This document shows positions 1 to 64,000 of a stretch of DNA of 64,000 nucleotides, one piece after another. The DNA comes from Ricordea florida. Its lineage: Eukaryota > Cnidaria > Anthozoa > Corallimorpharia > Ricordeidae. The notes below the pieces were generated by a model. The model was given only the letters and a program-made list of their open reading frames with translations, had not been told where the DNA came from and searched no databases. Made by a program: the position numbers and the translations under genes. Where the stretch lies: NCBI GenBank assembly GCA_949710005.1, contig OX453276.1, positions 22,127,849 to 22,191,848 of the forward strand, given 5' to 3'. Each line of letters opens with the position of its first letter. Within the stretch, counting starts at the first letter, position 1.

Positions 1-388
1 CCCCAGTATGATATAGCAATTTTTCATGCATACAAATGACTGCATTTATTATTAAGATGATCTAAACAACAATTATGAATATCTGCCTGTATGAAAAAGG
101 GGCAATTCAATTTGGATGAGGAAAAACTTTCTGAATCAGTAAGAATAACAAACAAAAGTTAAAGATGCTTTTTTTCTTTCAACTGATTGATTTAGAGCAC
201 CTCGTGGGGCTGGACCCCAATAATTGGAGTATTATCTGTTAGTTTTTGATCAGTTTTATTTACGATGGCAGTAGACTCCCAAAAACTTGAACACCTTCAA
301 CCCGCCTTGCCTTTGAATGCGGGCCATGCAATGTACCTTGCACAAGAACATGTATTCTACATGTTTGTTCCATCCGATCCTGCGATGA

Positions 389-427
389 TGATAATAATAA
401 TAATAATAATGATGATGATGATGATGG
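389..427. repeat. (ATA/ATG)n microsatellite
   Basis: Runs of ATA then ATG triplets. A short apparent ORF across it, rich in Ile and Met, is just the repeat translated. Confidence 0.85.
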
Positions 428-479
428 TAATAATGACCTTTATTTCAGTGTCAACTGTATCTAGCACTGACGTACTAAC

Positions 480-725
480 TGGGAACACTGTAAAGCACAA
501 ATCAAATCAAATCATATTTAATTAAATCAATAAAGTCAAATCAAATGTTGGTTTTCGTGGAGAGAAGAAAACCGCAGTACCCAGGGAAAAAACCTCTCAG
601 AGTGGAGTAGAAAACCAACAAATTCAGCCTACACATATAACGCTGCGGCCTGGAATCGTAACTGGTGCCACACTAGTGGAAGGCGAACGCTTGAGTCAAC
701 CCTGCTCCCCTTGCTCCCAACCTCT
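480..725 (-). repeat. Probable tRNA-derived SINE fragment, antisense
   Basis: Read on the minus strand, the segment begins near GGGGAGCAGGG and passes an A-box-like and a B-box-like stretch (around 655-700, GTTACGATTCC). It ends in an AT-rich tail of TTTGATTTGATT type at about 500-545. I recall this consensus (GAGAGGTTTTT, then TTGGTTTTCTACTC) as dispersed in cnidarian genomes. The boundaries are approximate and the family name is unknown to me. Confidence 0.45.
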
Positions 726-1072
726 GGCATAAATTATATGGTGAGTTATGAGGAAAAGTTAGGACAACTGGTTACAGAAAATCAACTTTGAACAACAGGG
801 AATGTCGGAATCCTGGTAGAACAGGGAGATCCTGGAACATGCAGAGATAAGAGACTGAAATAATTATCAGGAGGAGGACAGTAAAACAAGAAGGGGGGGC
901 ACAATGTAAATTCACAGCCTTAGGGAGGGGGGAAAGTAAATTTCTGGGAAAGTGGGGGAAGGGAGGCAACTGAAAAACTGACATCAGATTCAAATACCAA
1001 AGATATTTCACTAAACGTTATACTCATTGCTTTCTGGACTAATTGTCATATTTGCTGGGAGATTTGGAGGGG
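726..1072. other. No gene seen
   Basis: About 350 bp of purine-rich, GGGG-containing DNA. The short antisense ORF here has no recognisable composition or splice context. Confidence 0.5.
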
Positions 1073-1078
1073 GGTCAG

Positions 1079-1660
1079 CAGTGCTCGAAATTAGAAAAAA
1101 ACCCAGGTTGTCCTTATGGCAAATGCCGGACAACCTGGCCCTTGACTTTGGTTGCCCTGATAAGGACTTGGTTGCCCTTAACATGTTCTATGATTTTTTC
1201 CTAGTTATAGGGTTTGACCAGAGAAATAATACTCCTATCAGAATGCCTCTGTTTTCATAGTTTTCGAAGTGCTGCGAATAAGAAATATTTGGAGGAGGTA
1301 TGGGTTTGAAGAGAATACGACAAGCTTATTTCGTGGCTTATTGAATCGAACGAACTGCGTTCAATTAACGGTTACAACCTTCCATTTCCTTTGTTTTACA
1401 AATTGTCATGGATCCTCATCTATTTATCAGTATCAGGAGATAAACCTCGCATTTAGAGCAGCTGTTTTCGTGTCTCAAGTTTATAGCTTCTGTTCTTTAT
1501 TCTGTTAAGCATCACAGTAATGTAAGTACTTCAATTTTTTCCTAGGTTGTCCGACGAATTCTTCTCGGGCAACTAGCCCTTTATTTTTCCTAAAAAATGG
1601 TTGCCCGAATGAAGTTTTAGTTGTCTCGGGCAACCGGGCAACCGCTAATTTCGAGCACTG
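1079..1660. mobile_element. Non-autonomous TIR element, copy 1 (582 bp)
   Basis: It begins CAGTGCTCGAAATTAG and ends CTAATTTCGAGCACTG, a perfect 16-bp inverted terminal repeat. It is flanked by GGTCAG at 1073-1078 and 1661-1666, a 6-bp direct repeat that I read as the target duplication. The interior has further GTTGCCC/GGGCAAC hairpins and no credible ORF. A second, very similar copy lies at 44,065-44,644. The CAG...CTG ends resemble hAT-type termini, but hAT duplications are normally 8 bp, so the superfamily is left open. Confidence 0.85.
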
Positions 1661-1666
1661 GGTCAG

Positions 1667-2548
1667 AGCTAATTTGCCTTTGTTAAGAGGAGGGGTATTG
1701 TGTAATATTTCTCTTTGCAAGGCTCATTTCCCACCCCCCTTTTCCTGATAATTATTGCACAGTCCCCAAGGTAATACAAGATACCTGCACTTGAGCTAAT
1801 TAATTTGTTTTTCTGAGTTCTTGTTCTCCTGGTGAAAATTAGAATGTATTCAAGCGCTTTTTAAGGTAGCGCAAAATTCAGTGGGCAGGGGAATGGGGAA
1901 CTGGAACACCCCTATTTCTCAAACCCAACCCCCCTGCCACAGTCACTACCACCACCCCCTTGTCCGCCTAAGTTTGGAATGATCTAAATAACCTTTAATA
2001 CTACCCGCAGGTTACTGTGTAATCTTTGAGTATATCGTTCCTAAATTTGCTGTCATGTGATGGATTCTATCCGATTACCTGTGATTGTACCTACCAGCTG
2101 ATCTTACCAAGTCTAAAATACAACTAAAACTTAAGTCCAAAAAGCCGTACTGTGAATTTTTAGAGGAATTGATCAAACAGTATTAGCCAAACCCAACTAT
2201 TTCCTTTTACAGTGCAACTACTAGAACCAAGGCCACCCTAATATATTTTCATATAAATTATGAATGTCTGTTTTTGATGCTGAACAACAGATTTATGGCA
2301 GCTTCTACTGACTAAGATGATTCTTTTTCAATCTTGATATGTTTTGTACAGTTACAGAGCAAATTATATACATGTACATTGTAAGTGAAAAATAAACCAT
2401 TTGTAGATATTTTATTGTTTAGATACTCGATTGTAAGGCAATATAGGACAACATGAAGTTCTCCTAAAATAGCTTAGACTGTTTAATCTATATTATTTTA
2501 TAAGGACCTAATATATGCGATTTCCACTAACATCTACATATGACTTAC
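1667..2548. other. No gene seen; intronic or intergenic
   Basis: About 880 bp of unremarkable AT-rich DNA. Later exons of the minus-strand gene that starts at 4,706 may lie here or beyond the window edge. No exon could be supported. Confidence 0.5.
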
Positions 2549-2675
2549 CTTACGAATTGACGAATTGTCAACTGATGGCTGAAATCTGAACATTTTCATT
2601 CCTGACGGAGTAAACAGTGATCTTTCATATTTCTCTTGCATCTCTCGTCGCAACTGATCCTGTTTCTTTCTACAC
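2549..2675 (-). CDS. Exon 2 of unrecognised host gene
   Basis: On the minus strand an acceptor (TTGTTGCAG) precedes 127 nt that stay open for 42 codons and end at AAG|GTAAGT. The peptide starts CRKKQDQLRREMQEKYERS and is charged and helical at first, then reads LFTPSGMKMFRFQPS. Its first nucleotide completes a codon begun by the exon at 4,684-4,706, which leaves two nucleotides over, so the phases fit. I do not recognise the protein. The (AC)n tract just upstream is intronic. Later exons are not identified. Confidence 0.6.
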
Positions 2676-4683
2676 CTGCAACAATCAATTGAGATTGGAT
2701 GAGCAGAACTATTGCCAAGACTATAGAGTAAACAGAGTTGCTGGATCTTGAAATGATCTTGTCCACATACACATACACACACACACACACACAAAACTGA
2801 ACACGTCTTCATCTTAAAGATTAATATGTAACAAAATTGGCTTGTTCCATCTAACTTTAAAAGGAAGCGCAGTTATTTGGGGGAACAATTTAATTTCAGT
2901 TGTTGTTGTTACAGTTTTTTAATATTAAAAGGACACTCAAGAGTGATATGGTTCAACCAATTCTATTCATTTTTTCTGAACAGGAAGGCCAGTTTTTAAA
3001 CAAGGCTATTAGCCAGTGAGCAGTCACTTTCTATGTGTTTCACATTATTTATCTGTGTAAGATTGGCCATGGAAAAGGGGAGAAGGAAACAAAGCATCCT
3101 GATCTTGCACTAACAACCGCCATTGATTAGCTTGAAATTTGACCAAAACAAATAAACCCCAAAGCTGCATCATGCAAACACCAGAGAATTAATTCAGTGC
3201 AGGCTTATTTTCTTCTGTCCCCTTATTTCACTCTTCTCCTTGCTTCAGCCTCACCATAGTGAATCATCTAATGGACTATAATAACTGATTTTACCAGCAA
3301 CATGAATTTTTCTTTTAAAAACTTCATAGCTCAATATCATCATTTAAAAGGGATAAAAAGGAAAGCAGGTAAAGTGCTGCTATCTGTAATACATGGAAGA
3401 ACTTCCTTACATGTAAGTTCATGCTACCCAAAATAAAGGGCCAATAAACAGATTGGAAATCATCACCCAAGCATTTCTACAGATTACATGAAAAACAGTA
3501 AAGAAACTACTGGAAGAAGTGTTTTTCATTTTGTCAAAAGTACCGGTAAGTTTCAAATATGAACCCTAATTCCTCTAAGTAGGAGTCTAATGATAACCTA
3601 TGAAACTCTGATTACTACTTTGGGCATTTTGCCAAAAAGCTATAGGGAATTATTGAAGAAGCAGTGCCATGGATTTTATCTACTTTAAAGTATTATTTGC
3701 TCTACATAAGGAAATTTGTTCCATCAAATCTGGCAATGAAGCTGGGTTTTATACTAATACTCCCTTCTCTTCCCTCTGAGTGGATGCCAGAAGCCTTGTC
3801 TGTCCTCCACGCTCAAAAATAAGCAAGCAGACAGGATAGTGTCAGCGTCTCACTTGCCTCGCCTGAGTCGCACAGCACAATAGCACAATAAGAACTTGTC
3901 AATTCCAGGGTAGTTTCCTCCCTTCGTACTACGCATTCCGAAGGAACCGATGCGGAGGAAACTTCCCGATACAGCTCGGTATAAAAGACCAAAAGTTTAT
4001 GGACAAAACTTGGTTTAGCTAGCACAATTTACTGAGACTGTAACGATTGGTGTCGGGTCGGTTTCTGACGTGATCCTACAGTCTTAAGAATCTATTTTCT
4101 CTAACACTTACAGTAAGCAATCAAGCCGAGTAGGCTTAAAATATCTTCAAACATATAGTGTAAATTGAGGATGCATTTACTATTGTCTTGGAATTCGACT
4201 GAATTCTCAGGTTACCGAGGACAAAGTGAATATGCGGTTGCTGAGCCACCGATTGATAGCTAGATGAAGGCTTTTTCACTGATTCAGAGGCAGTTAACCT
4301 AAATGATGCAGCGACTAAACCTTTACTTAAATCGTTAGTTTAATTCCATAGTATCTGATAACATTTGGTGCATAAAAGTGAAATATCGGCTTTGAAGTCA
4401 CTTTACACTGATAATTTTAGCAGAAATCAAGCTAAATTGGCGTCGATATTATCCACAGTGATTTCGCCGAGTTATATCACAGGAAAAGAAAATCAGATTC
4501 GACATATTAGGACGTCCTGGTAAAAGGGACTGAAACACGGCTCACAACAAATATTGGATACAAAACCAAACTCCCAAACATCTGCAAACATAGAAACACA
4601 TAGAACAGGGCTTCGCGAAGTTGATACGCTCATAGCTAAATAGATCCATGACTAGCCGGTGGTGTTTAAAGAAATTCACTTAC
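2676..4683 (-). other. Intron 1 of the unrecognised gene; no other gene seen
   Basis: A 2.0-kb gap between the two proposed exons. It holds an (AC)n microsatellite at 2,767-2,793 and no convincing coding sequence. The 70-codon antisense ORF near 3,813-4,025 has no splice context or familiar composition. Confidence 0.45.
2767..2793. repeat. (AC)n microsatellite
   Basis: Alternating ACACAC and CATACAC units beside the exon at 2,549-2,675. Antisense ORFs through it are Cys-Val repeats and not real. Confidence 0.85.
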
Positions 4684-4706
4684 CTAACGCTCACTGGTTC
4701 GGGCAT
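4684..4706 (-). CDS. First coding exon (MPEPVSV-) of unrecognised host gene
   Basis: The minus strand reads ATG CCC GAA CCA GTG AGC GTT AG|GTAAGT: seven codons plus two nucleotides before a consensus donor. The next candidate exon (2,549-2,675) begins with the one nucleotide needed to complete an Arg codon. The match of phase and donor makes this a plausible translation start. The LINE insertion begins within roughly 350 bp upstream. Evidence is splice grammar only. Confidence 0.5.
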
Positions 4707-5054
4707 CTTCAAGCTAGATTAAGATATGCAGTTTACTTTAAAAAGCAAATGTTACAGAACTCAGTAAAGTAAAGACGCAAAATGTTGGCCGTCTTGACAA
4801 CCGGTCCCTTCCAGGTTGTTTAGGTAGAATAAAACAATAGCTATTGTTTTGAATCAACAAGTAAACCAATAAGCAAGCAAGGTAGATTGTATTATCGAGA
4901 GCACGTGCTTGCTGCCAACATGAAATCAAATACATCATGAATGAAATCCGTGAATACCGGCACTTTGAGTGATGTAGTAATCAGAGATGAAGGTAATTTG
5001 GATCAAATTAGAATATTACATGGTGCCCTGGTCTGAGAAATACTATAAAACTAA

Positions 5055-7532
5055 TATTCATTCACTTGTAACCCTATTTACAGCGAACTTTCACTACAGA
5101 CTTATAAAGGAATTTCTATCAAGCTTTTAAGCAGCTCATGGGACCATGTGCTTGCGAAGCACTCATCTCGTCGATCCGGCGATGGGCTTCATGTCATCAG
5201 GCGGCATATTTCAAGGCATTATTTTCTATGTATATTTCTGCTTCTCATATCCAACGACGTACAGAGGAATCCAGGCCCAGTTTCTGGAAAGAATTCTCTT
5301 AATGTTTCATCATTTAATGCGAGGAGTATCGTAAACAAGCGCTTGGAATTACAAGCTCATGTCGCTCTTGTTAATCCTGACATTATTGCTGTAACTGAAA
5401 CATGGCTTCATAAAGATGTAAACGATGGCGAACTTCTTCCAAATTCCTACAATATTCTTCGCAAGGATCGTGAAAGTAGGGGTGGCGGAGTACTTTTAGC
5501 TGTTAAATCTAATATTTCGTGTTTTAGACGTCATGACCTGGAGGAAAATGATTGTGAGCTACTATGGGGACAGATATTATTGAACGATTCAAGCTCATGT
5601 TTTGTTGGAGTTTTTTACCGCCCTCCTTCAAGTGATATGAGTTATCTTGAAGAACTGGGCAAATCATTGGAAAAAGTGTCACTCGTATCAAATAATGTAA
5701 ACATCCTGCTTTTGGGGGATTTTAATTTTCCAGATATTGACTGGGAGTTAACCAGCCCTCTACAGCCCAACAGTTTATCGGATTATTTCTGCGATAATAT
5801 TTTGAACTTCTTTGGCCTTGTTCAGGTTATTAATTTACCTACACGTCAAGATGCTATTTTGGATTTGGTTATATCTAACCGGCCGGAGAATATTGTTGGC
5901 ATCAAGATCTGTGATGGTATTGGATCCTCGGATCACAATATCATAACTTTTGAACTTCGTTACAAGATCACTCGACCGCCTCAACCTTCAAAACATGTAT
6001 ACGACTACAAAAATGCAAATTGGGAAAATTTTCGTCTTGAATTGTCAAATGTCCCATGGGATACTATATTGAATGATGATAATACTAGCATAGATGATAT
6101 GTGGTACAATTGGAAGTCTGTTTTTTTCAAAGCTGTACATAATAATATTCCATCGAAGACCATAAAATCGAAACAGAATGTTCCATGGATTACGTCAGAA
6201 ATCCGCAAGCTACTCCATAAAAGAAAGCGCCTATGGAAAAAAGCTAAAGCCACTAATCTGGAAAGTGATTGGAAGAAATACAAAATGATGAGGAATAAAG
6301 TGAAATCTGAGCTGAACAAAAGTTATTACGAACATGTTCACACATTAATTAAATCGAAAAATCCGAAACGTTTTTGGTCTTTTATAAAGTCAAAAACAAG
6401 GAGCAAATCAATCCCCGTAACTATGAAATGGGACGACATCAATGCATCTTCAGCCAAAGAAAAAGCCGAGCTATTTAATAACTTTTTTGCATCAATTTTT
6501 TCTTCTCAACCTGATCCAAATATTGATGATACTCAATCACTCAATTTTCACACCGATGCCATTGCAGATCTTGAATGCTCTAGTTCTGATGTCGAGAATC
6601 TATTACTTGGACTTAACGTCAACAAAGCCACTGGTCCTGATGGTATAACGGCGGCACGATTGCTCCGTGAGGCAGCTCCTTCAATCTCTAGCTCATTTTC
6701 ACGCTTGTTAAACATCTCTCTGAACAGAGGACAATTGCCACGTGAGTGGAAGCGTGCTAATGTCACTCCAGTGTTTAAAAAAGGCGAAAAAGAACTTGTT
6801 ACTAATTATCGACCAATTTCTCTAACATCTTTGGTTGTGAAGATCCTGGAAAAGATTGTCTCAAGGCATATTCTATCCTATTTGGAAGATCGTATTCTTC
6901 TTAGTCCTCATCAATATGGATTTCGGGCTGGCCTTTCGTGTACATCCCAACTCATCCATCTATTCCACACTTGGGCGTTAGCACTAGACAAGGGAAAAAC
7001 AACTGACGTTATCTTCTTGGATTTCGAAAAAGCGTTCGATTCGGTTCCTCATCGTCATCTTATCACAAAGTTAAGGCAATATGGAATTCATGGTCAAATA
7101 CTTGGGTGGCTGAATGATTTCTTACAAGAGCGTTATCAACGTGTTGTTTTGGAGGGTGAAAGTTCGAATTGGACAAAGGTGTCTTCAGGAGTACCTCAGG
7201 GAAGTATTGTTGGACCAATGTTGTTTCTGTTGTATGTTAACGACATTCCTGAGAATTTGTCTTGTGCCAGCGAAATGTTCGCAGATGACACACTATTGTT
7301 CAACTCTGGTAAACCTTCTGATGTCTCTCGTCCACTTCAAGAGGGTGTATCACAAATCTCAAATTGGTGCAACAGATGGCTCTTGAAAGTGAATGCTACT
7401 AAATGTAAAAGTATGAGAATCACTAGATCTAAAACTTCAACACCATGCACTTATAATATCAACGCGTCTCCATTAGAACATGTAAATACACATAAACATC
7501 TTGGCGTCACCCTATCTTCAGACCTGTCTTGG
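5055..7532 (+). pseudogene. LINE ORF2, 5' part: 2A-like motif, APE endonuclease, reverse transcriptase (split by Maverick)
   Basis: This is the long ORF of a CR1/L2-like non-LTR retrotransposon. The frame is open from 5,055 but has no in-frame ATG before the conserved region. The nearest ATG (5,146) is in another frame, so the start codon is lost or frameshifted. Numbering codons from 5,148: a hydrophobic stretch (YFLCIFLLLIS) and DVQRNPGP at residues 37-44, a 2A-like ribosome-skipping motif with Gln for the usual Glu. The endonuclease follows (FNARSI, TETWL, GDFNFP, SDHN; about 53-265), then the reverse transcriptase (ATGPDGI, FLDFEKAFDSVPH, SGVPQGS, FADDTLLF near residue 711). The frame continues into the Maverick ITR and soon meets a stop at 7,542-7,544. 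The remainder is at 23,201-23,748. No stop or frameshift is seen outside the insertion. Confidence 0.9.
5256..5279 (+). other. 2A-like NPGP motif in LINE ORF
   Basis: Codons read D-V-Q-R-N-P-G-P. The D-V/I-E-x-N-P-G-P family makes ribosomes skip the Gly-Pro bond and is known from picornaviruses and from several APE-type LINEs, including sea urchin elements. Here Glu is Gln, so activity is uncertain. The hydrophobic run just upstream resembles LINE 2A sequences that double as signal peptides. Confidence 0.7.
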
Positions 7533-7533
7533 A
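7528..7533. repeat. Left target-site duplication of the Maverick (CTTGG/A)
   Basis: CTTGGA occurs here and again at 23,195-23,200. If the ITRs are taken as perfectly symmetric (ACTACTATA...TATAGTAGT) the duplication is 5 bp, CTTGG. If base 7,533 belongs to the target it is the 6 bp usual for Maverick/Polinton integrases. Removing one copy plus the element restores an open LINE frame. Confidence 0.85.
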
Positions 7534-7550
7534 CTACTATATAAGCGTGT

Positions 7551-7770
7551 TTATAAGTACGTTTTTAGGTTATTTTCAAATTTGACTGAAAAATCTCTGA
7601 CATTTTTAGGTTAAGGTTCATAAGTACGTTTTCAAATTTGACTGAAAAATCTCTGACATTTTTAGGTTAAGGTTCATAAGCACGTTTTCAAATTTGACTG
7701 AAAAATCTCTGACATTTTTAGGTTAAGGTTCATAAGTACGTTTTCAAATTTGACTGAAAAATATCTTCCT
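7551..7770. repeat. 56-bp tandem subrepeats in left ITR
   Basis: Two full units (7,617-7,672 and 7,673-7,728, starting TTCATAAG[TC]ACGTTTTC) lie between a variant unit upstream and a truncated unit downstream. The same array is mirrored in the right ITR. Such arrays could bind the terminal protein or integrase, or simply result from slippage; the function is unknown. Confidence 0.85.
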
Positions 7771-7857
7771 AAGAGTAAGTTTTGATCAATCATTTGTGAG
7801 ATATATAATTACGTTTTAGGTGAAGGGGGGAAAAAACTGATACTAAGCTTATGTGAA

Positions 7858-7871
7858 AAAATTGATTTAAA
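7858..7871 (+). promoter_or_regulatory. Putative early promoter AAAATTGATTTAAA of PolB
   Basis: Exact 14-mer inside the left ITR. Its TTTAAA starts 30 nt before the ATG at 7,896. The same word precedes all three minus-strand genes at 17.2-22.8 kb. AAAATTGA is the known early promoter word of mimivirus-type giant viruses. Confidence 0.6.
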
Positions 7872-7895
7872 AGAATGGGTAAGCATAATAAGAAA

Positions 7896-10800
7896 ATGGA
7901 TCAATTAAAAGGCTATGTATTAAAAGAAATTGTGAGGGAATTACGTATACGGGGGAGAAGTCGTATGCGAAGAGAGGATAGAGTAGTGGCATTACGTGAA
8001 ATGGGAATAAACACACAAGAGGATTTGGAAAATTATAGGCGGAGACTTAATGAAGATCAGCAAATACCGAGAACACCACCAGGTTCTCCTCCGCCAAGAA
8101 CTCCACCTGTTACACCACCCGGATCACCTCCGCCAAGAACTCCACCTGTTACACCACCTGGTTCTCCTCCACCAAGAAAAAGGAAACTAGCACCAACTTT
8201 TATAAAACCACAAACACCAAGAACTCTACCCGGTTCTACTCCGTCAAGAAAAAGAAAATTAGCATCACAAGTACCAATTCTTGATGAGCCGGTACCTAAA
8301 ATTAATGTTCCAATTCTCAAACCAAAGAATATTTTTAAGGTGTTAGATAAAGATAAGTTTGCCAAAAAGCTTGAAGAATTAGCAAATGAAAATATCATAA
8401 AATTTACTAATAAGAAAACTAAACCAAAAAAGGGGGTAACTATATCTGATAGTGTGAGAGATGAATTGAAGGAAAAAACTAAAAAGAAAAGAACAACAAC
8501 CCTCAAAATATTTTCAATAAATCCGCATGAAGATGATCCCCCAATTCAAAATAATCGGGAAAATATTATTAGAATTAGGAGGGATCTAAATAATGATTTG
8601 ACAGAAACAATTTATAATGAGTTGGAACCCAAAATAGAAATGGGGGCAAGAATTGTTTTCAGTTTTACAGCTTTGATCCAAAGAGGAAATGGAGAAATAG
8701 CTTACCACGCGCACACATTTAGAAGCGGAGGAACTTTTACCTCCCTTCCAGAAATAAAAAATTATATAGAGCAGTGCGAGGGAGAAAGATTGAGTTTAGA
8801 GGGTATCGCTTGGATGAGAGCATATTTACCCCCAGAAAAGAAAATTAATAAACCAGGTGTTAATGAGGGCGGAGTTGAGTTTAGAGAAGTACAAATAAAA
8901 GTTATTAATACCAGACAACCTTTAGTTGGGTGCGGAAGATTACCCGATGAATTACGAAAGAAAAGATGTATTTATTCCGTAGATGATAAAGATGATAATC
9001 TCTGTGTATGGCGGTGCTTGGCTATTCTTATGAATATCAATTCTGGTAAACAAAACCCTGAAAAACGAATAGAGAAACAAGCCCTAAATTTAGCTAGAAC
9101 TTTTTATGGCAACAAAAAATTAAAAGGAGAAGAAGTTAGATCGACAAAATTGGTTGATTTTGAGAAAATTTCAAAGGTTTTCTCCATAAACATCCGGGTT
9201 TATGAGCAGAAAGATATATCAAATTTTAAAGTTTGGAAACTGGTGTTTGGGAAAAATAATTTCAAAGATAATTTACCAACTTTAAATTTAGGTCTTTATA
9301 ATAATCATGGTTTTTTCATTAAGAATCTAGACCTTCTTGCCCAAAACTGGGTATGCCAAGGATGTAATCAAAAATTTACCAGGCACGAAGATTTAAAAAG
9401 GCATTTTACCAACGAAACATGCACAGGAGGAAAAACAAAAATATTTTGCACAGGAGAAAAGATAAAACACATCATGAATGAATCTGAAAAAGTTTTTTAC
9501 GGGGGTAAAATCAATTTTAGTTATAAAGCGTGTCGGTGGATAGAAAACCAATCTAAAATTATGGGAAAACATATTCATCATGGGCTTTGTGGTCACGGGG
9601 GCGAAAGGTGTTATAGGGATGAAGAGGGGAATGAGATTTTATTTGATGGATACGAACCCGAGACAAATACCGTTTTTGAGTTTTATGGATGTAAATGGCA
9701 TGGGTGTCCGTGTTCATCAACCGACAAAATAAAATATAATGAAACTATTGAAAGAGAGAATATGATAAAAAGCTTGGGTTATAATGTAGTATCGGTTTGG
9801 GAGTGTGAAAATCCTGAATTACCCAATATCTGGTTCAAAAAGAAATTTAATCCATATCCTTATTTTATTGATTACGATTTTGAGGGATTATTACAAAAAG
9901 AAGATAAACAGATTACCGATGATTTAATTTTTACCCATACCCATATTCCAGTTAGTGTCGCAATAATCGATAATTTAACAAAAAAACCCGTTTTTCTTTG
10001 CAACCAAAATCCTGATGAGCTTATAAAAGAATTCGTTGAAAAATTGGAGGAAATAAGAAAAATTATAGTAGAAAAGGTTAGAGAAGAATACCCGCTACCT
10101 GATCAAGATTCCTTGCAAAAAAATGTCTTGCAAAAATATGAAGAATGGTGCAATCAAGTACCTGTTTTGGGGTTTAATAGTGGAAAATACGATATCAATT
10201 TGATTAAAAGACATTTTATAAAACACATGACCGATAAAACTAAGGATATTTTTATTGCAAAGAAACAGAATAGGTATATGTTTTTATCAACACCGCATTT
10301 CAAATTCTTGGATATAATGTCCTACCTTGCGCCTGGAGTTTCTTTTGATAAGTGGTGCAAAGCAAACAACTGTGAAGCCAAAAAACTTGTACTTCCTTAT
10401 GAAAAATTGGACGGTTATGATAAGCTTTCCTTAGTTGGACCTGTGAAACATGAAGATTTTTACTCTTCCTTGAAAAAGAAAAACATTTCCAAAGAAGAAT
10501 ATGAAGAATATTTACTCGAATTCGAAAAGAGGGGTTGCGTTACAATGCTGGACTGGTTGAAAGAGTATAATTTGAATGATGTTATTCCCTTTCTGGAAGC
10601 CCTTGAAAAAACAAGGCGATTATATTATCCGGATGAAATTGATATATTAAAAGATGCCGTTTCCATCCCAGGCGTATCAATGAGGGCTGTTCTAAATAAA
10701 TACCAAAAAATGAAGAAGAAAGGTGATCCTGAATTGTACGCTCCAGGACAATACTGTATTCATAGATGCAATAAAATTTGTAAAAACGAGTTTTGCAAAA

Positions 10801-12389
10801 AATGCTACAAAATAAGAAAAGATTGTAAAATATGCGATAAAAACAAGAGTTATAATCTATTGAAAACGGGTATGGTTGGAGGCCCTAGTATTTTATATAT
10901 GAGATATGCGGAGGCAGAAAAAACAATGATTCGCCTTCATAAATATAAAAACCCGAAAAAATGCGTGCGAATTGTTGGTAATGACGCAAATGGTTTATAT
11001 CTATACTGTTCTGGACAAGAAATGCCATGCGGAAAAGAAGAATGCATTGAGGTTGCAAAGCCATCGGATCCTAAATTTATTAAGAAGATTTGCGAAGATA
11101 TTCTTGACGGAAATCTTTTCGGGTTTTGTCAAGTTGATATCCATGTACCTGATCACCTAAAAGAAAAGTTTGAAGAGTTCTCCCCTTTATTTATTGTAGA
11201 CTCTGTTCCTGAATATTTAGTACCAGAGCATATGAAAGAATATCAAAGAGCGACAGGTAGAAAACATTTAAAAGACAATAAAAAATTGCTTGGTGTTACC
11301 AAGGCAAAAAAGATATTGTTATATACTCCTATGATAAAATGGTATCTTAATCATGGTTTGGAGATTACCGCCATCCATAATATTTTAAAGTATGAATCGG
11401 GAAGGCCCTTTGGATTTTTTGTAAAAGAGGTGGCAGACGCAAGAAGAGATGGAGATATTGAGGTTTTGTTGGAAAAACTAAGTAAAGCCTTTGATGAAAA
11501 CAAGATTGACGATGTAGTAAAAATTACCAATGAATTAAACCAATTTCCTGATATATTTAAAGCTATTGAAGAAAATAAAGATATCAAAGTGCTGATTGAA
11601 AAATTAAAACCAAAGTACAAAGGGTGTAAAGAATTAGCCGACACGAATAAACTTAGGGGAAATTCTTTCTACGGGAAAATGATAGAAGATAAAGAAAAAC
11701 ATAATATCACAAGGTATACTCAGGATGAGGAAGAGGTTGAAAAAGCCCTAAGATCTGCTTTCTTTGAGGATCTTAATGAAATAAATGACACATATGAAAT
11801 AATAAAACGAAAAAGATTAATAAAAATAGACAGGCCCTATCAATGCGGCATCGCGGTGTATCAGCTAGCAAAATTAAGAATGCTGGAATTCTATTACGAT
11901 TTTCTAGATAAATTTGTAGATAGAAAGGATTTTGAGCTGATACAAATGGATACAGATTCAATGTACATGGCAATTTCAGCCGAAAATTTGGATGATATTA
12001 TAAAACCCGAAATGAGAGAAGAATACTTTAGTGGCGGAAAAGAAAAATTCCTATCGACTTCTAAATATCATGATAAGACTCCGGCTTTGTTCAAAAAAGA
12101 GTTTGACGGTATTAGAATGATCGCTCTTTCATCAAAATGTTATTACGCGGAGGATGAGAAAGGAAAGGCAAAGTATAGTTGCAAAGGTACAATTCATAGA
12201 CAAAACGAAATGAACTGGGATAGATACATGTCAGCTTTGAAAGGGTCAATTGATATGTCACAAAATACAGGATTTAGAATCAATGATAACCAAATTGTGA
12301 CATATACACAAATTAAAAAGGGATTGAACGCATATTACGATAAAAGATGGGTTTATGAGGATGGAATTCACACAAAACCATTATTTTAA
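7896..12389 (+). CDS. polB: Protein-primed family B DNA polymerase with N-terminal accessory domains
   Basis: Replicates the element's linear genome (1,497 residues). In order: a Rho_N/SAP-like domain (1-45, starting MDQLKG); a Pro-rich repeat (about 60-115, PGSPPPRTPPVT units) with two basic RKRKLA nuclear-signal-like runs; an OTU-like Cys/His region (DDNLCVWRC near 370, NNHGFF near 470); a C2H2-like finger (486-511); and a VSR-like endonuclease segment (EFYGCKWHGC near 600, VWECE near 636). The 3'-5' exonuclease follows (YDFEG about 660, FNSGKYD about 759, YNLNDV about 892), then polymerase motifs A (NDANGLYLY, about 1028), B (KLRGNSFYG, about 1252) and C (DTDS, about 1352). All catalytic motifs are present. 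I chose ATG 7,896 over 7,875 because it sits 30 nt after the promoter box and matches the MDQL start of the right-end gene. The 3' end overlaps the integrase gene by 9 bp. Confidence 0.93.
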   Translation: MDQLKGYVLKEIVRELRIRGRSRMRREDRVVALREMGINTQEDLENYRRRLNEDQQIPRTPPGSPPPRTPPVTPPGSPPPRTPPVTPPGSPPPRKRKLAPTFIKPQTPRTLPGSTPSRKRKLASQVPILDEPVPKINVPILKPKNIFKVLDKDKFAKKLEELANENIIKFTNKKTKPKKGVTISDSVRDELKEKTKKKRTTTLKIFSINPHEDDPPIQNNRENIIRIRRDLNNDLTETIYNELEPKIEMGARIVFSFTALIQRGNGEIAYHAHTFRSGGTFTSLPEIKNYIEQCEGERLSLEGIAWMRAYLPPEKKINKPGVNEGGVEFREVQIKVINTRQPLVGCGRLPDELRKKRCIYSVDDKDDNLCVWRCLAILMNINSGKQNPEKRIEKQALNLARTFYGNKKLKGEEVRSTKLVDFEKISKVFSINIRVYEQKDISNFKVWKLVFGKNNFKDNLPTLNLGLYNNHGFFIKNLDLLAQNWVCQGCNQKFTRHEDLKRHFTNETCTGGKTKIFCTGEKIKHIMNESEKVFYGGKINFSYKACRWIENQSKIMGKHIHHGLCGHGGERCYRDEEGNEILFDGYEPETNTVFEFYGCKWHGCPCSSTDKIKYNETIERENMIKSLGYNVVSVWECENPELPNIWFKKKFNPYPYFIDYDFEGLLQKEDKQITDDLIFTHTHIPVSVAIIDNLTKKPVFLCNQNPDELIKEFVEKLEEIRKIIVEKVREEYPLPDQDSLQKNVLQKYEEWCNQVPVLGFNSGKYDINLIKRHFIKHMTDKTKDIFIAKKQNRYMFLSTPHFKFLDIMSYLAPGVSFDKWCKANNCEAKKLVLPYEKLDGYDKLSLVGPVKHEDFYSSLKKKNISKEEYEEYLLEFEKRGCVTMLDWLKEYNLNDVIPFLEALEKTRRLYYPDEIDILKDAVSIPGVSMRAVLNKYQKMKKKGDPELYAPGQYCIHRCNKICKNEFCKKCYKIRKDCKICDKNKSYNLLKTGMVGGPSILYMRYAEAEKTMIRLHKYKNPKKCVRIVGNDANGLYLYCSGQEMPCGKEECIEVAKPSDPKFIKKICEDILDGNLFGFCQVDIHVPDHLKEKFEEFSPLFIVDSVPEYLVPEHMKEYQRATGRKHLKDNKKLLGVTKAKKILLYTPMIKWYLNHGLEITAIHNILKYESGRPFGFFVKEVADARRDGDIEVLLEKLSKAFDENKIDDVVKITNELNQFPDIFKAIEENKDIKVLIEKLKPKYKGCKELADTNKLRGNSFYGKMIEDKEKHNITRYTQDEEEVEKALRSAFFEDLNEINDTYEIIKRKRLIKIDRPYQCGIAVYQLAKLRMLEFYYDFLDKFVDRKDFELIQMDTDSMYMAISAENLDDIIKPEMREEYFSGGKEKFLSTSKYHDKTPALFKKEFDGIRMIALSSKCYYAEDEKGKAKYSCKGTIHRQNEMNWDRYMSALKGSIDMSQNTGFRINDNQIVTYTQIKKGLNAYYDKRWVYEDGIHTKPLF
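8075..8260 (+). repeat. Proline-rich tandem repeat within polB
   Basis: Repeats of about 42 bp encode PPGSPPPRTPPVT-type units, followed by two degenerate copies ending in RKRKLA. The antisense frame is open for 149 codons only because of this repeat. Confidence 0.8.
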
Positions 12390-13355
12390 AACAGAATTAG
12401 GGGGTAACTCTGTATCATCCGGAATAACCTGTAATTCTTCACGCACAAAACCCCGTCTTGGGCCATCCTCTAAAAAGTATAAAACAGGCTGATTAGGAGA
12501 AATTCTACTTCCAGAAATATAATAAATTTTAATACTCCAAATGGGATCTGTGGCTCTTCTTCTTTCCCCACCCTCAAGTTCACCCGGAGATAATAAATAT
12601 CTAACCCTAACTTCAGTTGGTAGTCTAACCTCATCAAGACCCACCACACGTTTGTAATTTTTAGTTTCAATATTCACCTCTTTCATTTTTATAGCCTCAT
12701 CGGGCTCTTTACCGGTTATTCTCTTTTTCGTATTATTCAAAGTTTTTAGAATAGCCGGTAATCTTTTCACCCATACTCTTGATCGATCATCACTGATCAT
12801 TTCCTGCGCATATTGATGGCTAAATAATTTTTCTCCTAATATTTTATTTGCGTTTTCCACAAATGCTTGTGCTCTATGATTACCAGCCTCACTTCTTTGT
12901 ATCCTCACATTATGGTAATTCATGAGTTTACTAACTTCACCCATAAATTCTTTCCCAGGATCAACCATTAAAGTTTTTGGATATTTTAATCTTCTAGAAT
13001 ATATTTTCTTAAAAGCTTCTGATATCTCTCGACTTTCTTTTGAGGTTAATGGCTCAGCATCTTTATATCTCGAGGCGATATCAACCACAACTAACGCGTA
13101 TTTATATGTTTTTCTTCCAACTCTATCGTGCGGTAAAAATAATAAATCCGCTTGGTGAATCTGATTGGGTTTATCCACAGTCCAGTGCGGCCTAGGTATA
13201 TATTTAGGCGGGGGTAGATAGATTTGCCATATTGCCTGTTTCTGTAACCATTGTTTTGCCACATTTTCACTTACTTTAGCCTTCTCAGCCAATTTAGGAA
13301 TCGCGGCATATCCTTTCCAATACCCTTCGACCGAATAATATATTTTTGACATCAT
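12381..13355 (-). CDS. int: Retroviral-type DDE integrase (rve)
   Basis: 324 residues; inserts the element's linear DNA into host chromosomes. A helix-turn-helix-like N-terminus (about 16-40, IPKLAEKAKVSENVAKQWL) precedes the RNase-H-fold core. Catalytic residues are visible: D70 (QADLLF), D132 (VDPGKEF) and E167 (AQAFVENANK), the last two with 34 residues between them. The C-terminal part (about 225-315) is a basic, beta-rich tail of the SH3/chromo type seen in Polinton integrases. The gene converges on polB with a 9-bp overlap and diverges from the 58-codon gene across a 31-bp gap. The start is MM at 13,355; 13,352 is an alternative. No box of the TTTAAA type sits at the usual distance, so its control may differ. 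Confidence 0.93.
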   Translation of the reverse strand: MMSKIYYSVEGYWKGYAAIPKLAEKAKVSENVAKQWLQKQAIWQIYLPPPKYIPRPHWTVDKPNQIHQADLLFLPHDRVGRKTYKYALVVVDIASRYKDAEPLTSKESREISEAFKKIYSRRLKYPKTLMVDPGKEFMGEVSKLMNYHNVRIQRSEAGNHRAQAFVENANKILGEKLFSHQYAQEMISDDRSRVWVKRLPAILKTLNNTKKRITGKEPDEAIKMKEVNIETKNYKRVVGLDEVRLPTEVRVRYLLSPGELEGGERRRATDPIWSIKIYYISGSRISPNQPVLYFLEDGPRRGFVREELQVIPDDTELPPNSVLK

Positions 13356-13360
13356 TTAAA
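13355..13360 (+). promoter_or_regulatory. Late-type box TTTAAA for the 58-codon gene
   Basis: Starts 32 nt before ATG 13,387. It overlaps the integrase start on the other strand. Confidence 0.5.
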
Positions 13361-13369
13361 AATAAGCAA

Positions 13370-13383
13370 TTATCTTATAAATT
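13370..13383 (+). promoter_or_regulatory. TATCTTATAAATTA motif, copy 1
   Basis: An exact 14-mer ending 3 nt before ATG 13,387. It recurs at 13,577-13,590, again 2-3 nt before an ATG (the capsid gene). Possibly the initiator/leader part of a strong late promoter, or a duplicated leader. Confidence 0.5.
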
Positions 13384-13386
13384 AAA

Positions 13387-13563
13387 ATGCCGGAGGAAGA
13401 AAAAACAAAATTTAGCGAAAACCAAATTAATCTCATGAAAAAAATTATTAGGGAAAAAATTCTATATATGGAAGATGGCGATAAAATTTTTAATATTATG
13501 ATTTTAATTCCCGAGGCGAGAGAGGGTTTATTAAAACATATTGGTGAGTTAGAAAAGGTTTAA
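13387..13563 (+). CDS. Small conserved-position protein, 58 aa
   Basis: A short ORF starting MPEEEKTKFSENQINLMKK and ending in ...LLKHIGELEKV. It is acidic at the start, then amphipathic helix, with no membrane segment. I do not recognise it. It is real by context: it fills the gap between integrase and capsid genes, has a TTTAAA box 32 nt upstream, and shares its last 14-nt leader (TATCTTATAAATTA) exactly with the capsid gene. A structural or capsid-assembly role is possible from its position only. Confidence 0.7.
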   Translation: MPEEEKTKFSENQINLMKKIIREKILYMEDGDKIFNIMILIPEAREGLLKHIGELEKV

Positions 13564-13564
13564 A
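13559..13564 (+). promoter_or_regulatory. Late-type box TTTAAA for the capsid gene
   Basis: Starts 34 nt before ATG 13,593 and overlaps the stop codon of the preceding small gene. Confidence 0.55.
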
Positions 13565-13576
13565 GGTTAACCAAAG

Positions 13577-13590
13577 TATCTTATAAATTA
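13577..13590 (+). promoter_or_regulatory. TATCTTATAAATTA motif, copy 2
   Basis: Exact repeat of 13,370-13,383, ending 2 nt before the capsid ATG. Confidence 0.5.
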
Positions 13591-13592
13591 CA

Positions 13593-14828
13593 ATGACGTC
13601 TGAAAAAATTAATCCAAACAGAATTCCAAAAGAACCCTTTGGTTTGAAAGCAGAATCAACCCTGAATAGAATTACTCTAAATCCATCCACGGCCAGTCCA
13701 GGAGAAACATTATATATAAATATTCCAAAACTCGCCGAGAATTTGGTGATTGTTCCTGGAAGTGTATCTCTTCTATTTGATTTAGATGTTGAGGGTCATG
13801 CGAATAATACACTTGTGAATAATGTGGGTCGTAATCTTGTAACCAGACTAAAAGTTCTTTTTGGGGGAGAAACACTTCAGGATACTCAAAGATATGATCT
13901 GTTTAAAACATATCATGATTTATTCCTAACTGAAGAAGAGCGTGAAGATAGATTAAAACAAGGTATTTCTTCTGAAAATATGAGAAAACTTAGAACAAAT
14001 GCCGGTGATAAGGATGATTCAGATTCAAAAGAATTAGCTCTTGCGGCAATTCATAATACTAAGTATAGAATACCAATAGATCACCCAGTTTTAAAAGATC
14101 ATGGAGTTTTTTATCCAAAAGCATTAGAAAATCATTTAATATTTGAGATTACACTAGCCCCATTTTATGATATTATTAAATATTCAGATGTAACAAAAGC
14201 ACCATCATATTCAATCAAAAACCTTGAGTTAGAATATTCTTCAATTTCAAGCGAATACTTAGCGCGCGAAGCACAAGCCGCCTATCAAGTTGGTAAAGGA
14301 TTCTTTTATGAAAATGTTACTTTACACAAAACTTTTACATTTAAAGTAGTCGCTGATGGTGTTATTAATCAACATATTAATTTACCGAGAAGATCAATGA
14401 CTGGAATATTATTTTTGTTTACTCTACCACATGCCGGGGGGTTAAGAGATTCTGAAAAATTTTATAATCCAAATATAACTTCTGTTAATATTGATGTTGA
14501 TGGCGTTCCAAATCGAATATACTCTAGGGGTATGATTCCATCTGATCTTTGGGAATCCGTGAAAAAACGCTTTCATAGGGAACAAATTTCATTAAAAGAA
14601 GAAGATTTTTACGCGGATAAGTTTGCTCTTTGGGTTGATACTAGAACTCATCCAGATAATGGTATTCATGGAGGAGGACTGGCTCTAAATAATACGCATG
14701 ATGGCGTAAAAATAGAAATTAAAAGGAATGTAAAAAGTACCTCAGAAACAGTAACTTGTTATATGTTTGTCGTAGCAGATGCAATGCTGGAGATTATGAA
14801 TTCAGGTTTGAGATCAATTAAGTACTGA
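13593..14828 (+). CDS. Major capsid protein candidate (double jelly-roll type)
   Basis: 411 residues, beta-rich. The N-terminal third has the pattern expected of Polinton-type double jelly-roll capsid proteins: GETLYINIPKL, then PGSVSLLFDLDV, then TLVNNVGRNLVTRLKVLFGG and a DTQRYDLFKTYHDLFL segment, where an NN-x-x-R-x-L stretch sits in a conserved strand-turn. The middle has IDHPVLKDHGVF and a PRRSM segment. It lies directly upstream of the packaging ATPase, the usual capsid-ATPase neighbourhood. It is shorter than many Maverick capsid proteins. I recall close relatives as uncharacterised proteins in cnidarian genomes. Assignment is by pattern and context; structure prediction would settle it. 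Transcription is probably late (TTTAAA box at -34). Confidence 0.72.
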   Translation: MTSEKINPNRIPKEPFGLKAESTLNRITLNPSTASPGETLYINIPKLAENLVIVPGSVSLLFDLDVEGHANNTLVNNVGRNLVTRLKVLFGGETLQDTQRYDLFKTYHDLFLTEEEREDRLKQGISSENMRKLRTNAGDKDDSDSKELALAAIHNTKYRIPIDHPVLKDHGVFYPKALENHLIFEITLAPFYDIIKYSDVTKAPSYSIKNLELEYSSISSEYLAREAQAAYQVGKGFFYENVTLHKTFTFKVVADGVINQHINLPRRSMTGILFLFTLPHAGGLRDSEKFYNPNITSVNIDVDGVPNRIYSRGMIPSDLWESVKKRFHREQISLKEEDFYADKFALWVDTRTHPDNGIHGGGLALNNTHDGVKIEIKRNVKSTSETVTCYMFVVADAMLEIMNSGLRSIKY

Positions 14829-14835
14829 CCAAGAA

Positions 14836-14841
14836 TCTAAA
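14836..14841 (+). promoter_or_regulatory. Late-type box TCTAAA for the ATPase
   Basis: Starts 31 nt before ATG 14,867. Confidence 0.5.
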
Positions 14842-14866
14842 AACATAATGTTATGATACAAAAATC

Positions 14867-15493
14867 ATGGAAGATTTACGAGATAAAATACCATTCCATT
14901 GTATTATAACAGGACCCACAAATTGCGGAAAAACAAAGTACTTAATTGAACAGCTCCGAGGTCCTTTCCGGAAAGTTTTTGAATATATTGTCTTAATTTG
15001 TCCGACCTATTCTAAAAATAAAACTTATCATAATTTTGCCCTAGGGGATAAACATTTCTATAAATTATCTCCAGATGCAAGTAACGTTGAGGAGATTAAT
15101 GAATTGTTAAATGATTGCCAAACTTTATTCTCCGGAACAAATACTTTAATAATTTTAGATGATTGCGCAGTATCCACTGATCTGAAGAAAAGATCCAATA
15201 AATTTATAGATTTGGCATTTTCCGGAAGGCATCATGGATTATCGGTTTGGGTTCTAACCCAGCAATTAACATCCATAGCAAAACCATTCAGGGAAAATGT
15301 GGCCTGCGTTGTTACTTTCCATAATCCTTCGCAGAAAGGCATGAAAATGTTTTTTGAAGATTACGGCGGTGATTTGGATTATGAATTGGGGAAAAAGTTT
15401 GTACAACTCCTGAAAACCGAAAAATATTCTAGGCTGTGTTTATCTTTGCGCTATCCATTTAATTGTTATTTAGAGATACCCGAAGTGATTTAA
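14867..15493 (+). CDS. A32-like (FtsK/HerA) genome-packaging ATPase
   Basis: 208 residues; powers DNA entry into the capsid. Walker A is GPTNCGKT (16-23), Walker B LIILDD (94-99), and LTQQL near 138 provides the glutamine sensor typical of the HerA/FtsK fold. Its length is normal for Maverick, virophage and poxvirus A32-type ATPases. The start MEDLRD is preceded by AAAAATC and the TCTAAA box. It follows the capsid candidate with a 38-bp gap, and the next gene's ATG comes 6 bp after its stop. Confidence 0.93.
   Translation: MEDLRDKIPFHCIITGPTNCGKTKYLIEQLRGPFRKVFEYIVLICPTYSKNKTYHNFALGDKHFYKLSPDASNVEEINELLNDCQTLFSGTNTLIILDDCAVSTDLKKRSNKFIDLAFSGRHHGLSVWVLTQQLTSIAKPFRENVACVVTFHNPSQKGMKMFFEDYGGDLDYELGKKFVQLLKTEKYSRLCLSLRYPFNCYLEIPEVI
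15469..15474 (+). promoter_or_regulatory. Late-type box TTTAGA for the 186-codon gene
   Basis: Inside the 3' end of the ATPase gene, 30 nt before ATG 15,499. It supports that ATG over the upstream in-frame ATG at 15,463, which would overlap the ATPase. Confidence 0.45.
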
Positions 15494-15498
15494 CAAAG

Positions 15499-16059
15499 AT
15501 GACAAACGTTGAAGATTATATAGAAGAACAACCAGACCGACCGCAGGGAGGATCGGGAAAAGATGTGGTAAAATATAATGATGATATTGAAATCAAACAA
15601 GAATCACTGGCTATTATCGCAGTTCTTGGAACTACAAAAGAATATTTAGGTGTTAATATGAGTCTAGGTGATATAAAGAGACTAACAGAAAAAGATGTTG
15701 AAAAATATTATAATAGATATCAGGCAGTATTAGGTAAGAAAATTAATGATGGATTGGTAGATTCATCTCTTCAATTAATTTCTCATGCCATTTCTTACAT
15801 GGTTCCTGTAGATGATATTGATGCGCTTTGTAAAGATTTGAAGAATGATGAGTTGGTTAATCGCGAACTGAAAAACTTTGCAGGTCTGTTAGCATTAAAA
15901 GGAGGAAGATTGGTAGCACTTGCTAGCGGACTATTTCAAGTAGCTAAACACATAAAATTCAACAAAAATCAACAATTTCTAAGAGAAGAACCAGCAAATT
16001 CTAACACAACTGATCAGGAAACTAAGCAATCTGCTGAAGGTGTTGATACAGTACATTAA
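15499..16059 (+). CDS. Conserved Maverick virion-type protein, 186 aa, unknown function
   Basis: Starts MTNVEDYIEEQ. An acidic N-terminus precedes a helical core (KDVEKYYNRYQAVLGKK, then a SLQLISHAISYMVPVDDIDALC stretch). Near residues 133-155 a hydrophobic, glycine-containing segment (FAGLLALKGGRLVALASGLF) could be a membrane-active or amphipathic helix. The tail is polar (Ser/Thr/Gln). It lies between ATPase and small membrane-protein genes. I recall similar proteins beside these genes in cnidarian elements but know no function. The longer frame from 15,463 would add 12 residues and is disfavoured by the promoter spacing. Confidence 0.8.
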   Translation: MTNVEDYIEEQPDRPQGGSGKDVVKYNDDIEIKQESLAIIAVLGTTKEYLGVNMSLGDIKRLTEKDVEKYYNRYQAVLGKKINDGLVDSSLQLISHAISYMVPVDDIDALCKDLKNDELVNRELKNFAGLLALKGGRLVALASGLFQVAKHIKFNKNQQFLREEPANSNTTDQETKQSAEGVDTVH

Positions 16060-16064
16060 ACAGA

Positions 16065-16070
16065 TCTAAA
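16065..16070 (+). promoter_or_regulatory. Late-type box TCTAAA for the 140-codon gene
   Basis: Starts 32 nt before ATG 16,097. Confidence 0.5.
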
Positions 16071-16096
16071 AACTTATCTTCAGCATCTAAATAACA

Positions 16097-16519
16097 ATGT
16101 CCGAACAAAATGAACAAGTTGAGCAAATTACGGCGGATCCTGCACCCGAAAATAAAGATACTAAAAAGAAAGAGAAAGATCCTAAAAAGGTTGCGGCTGG
16201 AAAGAAATTAGCCGAATATAATAAAAAAGCAAAAGATGCATTAGCCAGGGAGATGAAACGAAACGAAAATACAGAAATAGAGTATAGTCAAGAAAAGTCA
16301 AACAATGAAGCTAAATCATGGCTACCTGAGTTATCTTTTACTACTGTTTTATCCGTTATTGGATTAGGGTTTACAGCATTTGATCTTTTTATGAGATATA
16401 AGGAAAAAGCTAGGGTTGAATATTCTAATAGGATACCTGATTTATCACAAGTTCCGCAATTACCACAACCAAAAAAGATACCATTTTCTGTAGCCCCAAA
16501 ATCTTTAGGAATGGAATAA
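16097..16519 (+). CDS. Lys-rich single-pass membrane protein, 140 aa
   Basis: The N-terminal half is charged (DTKKKEKDPKKVAAGKKLAE), then one hydrophobic segment near residues 76-97 (LPELSFTTVLSVIGLGFTAF), then a Pro-rich tail (VPQLPQPKKIPFSVAP). The basic part could bind DNA and the hydrophobic part a membrane or capsid interior, much as small core proteins of adenovirus-like particles do. This is inference from composition. Function not recognised. Confidence 0.78.
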   Translation: MSEQNEQVEQITADPAPENKDTKKKEKDPKKVAAGKKLAEYNKKAKDALAREMKRNENTEIEYSQEKSNNEAKSWLPELSFTTVLSVIGLGFTAFDLFMRYKEKARVEYSNRIPDLSQVPQLPQPKKIPFSVAPKSLGME

Positions 16520-16524
16520 AGTCA

Positions 16525-16530
16525 TTTAAA
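16525..16530 (+). promoter_or_regulatory. Late-type box TTTAAA for the 72-codon gene
   Basis: Starts 33 nt before ATG 16,558, followed by GATACAGTAAAAAATC just before the ATG, a leader similar to those at 14,867 and 17,822. Confidence 0.5.
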
Positions 16531-16557
16531 AGTTTCCCAATGATACAGTAAAAAATC

Positions 16558-16776
16558 ATGTCAACTGAAAACAGACTTGTGAAAACTGTAACTGATTCTG
16601 CGGTGCTTATTGGATTGGGGGCTGGGGTTGGATATGTAGCTAAAAAGATGATGAAAGAATCATTTTTGAGCGACCCATCTTCAAGTATTACAAATTATGC
16701 AAAGTGGGTAGCTGTATTATCCGGAAGCATGTATCTTAAAACATATTTAGAGGATCAAAAGATTTTACCAAAATAA
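16558..16776 (+). CDS. Small two-segment membrane protein, 72 aa
   Basis: MSTENRLVKTVTDS, then a Gly-rich hydrophobic stretch (AVLIGLGAGVGYVAKKM), a polar linker and a second hydrophobic stretch (YAKWVAVLSGSMYL). One nucleotide separates its stop from the next ATG. Probably a minor virion membrane or penetration protein; function not known to me. Confidence 0.75.
   Translation: MSTENRLVKTVTDSAVLIGLGAGVGYVAKKMMKESFLSDPSSSITNYAKWVAVLSGSMYLKTYLEDQKILPK
16746..16751 (+). promoter_or_regulatory. Late-type box TTTAGA for the 130-codon gene
   Basis: Inside the end of the 72-codon gene, 32 nt before ATG 16,778. Confidence 0.45.
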
Positions 16777-16777
16777 A

Positions 16778-17170
16778 ATGGCAGCAATAGCGATGATGAT
16801 TGGTGGGGCTATATTGAATGCAACGGCATTTACTGGTGGAAATTATCTTGCAAAATATTTATCTGGGCGCAATGAGGATACAGAAAAAATACGACACGAC
16901 AAAGCAATGGAAAAATATCAAAGAGATTACGCAGCATATCAGGAAAAAAGACAAAAAATGCTTGATTGGAAAATGAAAAGAAAAGATGAAAAATATCAAG
17001 CATCAAAAAATATTTCGGCAACAAATCAGGCTTTTGAATTGTACGCTCAAATGAATGAACCAAAATTCTCTGATTATTACAAACCAAGCGATGATCAAAA
17101 AACAGGAGAAATGGCATATGTCGGGGCAGGAATGTTAGGTTTAGGTTACGCGGTCAGTAAATTATTGTAA
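16778..17170 (+). CDS. Coiled-coil protein with hydrophobic ends, 130 aa
   Basis: An N-terminal Gly/Ala-rich hydrophobic segment (about 1-25, MIGGAILNATAFTGGNYLA) is followed by a long charged helix (about 35-80: MEKYQRDYAAYQEKRQKML) and a C-terminal hydrophobic end (about 112-130, AYVGAGMLGLGYAVSKLL). I recall near relatives in other cnidarian Maverick copies, which supports it as a real conserved gene. It converges on the minus-strand gene at 17,209, with a hairpin between the stops. Confidence 0.78.
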   Translation: MAAIAMMIGGAILNATAFTGGNYLAKYLSGRNEDTEKIRHDKAMEKYQRDYAAYQEKRQKMLDWKMKRKDEKYQASKNISATNQAFELYAQMNEPKFSDYYKPSDDQKTGEMAYVGAGMLGLGYAVSKLL

Positions 17171-17174
17171 TGTT

Positions 17175-17204
17175 GTTATGTAACCAGTAATTGGGTTATA
17201 TAAC
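17175..17204. terminator. Bidirectional 3'-end hairpin, copy 1
   Basis: GTTATGTAACC, an 8-nt loop, then GGTTATATAAC: an 11-bp stem with one G-T wobble, placed between two convergent stop codons. The 37 bp from 17,175 to 17,211, including the minus-strand stop, recur exactly at 21,841-21,877, also between convergent genes. Hairpin-defined transcript ends are known in mimivirus and its relatives. Confidence 0.7.
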
Positions 17205-17208
17205 ATAA

Positions 17209-17724
17209 TTATGACCATCTTTCTTCCAAATCTCTCAATTCTTGAAAATCTAAATATCTGCTTGGCTGCCAGACTGCAGCAACTATTTCATCATGCAGAC
17301 TTTTGTAGAATTTGTTTTTACGTAATACTTTATATGGATTTGTATATACACTTACCCAAAATGTATCAATGAGAACTTTTTTATTAATCAATGCATTTCT
17401 AAATTTTGTTGCCTCTGGACGATCATTTAAAAAATCATTAGAATTTTCATCAGACGGAAATATTCCAGACATATCGCATTTTGGAGTAAAAGAAAAACCA
17501 TAATAATGCTTATGGCCATTATCTTGTGTATAATTAATTTGAAAATCAACCAATTCGTTTTTTCCAATATCTTCATATTTAATAGAAAGGGCTTTTGATA
17601 AATTATATAAACAATCTTCTTTTATTAATCTCAAAAAATCCATATTTGGTATTTTTTTATCATTAAAATATTCTAAGGTAAAACCTATATTATATTTACG
17701 TATTTTTTTTACTATTCTTGCCAT
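17209..17724 (-). CDS. Unknown protein, 171 aa, paralogue of the gene at 21,875-22,399
   Basis: Starts MARIVKKIRKYNIG. There is no membrane segment. The C-terminal 40 residues (KFYKSLHDEIVAAVWQPSRY, then LDFQELRDLEE) match those of the other minus-strand paralogue (KFYKDLRDELMVVTWHPSRY). That tail resembles a W-H-P-x-R motif I remember at the ends of many proteins of large nucleocytoplasmic DNA viruses; this is from memory and unverified. It is preceded by the exact AAAATTGATTTAAA word and ends at the duplicated hairpin. It is probably an early, non-structural or host-interaction gene. Confidence 0.78.
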   Translation of the reverse strand: MARIVKKIRKYNIGFTLEYFNDKKIPNMDFLRLIKEDCLYNLSKALSIKYEDIGKNELVDFQINYTQDNGHKHYYGFSFTPKCDMSGIFPSDENSNDFLNDRPEATKFRNALINKKVLIDTFWVSVYTNPYKVLRKNKFYKSLHDEIVAAVWQPSRYLDFQELRDLEERWS

Positions 17725-17749
17725 TTTTTTCTTTTATATTTTTTTTTCT

Positions 17750-17763
17750 TTTAAATCAATTTT
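17750..17763 (-). promoter_or_regulatory. Putative early promoter AAAATTGATTTAAA
   Basis: Exact 14-mer on the minus strand; its TTTAAA starts 31 nt before ATG 17,724. Confidence 0.6.
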
Positions 17764-17788
17764 ACTCTTATTTTCAAAATCTAGGTAA

Positions 17789-17794
17789 TCTAAA
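17789..17794 (+). promoter_or_regulatory. Late-type box TCTAAA; decides the start of the 326-codon gene
   Basis: 33 nt before ATG 17,822 but only 18 nt before the upstream in-frame ATG 17,807. The GTAAAAAAATC leader before 17,822 matches other late leaders, so 17,822 is chosen. Confidence 0.5.
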
Positions 17795-17821
17795 GATTTC
17801 ATACTGATGAGTAAAAAAATC

Positions 17822-18802
17822 ATGGCAGAAGGAGGAGATTTAGACCCAACTGAACTAAATGAAACAAAAGATGATGCAGATAATAAAGATAATGATGATA
17901 CATTTTATATGACGCCTATAAATACATCCACAAGTTACCCAAATCCTGATTATGGTGGTGGGGAGGAGGAGGAAACCTCATTTGACGGCGCTAATGAAAA
18001 AACTCGCTTAATAGAAAAAAAATTAGAAGGAGCAGAATATGAAATAAAAAAAGTAAGACCAGAATCAAAATTAAAACAATTTCTTTCATTTTTTATGCGT
18101 ACTAGTACTGGTATAGAATTGCCGGCAGTTGAAGGACCATCGGGAGGAACATATGTTTATACGGCTAATGATGATGAGTTTAGAAGATATGATAAAAAAA
18201 CGGGAAAAATAATGGAAAAACTTAAACCTGGGAAATTAAAAGATGCTTTAGGTCCAAGTAGATCAGAAAAAGTTGAACAACTCGATTCAGAAATTGCGAA
18301 TAAAAAAGAAAAACAAAATGAGAGGCTTGAAAGAAAAAAAGCGCTTGATAATAAACCCGATAAAACCACAGAAGAAACCGCAGAACTTGAAAATTTAAAT
18401 GCAGAAGTTATAGAAAACGATGAAGATATAGCAAACGATGTTGCCGAAAGAGAAAGAATTCAAGAAACAATGTCTTTGAGAGAGCGAATAAAGTATATCT
18501 TCAAAAAGTATGGATTTACAGCATTTGCGATTTTAAGCGCAGCTGGTTTAGTAATTGGGGTTATAATTTCTAATCTTTCTAAAGGTCTAACAACATTAGG
18601 CAAAGGTTTAGGAAATGGATTAAAAACTATTGGTAAAAAACTAGGCGAAATATTGCCAGGAATGGTTGGTGCTATTGTTAGCTTTTTATTCAAAACAGCT
18701 GGTGAAGTTATTGGGTTTTTAGGAAAGAATGCTTGGCTTTTGATAATGGCTGTGGTTCTATATTTTGTGGAACAAATTAAAGGCGGGAAGAAGAGAAAGT
18801 AA
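17822..18802 (+). CDS. Acidic/coiled-coil protein with C-terminal membrane-active region, 326 aa
   Basis: The first 60 residues are acidic and Asn/Gly-rich. A middle region (about 140-215) is a charged coiled coil (NKKEKQNERLERKKALDNK). The C-terminus has a hydrophobic segment (about 232-250), a Gly/Lys amphipathic repeat (LTTLGKGLGNGLKTIGKKLG) and further hydrophobic segments (about 270-295 and 304-318), ending GGKKRK. I remember very similar C-termini in many cnidarian predicted proteins. By analogy with adenovirus-type internal proteins it could disrupt membranes on entry; that is inference. It has a late-type promoter. Confidence 0.78.
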   Translation: MAEGGDLDPTELNETKDDADNKDNDDTFYMTPINTSTSYPNPDYGGGEEEETSFDGANEKTRLIEKKLEGAEYEIKKVRPESKLKQFLSFFMRTSTGIELPAVEGPSGGTYVYTANDDEFRRYDKKTGKIMEKLKPGKLKDALGPSRSEKVEQLDSEIANKKEKQNERLERKKALDNKPDKTTEETAELENLNAEVIENDEDIANDVAERERIQETMSLRERIKYIFKKYGFTAFAILSAAGLVIGVIISNLSKGLTTLGKGLGNGLKTIGKKLGEILPGMVGAIVSFLFKTAGEVIGFLGKNAWLLIMAVVLYFVEQIKGGKKRK

Positions 18803-18806
18803 CAAA

Positions 18807-18812
18807 TTTAAA
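18807..18812 (+). promoter_or_regulatory. Late-type box TTTAAA for the 203-codon gene
   Basis: Starts 29 nt before ATG 18,836. Confidence 0.5.
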
Positions 18813-18835
18813 GATATCACGGCGATCAGTAAAAT

Positions 18836-19447
18836 ATGGATGACTACAATAAAATTTATCCTCAATTACCCAATAATACAGATCCTAGTTCCTCCCTTCA
18901 GTCAGTTAATTTCAGACTGCAAAAATCAAGCGAGGTATTACAAAATCTAGAGAAAGAAATTAAACATTACGAAGAAGTAAGGAAAAAATATAATAGGGCT
19001 AGAGGAATATGTACAAAAATTAGTATTTCTGGTGGTTTGATTTCAGTTATTCTATCAGCAAGCGGTCTCGGAACTTCTCTCACCGGTTTTGGAGCTATTG
19101 TCGGTGTGCCTTTGGGTGTTGTCGGCGGGGTTTTTGGCGGATTATCGATTGGATTCGGTTATGCATCAAAAAGGCTTTCTGGTAAAGTTAGTAAACACGA
19201 ACAAACCGCCGCAATTGCAAAATCAAAATTAAACACCATTAACGATTTGGTTTCAAAAGCTCTGAAAGATAATGTTATATCCGACCAAGAATTTTCCATA
19301 ATTTTGGCGGAGTTGGAAAAGTTTCAAAAACTAAAACTAGAAGTTCGGCAAAAATTTCGGAGAGATACAGAAAAAAACTTGGACATAGGTGTGATAAGGA
19401 AGGAAGTCCGCGAAAAACTATTAAAAGAACTTACCGGAGGTCATTAA
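18836..19447 (+). CDS. Coiled-coil/glycine-rich membrane protein, 203 aa
   Basis: An N-terminal coiled coil (about 22-55, LQKSSEVLQNLEKEIKHYEE) is followed by a Gly-rich hydrophobic hairpin (about 62-105, with GFGAIVGVPLGVVGGVFGG) and a second helical region rich in Lys/Glu. The architecture resembles pore-forming or membrane-remodelling proteins, but no family is recognised. It lies in the late block between the 326-codon and 529-codon genes. A frame starting at 18,765 in another register is a shadow. Confidence 0.78.
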   Translation: MDDYNKIYPQLPNNTDPSSSLQSVNFRLQKSSEVLQNLEKEIKHYEEVRKKYNRARGICTKISISGGLISVILSASGLGTSLTGFGAIVGVPLGVVGGVFGGLSIGFGYASKRLSGKVSKHEQTAAIAKSKLNTINDLVSKALKDNVISDQEFSIILAELEKFQKLKLEVRQKFRRDTEKNLDIGVIRKEVREKLLKELTGGH

Positions 19448-19562
19448 AACTGGTATATGAGAGAACAGAAGTTGGTTGTAATTGTTTTGCAGGTATTAAT
19501 TGATTTTACATCTTATTCTTAAAAGATCTAAAGATCACATTATTTGTAACACAAAGAATAAG
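19448..19562 (+). other. 115-bp leader region before the 529-codon gene
   Basis: The largest gap in the structural block, AT-rich and without an ORF. The open frame runs back to a TTG at 19,500 but lacks an ATG there. Confidence 0.5.
19527..19532 (+). promoter_or_regulatory. Late-type box TCTAAA for the 529-codon gene
   Basis: Starts 36 nt before ATG 19,563, the widest spacing of the series. It supports 19,563 as the start. Confidence 0.45.
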
Positions 19563-21152
19563 ATGTTATTGGATGATTTCACAAACCGTTACCCAAACGC
19601 GAACCTAAATAAATTTACTTTTGTGAATGACTCATTTGGTGGGTATATTGAATGGAAAGTTAATGGGACAACAATTATGTCTGATGATGATCCTTCTGGA
19701 GAAACTTGGACTGCAAATCTTTCTAATAATTTGAAAACATTATTATGGGAAGATTTGGGGTTAGAAATTAAAGTTAAGGCAAGTTCATTTCCAAAAAGTT
19801 TAACATTTACAAAACAAACATATCCAATACCTGGAGTTAAATTTGATGAATTTGCTACTGATGTAACAAAAATGTTAACTAATTTAGATATATATGTTTC
19901 AGAAAAAGATCATTTCACTGCGGCGATGACAAATGTATTTAAAAATCAAACAGTAGAACTTACTAGTGGAAAAGAAGCTAGAGCTTGGTTGAGTAAACCA
20001 AATATTAATCACTGGCCTCAGCAATTAAACATGGCGGTTTGGTGCTCAACATCTGGTTGCGGTGTTAGTTTAATTGAAATTTTAAATTACCCGAGAGTTA
20101 TTAGAAGTTTTTTTGTATTTCACGTTTATTTTACAATAAGAAGAATATTACAGGAATTAAATGTACCATTACCCGGCGAACAAACTTTTTCTTCAAAAAA
20201 TAATCCGTACGACAAAAATGTTTATAATAGATTGTGCGCAGAATTTGGGTTAAGCAATAATCAAGATTTTAAAGGATGGAAAAAACCTTTAGCTGATTTT
20301 AGATTTAAGGGTGGTGCAAACCATGGGGTTGGAGATGTATTCATTGATTATGGAAAAGGATACATCCCTCCTGGAGGTGGTAGTTCACAAGCAGTAGGAG
20401 GAGGAAATCAAAACGTAAGAATTATACATCCTAATGATCCTGATGTAAATATTTGGCCCAGTGAAATAAATAAATTTGCCGATTATGGCGGTAAAAAATT
20501 TGGTGGGACTTTAATATCTATGCTTCGAAATGATCATTTTGTAGATTTTCAATATGCGTGGTTTATACCAGAATCTGGATATGGATTAACAAAAGCCGGA
20601 TTGGGAAGAATAAATAGATCAGTTGAGGCTTTTGTTTATTGCATATTGGGTGCTCAAGTTAATACCAGAAATTCTATTATTGGTACCGGCGGTGGAGCAA
20701 TAGAAACACAAAATGAATTCAAAGACTTATTTGAAAGTTCTGTTAGAGTAAATGATATTTCTAAATCCGTTCAAAATTACCAACAATCTGTACAGGAAAC
20801 TAAATTACGGCTTGATTTGGCTGTTGCTCCTGGAGTTTGGTTGATGCCAAGTAATTTAATTATAAATACAGAAAGTGCGGTTGGGTACAATAATAATCTG
20901 AAAATAGCAACAGAAGATATGAAATTTGGGGTAAATAATTCAATAAATGTCGAAACAAAAAATGTCGGAATACCTAATAGTTTAGGAACATCAAAGGTTT
21001 TATTAAATACCAATCCTCAACCAAAGAAACCTAAATTAAGCAATGACGATAAATCAGACAAAACAGATGATATAGAAAAATCTTCTCATCAAAATAATCT
21101 TATTGTTTTAATGTTTGCCGGGGGATTATTATCTTGGTTTTTATTTCGTTAA
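19563..21152 (+). CDS. Large tail-anchored virion-type protein, 529 aa
   Basis: Starts MLLDDFTNRYPNANLNKF. Recognisable landmarks are MAVWCSTSGCGVSLIEIL, a FHVYFTIRRIL stretch, NNPYDKNVYNRLC, a Gly-rich loop (GKGYIPPGGGSSQAVGGG), YGLTKAGLGRINRSVEAFVY and VGYNNNLKIATEDMKFGVN. A polar Lys/Ser/Asp linker leads to a C-terminal membrane anchor (about 510-528, LIVLMFAGGLLSWFLF). I remember homologues in cnidarian and mollusc genomes without assigned function. It may be a second large capsid or virion surface protein, or an entry factor; undecided. The upstream TTG-started extension is rejected. Confidence 0.8.
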   Translation: MLLDDFTNRYPNANLNKFTFVNDSFGGYIEWKVNGTTIMSDDDPSGETWTANLSNNLKTLLWEDLGLEIKVKASSFPKSLTFTKQTYPIPGVKFDEFATDVTKMLTNLDIYVSEKDHFTAAMTNVFKNQTVELTSGKEARAWLSKPNINHWPQQLNMAVWCSTSGCGVSLIEILNYPRVIRSFFVFHVYFTIRRILQELNVPLPGEQTFSSKNNPYDKNVYNRLCAEFGLSNNQDFKGWKKPLADFRFKGGANHGVGDVFIDYGKGYIPPGGGSSQAVGGGNQNVRIIHPNDPDVNIWPSEINKFADYGGKKFGGTLISMLRNDHFVDFQYAWFIPESGYGLTKAGLGRINRSVEAFVYCILGAQVNTRNSIIGTGGGAIETQNEFKDLFESSVRVNDISKSVQNYQQSVQETKLRLDLAVAPGVWLMPSNLIINTESAVGYNNNLKIATEDMKFGVNNSINVETKNVGIPNSLGTSKVLLNTNPQPKKPKLSNDDKSDKTDDIEKSSHQNNLIVLMFAGGLLSWFLFR

Positions 21153-21170
21153 TGTTTTGATTATGATCAA

Positions 21171-21176
21171 TTTAAA
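21171..21176 (+). promoter_or_regulatory. Late-type box TTTAAA for the penton-like gene
   Basis: Starts 33 nt before ATG 21,204. Confidence 0.5.
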
Positions 21177-21203
21177 GATGAGTTTAATGTAATCAAAACA
21201 AAA

Positions 21204-21833
21204 ATGTTCAGCATTACAATGTACGATTCAGAAACTAGAATTTATTTAGATCCGCCGCTGAAAAATCTTCGGGAGATACAGCTCCTGGATTGTGATATAC
21301 AAACCAAAAGACTAATAACTTTAAGGAACCAAGAAAAAATAACTGATGAAAAAGGCGGGCCTTTAGTAATATTTAATCCAGGAATATATTCCATAAATGA
21401 TATAAAAATATTAATTGAGCTCGGCGAAAAGACTAAAGATATAACAATTATTATCGGAGATAATTTTGCTTACATAATCAACAATAAATCAATTAACATT
21501 AAATTTACTCGGGGTTTGCAAAATTCTTTAGGTGTGCCCGAGGTTTTATTTAAAATAAGTCAAATAGATATAACTATAAAAGAACCTTTGAGACTTTTAT
21601 GCAGTATAGTTGATAATAGAATGTCATACGCGAATAAAGGTAAAAATGGAGATCTTACAAAAATACAACCATCCCAATTGTTAGCAAACATTCCTTCACA
21701 AGATTACCCCACAATTCCTGTTAGAAAATATGATAACTTGATTAACCATTTTGATTTAACTATCTTAGACTCAGAATGGAAAAAATTTGATCTAAAGAGT
21801 TCTCCCATAACTTTTAGTTTAAGATTCAGATAA
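21204..21833 (+). CDS. Minor capsid (penton-like, single jelly-roll) candidate, 209 aa
   Basis: A beta-rich protein with the layout I know from Polinton/adintovirus penton-type proteins. Near the N-terminus a strand reads IYLDPPLKNLREIQLLDCDI. In the middle is a PGIYSINDIKILIE segment followed by a short beta stretch and SLGVPEVLFK. At the C-terminus is the pattern (N)HFDLTILDSEWKKFDLKSS ending in a final strand, like the N-F-D-x-x-L-x-D ... L signature of pentons. It is the last plus-strand gene and converges on the 174-codon gene, separated by the duplicated hairpin. Assignment is by pattern; a structure prediction should show one jelly roll. Confidence 0.65.
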   Translation: MFSITMYDSETRIYLDPPLKNLREIQLLDCDIQTKRLITLRNQEKITDEKGGPLVIFNPGIYSINDIKILIELGEKTKDITIIIGDNFAYIINNKSINIKFTRGLQNSLGVPEVLFKISQIDITIKEPLRLLCSIVDNRMSYANKGKNGDLTKIQPSQLLANIPSQDYPTIPVRKYDNLINHFDLTILDSEWKKFDLKSSPITFSLRFR

Positions 21834-21840
21834 ATTTTTT

Positions 21841-21870
21841 GTTATGTAACCAGTAATTGGGTTATATAAC
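21841..21870. terminator. Bidirectional 3'-end hairpin, copy 2
   Basis: Identical to 17,175-17,204 (37 bp identical through 21,877) and again between convergent stops (21,833 plus strand, 21,875 minus strand). Confidence 0.7.
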
Positions 21871-21874
21871 ATAA

Positions 21875-22399
21875 TTAATCTTCTTCACCAAATACCTCTT
21901 CTTCCAAAAACCTTAACTCTTCAAAATCAAGACACCAATCAAAATATCTAGATGGATGCCATGTTACAACCATTAATTCATCACGCAAGTCTTTGTAGAA
22001 TTTCTTTTTATGATTTAATTTATTATAATCATAATCCCTTTGAAAATAAATATCACTAATTATATATTTATTATCAAAATCATTAATACTAACTTCTTTT
22101 TTATCTTCTCTTAAAAATTTTTTCATAAGATCATTAGCATTTATACCATTAACACCAAAATTTAAATTTTTCAAAAATATTGGTGTTTGATTTCCAAAAA
22201 AACTATTCATTTTATCATTCCTCCCCAAAAAATGAAAACATAAATTTATTTTTCCTATTAAACATTCTCTATCCTTTGCTAGTCTTTTTATTATATCATC
22301 TTTAATTGAATTAATAAAAGCACAAGAATCCAATTTATTAGTATTAAAATAAGTAAAATTTCTTAATTCGATTTCATTCACATCAAAAATATTTTCCAT
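21875..22399 (-). CDS. Unknown protein, 174 aa, paralogue of the gene at 17,209-17,724
   Basis: Starts MENIFDVNEIELRNF; Asn/Lys/Asp-rich, with no membrane segment. The tail has KFYKDLRDELMVVTWHPSRY followed by FDWCLDFEELRFLEEE, aligning with the paralogue's tail. The N-terminal parts have drifted apart, so the duplication is old or the domain is shared by recombination. Gene, promoter word and hairpin recur together, so the whole module was duplicated. W-H-P-S-R and D-W-C-L recall the tail motif of giant-virus proteins (memory, unverified). Function not known. Confidence 0.78.
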   Translation of the reverse strand: MENIFDVNEIELRNFTYFNTNKLDSCAFINSIKDDIIKRLAKDRECLIGKINLCFHFLGRNDKMNSFFGNQTPIFLKNLNFGVNGINANDLMKKFLREDKKEVSINDFDNKYIISDIYFQRDYDYNKLNHKKKFYKDLRDELMVVTWHPSRYFDWCLDFEELRFLEEEVFGEED

Positions 22400-22414
22400 T
22401 TTTTTTATATTAAT

Positions 22415-22825
22415 TCAATCACAATTCTTTAAATCAATTTTTTTGCTTATACGACAATCCTTACAATAAGTTTTTTGTTTATTATGTTCACATATTTGTG
22501 ATCCTCCGCATTCTTTACATTGTTGTTTTTGATTATTATGTTCACATATTTGTGATCCCCCACATTCCTTACATCGATATTTATATTTATTATGCATACA
22601 ATTATGCCCATTACATTCACTACAAATTTTTTTTATTTTCCCATGATCACAAATAATTCTGCTAATGGGGATAACTTTTTTAATTAAATCAGTAATTTCC
22701 TCATCTTTAAATTTTTTAATCTCACTAATTATTTTTTTTTTACTCATTTTTGATCTTCCCTTAATTTCTAGATCTTTCGCTATTATTTTTAGTTCATAAG
22801 TATATAAATCTCTCAATTGATCCAT
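22415..22825 (-). CDS. Rho_N/SAP-like protein with C-x-H-x6-C-x2-C repeats, 136 aa
   Basis: The N-terminus (MDQLRDLYTYELKIIAKDL, then EIKGRSKMSKKKIISEIK) is homologous by eye to residues 1-36 of PolB and resembles a Rho_N or SAP nucleic-acid-binding domain. Residues 60-130 contain four metal-binding units such as CEHNNQKQQCKEC and CEHNKQKTYCKDC, separated by GGSQI. Repeats of the GGSQICEH type are ones I recall from Mimiviridae-like genomes and some algae. The promoter lies in the right ITR, so it and polB share one duplicated control region. Likely an early DNA- or RNA-binding regulator. Confidence 0.82.
   Translation of the reverse strand: MDQLRDLYTYELKIIAKDLEIKGRSKMSKKKIISEIKKFKDEEITDLIKKVIPISRIICDHGKIKKICSECNGHNCMHNKYKYRCKECGGSQICEHNNQKQQCKECGGSQICEHNKQKTYCKDCRISKKIDLKNCD
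22428..22441 (-). promoter_or_regulatory. Putative early promoter AAAATTGATTTAAA
   Basis: Exact 14-mer on the minus strand; its TTTAAA starts 34 nt before ATG 22,399. It overlaps the 3' end of the upstream gene's coding region. Confidence 0.6.
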
Positions 22826-22852
22826 AACTAATCTTTATGAAAATTATCTATC

Positions 22853-23194
22853 CTTTTAAATCAATTTTTTCACATAAGCTTAGTATCAGTTTTTTTTCCC
22901 CCTTCACCTAAAACGTAATTATATATCTCACAAATGATTGATCAAAACTTACTCTTAGGAAGATATTTTTCAGTCAAATTTGAAAACGTGCTTATGAACC
23001 TTAACCTAAAAATGTCAGAGATTTTTCAGTCAAATTTGAAAACGTGCTTATGAACCTTAACCTAAAAATGTCAGAGATTTTTCAGTCAAATTTGAAAACG
23101 TACTTATGAACCTTAACCTAAAAATGTCAGAGATTTTTCAGTCAAATTTGAAAATAACCTAAAAACGTACTTATAAACACGCTTATATAGTAGT
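22853..23194 (-). repeat. Right ITR of the Maverick (342 bp)
   Basis: Reverse complement of 7,533-7,873 apart from one substitution and a homopolymer length change. It ends CACGCTTATATAGTAGT and contains the mirrored 56-bp subrepeat array (about 22,958-23,178). Confidence 0.95.
22855..22868 (-). promoter_or_regulatory. Putative early promoter AAAATTGATTTAAA in right ITR
   Basis: Mirror copy of 7,858-7,871; its TTTAAA starts 35 nt before ATG 22,825. Confidence 0.6.
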
Positions 23195-23200
23195 CTTGGA
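23195..23200. repeat. Right target-site duplication (CTTGG/A)
   Basis: Second copy of the sequence at 7,528-7,533. Confidence 0.85.
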
Positions 23201-23748
23201 GACCACATGTACTTACAGTTGCTGCTAAAGCTAATAAAATCCTGGGCTTATTAAAGCGTACTTTTGGAAAATGTTCAGAAGCCATAATTACCGGTTACAA
23301 AACTATGGTACGCCCAATTATTGAATATGCATGTCCAGTTTGGAATCCTCATCAACAATACCTATCCGATAAACTTGAAAGAATCCAAAGGAATGCCTCA
23401 AGATGGATCTTAGGTAGTTCTGTTGAGTACGATGATCGTTTAAGATACCTTGGGTGGCCGAGTCTTCATACTCGTCGTGACTTTCTCAGTTTAGTTCAGT
23501 TATTTAAGTTTATAAACGGACTCTCTAAAGTCTCTCTAGATAATTATGTATCGTTTTCAAAAGGACGTACTAGGGCTAATCATGATTTTAAAATATGGAC
23601 ACCTTATGCACGGACTAATATATTTAAATTTTCATTTTGGATTAGATATATTAACTCATGGAATGATCTACCAGAACACTTAGTCCATTGTACATCGTTA
23701 AATAAGTTTAAGAAAGGTCTTGCTGAACACCTGTTTAAGAAATCATAA
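23201..23748 (+). pseudogene. LINE ORF2, 3' part (RT thumb and C-terminal domain)
   Basis: Continues the reading frame interrupted at 7,533: TVAAKANKILGLLKR, then RPIIEYACPVWNPH, RIQRNASRWIL and WNDLPEHLVHCTSLNKFKK, the usual end of CR1/L2-like ORF2 proteins. No stop or frameshift is seen up to TAA 23,746-23,748. Without the Maverick the two parts form a single frame of about 977 codons counted from 5,148. Confidence 0.92.
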
Positions 23749-23961
23749 TCATTTTAATCATAGTTATATCATATATATTTATTTTACTTTTTATGATTGT
23801 ATTTATATTTTCTTAGATATTTTATTACTTATATTTTTTAATTGTTATTGGGGGCTGCCGCTTATGAGGATTTAGTTCTTCCCTGGCAGCACCCTTTTTG
23901 CAGTTTTTCATGTTTATTTTAGCAAATAAAGTTGTTATAAATAAATAAATAAAATAAATAT
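23749..23961 (+). mobile_element. LINE 3' UTR and (ATAAA)n-type tail
   Basis: An AT-rich UTR contains GGGGGCTGCCGC...GGCAGCACCC, which can form a stem, and ends in AATAAA-like repeats at about 23,925-23,961. The tail marks the 3' end of the LINE that hosts the Maverick. Its 5' end is somewhere shortly before 5,055 and could not be fixed. Confidence 0.75.
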
Positions 23962-24007
23962 CCATAGGTGCGGTTACTCGGGGCACTTTTACCGTGGGAA
24001 ATTGGCC

Positions 24008-24040
24008 TTTTATTTATTTATTTATTTATTTATTCACTTA
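24008..24040. repeat. (TTTA)n microsatellite
   Basis: TTTATTTATTTA repeats shortly after the LINE tail. Confidence 0.85.
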
Positions 24041-24369
24041 TTTATTACAATTATTATTTTTATTACTATTATTTAACAATTATTATATTTGTTCAGGAGT
24101 AATGGGCTCCTGATTTGTTATTATTTACTAATTGATATTTCATTCAATATCTGATAATTACTTTATCTACTATCATCTGTATTTATTATTTATTACTTGT
24201 ACTTGGTAATGTAATTATTTATTGAGTTCTACCTCTTGTATTGGCGAAAGCTATTCTTAAGAGGAAATAAATTGAAGACTAAAAACTGTATTTAATAGAG
24301 TGATCAACGTTTCACAACGTAAATTTCCCATGTTAGATATTCATAGCTACGTCAAAAAGATCAGACGAA
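24041..24369. other. AT-rich spacer, no gene seen
   Basis: Very AT-rich DNA with many TTATTTA/ATTATT words. No ORF of note. Confidence 0.5.
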
Positions 24370-24450
24370 GCGCTCCAACCTCGTTCCCAGGGTCCTCTCT
24401 CTACCTCGAGAAAGGTGGAGAGAGGACTCTGGGAACGAGGTTGGAAGCGC
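24370..24450. repeat. Short inverted-repeat (hairpin) element
   Basis: Arm CCAACCTCGTTCCCAGGGTC at 24,374-24,401 and its near-complement GAGAGAGGACTCTGGGAACG to 24,450, with a loop of about 16 bp. A related CTGGGAACGAG word occurs near 28,110, suggesting a dispersed family. Confidence 0.7.
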
Positions 24451-24540
24451 CCATGACATATCCCATGACATAAACGTGGTAAGTTGCAATGGTGTTTTTA
24501 TGCGCAAGGTACAAGAGCCAATCACGATGCTCCGTTTGAC

Positions 24541-26950
24541 AGCAACTCAGCTACGTTAATTGATAATATCTTTGTAAATAACCCTGATCAACTTTTTCTT
24601 AGCTGTAACATCATCTCCGACATTAGTGACCATTTCTCTAAATTTTGCATAATCTAAGCGGCAAGAGACAAATATAGAGGGTGCACTACCAAAATACGCG
24701 ATTATTCTAATTTTTCCGTTGACCTATTCAATACTGAGGAGGAATAAGGAACTGTCTGAAGTTGACTGGGACGGTATCCTCATAAATCTTGCAACTGATC
24801 TGGGCAAATTATTTTCAACATTTTATAACAAATTTAATAAAATTGTAAACAAGCATGCTCCAATCACAAAGTTATCAAAGCGTAAAGCCAAACAGCTTTT
24901 TAAGCCTTGGATATCTACTGGGCTGAAAGCACTCCACTAAGGTCAAAAAAAAAGTTCAGTGTATGTGTCCGGTGACGATGACAATGACAAATATTACTGA
25001 AACAAAATTTTTAGCCTGCTACGCCTAAGTAAAAAGATGTACTACCAGGATTATTTTGAACGCCATGAAACGAACATGAAAAAGTTGAACATGGGAAGGA
25101 ATAACTGAACGACGTCTTGCATCGTAGTAAACTCAGTTAGAAGACCAAACTTATAACTGCTCTTAAGGACCCTAACAATGGCATGAAAATCGTGAAGGAA
25201 CCTTCACTGATTCCTGATATTCTTAATGAACACTTTGCTACTGTGGGAAATAGATATAAGCTAGCACAATTCCAACTCCACAACAACATTATCTTAATTA
25301 TGTTAGTCATCGCAAGTCACCAACTTCACTCTTTTCTATTCCAACCGGTAACGCCTGACGAAGTACGTGAAACTCCAAATACTCTCCATACCAAACAACA
25401 AGTCTTATGGACTATATTCTTCTCCAATTAAGTGTACTAGAAGTATCATGGCTCGTTCCTAGTCTCTCAGAAATATTTAATACCTCAGTAGAATTGGGAA
25501 AATACCCTTCAAAATTGTCCAAAATAACTCCAATAGTTAAGAGCGGCGAAGAAAATGATGCTAATAAGTACAGACCTACATTCCTATTATTCAACTTTAA
25601 TAGAATTTTTGAAATGATCATGTACAATAAAATGAAAGATTATATTGACAAACATATTGTATTCCTCCCTGTATGGTTTTCGTAAAGATCACTCGACTCA
25701 ACATGCAATCTAGATATTCACGGTTAACGCGATACAGCCGTCTAATATGAATCAAGGTATGTTCTCGTGTGCAGCCTTCGTAGACCTCAAAAAAGCTTTT
25801 GATATTGTTGATCACAATATTTTGCTCGACAAACTTAACCACTATGGCTTTCGTGGAATTATTAAACACTAGTTCCGTCCTCGTATCTGAATAATCGTGT
25901 GCAATCGACCCAAATCGGACCGCACATATCGAACAAAGCCAACGCAAGTTGTGGTGTTCCCCAAGGATCTGTCCTTGGTCCATTGCTTTTCTTATTGTAT
26001 ATAAATGACATACATCAGTGCTCGAACATACTTAAGTTTTATCTTTTCGCAGATGACACTGGTATCCTTTATGCTGATAAGAACTTGAAGTCCTTAGAAA
26101 ATATAGTAAATATTGAATTACAAAATCTCTACGACTGGTTACTGTAACATCTAACAAGTGAACTCTCAATACTGCCAAGACTAATTTTGTAATTTTTCAT
26201 CCTTATCAAAAGAGAGTCATTCACCAACCGACCCTCTGCATGTTCGATAACGAGAAAAAACAGAATGTTATTCCAGAGTCCAAAAATTTTATTAAATATC
26301 TTGGCGTGTTGATCTCTTGATAGCAACCTTTCTTGGAAATATCACATTGACGCTATTAAGACAAAAATCAGTAACATTTTTGGACTTATTTCAAAATTGT
26401 GGCACTCCATACCTCGTCATATACTTTTGTACATGTACCAAACATTAATACACCCTCACCTACACTACGGTCGCGTTGTCTGGGGTCAGATATCCAAGAC
26501 TTCCCAGAATTTTAATTCTTCAAAAGAAAGCGCTTCGCATGATGTATTTTATGGATATACGCGAACATGCAATTCCTCTATTTATCGACACTGATATATT
26601 ACCAGTGACATTTATGTATTATAAGTCTGTAGCTCGTGTAATGCACGACATCAACAACAACCATTCGCCACCAAATCTCTTAAATTTAAAAAAAAAAAAC
26701 CCTCAACAATTCATTTATACAACACACGATCATCTACTTCTGGTAATTTTTATGTTAAAAGCTCAAACCTGGAAATACACAAAAATTCCTTCTCTCGTTA
26801 TGGCGTAAAACTTTGGAATATGATACCTTGTCATATTAGAGATCTCCCTAAAAAGGAGTTCACCAAAGCACGTCACAGATCAGCGCTTTCCGATATGATA
26901 AAAAGAGAAAACGACTATATTGAGTTGCCATTGATAATTAAAAAAAGTTG
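24541..26950 (+). pseudogene. Broken, 5'-truncated LINE (endonuclease end and reverse transcriptase)
   Basis: Fragments in shifting frames trace an APE-type LINE. An endonuclease end (ATLIDNIFVNNPDQ, then SDISDH, with a stop soon after) is near 24,548-24,655. HAPITKLSKRKAKQLFKPW is at 24,860-24,920 and an RT start (YPSKLSKITPIVKSGEE, ANKYRP) at 25,500-25,590. [18 protein letters not shown] follows near 25,770-25,820, then GVPQGSVLGPLLFLLYINDI and YLFADDTGILY at 25,950-26,075, and C-terminal pieces to about 26,940. At least five frame changes or stops interrupt it. It is clearly older than the LINE at 5.1 kb and from a different subfamily. Confidence 0.88.
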
Positions 26951-27240
26951 GTTGTAACTGTTAAGTAATTTCATATTCTATAAATTTTATGCTTTCTGCT
27001 CTCCGTAAGTCTCCTTTTCCCTTTTCGTTTTTTTTCCTTAGATATAATGGTAATTAAAATAAAGCTATAATAGAAATAAGAATTATTGTAAATTAATTTT
27101 TTAACTTCCTTTTCCTTTCATTGAAATTTTTCTTTTTCTTTCAACTGGGCCACCTAGATTAGCAACGGCTATTTTGCGGGCCAGTTTATTGTAAGATACT
27201 TTTTAATAAAAAAACAAAATTGAAAGTTGAAGTTGAAATT
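26951..27240 (+). mobile_element. 3' UTR and tail of the broken LINE
   Basis: An AT-rich UTR runs through GGCCACCTAGATTAGCAACGG to GAAAGTTGAAGTTGAAATT, a repeat-like terminus. The end is approximate. Confidence 0.5.
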
Positions 27241-30200
27241 CTGACTAAACTAGTCACCAGACCTCCAACAATGTTGCCAGCCACCCTGACGCACAACGGG
27301 TAGTTAATTGTGCGTACACAAGGATTGACAAATGGCCAGACTGGACAGCGTGACTGTACACGTATTTATCAGAATATTTATCATTTATCTATCAGAACCA
27401 GCGTGAAACAAGAGCCAGAAAACTGTCGGTGTTCCCAGGCTAATGGAGGAGGGGAGAGAAGCGTTGAGTGTCGATCCAAACAACGACTAGCCGCCACAGA
27501 AAAACACCATCTTTATAAAATCTCTTTGCTAATACTTTAACTTTAACAGATCATTTGTTTTCCGCGTAACTGGGTATTTACGCACTACTATTTTAGCTGA
27601 TACAATTTAGGTACCCTATCTAAGGATCACATGCACCGGGAACACTATGCCAACATTGGCAAAACTGATACCATATTTAAGGATTGAGAACCTCAAAAAC
27701 CATACCCTATCCCGCCGCACATACCTATATCGCCCAGGCCATATATGGGACTGCTCCTGCACCCCCCACCCCCCCTCACCCCGGGATTGGCTCCTACTAG
27801 GTCATCCTAAATGTAAACATAGTGAAGTAACAGTGCTGCTGACCGGTAGACATGACCTCAGAAATAGTTCGAATTTTCTTTTTTTTTTCACTCCTGGGTT
27901 AAGAAAAAATACCGTGTTGATAGCCACAAATTGTGGAATTTTGTCGCTACACGACCTACACTAAATGAGCTTTATATTTTGGTGTTGTTCTGAAAAGCTG
28001 CTAATCCGTGCAATGCCAGTTGTTTGATGTGGAATACTTGACTTTATTCCCTTGACATCATACCAGAATGATCGTTGAAAGGAAAACTCATGATCAGGGA
28101 AAAGGTCCTGGGAACGAGATTGTTCAACTTCCATTTTCGAAACAACAAACTTCAATTTTCACAACATCAACTTTCATTTTCAAAAAAACAAACTTCCATT
28201 TAGGATGAAAGTCCATGTCCCTTTGAAGTTGATGGACTATACGAGAGATCTAGAAGTGTTCAATCATTAAAAATATATGACAGTGAAGAGAGTGTAAGTA
28301 ATTTTACATTATGAAATGTTTTCTGTGTGAAGCAGTAGTTTGGTTGTTGGGAGGTGGTTGTTTATAACCTTAAGGGTGGGGGAACTGGTCATTTGTCAAT
28401 ATGGCAGATGAGTTTCAAACCGACATTCCATTTCATCGTTGGTTTATAGATTTGACCCCAATAAAATTCCTACATTGTGAAAGTTCTATATTGATCACTA
28501 CTGGCAGTGGGAGGTTTAATATCTGATGCTCCATTAGCCGTCCAACTCTTCTACTGCTCAAGTTGTTTTCTTCCGTAAATCAGTTTCACGCCGGCAGCTT
28601 GTTTCCATAACTACAGGGGTGTCACGGGAAGGTTAGTATGATTGCGCTGAACGAGCGCTTTCCATTCAACAAAAATTCCGGCCTGATATTTCAAAATTTA
28701 TATCGGCCGAATGGAACACATGGCGCGTTCCATTCGACCAAAAATTCCGGAGTATCAAAACCGACGAGATACAGTCTATTTTCTCCTATTTGCGTACTGT
28801 CCTTTAACATCCGCGTTAAAGACCGACTGCTCGCCGTCCTTCGAAGCCACAGAAAACGATAACGACAAGTTTAAATAATTTAGCAGTCTACCTTCCTCTC
28901 ATCACCAGTAGTGAATTTCATGTTTTTGTTCTCAGCACTGACCATGGGCTCCTGGCACTGACGTATTCACTCTTACCAATCAGATTGCAGTATTTGTGGT
29001 GGCCACATTAAACGGATTTTTGTCACGTGATGACCATACCGTTGTCCACTCGACGCACATTTTATTTCTTGCTCACACCAACAGAATATCAAAGGAATCA
29101 TAGATCCGCAGCATTGGTTACATAGACGCTATAGTGTTTGTGATAGTATGTGGTTTGGTTGTTGTAAGAGCGTGGGAAAATCTTAGCCCCCATACGGTTG
29201 AGGATGACTTTTCAATCATAGAACACAACGTGGCGCGTGTGTTTAATCAAAGATACAAAGTAGTAAAAATGGAGAGGCTGTGACGTAGGAGATGCACTGA
29301 ACTAGATACAAACAATCACTACATGTAACACAGTAATTCTTTAAGTTTATTGTTCTTCAAGAACAGCACGAAAACAACTCAACAACGAAGTGAAACTGTA
29401 AGTAGACAATCTTGTGAGAGTACTTAAGCTTCTCGCTTAACATTTTCATCAACCTTATCTCTGAATGAACACTGCTCTACCTACTGTTTTCCAGTACACA
29501 TTTATTCAAAGAAATTGATGTAAAGTTGGCGCCCCATGCAGATAGCCTTGCCAATACCTAATAATAAACAAAACTATACTTAACTGAGAAAGGCTATCGG
29601 CTTATCAAGACCTGGGACTCGGTCCATGTACATGTATAAATACTTTACAAGACATGCTCAAAATATAGACAAATTCTCCAATGTGAATTCCAAAACCCTT
29701 TGAGGGAAAATGTAATACTACCGTACACACATTTCACTATTCCATAATGAATTACCAACCAGTGTTGAGTAACAGCACGTACAAATGTCACAAATCTGGG
29801 TCACACTGGCCACAGAACATTACTATATGGCAAGTCCCATGCACATCACCATCTGCGAGCGTCAAATTTCTCTTCCACTTCTGGGAACAGATTCATATTA
29901 ACGGAAAAGGAGTCGTGGATGATGCCAGCCTGGGTCACCGCGGATTGCAGTGTCTGCGCTGTCCACTATACAACAATGCATTCATACTAATTCTATCCCA
30001 TAAACTTAATTCGACGGCTTGTTACATCCACCAGTCAAACAAGTGGATTAGCTGACAGGCTGGAATGACGTCGCAGGTGGTTTTGCTAGCGGGCGTAAGG
30101 GTGGAAAGCCGTTCTTGTGTATGATATTATAGGTCCAAATGCACTGGGTCGTCCATCTAGGGTAAAAAAGTGGAAAACACCTGTCAAAGTAATTATTGCG

Positions 30201-32550
30201 TTGCAAATCCAAGACAAGCAAACGATTCAGTAATTCCCGGCGTTGTCAAACTTAGTTTAAGAAATACAGAGCGTCGTAATTGTAACAATTCGCATCACAA
30301 CCATTAACAAGTCTTTGTTAAGTTTTTCGACAAAAAATGAAAATGTTGAGAAACTTATTACCCTGGAGTAAATTGCACCAACACAACTAACGTTTTAGAG
30401 GGCGCTGCATGCAACATCAGACTAAACAGAAATACTCATAACGCATAATGGCTTGAACAATTATAAAACACGAAGAGATGTCGTCTTGCAAATGGAGACA
30501 TTTCGACACTGATACCAGTACGAGAACCAGATTTTACCACATTTTTGGACGAAATATAATTGCCGTTTTAACACGAAGTTCATTATTCTCTCTAAAAACT
30601 ATAGCTGCCTTTATCACTGCAAACAAATGAAATCGTTTACATTTCGAAACATTGTTTCTACCGTTGCAAAATTCTCACAGGACCTTAAAGATGGCAAATG
30701 TTTCTAGCTAAAATTTACGCAATACACACACACACCACCACACACACACATTCCACTTGGAGCAAACGGTTCCTAATACTCGCATCAGGCTACAAAGGTC
30801 TCCATTATCTCTGCTAAGCCACTCTGGAAGTACTATGAACGAATGCCGCGAAACACAAGTTCTCCCTTTTAACACACTCATGCACTAACAAAACTTAAAT
30901 CCACTTTCCTTGTATGACAAAAACGTATACGAATTCCTTGAATTTTAGGGAATTCGTAGACCTTTCTTAGCTATTAATATGCAACTCTCCTGCAAATACT
31001 ATAAACATCCTTTAAATTGCTACTTCACGTTACATTACAAACATTACGACGTAAATGGCATAATACAGGTTACACATTATTTTAGTTCTGTCATCAGCCT
31101 TAACTTGTTACCATCAGTGTTAAGTGGCTTAATTGTGATAGACGGTTTTAACATGCAGGCTACTTTATTCACAACACCTTTACATTAAAGTGCCCATTAC
31201 TTTAATTTAACCATACTGCAACAGCTAAGTGTCAGAACTTCGTCTGACCAGTGAAGCAAACCTTAACAGCCCATGTTCTTCTTATACTAAGTCAGGTCTT
31301 AACATTAAACATAAGGCCAGTCTGCAGTTCTCGCCTCAAAGACGGACGGAAAACGAAAGTGAATATGCAGAATACGTGGATTGACAAGACCAAAGTAGGA
31401 TATTTTGGAACTGGATTTCGAATACGCAGCAATTGCTTGGCCACCTCTGTGGCCAAAACAAAATATCTACAGTTTCACCGCAAATAGAGGAAGTGGATCG
31501 GATTCATGATTGCTGTCCAATGCGACTTAGTTTACCTATAGCAAAATTAAAGCAGGGAATCCAAAATTGGTTTGTAATCGGCTAATGATAAGACAACACT
31601 CTCTTTTTTTTCTTATTTTAACGTTAAACGAATCGCCGGAGGGTGCACGAGTTCAAACCAGCATCAAACAGACACGCTTTGTGAGGCTGCCCGGCGTCGA
31701 ATAAAGTGCATGTTAAAAAGCGGCAAGTGAATTAAACAGCTTTAGTTATTTTATTGTTTGATTGCTTTTGACTTAAGTGAATTCAATTGGTCAGTTTTGT
31801 GGGCCTTACCTGGCACCCTTCTCTATTTTCACCGAAAAGTGCACAGTGATGTGCCACTGTTGTCATCTCCGTCCCCGATACCACTTCCCTGCTGCGGGAA
31901 GGAGCCAATCAGATCACTCGCATCTGTCACATGATGAAGGGTCAGCTACGCTGACAATTTGATACTACTACAAAATACAAGTGCTAAAAAGCAAGTTCTG
32001 ATAGAGGCTCTAGATTATTCAAGTCGTTAGAGCACATACAAATACAAAGCCTTAGCAAGTTCCAGGCGTTCCAGGTGATAAACAAGAGGCAAAAAGTAGG
32101 AGCGCGCGAAATGAACAGGCTACAAAGCCAAGGCCACGGAGCCATAGGACTGGAACCTACTCCTACGACCTTGCAGTAATATTGGCAGATGTGAGCCATC
32201 AGTGCGTGTGTACATGTTTAACCAAGCTTTGAAAAAGCCAGAGAACATAATTCCGGCTGTGACAGCTTCTAGAGTTGTTGTTTCAACACAACTTGATGAA
32301 ATTCTATGTCCACTTTCCTAAAACAAAGCTCGGTGAAAAGAATCCAGACCAGGAGCTCTCACTGTATCACCTACGAAATTGTATTACAAGGCAAACATAG
32401 CGATGCAATATGAACTACAACAAAACCTCCAAAATATAAATAACAAGATAGTTCAAAGTAAGGAAGGACCAAACTACAACTGACACCGTTGAGCCTACAA
32501 GATCAAAAGTGCTTTACAATGTACATACTGTAGATGTATACATGTAGCAT
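27241..32550. other. 5.3 kb without a supported gene
   Basis: Short ORFs only, none with recognisable domains or splice grammar. It includes CA-rich microsatellite DNA at 30,722-30,752, a TTTCCATTCAACAAAAATTCC-like imperfect direct repeat at about 28,660-28,755 and AT-rich spacer. It may include 3' exons or UTR of the minus-strand RRM gene, which is unfinished at 35,549. Confidence 0.4.
30722..30752. repeat. (CA)n microsatellite
   Basis: CACACACACACC repeats interrupted by ACC. Confidence 0.8.
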
Positions 32551-32767
32551 TGACCCTTTCACTCCTTGATGTGATCAATGTAAAACTTCTCGTTTCAATA
32601 TCAATACAATACCAAGAAAATGGATGGTGAGAATTGGGCAAAAGATCAACCCGAGGTTAACGAGTTGATTTAACACTACTAAATTCTCTCAACTGGCAAA
32701 TAATGGAATACATGTACGGCAATCATTGAAGGGAATTACTACTCGGATCTTAGGAGTGAAAGGGTTA
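32551..32767. mobile_element. MITE with ACCCTTTCACTCC ends (about 217 bp)
   Basis: Left end ACCCTTTCACTCC, right end GGAGTGAAAGGGTT, inverted over about 13 bp, with unrelated non-coding DNA between. The ends match the shorter TTAA elements at 34,957-35,172, suggesting shared mobilisation by one transposase. Confidence 0.7.
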
Positions 32768-34956
32768 ACCTGTGGTAAGCATAGTTAACTTAATTGCTCC
32801 AACTCCCCAGATCAGCTAACAAAAACAAACTCCATGCACAACAAAACTTAAACAGTCTACAGGTATCATCAGATTATTTTAAACGAAATGTTCCCCGCAA
32901 TAATCGACTGTTTGTTAGCAGCAAAATGATCGAGCATCATCAATATCAAGTTCACTTTTTTTGCCAACATAATGTTGAACATGTAGGTATATTGCATGGA
33001 ATTTCTTTTTTCACATTTAAAGTAGCTCATAGCTATTAAGCCTAAATAAACAATAACTGGTTGTCTTCTAATAGCACTACAGGCAGGCACTTAGCACATA
33101 ACCTAAACATTTGCAATTCAATACCAAGTCATTTATTTCCAAAGGAAACTAATTCATAACTGATCCATAATTATAATATAATCATTTGCCTTCAAGATCT
33201 GGTTGCTTGGTATCTACTTGTATGAAATTCCTTCTGTTTGGATATGAAACATGACATATTCTGTCATTGCCTTCTTATTTTTGGAACGATTTGGCCATGG
33301 CTGACATACAGTGTCTCCCAAGGGACTAGGAAAACTACTGGAGACTACCATGAATTGAATTAAGCCTTTAAATCATTTTGAGCTTAAGGCAACCAGCAGG
33401 AATACTACAAATTACTCCATAAACATTTTAATATTAACCACAGCTTGACCTAAATATCTTTAAATTGGAAAAACATTTAATGGATCTTTATATGCTAAAC
33501 ACAACAGAGCATGCAGGCCCATTTTAAAAAGCCAATATAACCACAAAAGAAGCCACGAGCTTAAGCCTGCTCACAGTAAACAAGGCCTAATGGCAGGACA
33601 TGCTAAGTAGCACGTTTCCAATCAACATTAACCCCTGATGTGCCCAATAATGGTAGGTAGATGATCAGATGTGGTTGTCTATGGTAAAATTAGACTTTCA
33701 CTCTAAGCTACTTACAGTAAATATACAATAAATGCTTACATGACTAATAACACCACACAAGGCCCTTGTCTAAATACTCAAAATAATTACATACGAAGCA
33801 AATACCGAAATGTAAATAAAGAAAAATATTAGACATCTTCACAGAAAAAATACAAAACGTGCAACGGCACACACTATCTCTTGCTTTGCAAGACTTTTCT
33901 GTATTATTAGGACACATGCCCATTCAGAGCAATTGGCAATCAAGACTATAAATTGATATTTGCTGATGGTTTGTCTATATACATGACGAGATGCAGTGGT
34001 GACAACCTACATGCACTCTCTCGCTCCTAGAGGGAAACAATTTAATGTGCCACATTATAGCCTTCCATGTAAAGTTGTTGATTCTTAATGACACTGCAGT
34101 CTTGGGTTATGGTTTTTAAAAAAAATATTGTGTGTCTTATCAGACTTTGGTCTTTGTTTTACCAGGCACATTACTTGAATCAAAACTTAGCTATTTAAGT
34201 CTGACTGGTTACTTACTGGCTTTCCTACTTACATGTATTAGTGACAGGAAAATGAATACAAATGAAGCAGACATTATATGGAATTGTGGTGCCCAGCAAA
34301 TGCAATAAGAAATCAAAAGACAAATTCTTCAACAAAACTATCTTCTAGTCTAGATTAACATGAGCTGCAACCATAGTACAAGCAAAGGCAATTCCCAAAG
34401 GCTTTTAGGTCATTCTTAACCATGCTGTAGCTACAGTGGGATTAACATACCATTCAGATAGGCTTTGTACCTAAAAGAAGGCAATCTTAAAAACTAATAT
34501 ACACAAACAATGGCCAATTATAAATAAGGGACATCATATGTATAATACAAACTACAACAAAATCCCAGCACATGACCATGATCAACAATTGGATGCAGGC
34601 CCAACAAAATATTGACTACTTGGTTTGAATTTGTTATGCAATAGATTACTCAATCCCAGACTTCTTTATTTAATATGCATCTCAAGAACATACAGAGATG
34701 GGACAACAATGTTTACTCTTTTTGATAACCAGACTCAGTGTCAAGTAACCACAGAAAACAACACGCATAATCATGAAAGACTTTGAAGGGTGAAACATCA
34801 TGTGCGTACAGAAGTTTGATCATTCTCCCAAACTCTACGTGCGTGTTGAGCAAGTCCAATAATAATTGCCTTTTCAGTCCCAATGGAAACCTGCCAGCTG
34901 GTCCCAGGAGAGTTCATTTGCAGTCAACCAAAGGGTAAGTAATCTCTAAGTCAATC
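32768..34956. other. No gene seen
   Basis: 2.2 kb of AT-rich DNA without convincing exons or repeats; possibly 3' UTR or downstream intron of the RRM gene. Confidence 0.4.
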
Positions 34957-34983
34957 TTAACCCTTTCACTCCCAAGAGTGACT

Positions 34984-35020
<37 letters not shown>

Positions 35021-35058
35021 TTCGTCAAATGGAGACCCCTTGGGAGTGAAAGGGTTAA
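34957..35058. mobile_element. TTAA MITE, copy A (102 bp)
   Basis: TTAACCCTTTCACTCCCAAG to CTTGGGAGTGAAAGGGTTAA, near-perfect inverted ends with TTAA termini (piggyBac-like preference). Confidence 0.85.
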
Positions 35059-35070
35059 AAACTATCTCCC

Positions 35071-35097
35071 TTAACCCTTTCACTCCCAAGAGTGACT

Positions 35098-35142
<45 letters not shown>

Positions 35143-35172
35143 ATGGAGACCCCTTGGGAGTGAAAGGGTTAA
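35071..35172. mobile_element. TTAA MITE, copy B (102 bp)
   Basis: Differs from copy A by one or very few bases (ATTTTACTCG versus ATTTTATTCG) and lies only 12 bp away in the same orientation. Confidence 0.85.
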
Positions 35173-35548
35173 TTAACCTTGGGTTATTGCTAATCAACTT
35201 TCTAGGAACACAGTCTTGGGATGCAGTCAGATTGAAATTTTAAATGCCATTTTCAGGAACACATCCAATATTCTGGAGATGCACATTTCTACACAAAAAT
35301 AAGTTTCTCTTGTAGATAACAATACAGTCAACAACAATGCACTGCTTGTTTGTCCATAAGATTGTCAAAATATTCACCTCAAACATAATCATGTACGAGG
35401 CAATATTATTACACTTCCATTCGTCGATCACTTTGTAAAATTTACCAATAAAAATAACAGTTCCAAGTTTGTAAAATATCAGTGAATCTGCCACATGCTT
35501 TATGCCGTCACTGTGCATTCAAAACTTCCTTATTTTGAAGAGTCATAC

Positions 35549-35815
35549 CTGGATAGCGAACATCTCTTCCTCCTCCATATGGGTATTCATACCCTGCTGC
35601 AGGGTAACTGGATGCTGTGGGAGGGAATGTACCAGGAGAGTAACCTGCATATCCCGGAAGACCATAAGAAGCAGGGTATACTGTGGGATCAAATGCCCCA
35701 GATGTACCAAATGCTGCTCCATATAATGCTGCAGCATAGCTTGGGTTGTATGCTGCTGCAGCTGCACCAAGGCTCAATCCAGCTGCCCCTGTTGCTGAAC
35801 CAGCACGGAAGGGTC
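35549..35815 (-). CDS. RRM gene exon 12 (Ala/Tyr/Gly-rich tail)
   Basis: 267 nt: PFRAGSATGAAGLSLGAAAA, continuing to YPYGGGRDVRYP, then a GTATGA donor. Low-complexity C-terminal region. Confidence 0.85.
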
Positions 35816-38800
35816 CTGGTCAAAAATAAAAAATTTACTCAAATGCTCTTAACCTTTTCCACAAACAAAATGATAAAAATAAAGCAAAATCAATAAACTA
35901 ATAACTCAAGAACTAAAACAACATTTTTTGATACTGTTTAAGTGGAGAAATTCTATACATAAGAGATTCTTTAAAGATATTTTTTGGCTAGTTTAAATCA
36001 AGCGGCAACATTTGAAGGGGGGTGGCATAAATTTCTGCTTGTTAAATCATGTAGGTATGTGCAAGGAACAGAACTTGACCAAAAAATATATGATAAAAAA
36101 TAAACAAGTAAAAGGTCAAACAGGGGTTCCAAAAGGGAAGGGGGCTTAAAAATCATGGGATTCCGAGACCATCGCATATGCAAGCTGGGCTTTGCATTTT
36201 GGAATTTTTTAAGGTAAGTGGGAGTTATAATATGGAAGTTGGGTATGGATATTCTCTGGAATTGTCCATTTTGTCAGGCAACTATAGTGCAACACAGCTA
36301 CCTACAACTGTCAGCTTAAGGAGTACATGCATTTGCAACTGAAATTTTCTTAGAACTAACAAAGAGTTGGCTTCTAGATACGCTTTGATGACCAGATGAA
36401 AACCTACAAAACCTTTAATGCTTTTACTACATTCATCATACTTTCTCAGTTATAAGGTGCAGTATTTTTTCAGAAAAAGTTGGTTTGTTTTCTATAATTT
36501 TTTTAAAAAACTCACAATACATCTTATAGTCAAGTGTTTTAAAAACACCAAAAATATTTTGCTAATTAAAAATGTTTTAGAAGAATGAATCTACCAAAAA
36601 ACCTAAGGTCTAACAAACATTTGGACTTGAACTTTATCCAGTTTAGTACGTGGTTCTTAGAGAACCATATTTTATCAAGCACCAGGTTGTAGAGGAAAGG
36701 ACCGAAAACCAAAGCGCATAGAATGAATAAACGCACAACCAAAATGGCAGGTGATCTGACCACGTCATCCTTGGAGATTTTGAGAAAATGTTTCCCATTG
36801 AACCAAAGCTTACTAAATACCCAGCAAAGCCAAGAAAAAAAATGGGGTGAGAAAAACAAAAGAAGTTGCGAGGAGAGGGAGCGAAAAGTAAAAGTTGAGG
36901 GAGGAGGGAAACTTTTCAACCCCAAAAAAATTTGCTTTCTGCACATGCAGGCTCAAACTTCGGACACTGTAAATTACCATCTGGTATGATTAGGCTTGTT
37001 TACTGGTTGATTTTCAAACAAAATTTGGGCAAGTTCCGGTACATTTTGGGCAAACGGTAAGCAGAAAACTTAAAAGTTCCAGTTCCAGTTTCCAGAAAAG
37101 TTCCAGGGGTGAATGGGTTAAATTTTGTTTTAATCAAAAATGCTGCTGCAAGCTGCTAAACTGAATGGCTTCAGGCAGTCTACTTACCAAAACACGAGGC
37201 AAAATTGTTCGATCCGGGAAATAAATTGTAAACACTAACAACCGGCCCCACGGTTCATCAACTTGTCTACCAAATCCCAGTGTTTGATCGTTTTTTTGAA
37301 AACCCAAAGCAGAGTAAACTCATTCTCTGTGACTCAGACAAATGGTATCTGCCATAATTATTGAATGTTAATTCAAACATAATGAAGCTAATAGCAGCCA
37401 GAATAGTGAAGATTCAAGTAAATACAGTGGAGACATGCTTCATTCATGATCGAAAACATCATTCATTGCATCTATATTGGTAGCCTTGCCATTTTCTCCT
37501 TATACGGGGGATTCACTATTTGGATTAAACAAATTCCTAAAGCTAAAAACTCATGTGGTATTGCATCACAAATTTTGCAGTCCTTTTCATCTGTATTCAA
37601 GTCAATGATGGAATAGCACCATTGTAGAAAAGGCAAAGTTAGCAAGAAATTTATTTAACTGTAACTAATATTTTACAGTTTTCCTCTTCATTTTCATATC
37701 TGCCACATCCACAAGGAATTTTTAGGTAATTACCAAAATGCCCTTACAAAAATAATCCTATTTTATCCATATTTTATAACTATTTTAATGCTATCACAGC
37801 TATTTTTTCCCTATTTTTTTCTCACTGATCTATATTTTATTCCTATTTTACCAGAAAGAGAAAATAGAGCACCTATTTTATTTGTGTTTTAGTTTTATTT
37901 TAAACCTATTTTTAACAAGATGGTATGTTTTATCTCTATTTTCTCATACCAAACTGAAAAAATAGTCTGTAAAACAGACTATTTTAACCCAATTTTACAT
38001 TCTGATATCAGTATTGCTGTATAAAACAGTGATAAAATAGGCTATTTTATTTATATTTTTCTGCAGAAAGGAAAGGTTATTGGCAGTTCCTTTGGAAAAT
38101 ATAAATAAAATAGGCTATTACAATCCTATTTTATTGATGAAAACCTTGAATGATGTAAAATAGACTTAAAATAGACTGTTTTATTCCTGTTTTTTTGAGG
38201 GAGATTCTACTCGAAATTGCAAAATATGTATAAAATAGTCTATTTTAATCCTGTTTTATCCCAAACACCCCACAATGTTATACGTAACATGCATGCCAAG
38301 TGAAACTATATTTTATTCCTATTTTATTTAAAATCAAAATTCAATTGCAACGTATCATTATTCAGTTAGAAAATAGCACCCCCAAAAATATTCTGATCGG
38401 TTTAAAACTGTTTCTATATCTTCACAAAAAACACAGACCTAGCACAAGCTTTAGACATGATGATGGTGCAGTCAAAGAGAATTTCCATTTTTATGATCAA
38501 AGTAAACAAGTTGTTTTCTTTTTTTCTTCACAGCATTTTTCTAAAATAAATAGAAAATACATTTTTTCATAGGATGCTTAACACATTGGAAGTATTCTTT
38601 GAATTGGCTCAACCCTTTTGCTGCATTATTTTCCTTGGGATAAGAGCTAAACTTTCTCCAACAGTAATTCTGCTATATTCATACAACAATTCAAGTTCTG
38701 TGCCTTCATCTTTTGTTTCTTCAACACCCAATGCCACTTTTTCCACTTTATTTCCTCAATTAGTCTGGCTAGTTCTTCTGCATACATGTAGGTATCCGTA

Positions 38801-41800
38801 ATTTCTTTATGCACAGTGTTACTCTCAGTGTTACACGAAATTCTTCATTAGCTGGTATCTCTTGCATCAAGCTGACAAATTCATTGAACTTGTGGTCAGC
38901 AGAATTTTCAGAAATTAAGGAAACACTGTCATCTGGTATCAAAAGAAAATTATATAAATAAAATTACTGATATAGTCTATAAGGATGTGGGACTATGATA
39001 ATGATTGTTCTTAGGCATTGATTTCAAGCACAATGAAAACCCATAGAATTTTCAATTGAGATCATTGAGAGTTGTTTCTGAAGCCTTGATTATTGACGTA
39101 GGAAAGTAGATTTTAAACGTTCAAATATGGCCGGGGTATAATTTTGAAGTTGCTCCGACGCAAAAAAAAAAACTCTCGTTTTGGGGGCTGTAATAAAGAT
39201 TGTTTGTGCGTTGTAATAAAGGGTGCAGCAAATTTGAAATAGAAAAATAACTCATGCGGTCTGAGCACTACATTCATGTATTAAGATCACTTAACTTATA
39301 GCACGAAGTTTTGACACAAATCGTATTGCCACAATTCTAAATTCTAATTTCTAACTCAGGAATACACTCAAGGCCCTTTGCGACTTAAAAAAAAAACTCC
39401 ACGTGGGAATGTTTACTCTAGATCTCTCTAAAGGCTCGATCAACAGGCTGGCATATGCATTAATTACGTGAAAATTGTGCAAAAATATTTATGCTCAACT
39501 CGTGACTGAAAAGAATGAAAATGACGCTTACCAAGACAAAAGTGGTCCGAAAAGCTAGAAAAACTACTGTCACTTTGAATCGTCTGCATCATATCGTCAA
39601 CTTATGTGTCACTTTGTAACTCTGAAGTGGAGCCGTGTCCATGTTTACATGCATCTTGATCTTGGGAATCCGGTTGATATTGTGATATTTCGTTGTCACA
39701 CAACTCGTCTTCTTGGTTACTTTGAATTTTTCGTTTTAGTTTCTTTCTTCGCCAAAGAGTTGAATGCGAAGGCTCACCTGCAGCTTAAAATCACCACTTT
39801 TTGGAGCCAGAATCGTCCCTTGTGCTTTTAGGAAAAGCGAAAGCCCACGAACGGCACAGCAACCAAGTCCAAAATGTGACTGACAAAAACTGGATGCGAG
39901 TCTTTGAACCAATAAGCAGCTTGAAATTTGTGGCGGGAAGAGAAGAATGCCAATGCTCAGAGCGAGGCCACAATGCGCTCAGTTGAACCAGGCTGCAGTT
40001 GAACGATCAATTCAACCACCGTTCTTTCCAAATTTTCTCAGTCTTCTGTCTTCATTTTCATCAACATCAACCTTTCAAGTCTACTACATATCAGGTAAGA
40101 TCGTACCTCAATCCTAAAAAGTATTGCTATGATTCGACGATTGTAAAAGCTATATATCGATGATCCCTAGAGATTTGGACCTTCGTGAAATAATGTTTGT
40201 GGTGGCTTGTAGCGCGCACGAAGTTTCGTCTCCAAGGAGGAATTGATCTCAAACTGACCACATATTCCGTAACAAATCTTAAGCTGATATTAAGAATGTG
40301 ATCACGGAATACATGCTATATACGTTGGTAACAACTGTTGAAAACGATGGTTGATTAGTAGCCGACAAACTGCGCACTAGTCAATGGAAGCTTTGTTATA
40401 TTAGCTTTGTAACTGATCCCGCCACATTGTGTCCAGTTACAGTAATGATCGCAAGTTTTAAATTTATTATTAGTCTTAAAAAAATAGTCTAACCTTTCAA
40501 GTAAAAGTTAACTGGGCTTAAACCGCCAGTGCACATTCACTTTGTTCGTAAATTCCAGTGAATTTACTATCACTGATATGCCAAAATTACACGTATCTGA
40601 CCTTATGAATATTGTTATCTTGACCACAGCGTGACAATTATGGAAAGCTAATAGTCCTGGGACTTCTTTAGCCCGTGCAAAACTACGAGTTTCACGGTAA
40701 ATTAACTTCTAATCTCTGGCGCTTCACTGGTTGGGTCATACGGTAGCATCCTGTTTCCTGACCGCCAGAAAAGAGTTGTGACAACTGACAAGGCGCGCAA
40801 GACAGCAAACAACCTTTCTTAGACATTAGGATTAAAAAGAAAGTCGCGGTGGCCCAATACCATGTGAATGTCGTATTTTGTTTTGAAACGTAAAATGTTT
40901 CACTCGATATTGATTTCTCCAGTCCGTCCTTTGTTGTCTTTGACATGCATGATCTGGTGTGATTTGATCTCGGTCTTTCATCTTTCGGCGGAAAAATCAG
41001 AGTGAAAGGCAATTAATTGAGACTGGAATCTGTTTGATCGAAAAGCTGCAAGCCGTTCGAATGAGAGAATTGTTTGAATCTTCTGCAGTTTTAAGCTTTT
41101 AAGTTTTTTTCAGAGATCTTGATACCATGTGTGAAAAGGCGTCGCTAAAGAGCGAAAGACCGAAACAATCAAACACAGATTTGCTTCGTTCGTTTGTTAC
41201 ACAGCTCAACACCGAAACAAGTTTAAGATTGCTTACGATTATAGAACCTATAAGTTGTTAACATTTAAGTTTGACAGAAAATGGTCCAAAATACGATCTA
41301 GTATTCTTTTCAGTGATAAGGTGTTGCATAATTCAATCAATCTTAATTTCAAAAAATCAAATAGCAAAATCATATTGTTCACAAAGGTAATCAAAATATA
41401 AACTTACTGTTGTGTAAAATATTGCCTGTTAATTTTTGCTCTATTTTTATTTCAGGAAAACGTACAACAGCCCCAAAAAGGCAAAGGATGGGGAACTAGA
41501 GAAAGCCGCCACTGCAGCTAGCTAACTGCCTAATCATGAGTTTTTGTTCTACGTTACTTTGTATTATACTTCCTTTTATCACTTTGGCCTTACGTAAAGA
41601 GTAAAAAAAAAATAAAACAGTGCAATTAATTGAAACAGTCTCCGAAAAATTTATATGATCCCTAAAATGTCTCAAACCATCCTGCCATGCATGCAGGTGC
41701 AATTGTAAAGTACTACAGTTTGAGCAAACTTTAGTCTGTAAGGAAGGTTTTTTGAATAATTCAACTATAGTGTTACCTGTTTTCAAGCTATTTTGTATAC

Positions 41801-44800
41801 CCAATTGATTTGTGGATCTATGAACTAGCAGTACTATTTACCTTGCATGGCATATATTAAACAGTTTTAAAATAGGGCACCTATTTTGAAACTATTTTAT
41901 CCCTGTTTTATGTCTATTTTAAGGCTATTTTTAGCCTATTGTCCAAGGATTTTTCTTATTTATCCCAATTTTATTTCTGTTTTATGTCTATTTTAAGGCT
42001 ATTTTCAGCTTATGGCCCAAGGTTTTTCCCTACTTATCCCAATTTTATCCATATTTTATGTCTATTTTAAACCTGTTTTTTCTGTGGATAAACTAGTTTT
42101 AAAATAGGGCACCTACTTTGAAACTATTTTATTCATATTTTATGTCTATTTTAAGACTATTTTCAGTCTATTGTCCAAGGTTTTTTCTTATTATATCCTA
42201 ATTTTATCCCTGATTTATTTCGATTTTAAGGCTCTTTTCAACCTATTTTATTTTCAGCTTGTCTTATACTATTTTAACACTATTTTCTCATCAGATTTCA
42301 TACACATTTTACACTATTTTAAGGCTATTTTAAAGCTATTTTAAAGCTAATTTAGAGAATTTTTGAGTACACAGATCTGGACTATTTTTCACTATTTTTT
42401 GTTTCAAAATAATAGGTTTAAAATAGATAAAAAATTGCTTTAAAATAGTCCCTGAAAATAGGGAAAAAATACAAAAAAGATAGTAATAAAACAGCATATA
42501 AAATAGGAATAAAATAGATTTAAAATAGACCATATTTTCGTAAGAGTGGAGAAAAAGCTCAGAAATGAGTAACAAACACTTCCAAAATGCATGTAGCATA
42601 ACATCTGATAAAGTTATGTGTTTAAAAAGTCATTGGAACCATCTTTTGAATAAAATTATGGCAATGTTACACAAAAGTGACACGTGATCGTGCTACAGGT
42701 CTTTCAGGATAGTGAAATTGAAGGCAAATTTACCATTAGTTTAGGCTGTGCCTTATAACCAAGTTTTTGGTAAAATTTTCAGTTTTTGACTTAACAAAAT
42801 GAAGATATTAAAGTTAGGGATGCACCTCGTAACCAAGTGCACCTTATAACCGAGAAGCTACTGTACATAATAACTGACTTGATCTTATAGGAGCAAATCA
42901 CCCTACCTCTGCTTATACCAGCTGTCACCCTGCCTCTTCCAGGTACAACTCCAAATGCAGTTGCTATGGCACATTAATAACAACATTTCATGGTTAAGAA
43001 GTGCCTTTTATTCAATAAACAAAGATTGGCCAAAGCTATGTACAGCACACTTACCAATGGTTGGAATCATGCCCCGCCCAGCTACAGCAGCCCTCAGAGC
43101 AGCCTGCTGCTGTTGTACTTCTTTGGGAAGTGCCCTTTTCACTTCAACCTGCAGAGAATTACATGTCACATGAAATGATGCTGCACAAGAAACATAATAC
43201 TGGAAGGAAATATTCAGCCATTACAGAAACCGAGTGTCCTTGTCAGGCCTTCTGACAGGGTGCACGAGTGCAGGACTGCACAATCCCGCACAATTTCTGA
43301 AAATCCGCGAAATCCCACACAATGTGGAAAGATTTGGTTAAAAATCTAATCAAATCAGTATTCCCATCGATTGCCCAGGTTTAAAGAAACTTTTTAGGCT
43401 ATTTACCTAGCAAAACCATCGAGAAATCCGCCGCTTTCCGCGATTGAACAGCTCGAGTGGATATAAAAACAACAAGGCGCCTCTTCATAGCTCCGTGCCG
43501 GGCCTGGGAACTAGTCTCAGTCTAATCTTGTCTCGGTGTTGCGGTTTTTGCAGCAATTTCAAGTGTGAAGAGTTTTAAACCTTCACGAGATAATATTCGC
43601 TCTACAGATCAAAAAAAGTACAAAAATGTCGGGATTTTTCATAACGTAACTTGTTCTGGTCGAAAACATTTTATTTCAAAGCGGAATTACGTCCGGGAAT
43701 TACGGTTTTGAATAAACTTAATCGATCAAGTCACGCAACATGATTTTGTTAATACAAACTTTGGCCAAAGTTGTAGCAAAATAGAAATTTGGTTTATGTT
43801 TAATTGCCAAACTAAGAGGGGAGTTGTTGCACTTTTCATTTATTCAGAAATTCCTCCATGTCGGTTTTTTTTGGGGGGCCCGGTGATCGAATATTTGTTT
43901 GTTTACAAGATTGCGCAATCCCGCACAATCGCCGTTTTTTACCGCACAATTTGCCTCCCAAAACCCGCACAATTTTCTTTTTTTCCCGCACCCTGTCAGA
44001 AGGCCTGCCTTGTATAAGACGATTGATGTTGTTTGTTCAATGATAGGAAAAACTACGAGACAATAATACTCAAAATTAGAAAAAAAATCCAGGTTGTCCT
44101 TATGGCAAATGCCGGACAACCTGGCCCCTGACCTTGGTTGCCCTGATAAGGACTTTGTTGCCCTTAACATGTTCTTTGATTTTTGCCTAGTTATAGGGTT
44201 TGACCAGAGAAATAATACCCCTATCAGTGTGCCTCTGTTTTCATAGTTATCGAAGTGCTGCGAATAAGAAATATTTGGAGGAGGTATGGGTTTGAAGAGA
44301 ACATGACAAGCTTATCGTGGCTTATTGAATCAAACGAACGGCGGTCAATTAACGGTTACAACCTTCCATTTCCTTTGTTTTACAAATTGTCATGGATCCT
44401 CATCCATTTATCAGTATCAGGAGATAAACCTCGCATTTAGAGCAGTTGTTTTTGTGTCTCAAGTTTATAGCTTCTGTTCTTTATTTTGTTAAGCATCACA
44501 GTAATGTAAGTACTTCAATTTTTTCCTGGGTTGTCCGACAAATTCTTCTCGGGCAACTAGCCCTTTATTTTTCCTAAAAAATGGTTGCCCGAACGAAGTT
44601 TTAGTTGTCGCGGGCAACCAGGCAACAGCTAATTTCGAGCACTGATAATAACAGTGCAACTATTCAATCAAGGCCAAACAAATTTTCACTGATTCATCTC
44701 GTAGTATTGGCTTAATTCTCAAGAGAAGGCACTTCAACTGCAGTGTCAATTCCAATACCAGTTAGCTCAGTTGGTAGAGCACTGGACTACCGTGCGGGAG

Positions 44801-47800
44801 GCTGCGGGTTCAAAACCTGGCCGGACCAACACTCTTGGTTAGACTTTCTAGTCTTCTCGGATAAGGATGATAAAATGTAGGTCCCATCTCACCATACTTG
44901 CTCCTAATAATCTGTGGGACATTAAAGAACCCACACACTGTTTGAAAAGAGTAGGGGACGTAGTTCCCGGTGTTGTGGTCTATCTTTTCCTCTGGTTTCA
45001 TATGCCATGCACACGTACATGTTTTAACGAGCACTTAGGAGCTCCTTGGTGTCACATGTATAAATAAAGTACTGTATTGTACTATAAGTATCTGTATTTT
45101 CTTCTTAACAGAGTCTACTTCCTTTGAAAGCTTTACTACTATAATCTTTGCAAATTTCCTCATTGAATTTTAATATTACGCAAGTTGGTGAGAAGTCCAC
45201 ATCGCTTTTGAATTTTTTGAAGCCACTGTTCACAGATATAAGCTACTGTGGCCTACACAGAGAACTGTAAGAAATTAATTTCCTCATAAGCATTGATTGG
45301 TCTACGGGTTTGCACGAGATTTCTGTGGCCTAACTGTTCGATTGCTGCAAAACACAACAAACAATCGTTCATGTTCAAACTTGCTCAAACAATACTGACT
45401 GTCAGGCGGCTAATCACAGTTCTTTCCCAAGATCTTGGGAAAACAGAACCCAATTAGCAACGCCATTACGCAGACGTCCCTTTTCTGCGTGCAACAAAGG
45501 AAATAGGAGACGTCTGCATGTAGGCTAGCCTAACTACCAATGGTTAATTGCATCTTTTGTATCCCGTCCTACAGATTTGCATTGGTACCATTGCTAAAAC
45601 CAAAATTCACAAGAAATCCAATAGCATGAGTTACAAGAAGGATCAGTTCAAAGTTCAAAGTCAATAAAAGATCGCTAAACAACTGCAACAGATTGACCCA
45701 TCTTACCTTATTACCATCAATATGATGGAATTGTAATTCACAGATCTTGTCCACAGTGTCTTCAGAATCAAATGAAACAAAACAGAAACCTGCCATAGCA
45801 TAAAAAAGAAAGCAGCAAACATTATATTATACAATATATCAATCTTCCCCCTCTTGAACTTTCAATAATGATCTTTATTGTGGATACATATGTCACAATT
45901 TACAATCTAAAGAATAAATATTTAAATATAAATTACAATCACTAATATTAAATACAATCCAAAATCAGAAATATTTTTAACCAGCCTAAAAAATCGAATA
46001 AACTTGAATTAAAACAAGACTTAATTAACAAACCTCACTATACACATGCATGGGACCAATGTCAGTATCTGGGTATCTGTGCATCGACCCCTCCCCCAAC
46101 CCAAGTTACAAGTTAAAAAGTTAGCATTAGTTTTGGGTTGGGGAGGGGAGGGGGTAGGTGTACAGTTGGCCAAATACTTACATTAATCTCATACATGTAC
46201 AAGTATAAGTTAACAAATTTACAAGTATAGAGTGATGGAAACAAAAAAAAATTAAAAAAACAATTAAACAAAGAAACTTGAAGCAGGCAAAATGACTACT
46301 TAATCTGTATAACGCCTGGGGAAAAATCCATTGCTGAGCAACAATCATTATACAAAAGAATTTAAAGCCAAAAGTAAGAGTTTTTGGTACAGGGAATTTG
46401 AACATAAAGTTAGCGTGTAAACTGAGGGAAGTATCACAGAGAGTGAAAATCATATGTACTGTATATGGATAGGGCATTTTAGCAAAAAATCCTTTCCTAT
46501 GATTGCATTAATTTAGAGATTGTCTATACCTTAATTAAAGAAGTAGATTTAACAGTTTATAAAAAGTTTGGTGTAACAATTACGCCAGACTTTTTCTACC
46601 ACTATTGTAGAATCAAATATCCTCTGATACAAATCTAATAACCTGATGAGTGACTAATGGAAAAAACTAAACTTATAAGGGAACGCGTCCAAATATAAAT
46701 AGGCAACCCGATCATCGGAATCGGACCCGATCAACTTTCCGATGGTTCGGAATCGGTGCCGATTTGTGGCCACTAGTTGCCGATTCCGATATGATAAAAC
46801 ACTTTGCCGATTCAATCGGAGTCAGATACATTCCGATGTGAATAATTGGGTATCATATTTATCTGATAAGATGGCCGTTTCGCTACAAAGTCGTTTTGCT
46901 ACTATAGTCGTTTCGCTGCATATCGAGGTCGTTTCGCTACATACAAAAGTTGATTCGTTGCTAAGGACGGGTCGTTTCGCTGCAACTTCTTGCAATTCTT
47001 GTAAACTTCTTGTAAATATACGTTGTCTTACGAAATATAAGTTTCGGACTTAAAACGTCGTGTTTTGAAACTCTTGATATAGCGCACGTGATTTCACCCG
47101 AATTCTCGAGTTATGTTGCCCGAACGAAACTTTTTGTTTGTGGAACATTATCAACAAAAGTCTCATTCGGACAGTTCTTGTAGATGCAGAGGTGAACAAG
47201 TGTGTTAGTTTGCTTTTCTTCTCATTGAATAGCGTTTGCGGAACGCGCTTCGTAGCTGCGCTGGGAATAGGCAAACCGAGTGATTCTGCATTCTATATAA
47301 ATATGTGTCCTGTTTCTGAGTGAAAATTACAGTGATAAAAAACTTCATGTGAGTAACGTGTGTTTTTGACAAATGGAACCTGTTTTATGTGCAGCGAAAC
47401 AACCCGTCCTTTGCAGCGAATCGACTTTTGAATGTAGCGAAACGACCTCGATACATGCAGCGAAACGACTAGTAGCGAAACGACTTTGTAGCGAAACGAC
47501 CGTAAACCATGCGGCGATAAACAGTTGGTCTTACCCAGCCTGTTTGTGCATCGAAGAAACAATCATTCACGTTTTGCTTTTGCTAATATAAACTCAGTAT
47601 TTGAACGTAGCGTGACCGATTATTTCAACCCTTTCAACCCTTGATAAACGCTGACAGATATGAGTCAGTGTTTGATAACTTACGTTAATTGGCCCGATGA
47701 AGAATTTCGACCCGATGCCGATTCCGTTTCAATCGTTACCGATAAAATCGGTACCGATGTAAACTGAATCAGAAAGAATCAGCACCCAATTTGATCGGCA

Positions 47801-50800
47801 TCGGCATGACCTGATGCCGATATTTGGACGCGTTCCCTAAACAAAATCATGAGCAGCAAGACAATTACCTCTTCGTCTATTGGTTTGATGCTCGTTAACA
47901 TACTCAATGTCTCTCACCTGAAGTAAACATACTTCCAGTTAAGTCTTGAAAATTAGTTTTGCTAACAATAGGGCTTATCACTGACCTTCCAACATAACCG
48001 TGAATACATGACCACCATAATATATTAACATTTTTAAGGGGAATCCAGTAAATATCCAAACCCTACAAAGTCATCATTTATTAACCCTTTAAGCCTCTAG
48101 AGTGACTTTATAGATTTTAATCTGGCTAACACCAGACAATTTTTACTCATCACACAGAGATCCCTAGGGGCAAAAAGGGTTAATTCATCTGGACCCAATG
48201 CACTGCCCCTTTGGGAAGTCTATTCTGTTCCCTTCTACTAGCTCTAACAGATTGAATCCACATGGTCTTAAGTCTTACATGGAGCGCTGACCACCCACCC
48301 ACTCCCACACCCATGCAGCTGGAAAGTGGAAAATGCAAATTTCAAGGTGAAAAATATGGCCCGATGTTGGAGCTGTTCTGAAGAGATTTCCTCCCTTGTC
48401 TTCTTTTACATTGAGAGCAAAATACCATGACGTTTGCTACTTCAAGTGTATTACAAAAGGGTTTTACTTTTCAAACAAAGAAGAAGTCAATAGAACTGTA
48501 ATGGGCGGAGAAAATATGGGCGCAAAGTGCCCATAATGAGCACCAATGGCACAAACTGCTGAGAGGGTCAGGGAGCATGTTCCCCCAGAAGAAATTGAAA
48601 ATTTAAGTACTCTGAGATGCAATTTGGTACATTCTGCAGGGTTTTTAATACAAATTGTAGTAGCAGAGGAATTGTGTAAGGCAACAGGAGAATATTCTGA
48701 AAGCGCTCCACGTCTAAATTTAAATCTAGCTCAGGCCATCTAAATTTGGCCAGAGAATTCTTCATAGTATCCGGAGAATTTGACAAATGCTAGGACTCAA
48801 TATTGAACAAGAAATGTTAATGCAGGGATCCAGTGATTCGTGACTTAATCTTGCGAAGTGTTGTAAACGGGAAAGTAACGTGGTTGAGTTCTCAGAATTC
48901 AATGATCACATTTCTGGTTCAAATTAAGCTGGTTTCCATATGATCACAGATGAACGCAGATCGTCTGCGATCATTTTGAAAGACAATTTTGCAATTGTCT
49001 GCAATCGTGATCGCAGAAGATGGTTCTATCTTCTGTGATCATCTGCAATCAATATTGCAATTAAGTGATCATATGGAAACCAAAATTGTGCAATCTGCAA
49101 TCAAAACTTATCCCAAAATATTTCTCAATTCAGACCCATGATTCAATGCTTCTTAGCAAGAAAGCCCAAATGTTTGTTTGTAACAATGCTCATTTGCTGA
49201 AAACATGGCTGGCATTGAACAAAGTAGCATTAGTAACAAGGAATTTATGGAGGAAGTTGCATGATATGAGTGTGTTTACCACCGTCACAGTACAGACTTC
49301 CTAGTCTAACAGCTGTGAAAAATCGTCGAGAAATTTAATTTATCGATGGTTTAGAAGCTGACGATGACGTTGCTTCAAGACTAAAAGAAGACACAGACAA
49401 TTGTAAATGCGCATAACGTTGCTTTCAAGCACCAAAGAATTCCTTAACATTTATTCGAAGCAATATTCTTAGCTCTTGTTACAATATTACCAGTTGCCAG
49501 TGAAGAAGCCCTTAACAGGCAGCAAAAATCGCTGGTCGCCAGCCAAAAAGAAAAACCCTGTTACAAGGTATTTTTTTTGTTGTACATTCTTGTACAAATC
49601 CTTCCATCCTATGCCACAGCAAGAGACAGACTGTCTGCCTCCCCCTACCCCGTGACTGTCAGTCCCAATGATAGCAAATAATATTCATGCTTACTTTAAT
49701 ACAAATTAATAAACTAAGGGTATTGTCAAAAGCACTGTTCCTTTTCTGTCATTAATATCATGTATGGCAAATGCTATGTACATGAATGCATACCATCATT
49801 CAGCTATCAATAACTAACTAAAAAATTAGTTACAAGTTAGCTATGGCCCAATTAACACATAGTTTAACTACAAGAAATAAATGTTATACCACTAAGCATA
49901 ACTTATTAACATGCAAGCAAAAGGTATAACTTAAGGCATCCACGTGAACTGATAACGTGCTGTCAACATCAGAATAGCATGCAAAAATTAACTGAAATAA
50001 TATAAACTTACAGGGGCATATTGTGAACTAAAATAGTCTCTAATTTGTTGGTCTGTAGTTTCTGGTTTAAGTCCTCCCACAAATATTTTCTTCACTCTTA
50101 AATGAGGTGGCTGAAAGGTAAAACAGTGAAAAGCACCCCAATAAGAAAAAATCACAACCTACTTTCACAGCTACACAGTGTATATGCATGTGTATCTAAC
50201 ATTATTCTGACTGACTATAAAATACACATGTATGTACATTATTTACACATTTCCTTATACAGCTCACATAATTACAAATTTTAAATATGTAGTTTTTAAT
50301 TCTAATGCCCTTCAGGGAATCATCATTCACCAACATGTTTGATTCAAGTGTCATTAACCTCAGGAATTTTCACTCCTGTACAAATCAGCCCAAGGGGAGG
50401 GCTACTTGAGAAAGAAGTTTAGAAAAGAAGTTGTGGCCCTCCCTTCTAAAGAGTCTAAAATAAACTCTGACCCTCCCCTCACACGATTGAAAACAATTGC
50501 GAGCCAACCACCACCCCCAAGAGAAACACGGTAAAACATTAGTTAACAAATAACATCCAGTGTTTCCAACAGGACCTATCAGTGTTACATCTGGTAACTT
50601 CATCTCATGTTCCATTTTTTAATTTGTCCAAGCTACAAATAGAACTATAAAGTATGCTAGGAAACAGACATGCCTCTTTTTATATACTAGATTCTCTCCA
50701 TTCACTAAGTAAATACATTTTTTAGTTATTTCCAGTTGTACAAGTTGCATGATTTACTGTCTACAATGGATACAATTGCCTTAAATACAGAGAAATCCGA

Positions 50801-53800
50801 GTTCAAAGACTTAAAATAAGTACTTACAATCTAAAAATATCATACCTGGGCCCCCAAACATAGTAGCCCCTCAACCCCTCCCCTCCCACTAAATAATGCC
50901 CTGTCCCAAATAATACTGACTTACTCCGGGGGACAGTTTACAAAATCTTGAGAACCGGTATAAGCAGCCAAGAAATTTGATACAATATTGTTTCTTAAGT
51001 GGTCCACAACATAGATGACAGACACAGAAGCCCTTATCTGCCAAATAAGGTAGGATCCCTTTCCCTGAGGTAGCAAAGCCATTAGATCTAAATACTGGTC
51101 ACTGGATACATGTACTTAAAAGAGCTAAGCAGGTTTCTCCCCATGATAATATACATGTAATACAGCATCTTTAGAGGGGTTCCACTGTAGTACAAATTCT
51201 AGAGACAAAATATGGTCCAGCAAATGAATTAGCATGTTGGATCAATAGGGAAAAAATGTCCGCTTCAAAATGATTCAAGCATTCTTTAAAATTAGGAAAT
51301 CAGCCTTCAACTGTATCATTAATTTAAAACAAAGTGTTCTGTTCAGCTCAGTGTATTGATATGTTGAAACTTTCAAATAGGCCAGAGAATGCAATAAGTT
51401 GAACAATTAGCTCAGAAAGTAAAGTATAATTACAAGCTTACCTTGTTTATAGGTGCTGCTGGCTTAGGGTCAACCTGTCAATTCAAATTGAATCTTAGAG
51501 GTTCAAGTTCAAGGTTAAAGACACTACAAAAAACTGCAAAGAAGTATAGCAAGGTAAATTCATGTTCACTTGAAACAAAGCTTACTGTTTTAGAATCCAA
51601 AATATGTGGTTCTGTATGTTGCAATACCTGGAAGGAATAATATACAGCTTCAAACTCATACATGAACTTAAATTGCTTTAAATTTTCACTAAAAGTATTA
51701 TGGTAAAACTAACTTCTCAGGAACAGAGGTCTGCACCAGCTTGAAGATTTTCATTTTTGTTTTTATTTTAATCCTTCAATGTTGCTGGTCATTTAATGAA
51801 AATGTTATTAGTTATAGCAAAACTAATTATTTGACTGGATGCTATTCTCAGACTGTTTTGAGTAACTGCACTTGTACAGGATACAACTCTTGGACATTTC
51901 AAGAAATTGAAATGATTAGATTCTGATAAGCTAAAAGCTTGTAGATTGCATCTGAGCCCTATAGCCAATCCACGAAGTTCAGATTTGAAATTGCATATCT
52001 GCTCCTCTCAGATAAAAGAGGACACATTTTGTAAGGACTGTGACAAAAAATTGTAAAAATAGGTCTATTTTAAAGTTAAAACAAAACAGAATTCTAACCT
52101 GATCATAATAAGCAATGGATGTACTCTAAATTAAGGCTTCTGACAGACCAAACTTAGATGATAATCAACAGGTGTGGGACCTCTCATTAAAAAGTTTCTC
52201 TTGCAAAGTCATTATCTACTTCCACTTTTAAGTTACTCCCGTATTATTTCAAGGCATTTCTACTGCATCCGGTTTAATGAAATGATTTCAGGGTTGTGGC
52301 TGCACCCCCACTGAAGTCTTCCACATACAGGGATGACAGGAATCTCTCAACAAAGGCCGGGTCATCCGCTTACTGCCATATGTGGTGTGAGATGCTGGCG
52401 TTAAAGATCAACAGACTACACTTCACAACAAACACTGCTCTGGTAAAACGATAAACCCTTATCCTTGGTTCAGGGGAAGCTGCATCATTGAACCACAAGA
52501 ATCGAAGCAATTCACGATTTTCAGGCGTGATTGAAACTTAGTGGGAGGTCTTTTCTATGTCTCCCACCAGTGCCACTTTGTGGTAATGAAATCGAATGAG
52601 TATGACCATGATCTTGGGCATCAAGGAAGGACCTGCATGGAAGACATTTGTTTAAGGATGGTCCCGACTTCTTGGCGCTGGCATCATATGCTACACGGAC
52701 CTTTGTAGTCTCCTTTCCACAGCAGATAACTGGGCGGCGTGGAATGTAATGGACTCTTCCTGTTACAGGACTGGCATCCATGGGTATGTCTTCCACTATT
52801 CCAGAGACAACTTCTTTCTTAATTAAATCATCATATCCCCAGAACAGCTCCTGATCTGACTGCAGCTTCTTTAACAGGTGACCAAGGTAAGCTGCGCTGT
52901 AGTTTTAGTTATTGGGTAGTATGGTGTGACCCTCTTTCCATGGTAGTTGAACTTCATATCTTTTTCCACGGAACCTCACCATCTCTTCAAACTGATCCTG
53001 AACAGAAGATTCCATTGGACGAATTCAAATCTAATCCAGACTCCAAAACTCACTTAACAGTTCCTTCATATTCTTTTCACAAAGAAAGGATACTACCACA
53101 GTGTTAAGAATGTGTGTTGATGTAATGTTGACAACTGTTAAAGTGGGACGGGCTTCATCTATCGCTGGTCCTGAAAGAACATACCCCAACCATGTTTCCA
53201 TGGCAACAGGATCCTGCCCTCCCCGTATAATGCGCCCTGAAGCAATGTGCCAAAAGAAATCCACTCCAACATCTTGATTTCCTTGACTCCTTCCTTCCCT
53301 GGAAACATCTGCTTAAGTTAAATTAGTCAGGTGGGGGTACTTGGCTACAGGAAACTCCACTGGCTGGTGGTCTAGGGGAGCGCAGATTGTAAGAATGGCA
53401 TGGCAAGTCATGTACCTGTTAAGGTCATCTGTAAGTCCCCCCAATGCTACTTGCACAACATTTCACACAAGGAACTGCTCTGACGCCGACCCAAAGGTAG
53501 GTTTTAACAAGCAAGTTTTCAGACCAAATCTTTTGCAACTTTAAGGCTTTGCTTTGTGGGTTATGTAACTTTTTGACTTCCCAGGTCAAAGATGATACGT
53601 GTCTTCAGGGAATAGCCAGCCACACTGGGATTGCACACCTCACAACGGGCTGTTTGCAATAATAATTATGTTCCCCTTTGTGTTGAAGTGGAGATTCACT
53701 GGAGTTTGGGGCGACTTAGAAAGTGTTGGTCCCCGTGGTTTCCAAAGACTTACATGATGTCTTCTCCCACATCCCAAACACTTGATCTTTGGTGGGCATT

Positions 53801-56800
53801 CCCATGCTAAATGGCCTTAATTGAGACAAATGAAGCACCAACCTTCATTCTTCAGAATTCCTCTCCGCACACCCACGTCTGTAACAATTCCACAGCTGGC
53901 CGTTGAATGTGCACGATGCTGTATAATGGGCTGACATCAGCATGGCCACAGTTGCCAGGGCTTGAGATCTGTTGGTATAATGCTTCCTGTTTGTGGGAAA
54001 TTCCCGTGAGGTTATCCCAATCACCACACAACATTCCCTTGTTTCAAAATCTCCATGGAATGCTTCGATAAATGTGTCCAAGTCCAACAGATTCTTGTCA
54101 AACTTTCTGCTGATTAATAGCTGTAGTTTGTCTGGAAGCTTGCTTAACATAACAGCGACCAATAGTGAACCATATTGCCGTAAGTCTATTCCCAGGTTCT
54201 CGAGACTTTGAACATTTGCCTCTATATTGTCGTGAACCTTTCTCATCTCTTTCGTGTCACTCATGTTTGCCACGTGCGAAATTTTCAACAGCTTTTCCAA
54301 GTGACTTGCAATGATTGCTTGTGGATTTGCAAATCGCTCCTGCAACAACTTAACTGTGGCATCATAGTTAGGCGCACTAAGCAACAAGTCTGCAATGATT
54401 GACACTGCTGTTCCACTCAGTAACCCATGCAACTAATTGAACTTATCCACTGCAGAAATTCTGGTGTTGTTAAGGACAGCCGATTCAAAGCTGTCCCAAA
54501 ACTCCACCCAATGTGATGTGTCTCCACTAAAAGGTTTTAAGTGTCAATTTTGCTGTTTCTAAGACTTCCAATGCTTGTTGACTTCCCTGAGAAAGCAACA
54601 TGGTATTCTTGAAATCGGTGGCGTTAGAAGAAATAGATGTATTGACTGCCATGTGCGACTAGAGGGCAGATTCAATGCTTGCAAGAGCTTTGTGGACAGC
54701 ACCATTAAATTATCCTGCCTCCACTACTTCCCCTTTCCAAAGCATCTCCTCCATCCTGCAAGTAACTTAAATCTCTTCATCGAAGGTGTTAAGGATAGTG
54801 ATTCAGTCTTGCAAAGTCTTTTGATGTGCCTAAAGCTTATTTACCTTTCCTTTGCTATTAAGATGTTCGACCAACTCCTCTACTTTTGTGATAATATTCC
54901 TTACATACAATCTGTGACACGTATGGATCTTTTTCTTTCTTGTGATTGCTTCCACATTTATCGGGCTCAAAGAACCATTTAATGTAATGATTTCAGGTTT
55001 AATTCAGGCTTCGTACGTGAAATTTTTCCAGGACCTTGTTCAAGAAGAATTACCGCGCTAACAACCAAGAGAATGTAAAAGGAGATTAGGTTCCAGGTCT
55101 GAGTTTCCATTCAGAGTTCAAGGTCCTATTCAAGCAATACTTTTGCCATGACACAACAATTCTGTCACACAACAATTCTGTCACATCAGGCTTATAAAAT
55201 TAATATCACCAGTCATCAGTGCTTTTAAGTATAGTGACAGTTCAGTGTTTCAAAAATATCTCTCAATAATAAAAATAAACCTCTTAACAGTGAAATTAAG
55301 TTGTATAATATTATTAATTTTGAATTTGCTCTTAATTCCTGGTGGCACAAACGTATTTAGACAAAATATCACCTGTCTCTGAGACAGCAATGACATCACA
55401 ATGACTGGCAGCTCTGTTTGTCAAATGAACTAGCTTCCCATCAAAGTCACAAGACTTATTTTTTGTTTGGAATAAGAAAAATTGTTTATTACCCAAGCAT
55501 CTTAACATGCTTTCTTTGTTGTGGAACCATGTTGGCACTGTACACAAAATATAGTAACATATTTATTTTGAAACTTCACTTCTAACCTTAAAGCAAACAA
55601 ACGCGCTATTGGTTACTGAGCTAAATTTGCAAGACAAGCAACTATGACGAGTAATAATTCAAGAGAGCTTAAACAAAATGCAGTTGCAATATTTAGTATT
55701 CGCGGGCCAATACAACTATTCATTGAATTCGAATGAACAATTGGCCCCTTTGACAGTGGGCAGTAACCAACAGAAACAAAGATTCCCGAATTAATGCACT
55801 TTATAGAAACCCAATATATCGGGATAAAGGAGAGTAGAGCTTGAGCACTTAAAATAGCGTTTTCCTGTTTAGTTTCGGCCATCTTAAAGATCCAACGCCA
55901 GATTTCTTTAAGTTGCTTTCAGCACATACGAAACTGTATGTAACTGATTTACAAGAATGCACTAGCTAATATGAGACTGGTTAAGCTCAACGCAACACTT
56001 CACATATTATTCAAGAATACATAATTATTTTGCAAAGCGTGATCTTGCCGAGACCAAGCAACTCTGTAGATCAAGAGGGTTCAGCTATTTAGCTTTGCTC
56101 ACGAAAGTGCAAAGGCGAAAAAAAACACTTACAGCGTTAGCCTGCTTCGGATCTTTGAACTGAACAAAAGCGAAACCCCTAAAACGAAGGAGAATACACA
56201 ATCAGAAAAAAAAGAAAATACCGTAATTCTATATTTCACGCCAAGAATTTCAACGCCACTGGAAGATATACTAATTCGTTGCTACTGTGAAAAGGATTTG
56301 TCAATTTTCCTTTATATCCCTGTTTAGTCCAAAGGTAAAAATTCACCCATTTTCGCCAAAATATTAATCATTACCGGAGCGCGTTTAATATGTAGGTAGG
56401 ATATCAAACGAGTCAAAACAACCCAACACGGCGCCTTGAGCTGAAACGACCACCTCGCCGCAGTTCGAGTCCTCGATACCGATCCGTTGAACAAGTTCGA
56501 TCCTCCGAAAATGAGATGCTTCTTTCAATGTTTACTGGCCACAAGTTGACCGCGAAATACATATCACTACAGGGGGCTGTTTATTGTGAAGATTAAGTCT
56601 CCACTGTTGTTCTCAAGACTGTTCTTTTTACAAGAATTGTTTTACCACGACAACAAACGCGTGTTCTTCGTTAATCGAACTCCGCGATACACTCGTGTTC
56701 AATTGATTTATTTTCATATCGGCACGAAAATGTTCACAACTATTCTTTTAAGGCGTTGAAGAACTTGAAATAGCACAATAAAAGGAAACGTGTGTTGTCA

Positions 56801-57624
56801 CACGAAGTTGTGAAAACGTAAAGATGACTCTCCATACATTATAAATGTAAACTCGAGACACCGAGCACGTGGAGAGGGCAGTACAAAGGAATACATTGTC
56901 GGCTTTGGAATATTATAAATCTAGTGTACTTTCTCGGCTTTTATATTCATTCGAAGCCTTGGCGAAAAAAGTACAAACAGACTCAACTCTTTTACAAACC
57001 TTGAACGACCCGTTAGAGCGTCCATCTTTATTTCTACACCAACAACTTCTCCAAATTTATTGAAGTAGTCCGTCAGAGTTTCTGAAATTGAAAAGAATAC
57101 GCTCAAGGCATAAACAACACCACGGACACCTGGTTCTAAATACAGTTAAAAAGTATATATATAACTGGTGTATTTCCTGATTTTTGGAGCCAGTTTCTCA
57201 GGTAAGAAAATAAACTTGCCTTTAGTAGTTTCGTAGCTCAACCCGCCCACGAAAAGTTTGCTGCGAAAGAGAAACGAGAAGGAAGTAAGAAGTAAAGCAG
57301 ACATGACTGGCGGCGCCAATGCATCCGAAACAACTCGAACATTTAGATGGACCGTATAACAGTACGAGTAGATATTCACAGAAAAATTAAATAGACACTA
57401 GAACTCAGCAGGAAAACTCGACAGTCAAACTCTGTAAAATTCTAAGCTCTGCTTGAAGCGCGTGTAATAAAACAAAAAAATTTTCTTAGATATTTTCACA
57501 AATCGTGCGCCTAATATTGACAAACTATTGAATCGTAATACCCTTCGTCGTCTTCCTTGGTCATTCTCTTCTTAGAATCGACCGACTGGCTTACGACACC
57601 ATTGACGACTTTATTGGCAGCCAT
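35549..57624 (-). CDS. hnRNP A/B-DAZAP1/Musashi-like protein with two RRMs (12 exons placed, 3' end missing)
   Basis: A nuclear/cytoplasmic RNA-binding protein expected to act in mRNA processing or translation. Exons on the minus strand: 57,624-57,542; 57,260-57,220; 57,081-57,000; 56,178-56,133; 51,627-51,586; 51,474-51,442; 50,110-50,012; 47,917-47,869; 45,789-45,707; 43,148-43,055; 42,948-42,907; 35,815-35,549. These total 961 nt, about 320 residues. All phases join without a stop. RRM1 has KLFVGGLSYETT (RNP2) and GFAFVQF (RNP1); RRM2 has KKIFVGGLKPETT and GFCFVSF, then VEVKRA. The C-terminus is Ala/Gly/Tyr/Pro-rich (AAAAAYNPSYAAALYGAAF), as in Musashi, DAZAP1 and hnRNP A/B proteins. One more nucleotide is left over at 35,549, so at least one exon lies further 3'. 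The exact orthology is undecided. Confidence 0.88.
35816..37740 (-). other. Intron of the RRM gene, downstream part
   Basis: No further exon or repeat recognised between exon 12 and the foldback element. Short ORFs near 36.6-36.9 kb are low-complexity. Confidence 0.45.
38770..38936 (-). pseudogene. Second coding exon inside the foldback element
   Basis: The acceptor ATACCAG is followed by codons joining in phase with 39,532: DSVSLISENSADHKFNEFVS, then LMQEIPANEEFRVTL. The frame soon ends; the low coordinate is approximate. Confidence 0.4.
39532..39777 (-). pseudogene. Coding exon inside the foldback element, one in-frame stop
   Basis: On the minus strand an acceptor (AAGCTGCAG) starts an open frame reading EPSHSTLWRRKKLKRKIQ, then an acidic/Gln-rich stretch (NEISQYQPDSQDQDACKHG), a TAA at 39,602-39,604 and MMQTIQSDSSFSSFSDHF up to a GTAAGC donor. 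Either a decayed transposon gene, or the ATG after the stop starts a shorter product. Family not recognised. Confidence 0.5.
42907..42948 (-). CDS. RRM gene exon 11 (42 nt)
   Basis: VPGRGRVTAGISR, an RGG-like stretch. The acceptor (TTTGGAG) is weak but phase fits both neighbours; the donor is GTAGGG. Possibly alternatively spliced. Confidence 0.65.
43055..43148 (-). CDS. RRM gene exon 10
   Basis: VEVKRALPKEVQQQQAALRA, then AVAGRGMIPTI; CTCTGCAG acceptor, GTAAGT donor. Confidence 0.9.
43244..44007. mobile_element. Non-autonomous TIR element (764 bp), CAGGCCTTCTGACAGGGTGC ends
   Basis: Twenty-base perfect inverted ends CAGGCCTTCTGACAGGGTGC / GCACCCTGTCAGAAGGCCTG, flanked by CCTTGT at 43,238-43,243 and 44,008-44,013. 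Subterminal CCGCACAAT words recur in the ends (AATCCCGCACAAT). No transposase ORF. It lies in the RRM gene intron between exons 9 and 10. Confidence 0.88.
44065..44644. mobile_element. Non-autonomous TIR element, copy 2 (580 bp)
   Basis: Closely similar throughout to 1,079-1,660. The right end is intact (CTAATTTCGAGCACTG). The left end has decayed to TAATACTCAAAATTAG, with C-to-T and G-to-A changes. No clear target duplication. It starts 58 bp after the preceding TIR element. Confidence 0.85.
44755..45070 (+). repeat. tRNA-derived SINE
   Basis: GTTAGCTCAGTTGGTAGAGC (A box) and GGGTTCAAAACC (B box) occur at 44,761-44,817, but the anticodon arm and acceptor stem do not form a proper tRNA. A non-tRNA body follows (GGTTAGACTTTCTAGTCTTC ... 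GGGACATTAAAGAACCCACA). I recall this composite as abundant in coral genomes. Confidence 0.75.
45707..45789 (-). CDS. RRM gene exon 9 (RNP1 of RRM2)
   Basis: GFCFVSFDSEDTVDKICE, then LQFHHIDGNK; GTAAGA donor. Confidence 0.92.
46678..47838. mobile_element. TIR element (1.16 kb), AGGGAACGCGTCCAAATAT ends, containing a nested foldback
   Basis: AGGGAACGCGTCCAAATAT at the left and ATATTTGGACGCGTTCCCT at the right are exact inverse complements. Subterminal ATCGGCATCGG/CCGATGCC words repeat at both ends. No transposase. Interrupted by a second inverted-repeat element (46,875-47,501). Confidence 0.85.
46875..47501. mobile_element. Nested foldback element, GTCGTTTCGCTAC arms
   Basis: Arms of about 110 bp (46,875-46,985 and 47,391-47,501) are inverted copies built from a repeated GTCGTTTCGCT(A/G)C unit; about 400 bp of unrelated spacer lies between. 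Confidence 0.85.
47869..47917 (-). CDS. RRM gene exon 8
   Basis: VRDIEYVNEHQTNRRR; ACTTCAG acceptor, GTAATT donor. A transposon end lies 30 bp downstream of the donor. Confidence 0.85.
48081..48183. mobile_element. TTAA MITE, diverged copy C
   Basis: TTAACCCTTTAAGCCTCTAG ... GGGTTAA; related to 34,957-35,172 but with many substitutions. Confidence 0.75.
48930..49082. mobile_element. MITE (153 bp), TGGTTTCCATATGATCA ends
   Basis: TGGTTTCCATATGATCAC at the left and GTGATCATATGGAAACCA at the right are inverted. The interior repeats GATCGCAGA/TCTGCGATC words. Intronic in the RRM gene. Confidence 0.8.
50012..50110 (-). CDS. RRM gene exon 7 (RNP2 of RRM2)
   Basis: 33 codons from PPHLRVKKIFVGGLKPETT to YFSSQYAP; CTTTCAG acceptor, GTAAGT donor. 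Confidence 0.92.
51442..51474 (-). CDS. RRM gene exon 6 (microexon, 33 nt)
   Basis: VDPKPAAPINK, the familiar linker after RRM1 in hnRNP/DAZAP1 proteins; GTAAGC donor. Confidence 0.85.
51586..51627 (-). CDS. RRM gene exon 5
   Basis: 14 codons, VLQHTEPHILDSKT, matching the helix 2/strand 4 position of RRM1; CCTTCCAG acceptor, GTAAGC donor. Confidence 0.85.
52240..54560 (-). pseudogene. Degraded BEL/Pao retrotransposon (gag, protease-RT region)
   Basis: On the minus strand, in order: a DUF1759-type gag (EFWDSFESAVLNN..., GLLSGTAVSIIADLLLS, NYDATVKLLQERFANPQAII) broken by a TAG near 54,435; zinc knuckles (CFICLN-stop-GHLAWECPPKIKCLGCG) near 53,770-53,850; a protease-RT linker (IIRGGQDPVAMETWLGYVLSG) at about 53,165-53,240; and the RT start (VHYIPRRPVI, TTKVRVAYDASAKKSGPSLN) at about 52,650-52,755. 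There are several stops and frameshifts, and no LTRs were found. Lies in the RRM gene intron between exons 4 and 5. Confidence 0.85.
54561..56132 (-). other. Intron DNA, no further gene seen
   Basis: The 135-codon plus-strand ORF near 54.6-55.0 kb is probably antisense to decayed BEL/Pao sequence. The rest is AT-rich intron. Confidence 0.4.
56133..56178 (-). CDS. RRM gene exon 4 (RNP1 of RRM1)
   Basis: GFAFVQFKDPKQANA between a TTTTAG acceptor and a GTAAGT donor. Confidence 0.9.
57000..57081 (-). CDS. RRM gene exon 3 (RRM1 core)
   Basis: LTDYFNKFGEVVGVEIKMDA, then LTGRS; acceptor TTTCAG, donor GTTTGT. Confidence 0.85.
57220..57260 (-). CDS. RRM gene exon 2 (RNP2 of RRM1), GC donor
   Basis: KLFVGGLSYETTK followed by the donor GCAAGT, a non-canonical GC-AG intron. 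No GT in a usable frame lies closer. Confidence 0.85.
57542..57624 (-). CDS. RRM gene exon 1 (start codon)
   Basis: ATG GCT GCC AAT AAA starts a 27-codon N-terminus (MAANKVVNGVVSQ...) rich in Lys/Asp/Glu. It ends in GG before a weak donor, GTATTA. Phase fits exon 2, which begins with C to make Gly. Confidence 0.75.
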
Positions 57625-60600
57625 CGCGCAGGGTCCTTGGAGCGTTCCAAAACTGTCCTCAATTTAAAAACATGCTTCGCAACTGAGGAGTGTATAAAGT
57701 GCAAACCCGTCTCCCATGCCACGAACCACTCTCTTCAAAACTGAAACTCTCGGCGCCAATGCTCGAAATTCCGGCTTAAAGGAAGAGCATTCTGGGAAAA
57801 CCCGCAACTTTATCACGTGAAACGAATTTCACAAGCTTTGATTGGTTCAAATGACGTCCCTGAGTGCCAGACGTCTCCTTGTAAGGCAAAATGGAGTCAT
57901 TTCATTGGCTGACTAAGTTCAGACACTTGTTGACTCAAGGGCTGACATTTTGACCGATATATATGCTCATTTTATTCAATTTTGATGTGTTCCCTTTTGA
58001 CTAATTTTGGCATGTTTACATCATCGGGGCGGCTGCACGCGATCACGATTCGCTTTCTGCATCCGAAAGTGCAATGTAAACTGGGCCTCAAAATGGCTCT
58101 CGTACCATGTTTGCGTGGCCTCGAAAGACAATATCCAAAGTAAGTTTCACAAAGAAGAAGGAGGAGGCTCTCTCTCGATAGCTTCTGAGTGCTAAAAGGG
58201 TGCGTCTTTTGGCTTTCGTCAGCCAAAAATCTCAGAAATGGTAAGAATTGGAACTATTTTCGGACGATCAATTGCTTCGGTTTCCCCAAGGTAAATTTTA
58301 ACTTTCAGCCGGAAATTGACTTTTTTTATGACGGACACAAAATAGAATTATTTTTCAAAATGCCCGCTTAGAACACATGTACAGTTACAAGCAAATGCAT
58401 ACAGTGAATGCCTTTTATAGACGAGGTTGTTGGTTACAAAATACCTTTCAAAATTATATTAATCCTCTTACCTTTCGCTAGTTAACTAATATCATAGAGA
58501 TTCACTCGGTTTTGTGACAGTGAAATGCTTTCCTGGTGAAAGAACGTGGACCAATGACATTTTACTTGCAAAAAAGGAAACAACACGGTATCTATTACAG
58601 AATTGGTTTCCATTCTACAGAAGGTCATTGGCAGATATAGTGTTCTACATGATCACTGTTGTTTTCCTATTAAAATAATATTTTACGGATTTGTTTGGCA
58701 CGGGAAAAAATGATCAGGAAGATTGTTTATAGCTTCTTTATTATTCTACGTTTAAGCTAAAAAAATGAACAGCTGACAGTGTTATCTGTGTTTCCGATGG
58801 CTTTTGTCGAGTTCGTGAAGCCATTAAGTTAACGCGTGGCCGACCTCGCCCGTAAAATTTGTTCATTCTAGACTTGTGGTCGGGAAAAACTTACATCCGG
58901 AGGGGAACAGATGCCGTTCTTAGTTCCAAAACCCACCTTGTTTAATACTATACACTTTGTTGTAAAATCACTTTACGTCAAATCAACACTAACGACTTTG
59001 CCGAAATCCGATTTAACATGGCTTATTTTTCCCCACAATTTATCCTGACAACAATAGCCAGTAATAGTTGGTGGGCCTTTTTTAGATCCTCTTTATCATT
59101 GTTTAACCTTTCTTCCATTAGTTGGGTTCTTGAGGATGCCTTGAAACCTAATTTTGATGCCGCCTGTGAGAAAAACATTTCTTTTTCCGAATTAAGGTAG
59201 ACTAATAAGCTAGGCGGCGTTTTTCGTATTATGCTATTATATGCTATAAAATCTCTGCTCAAATGATCATTGTAACCAACCCACCTTACTGAAGTAGGGA
59301 ATTTATTCCTAGGCAACCTGAAAGTACGAGAAATTTTAACTAAACACCATAAAGATGACAAGGTAGTAATTGGATCTAAACGGATCCATAAACGAAGATT
59401 ATTTCCGAAAGGTCTAAATATGTCCGAGATTAAATCTCACCGGTTCGACAATTATTCTGGAAAATTTGACACAAATTACTTAGATCAGGGTACTGAGCGG
59501 CGAAAATAGAGACACATGGAGACACCTGGCCCATCTGTTGCCGGTTTAAAACACTTTGGTAATCTCCCTCAACTACTCTTTGCATCAAAAACGTTTCAAA
59601 CGACGTACTTTGAGCCATACATCCGTTACTGAAATCTGTACTTCTGTGGAAGAACTTCTTTGAAAATTCCCTCAATAAGTGAGTCAAATTCAGCCTAAAC
59701 TCTTCAGCACTCAACTGGCAATTTGACTAAACCAAAGGAAAGTAGCCATTAGACACTACGGGGATATAGGAACTGAAGTGTTGAAGACTTCATTGTAGGC
59801 AGAGTTTAGTGATATTGGATGGCTGTATTATTCAGAGTTAATGTGACCGTTTATGCCTGCGATGTACACATCGCGCTTATTCATGACTCCTATCCACTGT
59901 CTTTCATCCCGTTTTCCCGTTAGTCAATTCGTTAGTGTTTGCGGTGAGCTGGCAAGATGGACGTTGAGTAGTTTAATCTACGTCATCTTTAACTCAACAA
60001 TTAGCAGCGAAGTCAGTTTTTGTCCATAAGTACTTGTAAGTATGAGCATAACGTATTTTCTTAACGACTAGTCACCTCGCCGACCTTTTAGTTCGGCTTT
60101 ACCCGGATAGTGTACGTTTGAGCATTGTATAGTAATACTTATAAATAAATGGAATGAATGACATGAAATGAACGTTAAAATGAACAGACAACTCCTTGCA
60201 TTAACAAAGTTTCTGTGTTAGAGGTAAAACATATTAATGCAAACGAGAATTAGAATGCAACGTTTTCAAGATGTAGTGAAATGAACTTCATAAGGAAAAC
60301 TTTTAAGAGAACATAGTAAACCCAAGTCAGGCACATAAGGGAACCTTACTAGTAACATAACGTAACCGACAAATTGAAATATCGGATCAGCGGATATTAA
60401 GCAAAATAAGTAAAATGGGCAGTCAGTTTTTTATACAGTATCTATCAGCTGTAACAAGGCTTTCTGCTTACTACCGACTAAATCGAGCATTCAATGTGGG
60501 GTAAGTTTATCATGTTTGGTAGCGTCAGTCAGTCATCCTGAGCACCTGATTATAATGTAACTGTAATGTAGTTGAATTTACAGCTTAAAGTAAATATAAT

Positions 60601-63600
60601 ATTATCATAAGCATAAAAAGCTAACTGGTGTGCGTCGCCTGATATGAAAAGTAAAAAACTGACTTAATAGCACCCTCTATATGTGGCCAGTCGACATATT
60701 CCGCTCCTGTCCCCACCTAATGCTGTGGAATCAGAGGAGAAGAAGGTGAATTGAAGTTTGATTGACGTAAAATGATTCAAATTTCCCGCTTAACACTTAA
60801 ATATTCCTCTAGACGGGTGATTCCCTTTACAACCTCTCCATAACGCCGTTAGAATAGTAATTTCTGGTTAGCTCGTTCCTTCGTCTCTCATACGTCTGAA
60901 CAATCATTTCCATGACAAGACTGAGTCGGACAGACTGTCATTGTAGCCCGCTTATAGCCTGGAGGCTGATGATTTGAACATTCTTACTATGGAGTACTCT
61001 CTTTCCTCCCCACGGAGACATCTTCCCGTACAAAAACTTAAAGATAATAAGCTGTTTTCTGTGAACACAGCCTACATGTATTTAAAGGGTTTTAGCTCCC
61101 TTGTGGACTGAAATATTAGAGCAATCCTAGTACTTCAAGAAAACTCTGATAAGGGTTTAAAGTGCCACTTATCACTTGGCAAACGACCACAGCCTGGGTC
61201 GGGTGGTGTGCCTCTCTTCCTCCCAAGTGCGTAGTGAGCGAAGAATTTACATCTGGAATATGATAAAATTTCTGTAATCAATCAGCCGCAGACTCACTTT
61301 GCACTTCAGTGGAGCACTGCTAGACGTAACAGTGATAATTAGGCTAATTAGTAATCAATATTTTAGTTATAAAAAAGAGATTTGTTCAGCACAGTAATAA
61401 CATAGTTGTGCGTTTTATTTTGTCTTATATGTTATCGTGCAACGGCCAGGAACGTTATAGTTGCAACAATTGAGGCGAATACAATAGCTCGGTAGTCAGA
61501 GTATTAATTGCCTTCATGATTCATTCGACAAGCCACAGTTCTCGTCTAGAATCCAAAGCTCCGGCTATAAAGCTAAAAATGGGAGAAATATCGGTAATGC
61601 CCGTGAGTTTGTCTCCATCTCTTAGCTCTCATCAATGCCAGAAAGCCGCTAGCCATAAACTAAAATCATTAATCCTGATGCGAGACTCCTAAACCGCAAG
61701 AAATAATGGCAAACGGAAACGTTGTATGCAATCTACATGAGAAACAAATTTGAAATGACTAGGCCTATAGATATATAGTTAACTGAGATTCGCTTTCCCA
61801 AGTTTCCACTACAACGGCTGTTACTCACGCCGGGCCACTAATTTGTGTTTTCTCACTAATTTCTCATTTACAGTTCAGAGATCACAGCCGGTGTGAGGAC
61901 GAAGTTATATCGTGACGGGTAAACCTGCCTGTATTAGAAACAAATTTTGAAATTATCTAACAGCGTATTAAAATTGCGAAGAGAAGATGCACCTGTCAAT
62001 CTAAGGCAGACCAAAAAATGGGAAATAATGAGATATCGATCCATTCAGTGTCTGTAGAGTATGCTAAAAGCATTGTTAATTTTCTCATCCCAAGTGACAA
62101 AACGTTATGTGTTAGAAAATCCAACACGCAGCGTTAGTCAAGGTTAAGCGAGCGCTCAAGTTTATAAAAAAAAATGCTCAGAGACATTACCCGGCATGGA
62201 CTTTAGGAAATAGAAACATGTATATATCTTTTCCCGTATCGGACAAAATTTAAAGCCGGCAGCTTTATCCGCACAGTAGCTTAATACAAAAACTAATTTT
62301 GGTCTGCAGTTGACACGTATATGTAGAATTTTGATCACCTAACAGGAAAGGTTCCAACTTCCGACAGTTGCATAAGTTGACTTTAAATCTATTTTTTCAG
62401 TTGTGAATGCTCAAAGCTAACGCCTTTCGCCAGTGCAAATGAAAATGTTTTCCTCTCAGTTAAAGCCTTACCTACGATGAAATTATAATTTACCTCTCAG
62501 TTGTGAAAACGTATAATGAACCCTATTCAGGCAGTTTCAAGTTACGGCTGTCCAGTTACCCGCTCAAACTCCGCTCATCCCCCACCTCTGGGAGAGACAT
62601 ATATCAGCCATTCTTCCCCCCTTGAGATGTTTATGCTTTCCTGTTACACATTCACTTAAAGCAATAAATAATTTTACAAGTTTTATTTTTTATTGTACAT
62701 GCCTACAATTTTTCAGTAGGTGCGAAAGGGAAATCCCACCCAATCAGTGACAGCTGCAATGAAGGCCTTTCGATGGATGACCTGGTGTTCAAAGCGGTCG
62801 AACTCGTCTCACCGCCATTCGTGTCTGGAGTAAAACAAGCCTAGAAAAATTTTCGTCTTTTTGTGATAAGAACGGTATAGAGGAACGAACGTGGAGTTAG
62901 CGGACGGGTATTGATTCTGGCGAAGAAAACAGTAACATTTATTTATTTATTTATTTATTTATTTATTTTGGTGTAGTGGAGATGGTTGATGTTGTTAGAG
63001 ACTACCGGAACCCATTACCCTGTTAATGGCCACCAGCTGGTACCATGATATAGGAATATATGTACAGTAGGACCCAGTAAGTTTCGCCATAGTAAATATG
63101 GAGTTTAGATATATATGTTCATATTTCAGTCTTAACTTAGAGCAAAGAAGAATAAATAGGGGCGTTCATTTATCTTTAAAGTCTCATCTAACAAATCTGC
63201 GAACTCCTCCTTAATCAGGATAAAAGTTTATTCCTTTAGAATATTCCCGAATGTCATGTTTTTAAAAGTGAATCCTTTTAGGGTCACAAAAGTTGACAGC
63301 ATGTCACTCCCCGGAAGTGCTAGCTTAAGGCGGTCGAGCGATAACTCACGTGCATGACTTATGGTCACATGACTAAATAGTTTTTGTAAGAACCACCTGA
63401 TAACAAAGAATATAAATTAAAAATAGGCAAGCATTGCATGCATGTGACTACTGCATTAATTAAGTTCATTCGGACCTTTTTGTCATACCTATCGCCTTTC
63501 CTCGATTTCATTACTTTTACATATTCTCTTCTGTGTTTAGAAATAAATCGATATAAAAGTTACAAAATATGAACTCTAGTGTCTTTCCTTTAGGAATGTC

Positions 63601-64000
63601 GTCCAAATATAGGCCGGCCGCTCTAAATTTGTTGATCCAGGTCGATTTACACCACAATTCTTCGCGGTGCGCGAATTTTATTGTGCATTGTGATCGGCTA
63701 AATACTAGGCATGTGCTGATTGGCTCCTTCGCTCTCTCAATCACTCGAGTTTCCTTTGACATGTTGGCTCCTGCATTATTTCATATGCAGTAGCCAAAAA
63801 AAAAAACGAGAGCCAACAGAAAACAGTCGTACCTGTGCCTTTCACAAAAATTTAAGTTTACTTTCATTATGTAAAAAATGGGCGAGTACCTTAATTGCCT
63901 TCTATTTTTCAATTATTTTTCATTTGTTGTAGCGCGGATACTGTAAACCACAACCGCACTGTGCTCAGCAGGAGCGATGCCTACCTCAGAGGTAGGTGCA
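57625..64000. other. 6.4 kb upstream of the RRM gene, no supported gene
   Basis: The first 200 bp upstream of ATG 57,624 are presumably 5' UTR and promoter. Beyond that only short ORFs occur; two minus-strand ones at 59,023-59,714 may be part of an old transposon but could not be identified. A (TTTA)n microsatellite is at 62,937-62,968. Confidence 0.45.
62937..62968. repeat. (TTTA)n microsatellite
   Basis: Eight consecutive TTTA units. Confidence 0.85.

What the first reader, a model, noticed from the sequence alone, without database searches (positions are those of the whole stretch)
7858..22868. Two-class promoter code in a Maverick: AAAATTGATTTAAA versus T[TC]TA[AG]A
Seen directly: PolB and the three minus-strand genes (17,724; 22,399; 22,825) each have the exact 14-mer AAAATTGATTTAAA, with TTTAAA 30-35 nt before the ATG. 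Two of the four copies are the duplicated ITR, so there are three independent instances. Eleven plus-strand genes, mostly virion-type, have TTTAAA, TCTAAA or TTTAGA 29-36 nt before the ATG, sometimes inside the preceding coding region. Known: AAAATTGA is the early promoter word of mimivirus-type viruses, and TCTA-centred late boxes are shared by CroV and its virophage mavirus. Inference: the element has early and late gene classes readable by a giant-virus-like or a self-like transcription system rather than only by the host.
Basis: partly seen in the sequence, partly recalled or inferred. Interest (0 to 1): 0.87.

Follow-up and report, generated by a model that had tools for sequence, protein, structure and literature searches.

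The report
Giant-virus-style gene switches in a Maverick
A virus-like mobile element present in many copies in an apparently animal genome marks its early and late genes with two different start signals, and ends some of them with hairpins, in the style of giant viruses and their virophages, which suggests it may be read by a giant virus rather than by its host.

Summary
All four exact copies of AAAATTGATTTAAA in the 64 kb stand before PolB and the three minus-strand genes. T[TC]TA[AG]A lies 29-36 nt before the ATG of 15 of 16 genes; the integrase is the exception. Shuffles average 0.69 of 14 genes and never exceed 5 in 5,000. In the same genome the box is kept in 176 of 186 distinct upstreams; the early word is absent from 177 of 177 late-gene upstreams and stands before an early-type gene at 18 of 20 nearly unselected genome-wide places, in several unrelated families, one of them DUF2738. 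Early word, TCTA-like late box and hairpin ends are the Mimivirus/CroV/virophage set. Host histone genes use TATAAA at -54 to -75 instead. That a giant virus reads the signals is the likeliest reading, not shown: no transcripts, no relatives outside this genome, and no giant virus identified in it (VLTF3-like fragments unresolved).

The parts
7532..23195 (.). Maverick/Polinton element, terminal inverted repeats 7532-7836 and 22891-23195, about 6-bp target-site duplication (TCTTGG/CTTGGA, ends ambiguous by 1-2 bases), inserted in a non-LTR retrotransposon
   Evidence: (repeats 303 of 305 identical)
7858..7871 (+). early promoter of PolB, AAAATTGATTTAAA
   Evidence: relatives
7896..12389 (+). 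PolB gene from its likely start (ORF opens at 7875)
   Evidence: identified by motifs by eye, no Pfam hit
12381..13355 (-). integrase gene; the only gene without the box
13355..13360 (+). late box TTTAAA of small gene 13387-13563 (58 aa)
   Evidence: 14 of 14 distinct copies
13559..13564 (+). late box TTTAAA of capsid-type gene CP411 (13593-14828)
   Evidence: 21 of 21 distinct copies
14836..14841 (+). late box TCTAAA of the A32-type ATPase (14867-15493)
   Evidence: 18 of 23 distinct copies
15469..15474 (+). late box TTTAGA of g186 (15499-16059), inside the ATPase coding region
   Evidence: 28 of 28
16065..16070 (+). late box TCTAAA of g140 (16097-16519)
   Evidence: 24 of 25, also in copies with unrelated flanks
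16525..16530 (+). late box TTTAAA of small gene 16558-16776 (72 aa)
   Evidence: 24 of 24
16746..16751 (+). late box TTTAGA of g130 (16778-17170), inside the 72-aa gene
   Evidence: 16 of 17
17174..17205 (.). hairpin between converging g130 and m171
17750..17763 (-). early promoter of m171 (17209-17724)
17789..17794 (+). late box TCTAAA of g331 (start 17822)
18807..18812 (+). late box TTTAAA of g203 (18836-19447)
   Evidence: 7 of 7
19527..19532 (+). late box TCTAAA of v529 (19563-21152)
   Evidence: 8 of 8
21153..21200 (+). stem TGTTTTGATTA/TAATCAAAACA starting right after the v529 stop; the g209 box lies in its loop
   Evidence: inner 10-nt arms identical in 9 of 9
21171..21176 (+). late box TTTAAA of g209 (21204-21833)
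   Evidence: 7 of 7
21840..21871 (.). hairpin between converging g209 and m174, same 32 nt as at 17174
22428..22441 (-). early promoter of m174 (21875-22399)
22855..22868 (-). early promoter of m136 (22415-22825)

Best explanation
The element carries a selected set of transcription signals of the giant-virus kind. A core box (T, T/C, T, A, A/G, A) sits about 32 nt before nearly every ATG. In genes for replication and accessory functions it is fused to AAAATTG(A), making an early promoter; without that word it is a late promoter for virion-type genes. Transcripts of some genes end at a hairpin just after the stop codon. Shown: the words, their spacing, their division by gene class, their persistence while flanks and even whole genes are exchanged, and the hairpins as DNA sequences.
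For:: words and spacing; late box over 184 distinct upstreams of 11 genes, position 2 is T 0.63 and C 0.36 gene-weighted, no A; early word before PolB, m136-like, m171/m174-like, DUF2738 and an 88-90 aa gene. DUF2738, E 4.9e-49; hairpins after stops; of 12 distinct hairpins pair 12 is C-G in 8 and T-A in 4 (after removing two listed twice from opposite strands); 13 of 14 host histone genes have TATAAA at -54 to -75, 0 of 14 have the box. Literature passages: AAAATTGA early and hairpin polyadenylation in Mimivirus (PMC4402537); TCTA late and the same early motif in CroV (PMC5294985; PMC13196603); [quoted passage not shown]
Against: No RNA data. The NCLDV capsid family PF04451 was not found in the own genome (but its controls rang nowhere). 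Pox_VLTF3 matched at 4 places over the cut-off; the two best have stops and I saw no giant-virus neighbours by eye, so this neither shows nor excludes a giant virus. Only 5 of 16 window genes have an identified 3' hairpin, and the hairpin arms are largely conserved in sequence, unlike Mimivirus. The total number of hairpins in the element is not above shuffles. In m174-like relatives strict TTTAAA is kept in 1 of 5; exact AAAATTGA is kept in 2 of 7 m136 relatives, with AATTTGATT in 2 and only TATTGATTTA in 3. The integrase lacks the signal.
Confidence: 0.55

Rival explanations
1. Host RNA polymerase II reads the element; T[TC]TA[AG]A is a TATA-box variant and the AAAATTGA word an upstream activator or germline factor site.
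For: The box is TATA-like and stands near -30; TTTAAA can resemble a weak TATA box (recalled). TATAAA or TATATA occurs at -40 to -28 in 5 of 184 late upstreams. The element amplified to 150 scored ATPase matches of 96-100% identity, so something in this host lineage has read it.
Against: A TATA box 32 nt before the ATG would give nearly leaderless mRNAs. Host histone TATAAA is at -54 to -75 in 13 of 14 genes and the box in none. Position 2 of the box shows no A. AWTAAA is near the stop in only 5 of 14 genes: 3 overlap the stop codon itself, 2 lie inside the next gene.
Confidence: 0.22
2. The code is inherited from an ancestor shared with giant viruses and is read by a factor of the element itself together with the host polymerase, without any giant virus.
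For: A common ancestral early promoter of giant-virus families has been proposed (PMC5294985 and PMC11788076, passages). Several element proteins are unassigned.
Against: No RNA polymerase or convincing transcription-factor family among the proteins scanned. A lone inherited code without its polymerase should decay, but it is kept.
Confidence: 0.18
3. The hairpins are recombination or protein-binding sites that mark exchangeable gene cassettes, not 3'-end signals.
For: They flank the variable accessory genes; TGTTATATAACA is itself a palindrome; arms are largely conserved in sequence.
Against: They sit 6-20 nt after both stop codons at the g209 junction in 8 of 8 relatives, other hairpins have unrelated sequences (after v529, before g140), and pair 12 varies in a compensating way.
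Confidence: 0.2
4. Chance in AT-rich DNA, or conservation of neighbouring coding sequence only.
For: AT content 68%; AAAATTGA alone is not enriched in the window; two late boxes lie in coding sequence.
Against: 0 of 5,000 shuffles; unrelated flanks with the box kept at g140; 18 of 20 genome-wide words before early-type genes.
Confidence: 0.01

Closest known systems
Mavirus and endogenous mavirus-like elements (EMALEs) of Cafeteria
   Same: Maverick-like integrating element with PolB and integrase; TCTA-type late word shared with its giant virus CroV (PMC8547959, PMC10945749, PMC6723459, passages).
   Different: Apparently animal host, early plus late classes, YTARA core instead of strict TCTA, no known giant virus.
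Mimivirus transcription signals
   Same: AAAATTGA early word, separate late class, hairpin at transcript ends (PMC4402537, passages).
   Different: Late word differs; hairpin arms largely conserved in sequence here; no polymerase detected in the element.
CroV and ChlorV
   Same: AAAAATTGA early and TCTA late (PMC5294985, PMC13196603, passages).
   Different: 4 of 11 late genes in the window have TCTA, 7 have TTTA.
Sputnik virophage
   Same: Helper-type promoters and hairpin signals at the end of 16 genes (PMC6723459; PMC11998528, passages).
   Different: Sputnik is an exogenous amoebal virophage; here the classes are cleaner: 0 of 177 late upstreams have the early word.
Vertebrate Mavericks (proteoviruses)
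   Same: Same kind of element; a virophage-like role against giant viruses was proposed as a possibility (PMC8097293, passages).
   Different: The passages I saw give no promoter evidence; cnidarian capsid genes fall outside the main metazoan Maverick group (PMC10120064, passages).

Membership tests
Maverick/Polinton | retroviral-type integrase | tested here: met
   PF00665 rve, 2.3e-09, over cut-off
Maverick/Polinton | A32-like packaging ATPase | tested here: met
   PF04665 Pox_A32, 5.8e-12, over cut-off
Maverick/Polinton | protein-primed DNA polymerase B | tested here: inconclusive
   1,497-aa protein with PolB motifs by eye; no Pfam or PDB match
Maverick/Polinton | double jelly-roll capsid | tested here: inconclusive
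   CP411: PF16903 at E 0.0072, under cut-off; structure model unusable, pLDDT 34
Maverick/Polinton | long inverted repeats, 15-20 kb, about 6-bp target duplication | tested here: met
Mimivirus-type early promoter | AAAATTGA upstream of replication/early genes only | tested here: met
   some m136 and m174 relatives carry variants; expression timing not tested
CroV-type late promoter | TCTA in AT-rich surroundings before late genes | tested here: inconclusive
   4 of 11 late genes TCTA, 7 TTTA; T and C interchange in orthologues
Mimivirus hairpin rule | transcripts end at hairpin palindromes, not AATAAA | tested here: inconclusive
   hairpins about 90 times denser after stops than in coding DNA, but at 5 of 16 window gene ends; no transcript ends known
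Virophage | needs a co-infecting giant virus | not testable with these tools
   no helper known; capsid search inconclusive, VLTF3-like fragments unresolved
Virophage | virophage-clade capsid/ATPase/protease genes | not tested

The most novel reading that the evidence does not exclude
Mavericks of this apparently animal genome are virophages of a still unknown mimivirus-like giant virus of animals: integrated copies stay silent until that virus supplies polymerase, early and late factors and hairpin-dependent 3'-end formation. The integrase, alone without the signal, would be left to the host.
Probability: 0.33. Interest if true: 0.93.

Novelty: new variant of a known kind. Interest (0 to 1): 0.77.

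Why it matters
Whether animal Mavericks are independent viruses, transposons or virophage-like has been open; a virophage role in vertebrates has been proposed as a possibility (PMC8097293, passages). A readable early/late/hairpin code gives a direct test: map transcript ends of expressed copies, and look for a giant virus with the same words in the same host. If a giant virus is found, animals would have the virophage-type relation so far known to me only from protists (recalled).

Tried and rejected
Relatives outside this genome: eight viral-contig scans and tblastn of PolB in phage records gave none. One search (early word plus spacing) found 28 contigs, several of them the same few sequences repeated; I judged them by eye to be mostly chance and did not pursue them. 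The protein-homologue database was switched off. Structure of CP411 folded alone: useless.

Giant virus remains in the genome: capsid family none (control silent); VLTF3-like matches at 4 places, all over the cut-off, set aside because the two best are broken and I saw no giant-virus neighbours by eye.

Trans-splice acceptor reading of the box: rejected because the ATPase and g140 boxes lack AG (sequence). Box as initiator at the start site: less likely because upstream ATGs would fall in the leaders, not excluded.

DUF1759 (BEL/Pao type, metazoan as recalled) in the window supports an animal; marker searches (PF01353, PF00110) did not complete. The genome-wide count of the hairpin and of DUF2738, and the search with the v529 protein, did not complete either.

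Full report
What it is. A 15.7 kb Maverick/Polinton lies at 7532-23195 with 305-nt end repeats that match at 303 positions and about a 6-bp target duplication, inside a non-LTR retrotransposon. It has an integrase (PF00665), an A32-like ATPase, a PolB recognised by motifs only, and 13 further genes by my count. In the genome (538 Mb, 48 contigs) 150 ATPase matches were scored, all with open frames and 96-100% identity, the window's own included; only the best 150 of 5,040 candidates were scored. It is therefore a recent, large family.

Early word. AAAATTGATTTAAA is exact at four places in 64 kb. In the own genome it occurs 840 times against 70 for the reversed control. I fetched 20 of 23 consecutive places on contig C1, leaving out three of one element already fetched in part. 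At 18 of 20 an ATG-started ORF of an early-type gene begins 29-39 nt after TTTAAA: 9 DUF2738-type, 3 m171/m174-like, 2 m136-like, 1 PolB, and 3 of an 88-90 aa family without match in my set. In one of the m136-like cases (L118) the match is in another frame than that ATG, so this copy is probably decayed. Of the other two, L116 has an unmatched 64-aa ORF and L115 none. None of the 18 matches a late gene. In three copies the m171 place holds a gene of 264-294 aa that gave no match to m171; two of the three were scanned and are DUF2738, PF10927, E 4.9e-49 and 8.1e-51. That DUF2738 is a giant-virus family is recalled, not tested.

Late box. Eleven plus-strand genes have T[TC]TA[AG]A at -29 to -36. 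In 186 distinct 60-nt upstreams of 14 genes from the own genome (PolB could not be scored in that script) 176 have the box at -29 to -39; of all ATGs in loci L009-L046, real starts included, 344 of 5,441 do. Misses: ATPase 5 of 23 (four keep CTAAA, one has lost the site), g140 1 of 25, g130 1 of 17, m174 1 of 1, m136 2 of 7. g140 occurs with unrelated DNA around the box, and CP411 with different DNA just upstream of it, the box kept. Letters at the box are 0.94-1.00 identical to the window copy, against 0.47-0.84 in the 20 nt upstream; the leader at +14 to +23 is also well kept (0.75-0.96), and the anchoring favours the first 14 positions. T and C interchange at position 2 between orthologues; no A was seen there. 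A looser AATTGATT stands further upstream, near -65, before v529, outside the stretch counted.

Right-end relatives. In eight copies (v529, g203 and g209 57-93% identical) the early genes change order and number, but keep the signal in varying strength: m171-like genes 4 of 4 with the full 14-mer; m136 5 of 7 with strict TTTAAA, but exact AAAATTGA in 2 of 7, AATTTGATT in 2 and only TATTGATTTA in 3; m174-like genes AATTGATT in 5 of 5 and strict TTTAAA in 1 of 5.

Hairpins. The same 32-nt hairpin stands at both converging junctions (17174-17205, 21840-21871). At the g209 junction all 8 relatives have one, 6-20 nt after both stops. One search listed 14 hairpins of this type; two are the same sites read on the other strand (L006 and L041), leaving 12 distinct, with loops of 2-15 nt. 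Pair 12 is C-G in 8 and T-A in 4; pairs 1-4 were fixed by the search itself. v529 has another stem with inner arms identical in 9 of 9 and loops of 25-35 nt. A third kind stands before g140 in 6 of 30 ATPase loci. Over the window element and the eight relatives, hairpins of 11 bp or more: 12 in 2,346 bases after stops, 2 in 5,648 bases of other gaps, 3 in 53,645 coding bases; the relatives are not independent of each other. Against this: the total in the element is not above shuffles, and A+T content of gaps was not matched.

Host comparison. Of 14 histone genes in 8 fetched loci (of 150 matches), 13 have TATAAA at -54 to -75 and none has the box within 140 nt. Histones are one gene class only.

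Interpretation. The three signals together are those published for Mimivirus, CroV and their virophages (passages only). The likeliest reader is a giant-virus-type transcription system; I put this at about 0.55, since no helper and no transcripts are known. Literature searches listed no paper that I recognised, from title and abstract start, as being on promoter motifs of animal Mavericks; I read listings and passages, not whole papers. On rechecking I corrected the hairpin count (12, not 14) and the L118 case; neither changes the odds.

Noticed in passing
7573-7766 and 22961-23154: Each terminal repeat holds about three tandem copies of a 56-nt unit.
   Followed up: no
7896 and 22825: PolB and m136 look alike at their N-termini by eye (m136: Rho_N-like, E 0.00065, under cut-off), apparently because the inverted repeat runs into both genes.
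   Followed up: partly
12381-13355: The integrase is the only gene without the box; the box of the divergent 58-aa gene overlaps the integrase start codon.
   Followed up: partly
13371-13389 and 13577-13595: The 58-aa gene and CP411 share TATCTTATAAATTA(A/C)A directly before the ATG.
   Followed up: no
L002, L004, L007 (m171 slot); L039-L046 (right end): Accessory genes seem to be exchanged as cassettes between an early promoter and a 3' hairpin.
   Followed up: partly
L121, L122, L123, L124: Pox_VLTF3-like matches in the host genome (4 places, over cut-off), the two best with stops, among transposon-like or unknown ORFs; origin unclear.
   Followed up: partly
L088: A 102 kb viral contig whose held 8 kb has AAAATTGA five times and the control word none; possibly giant-virus-like.
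   Followed up: no
53848-54432: DUF1759 protein of a BEL/Pao-type retrotransposon in the host flank.
   Followed up: no
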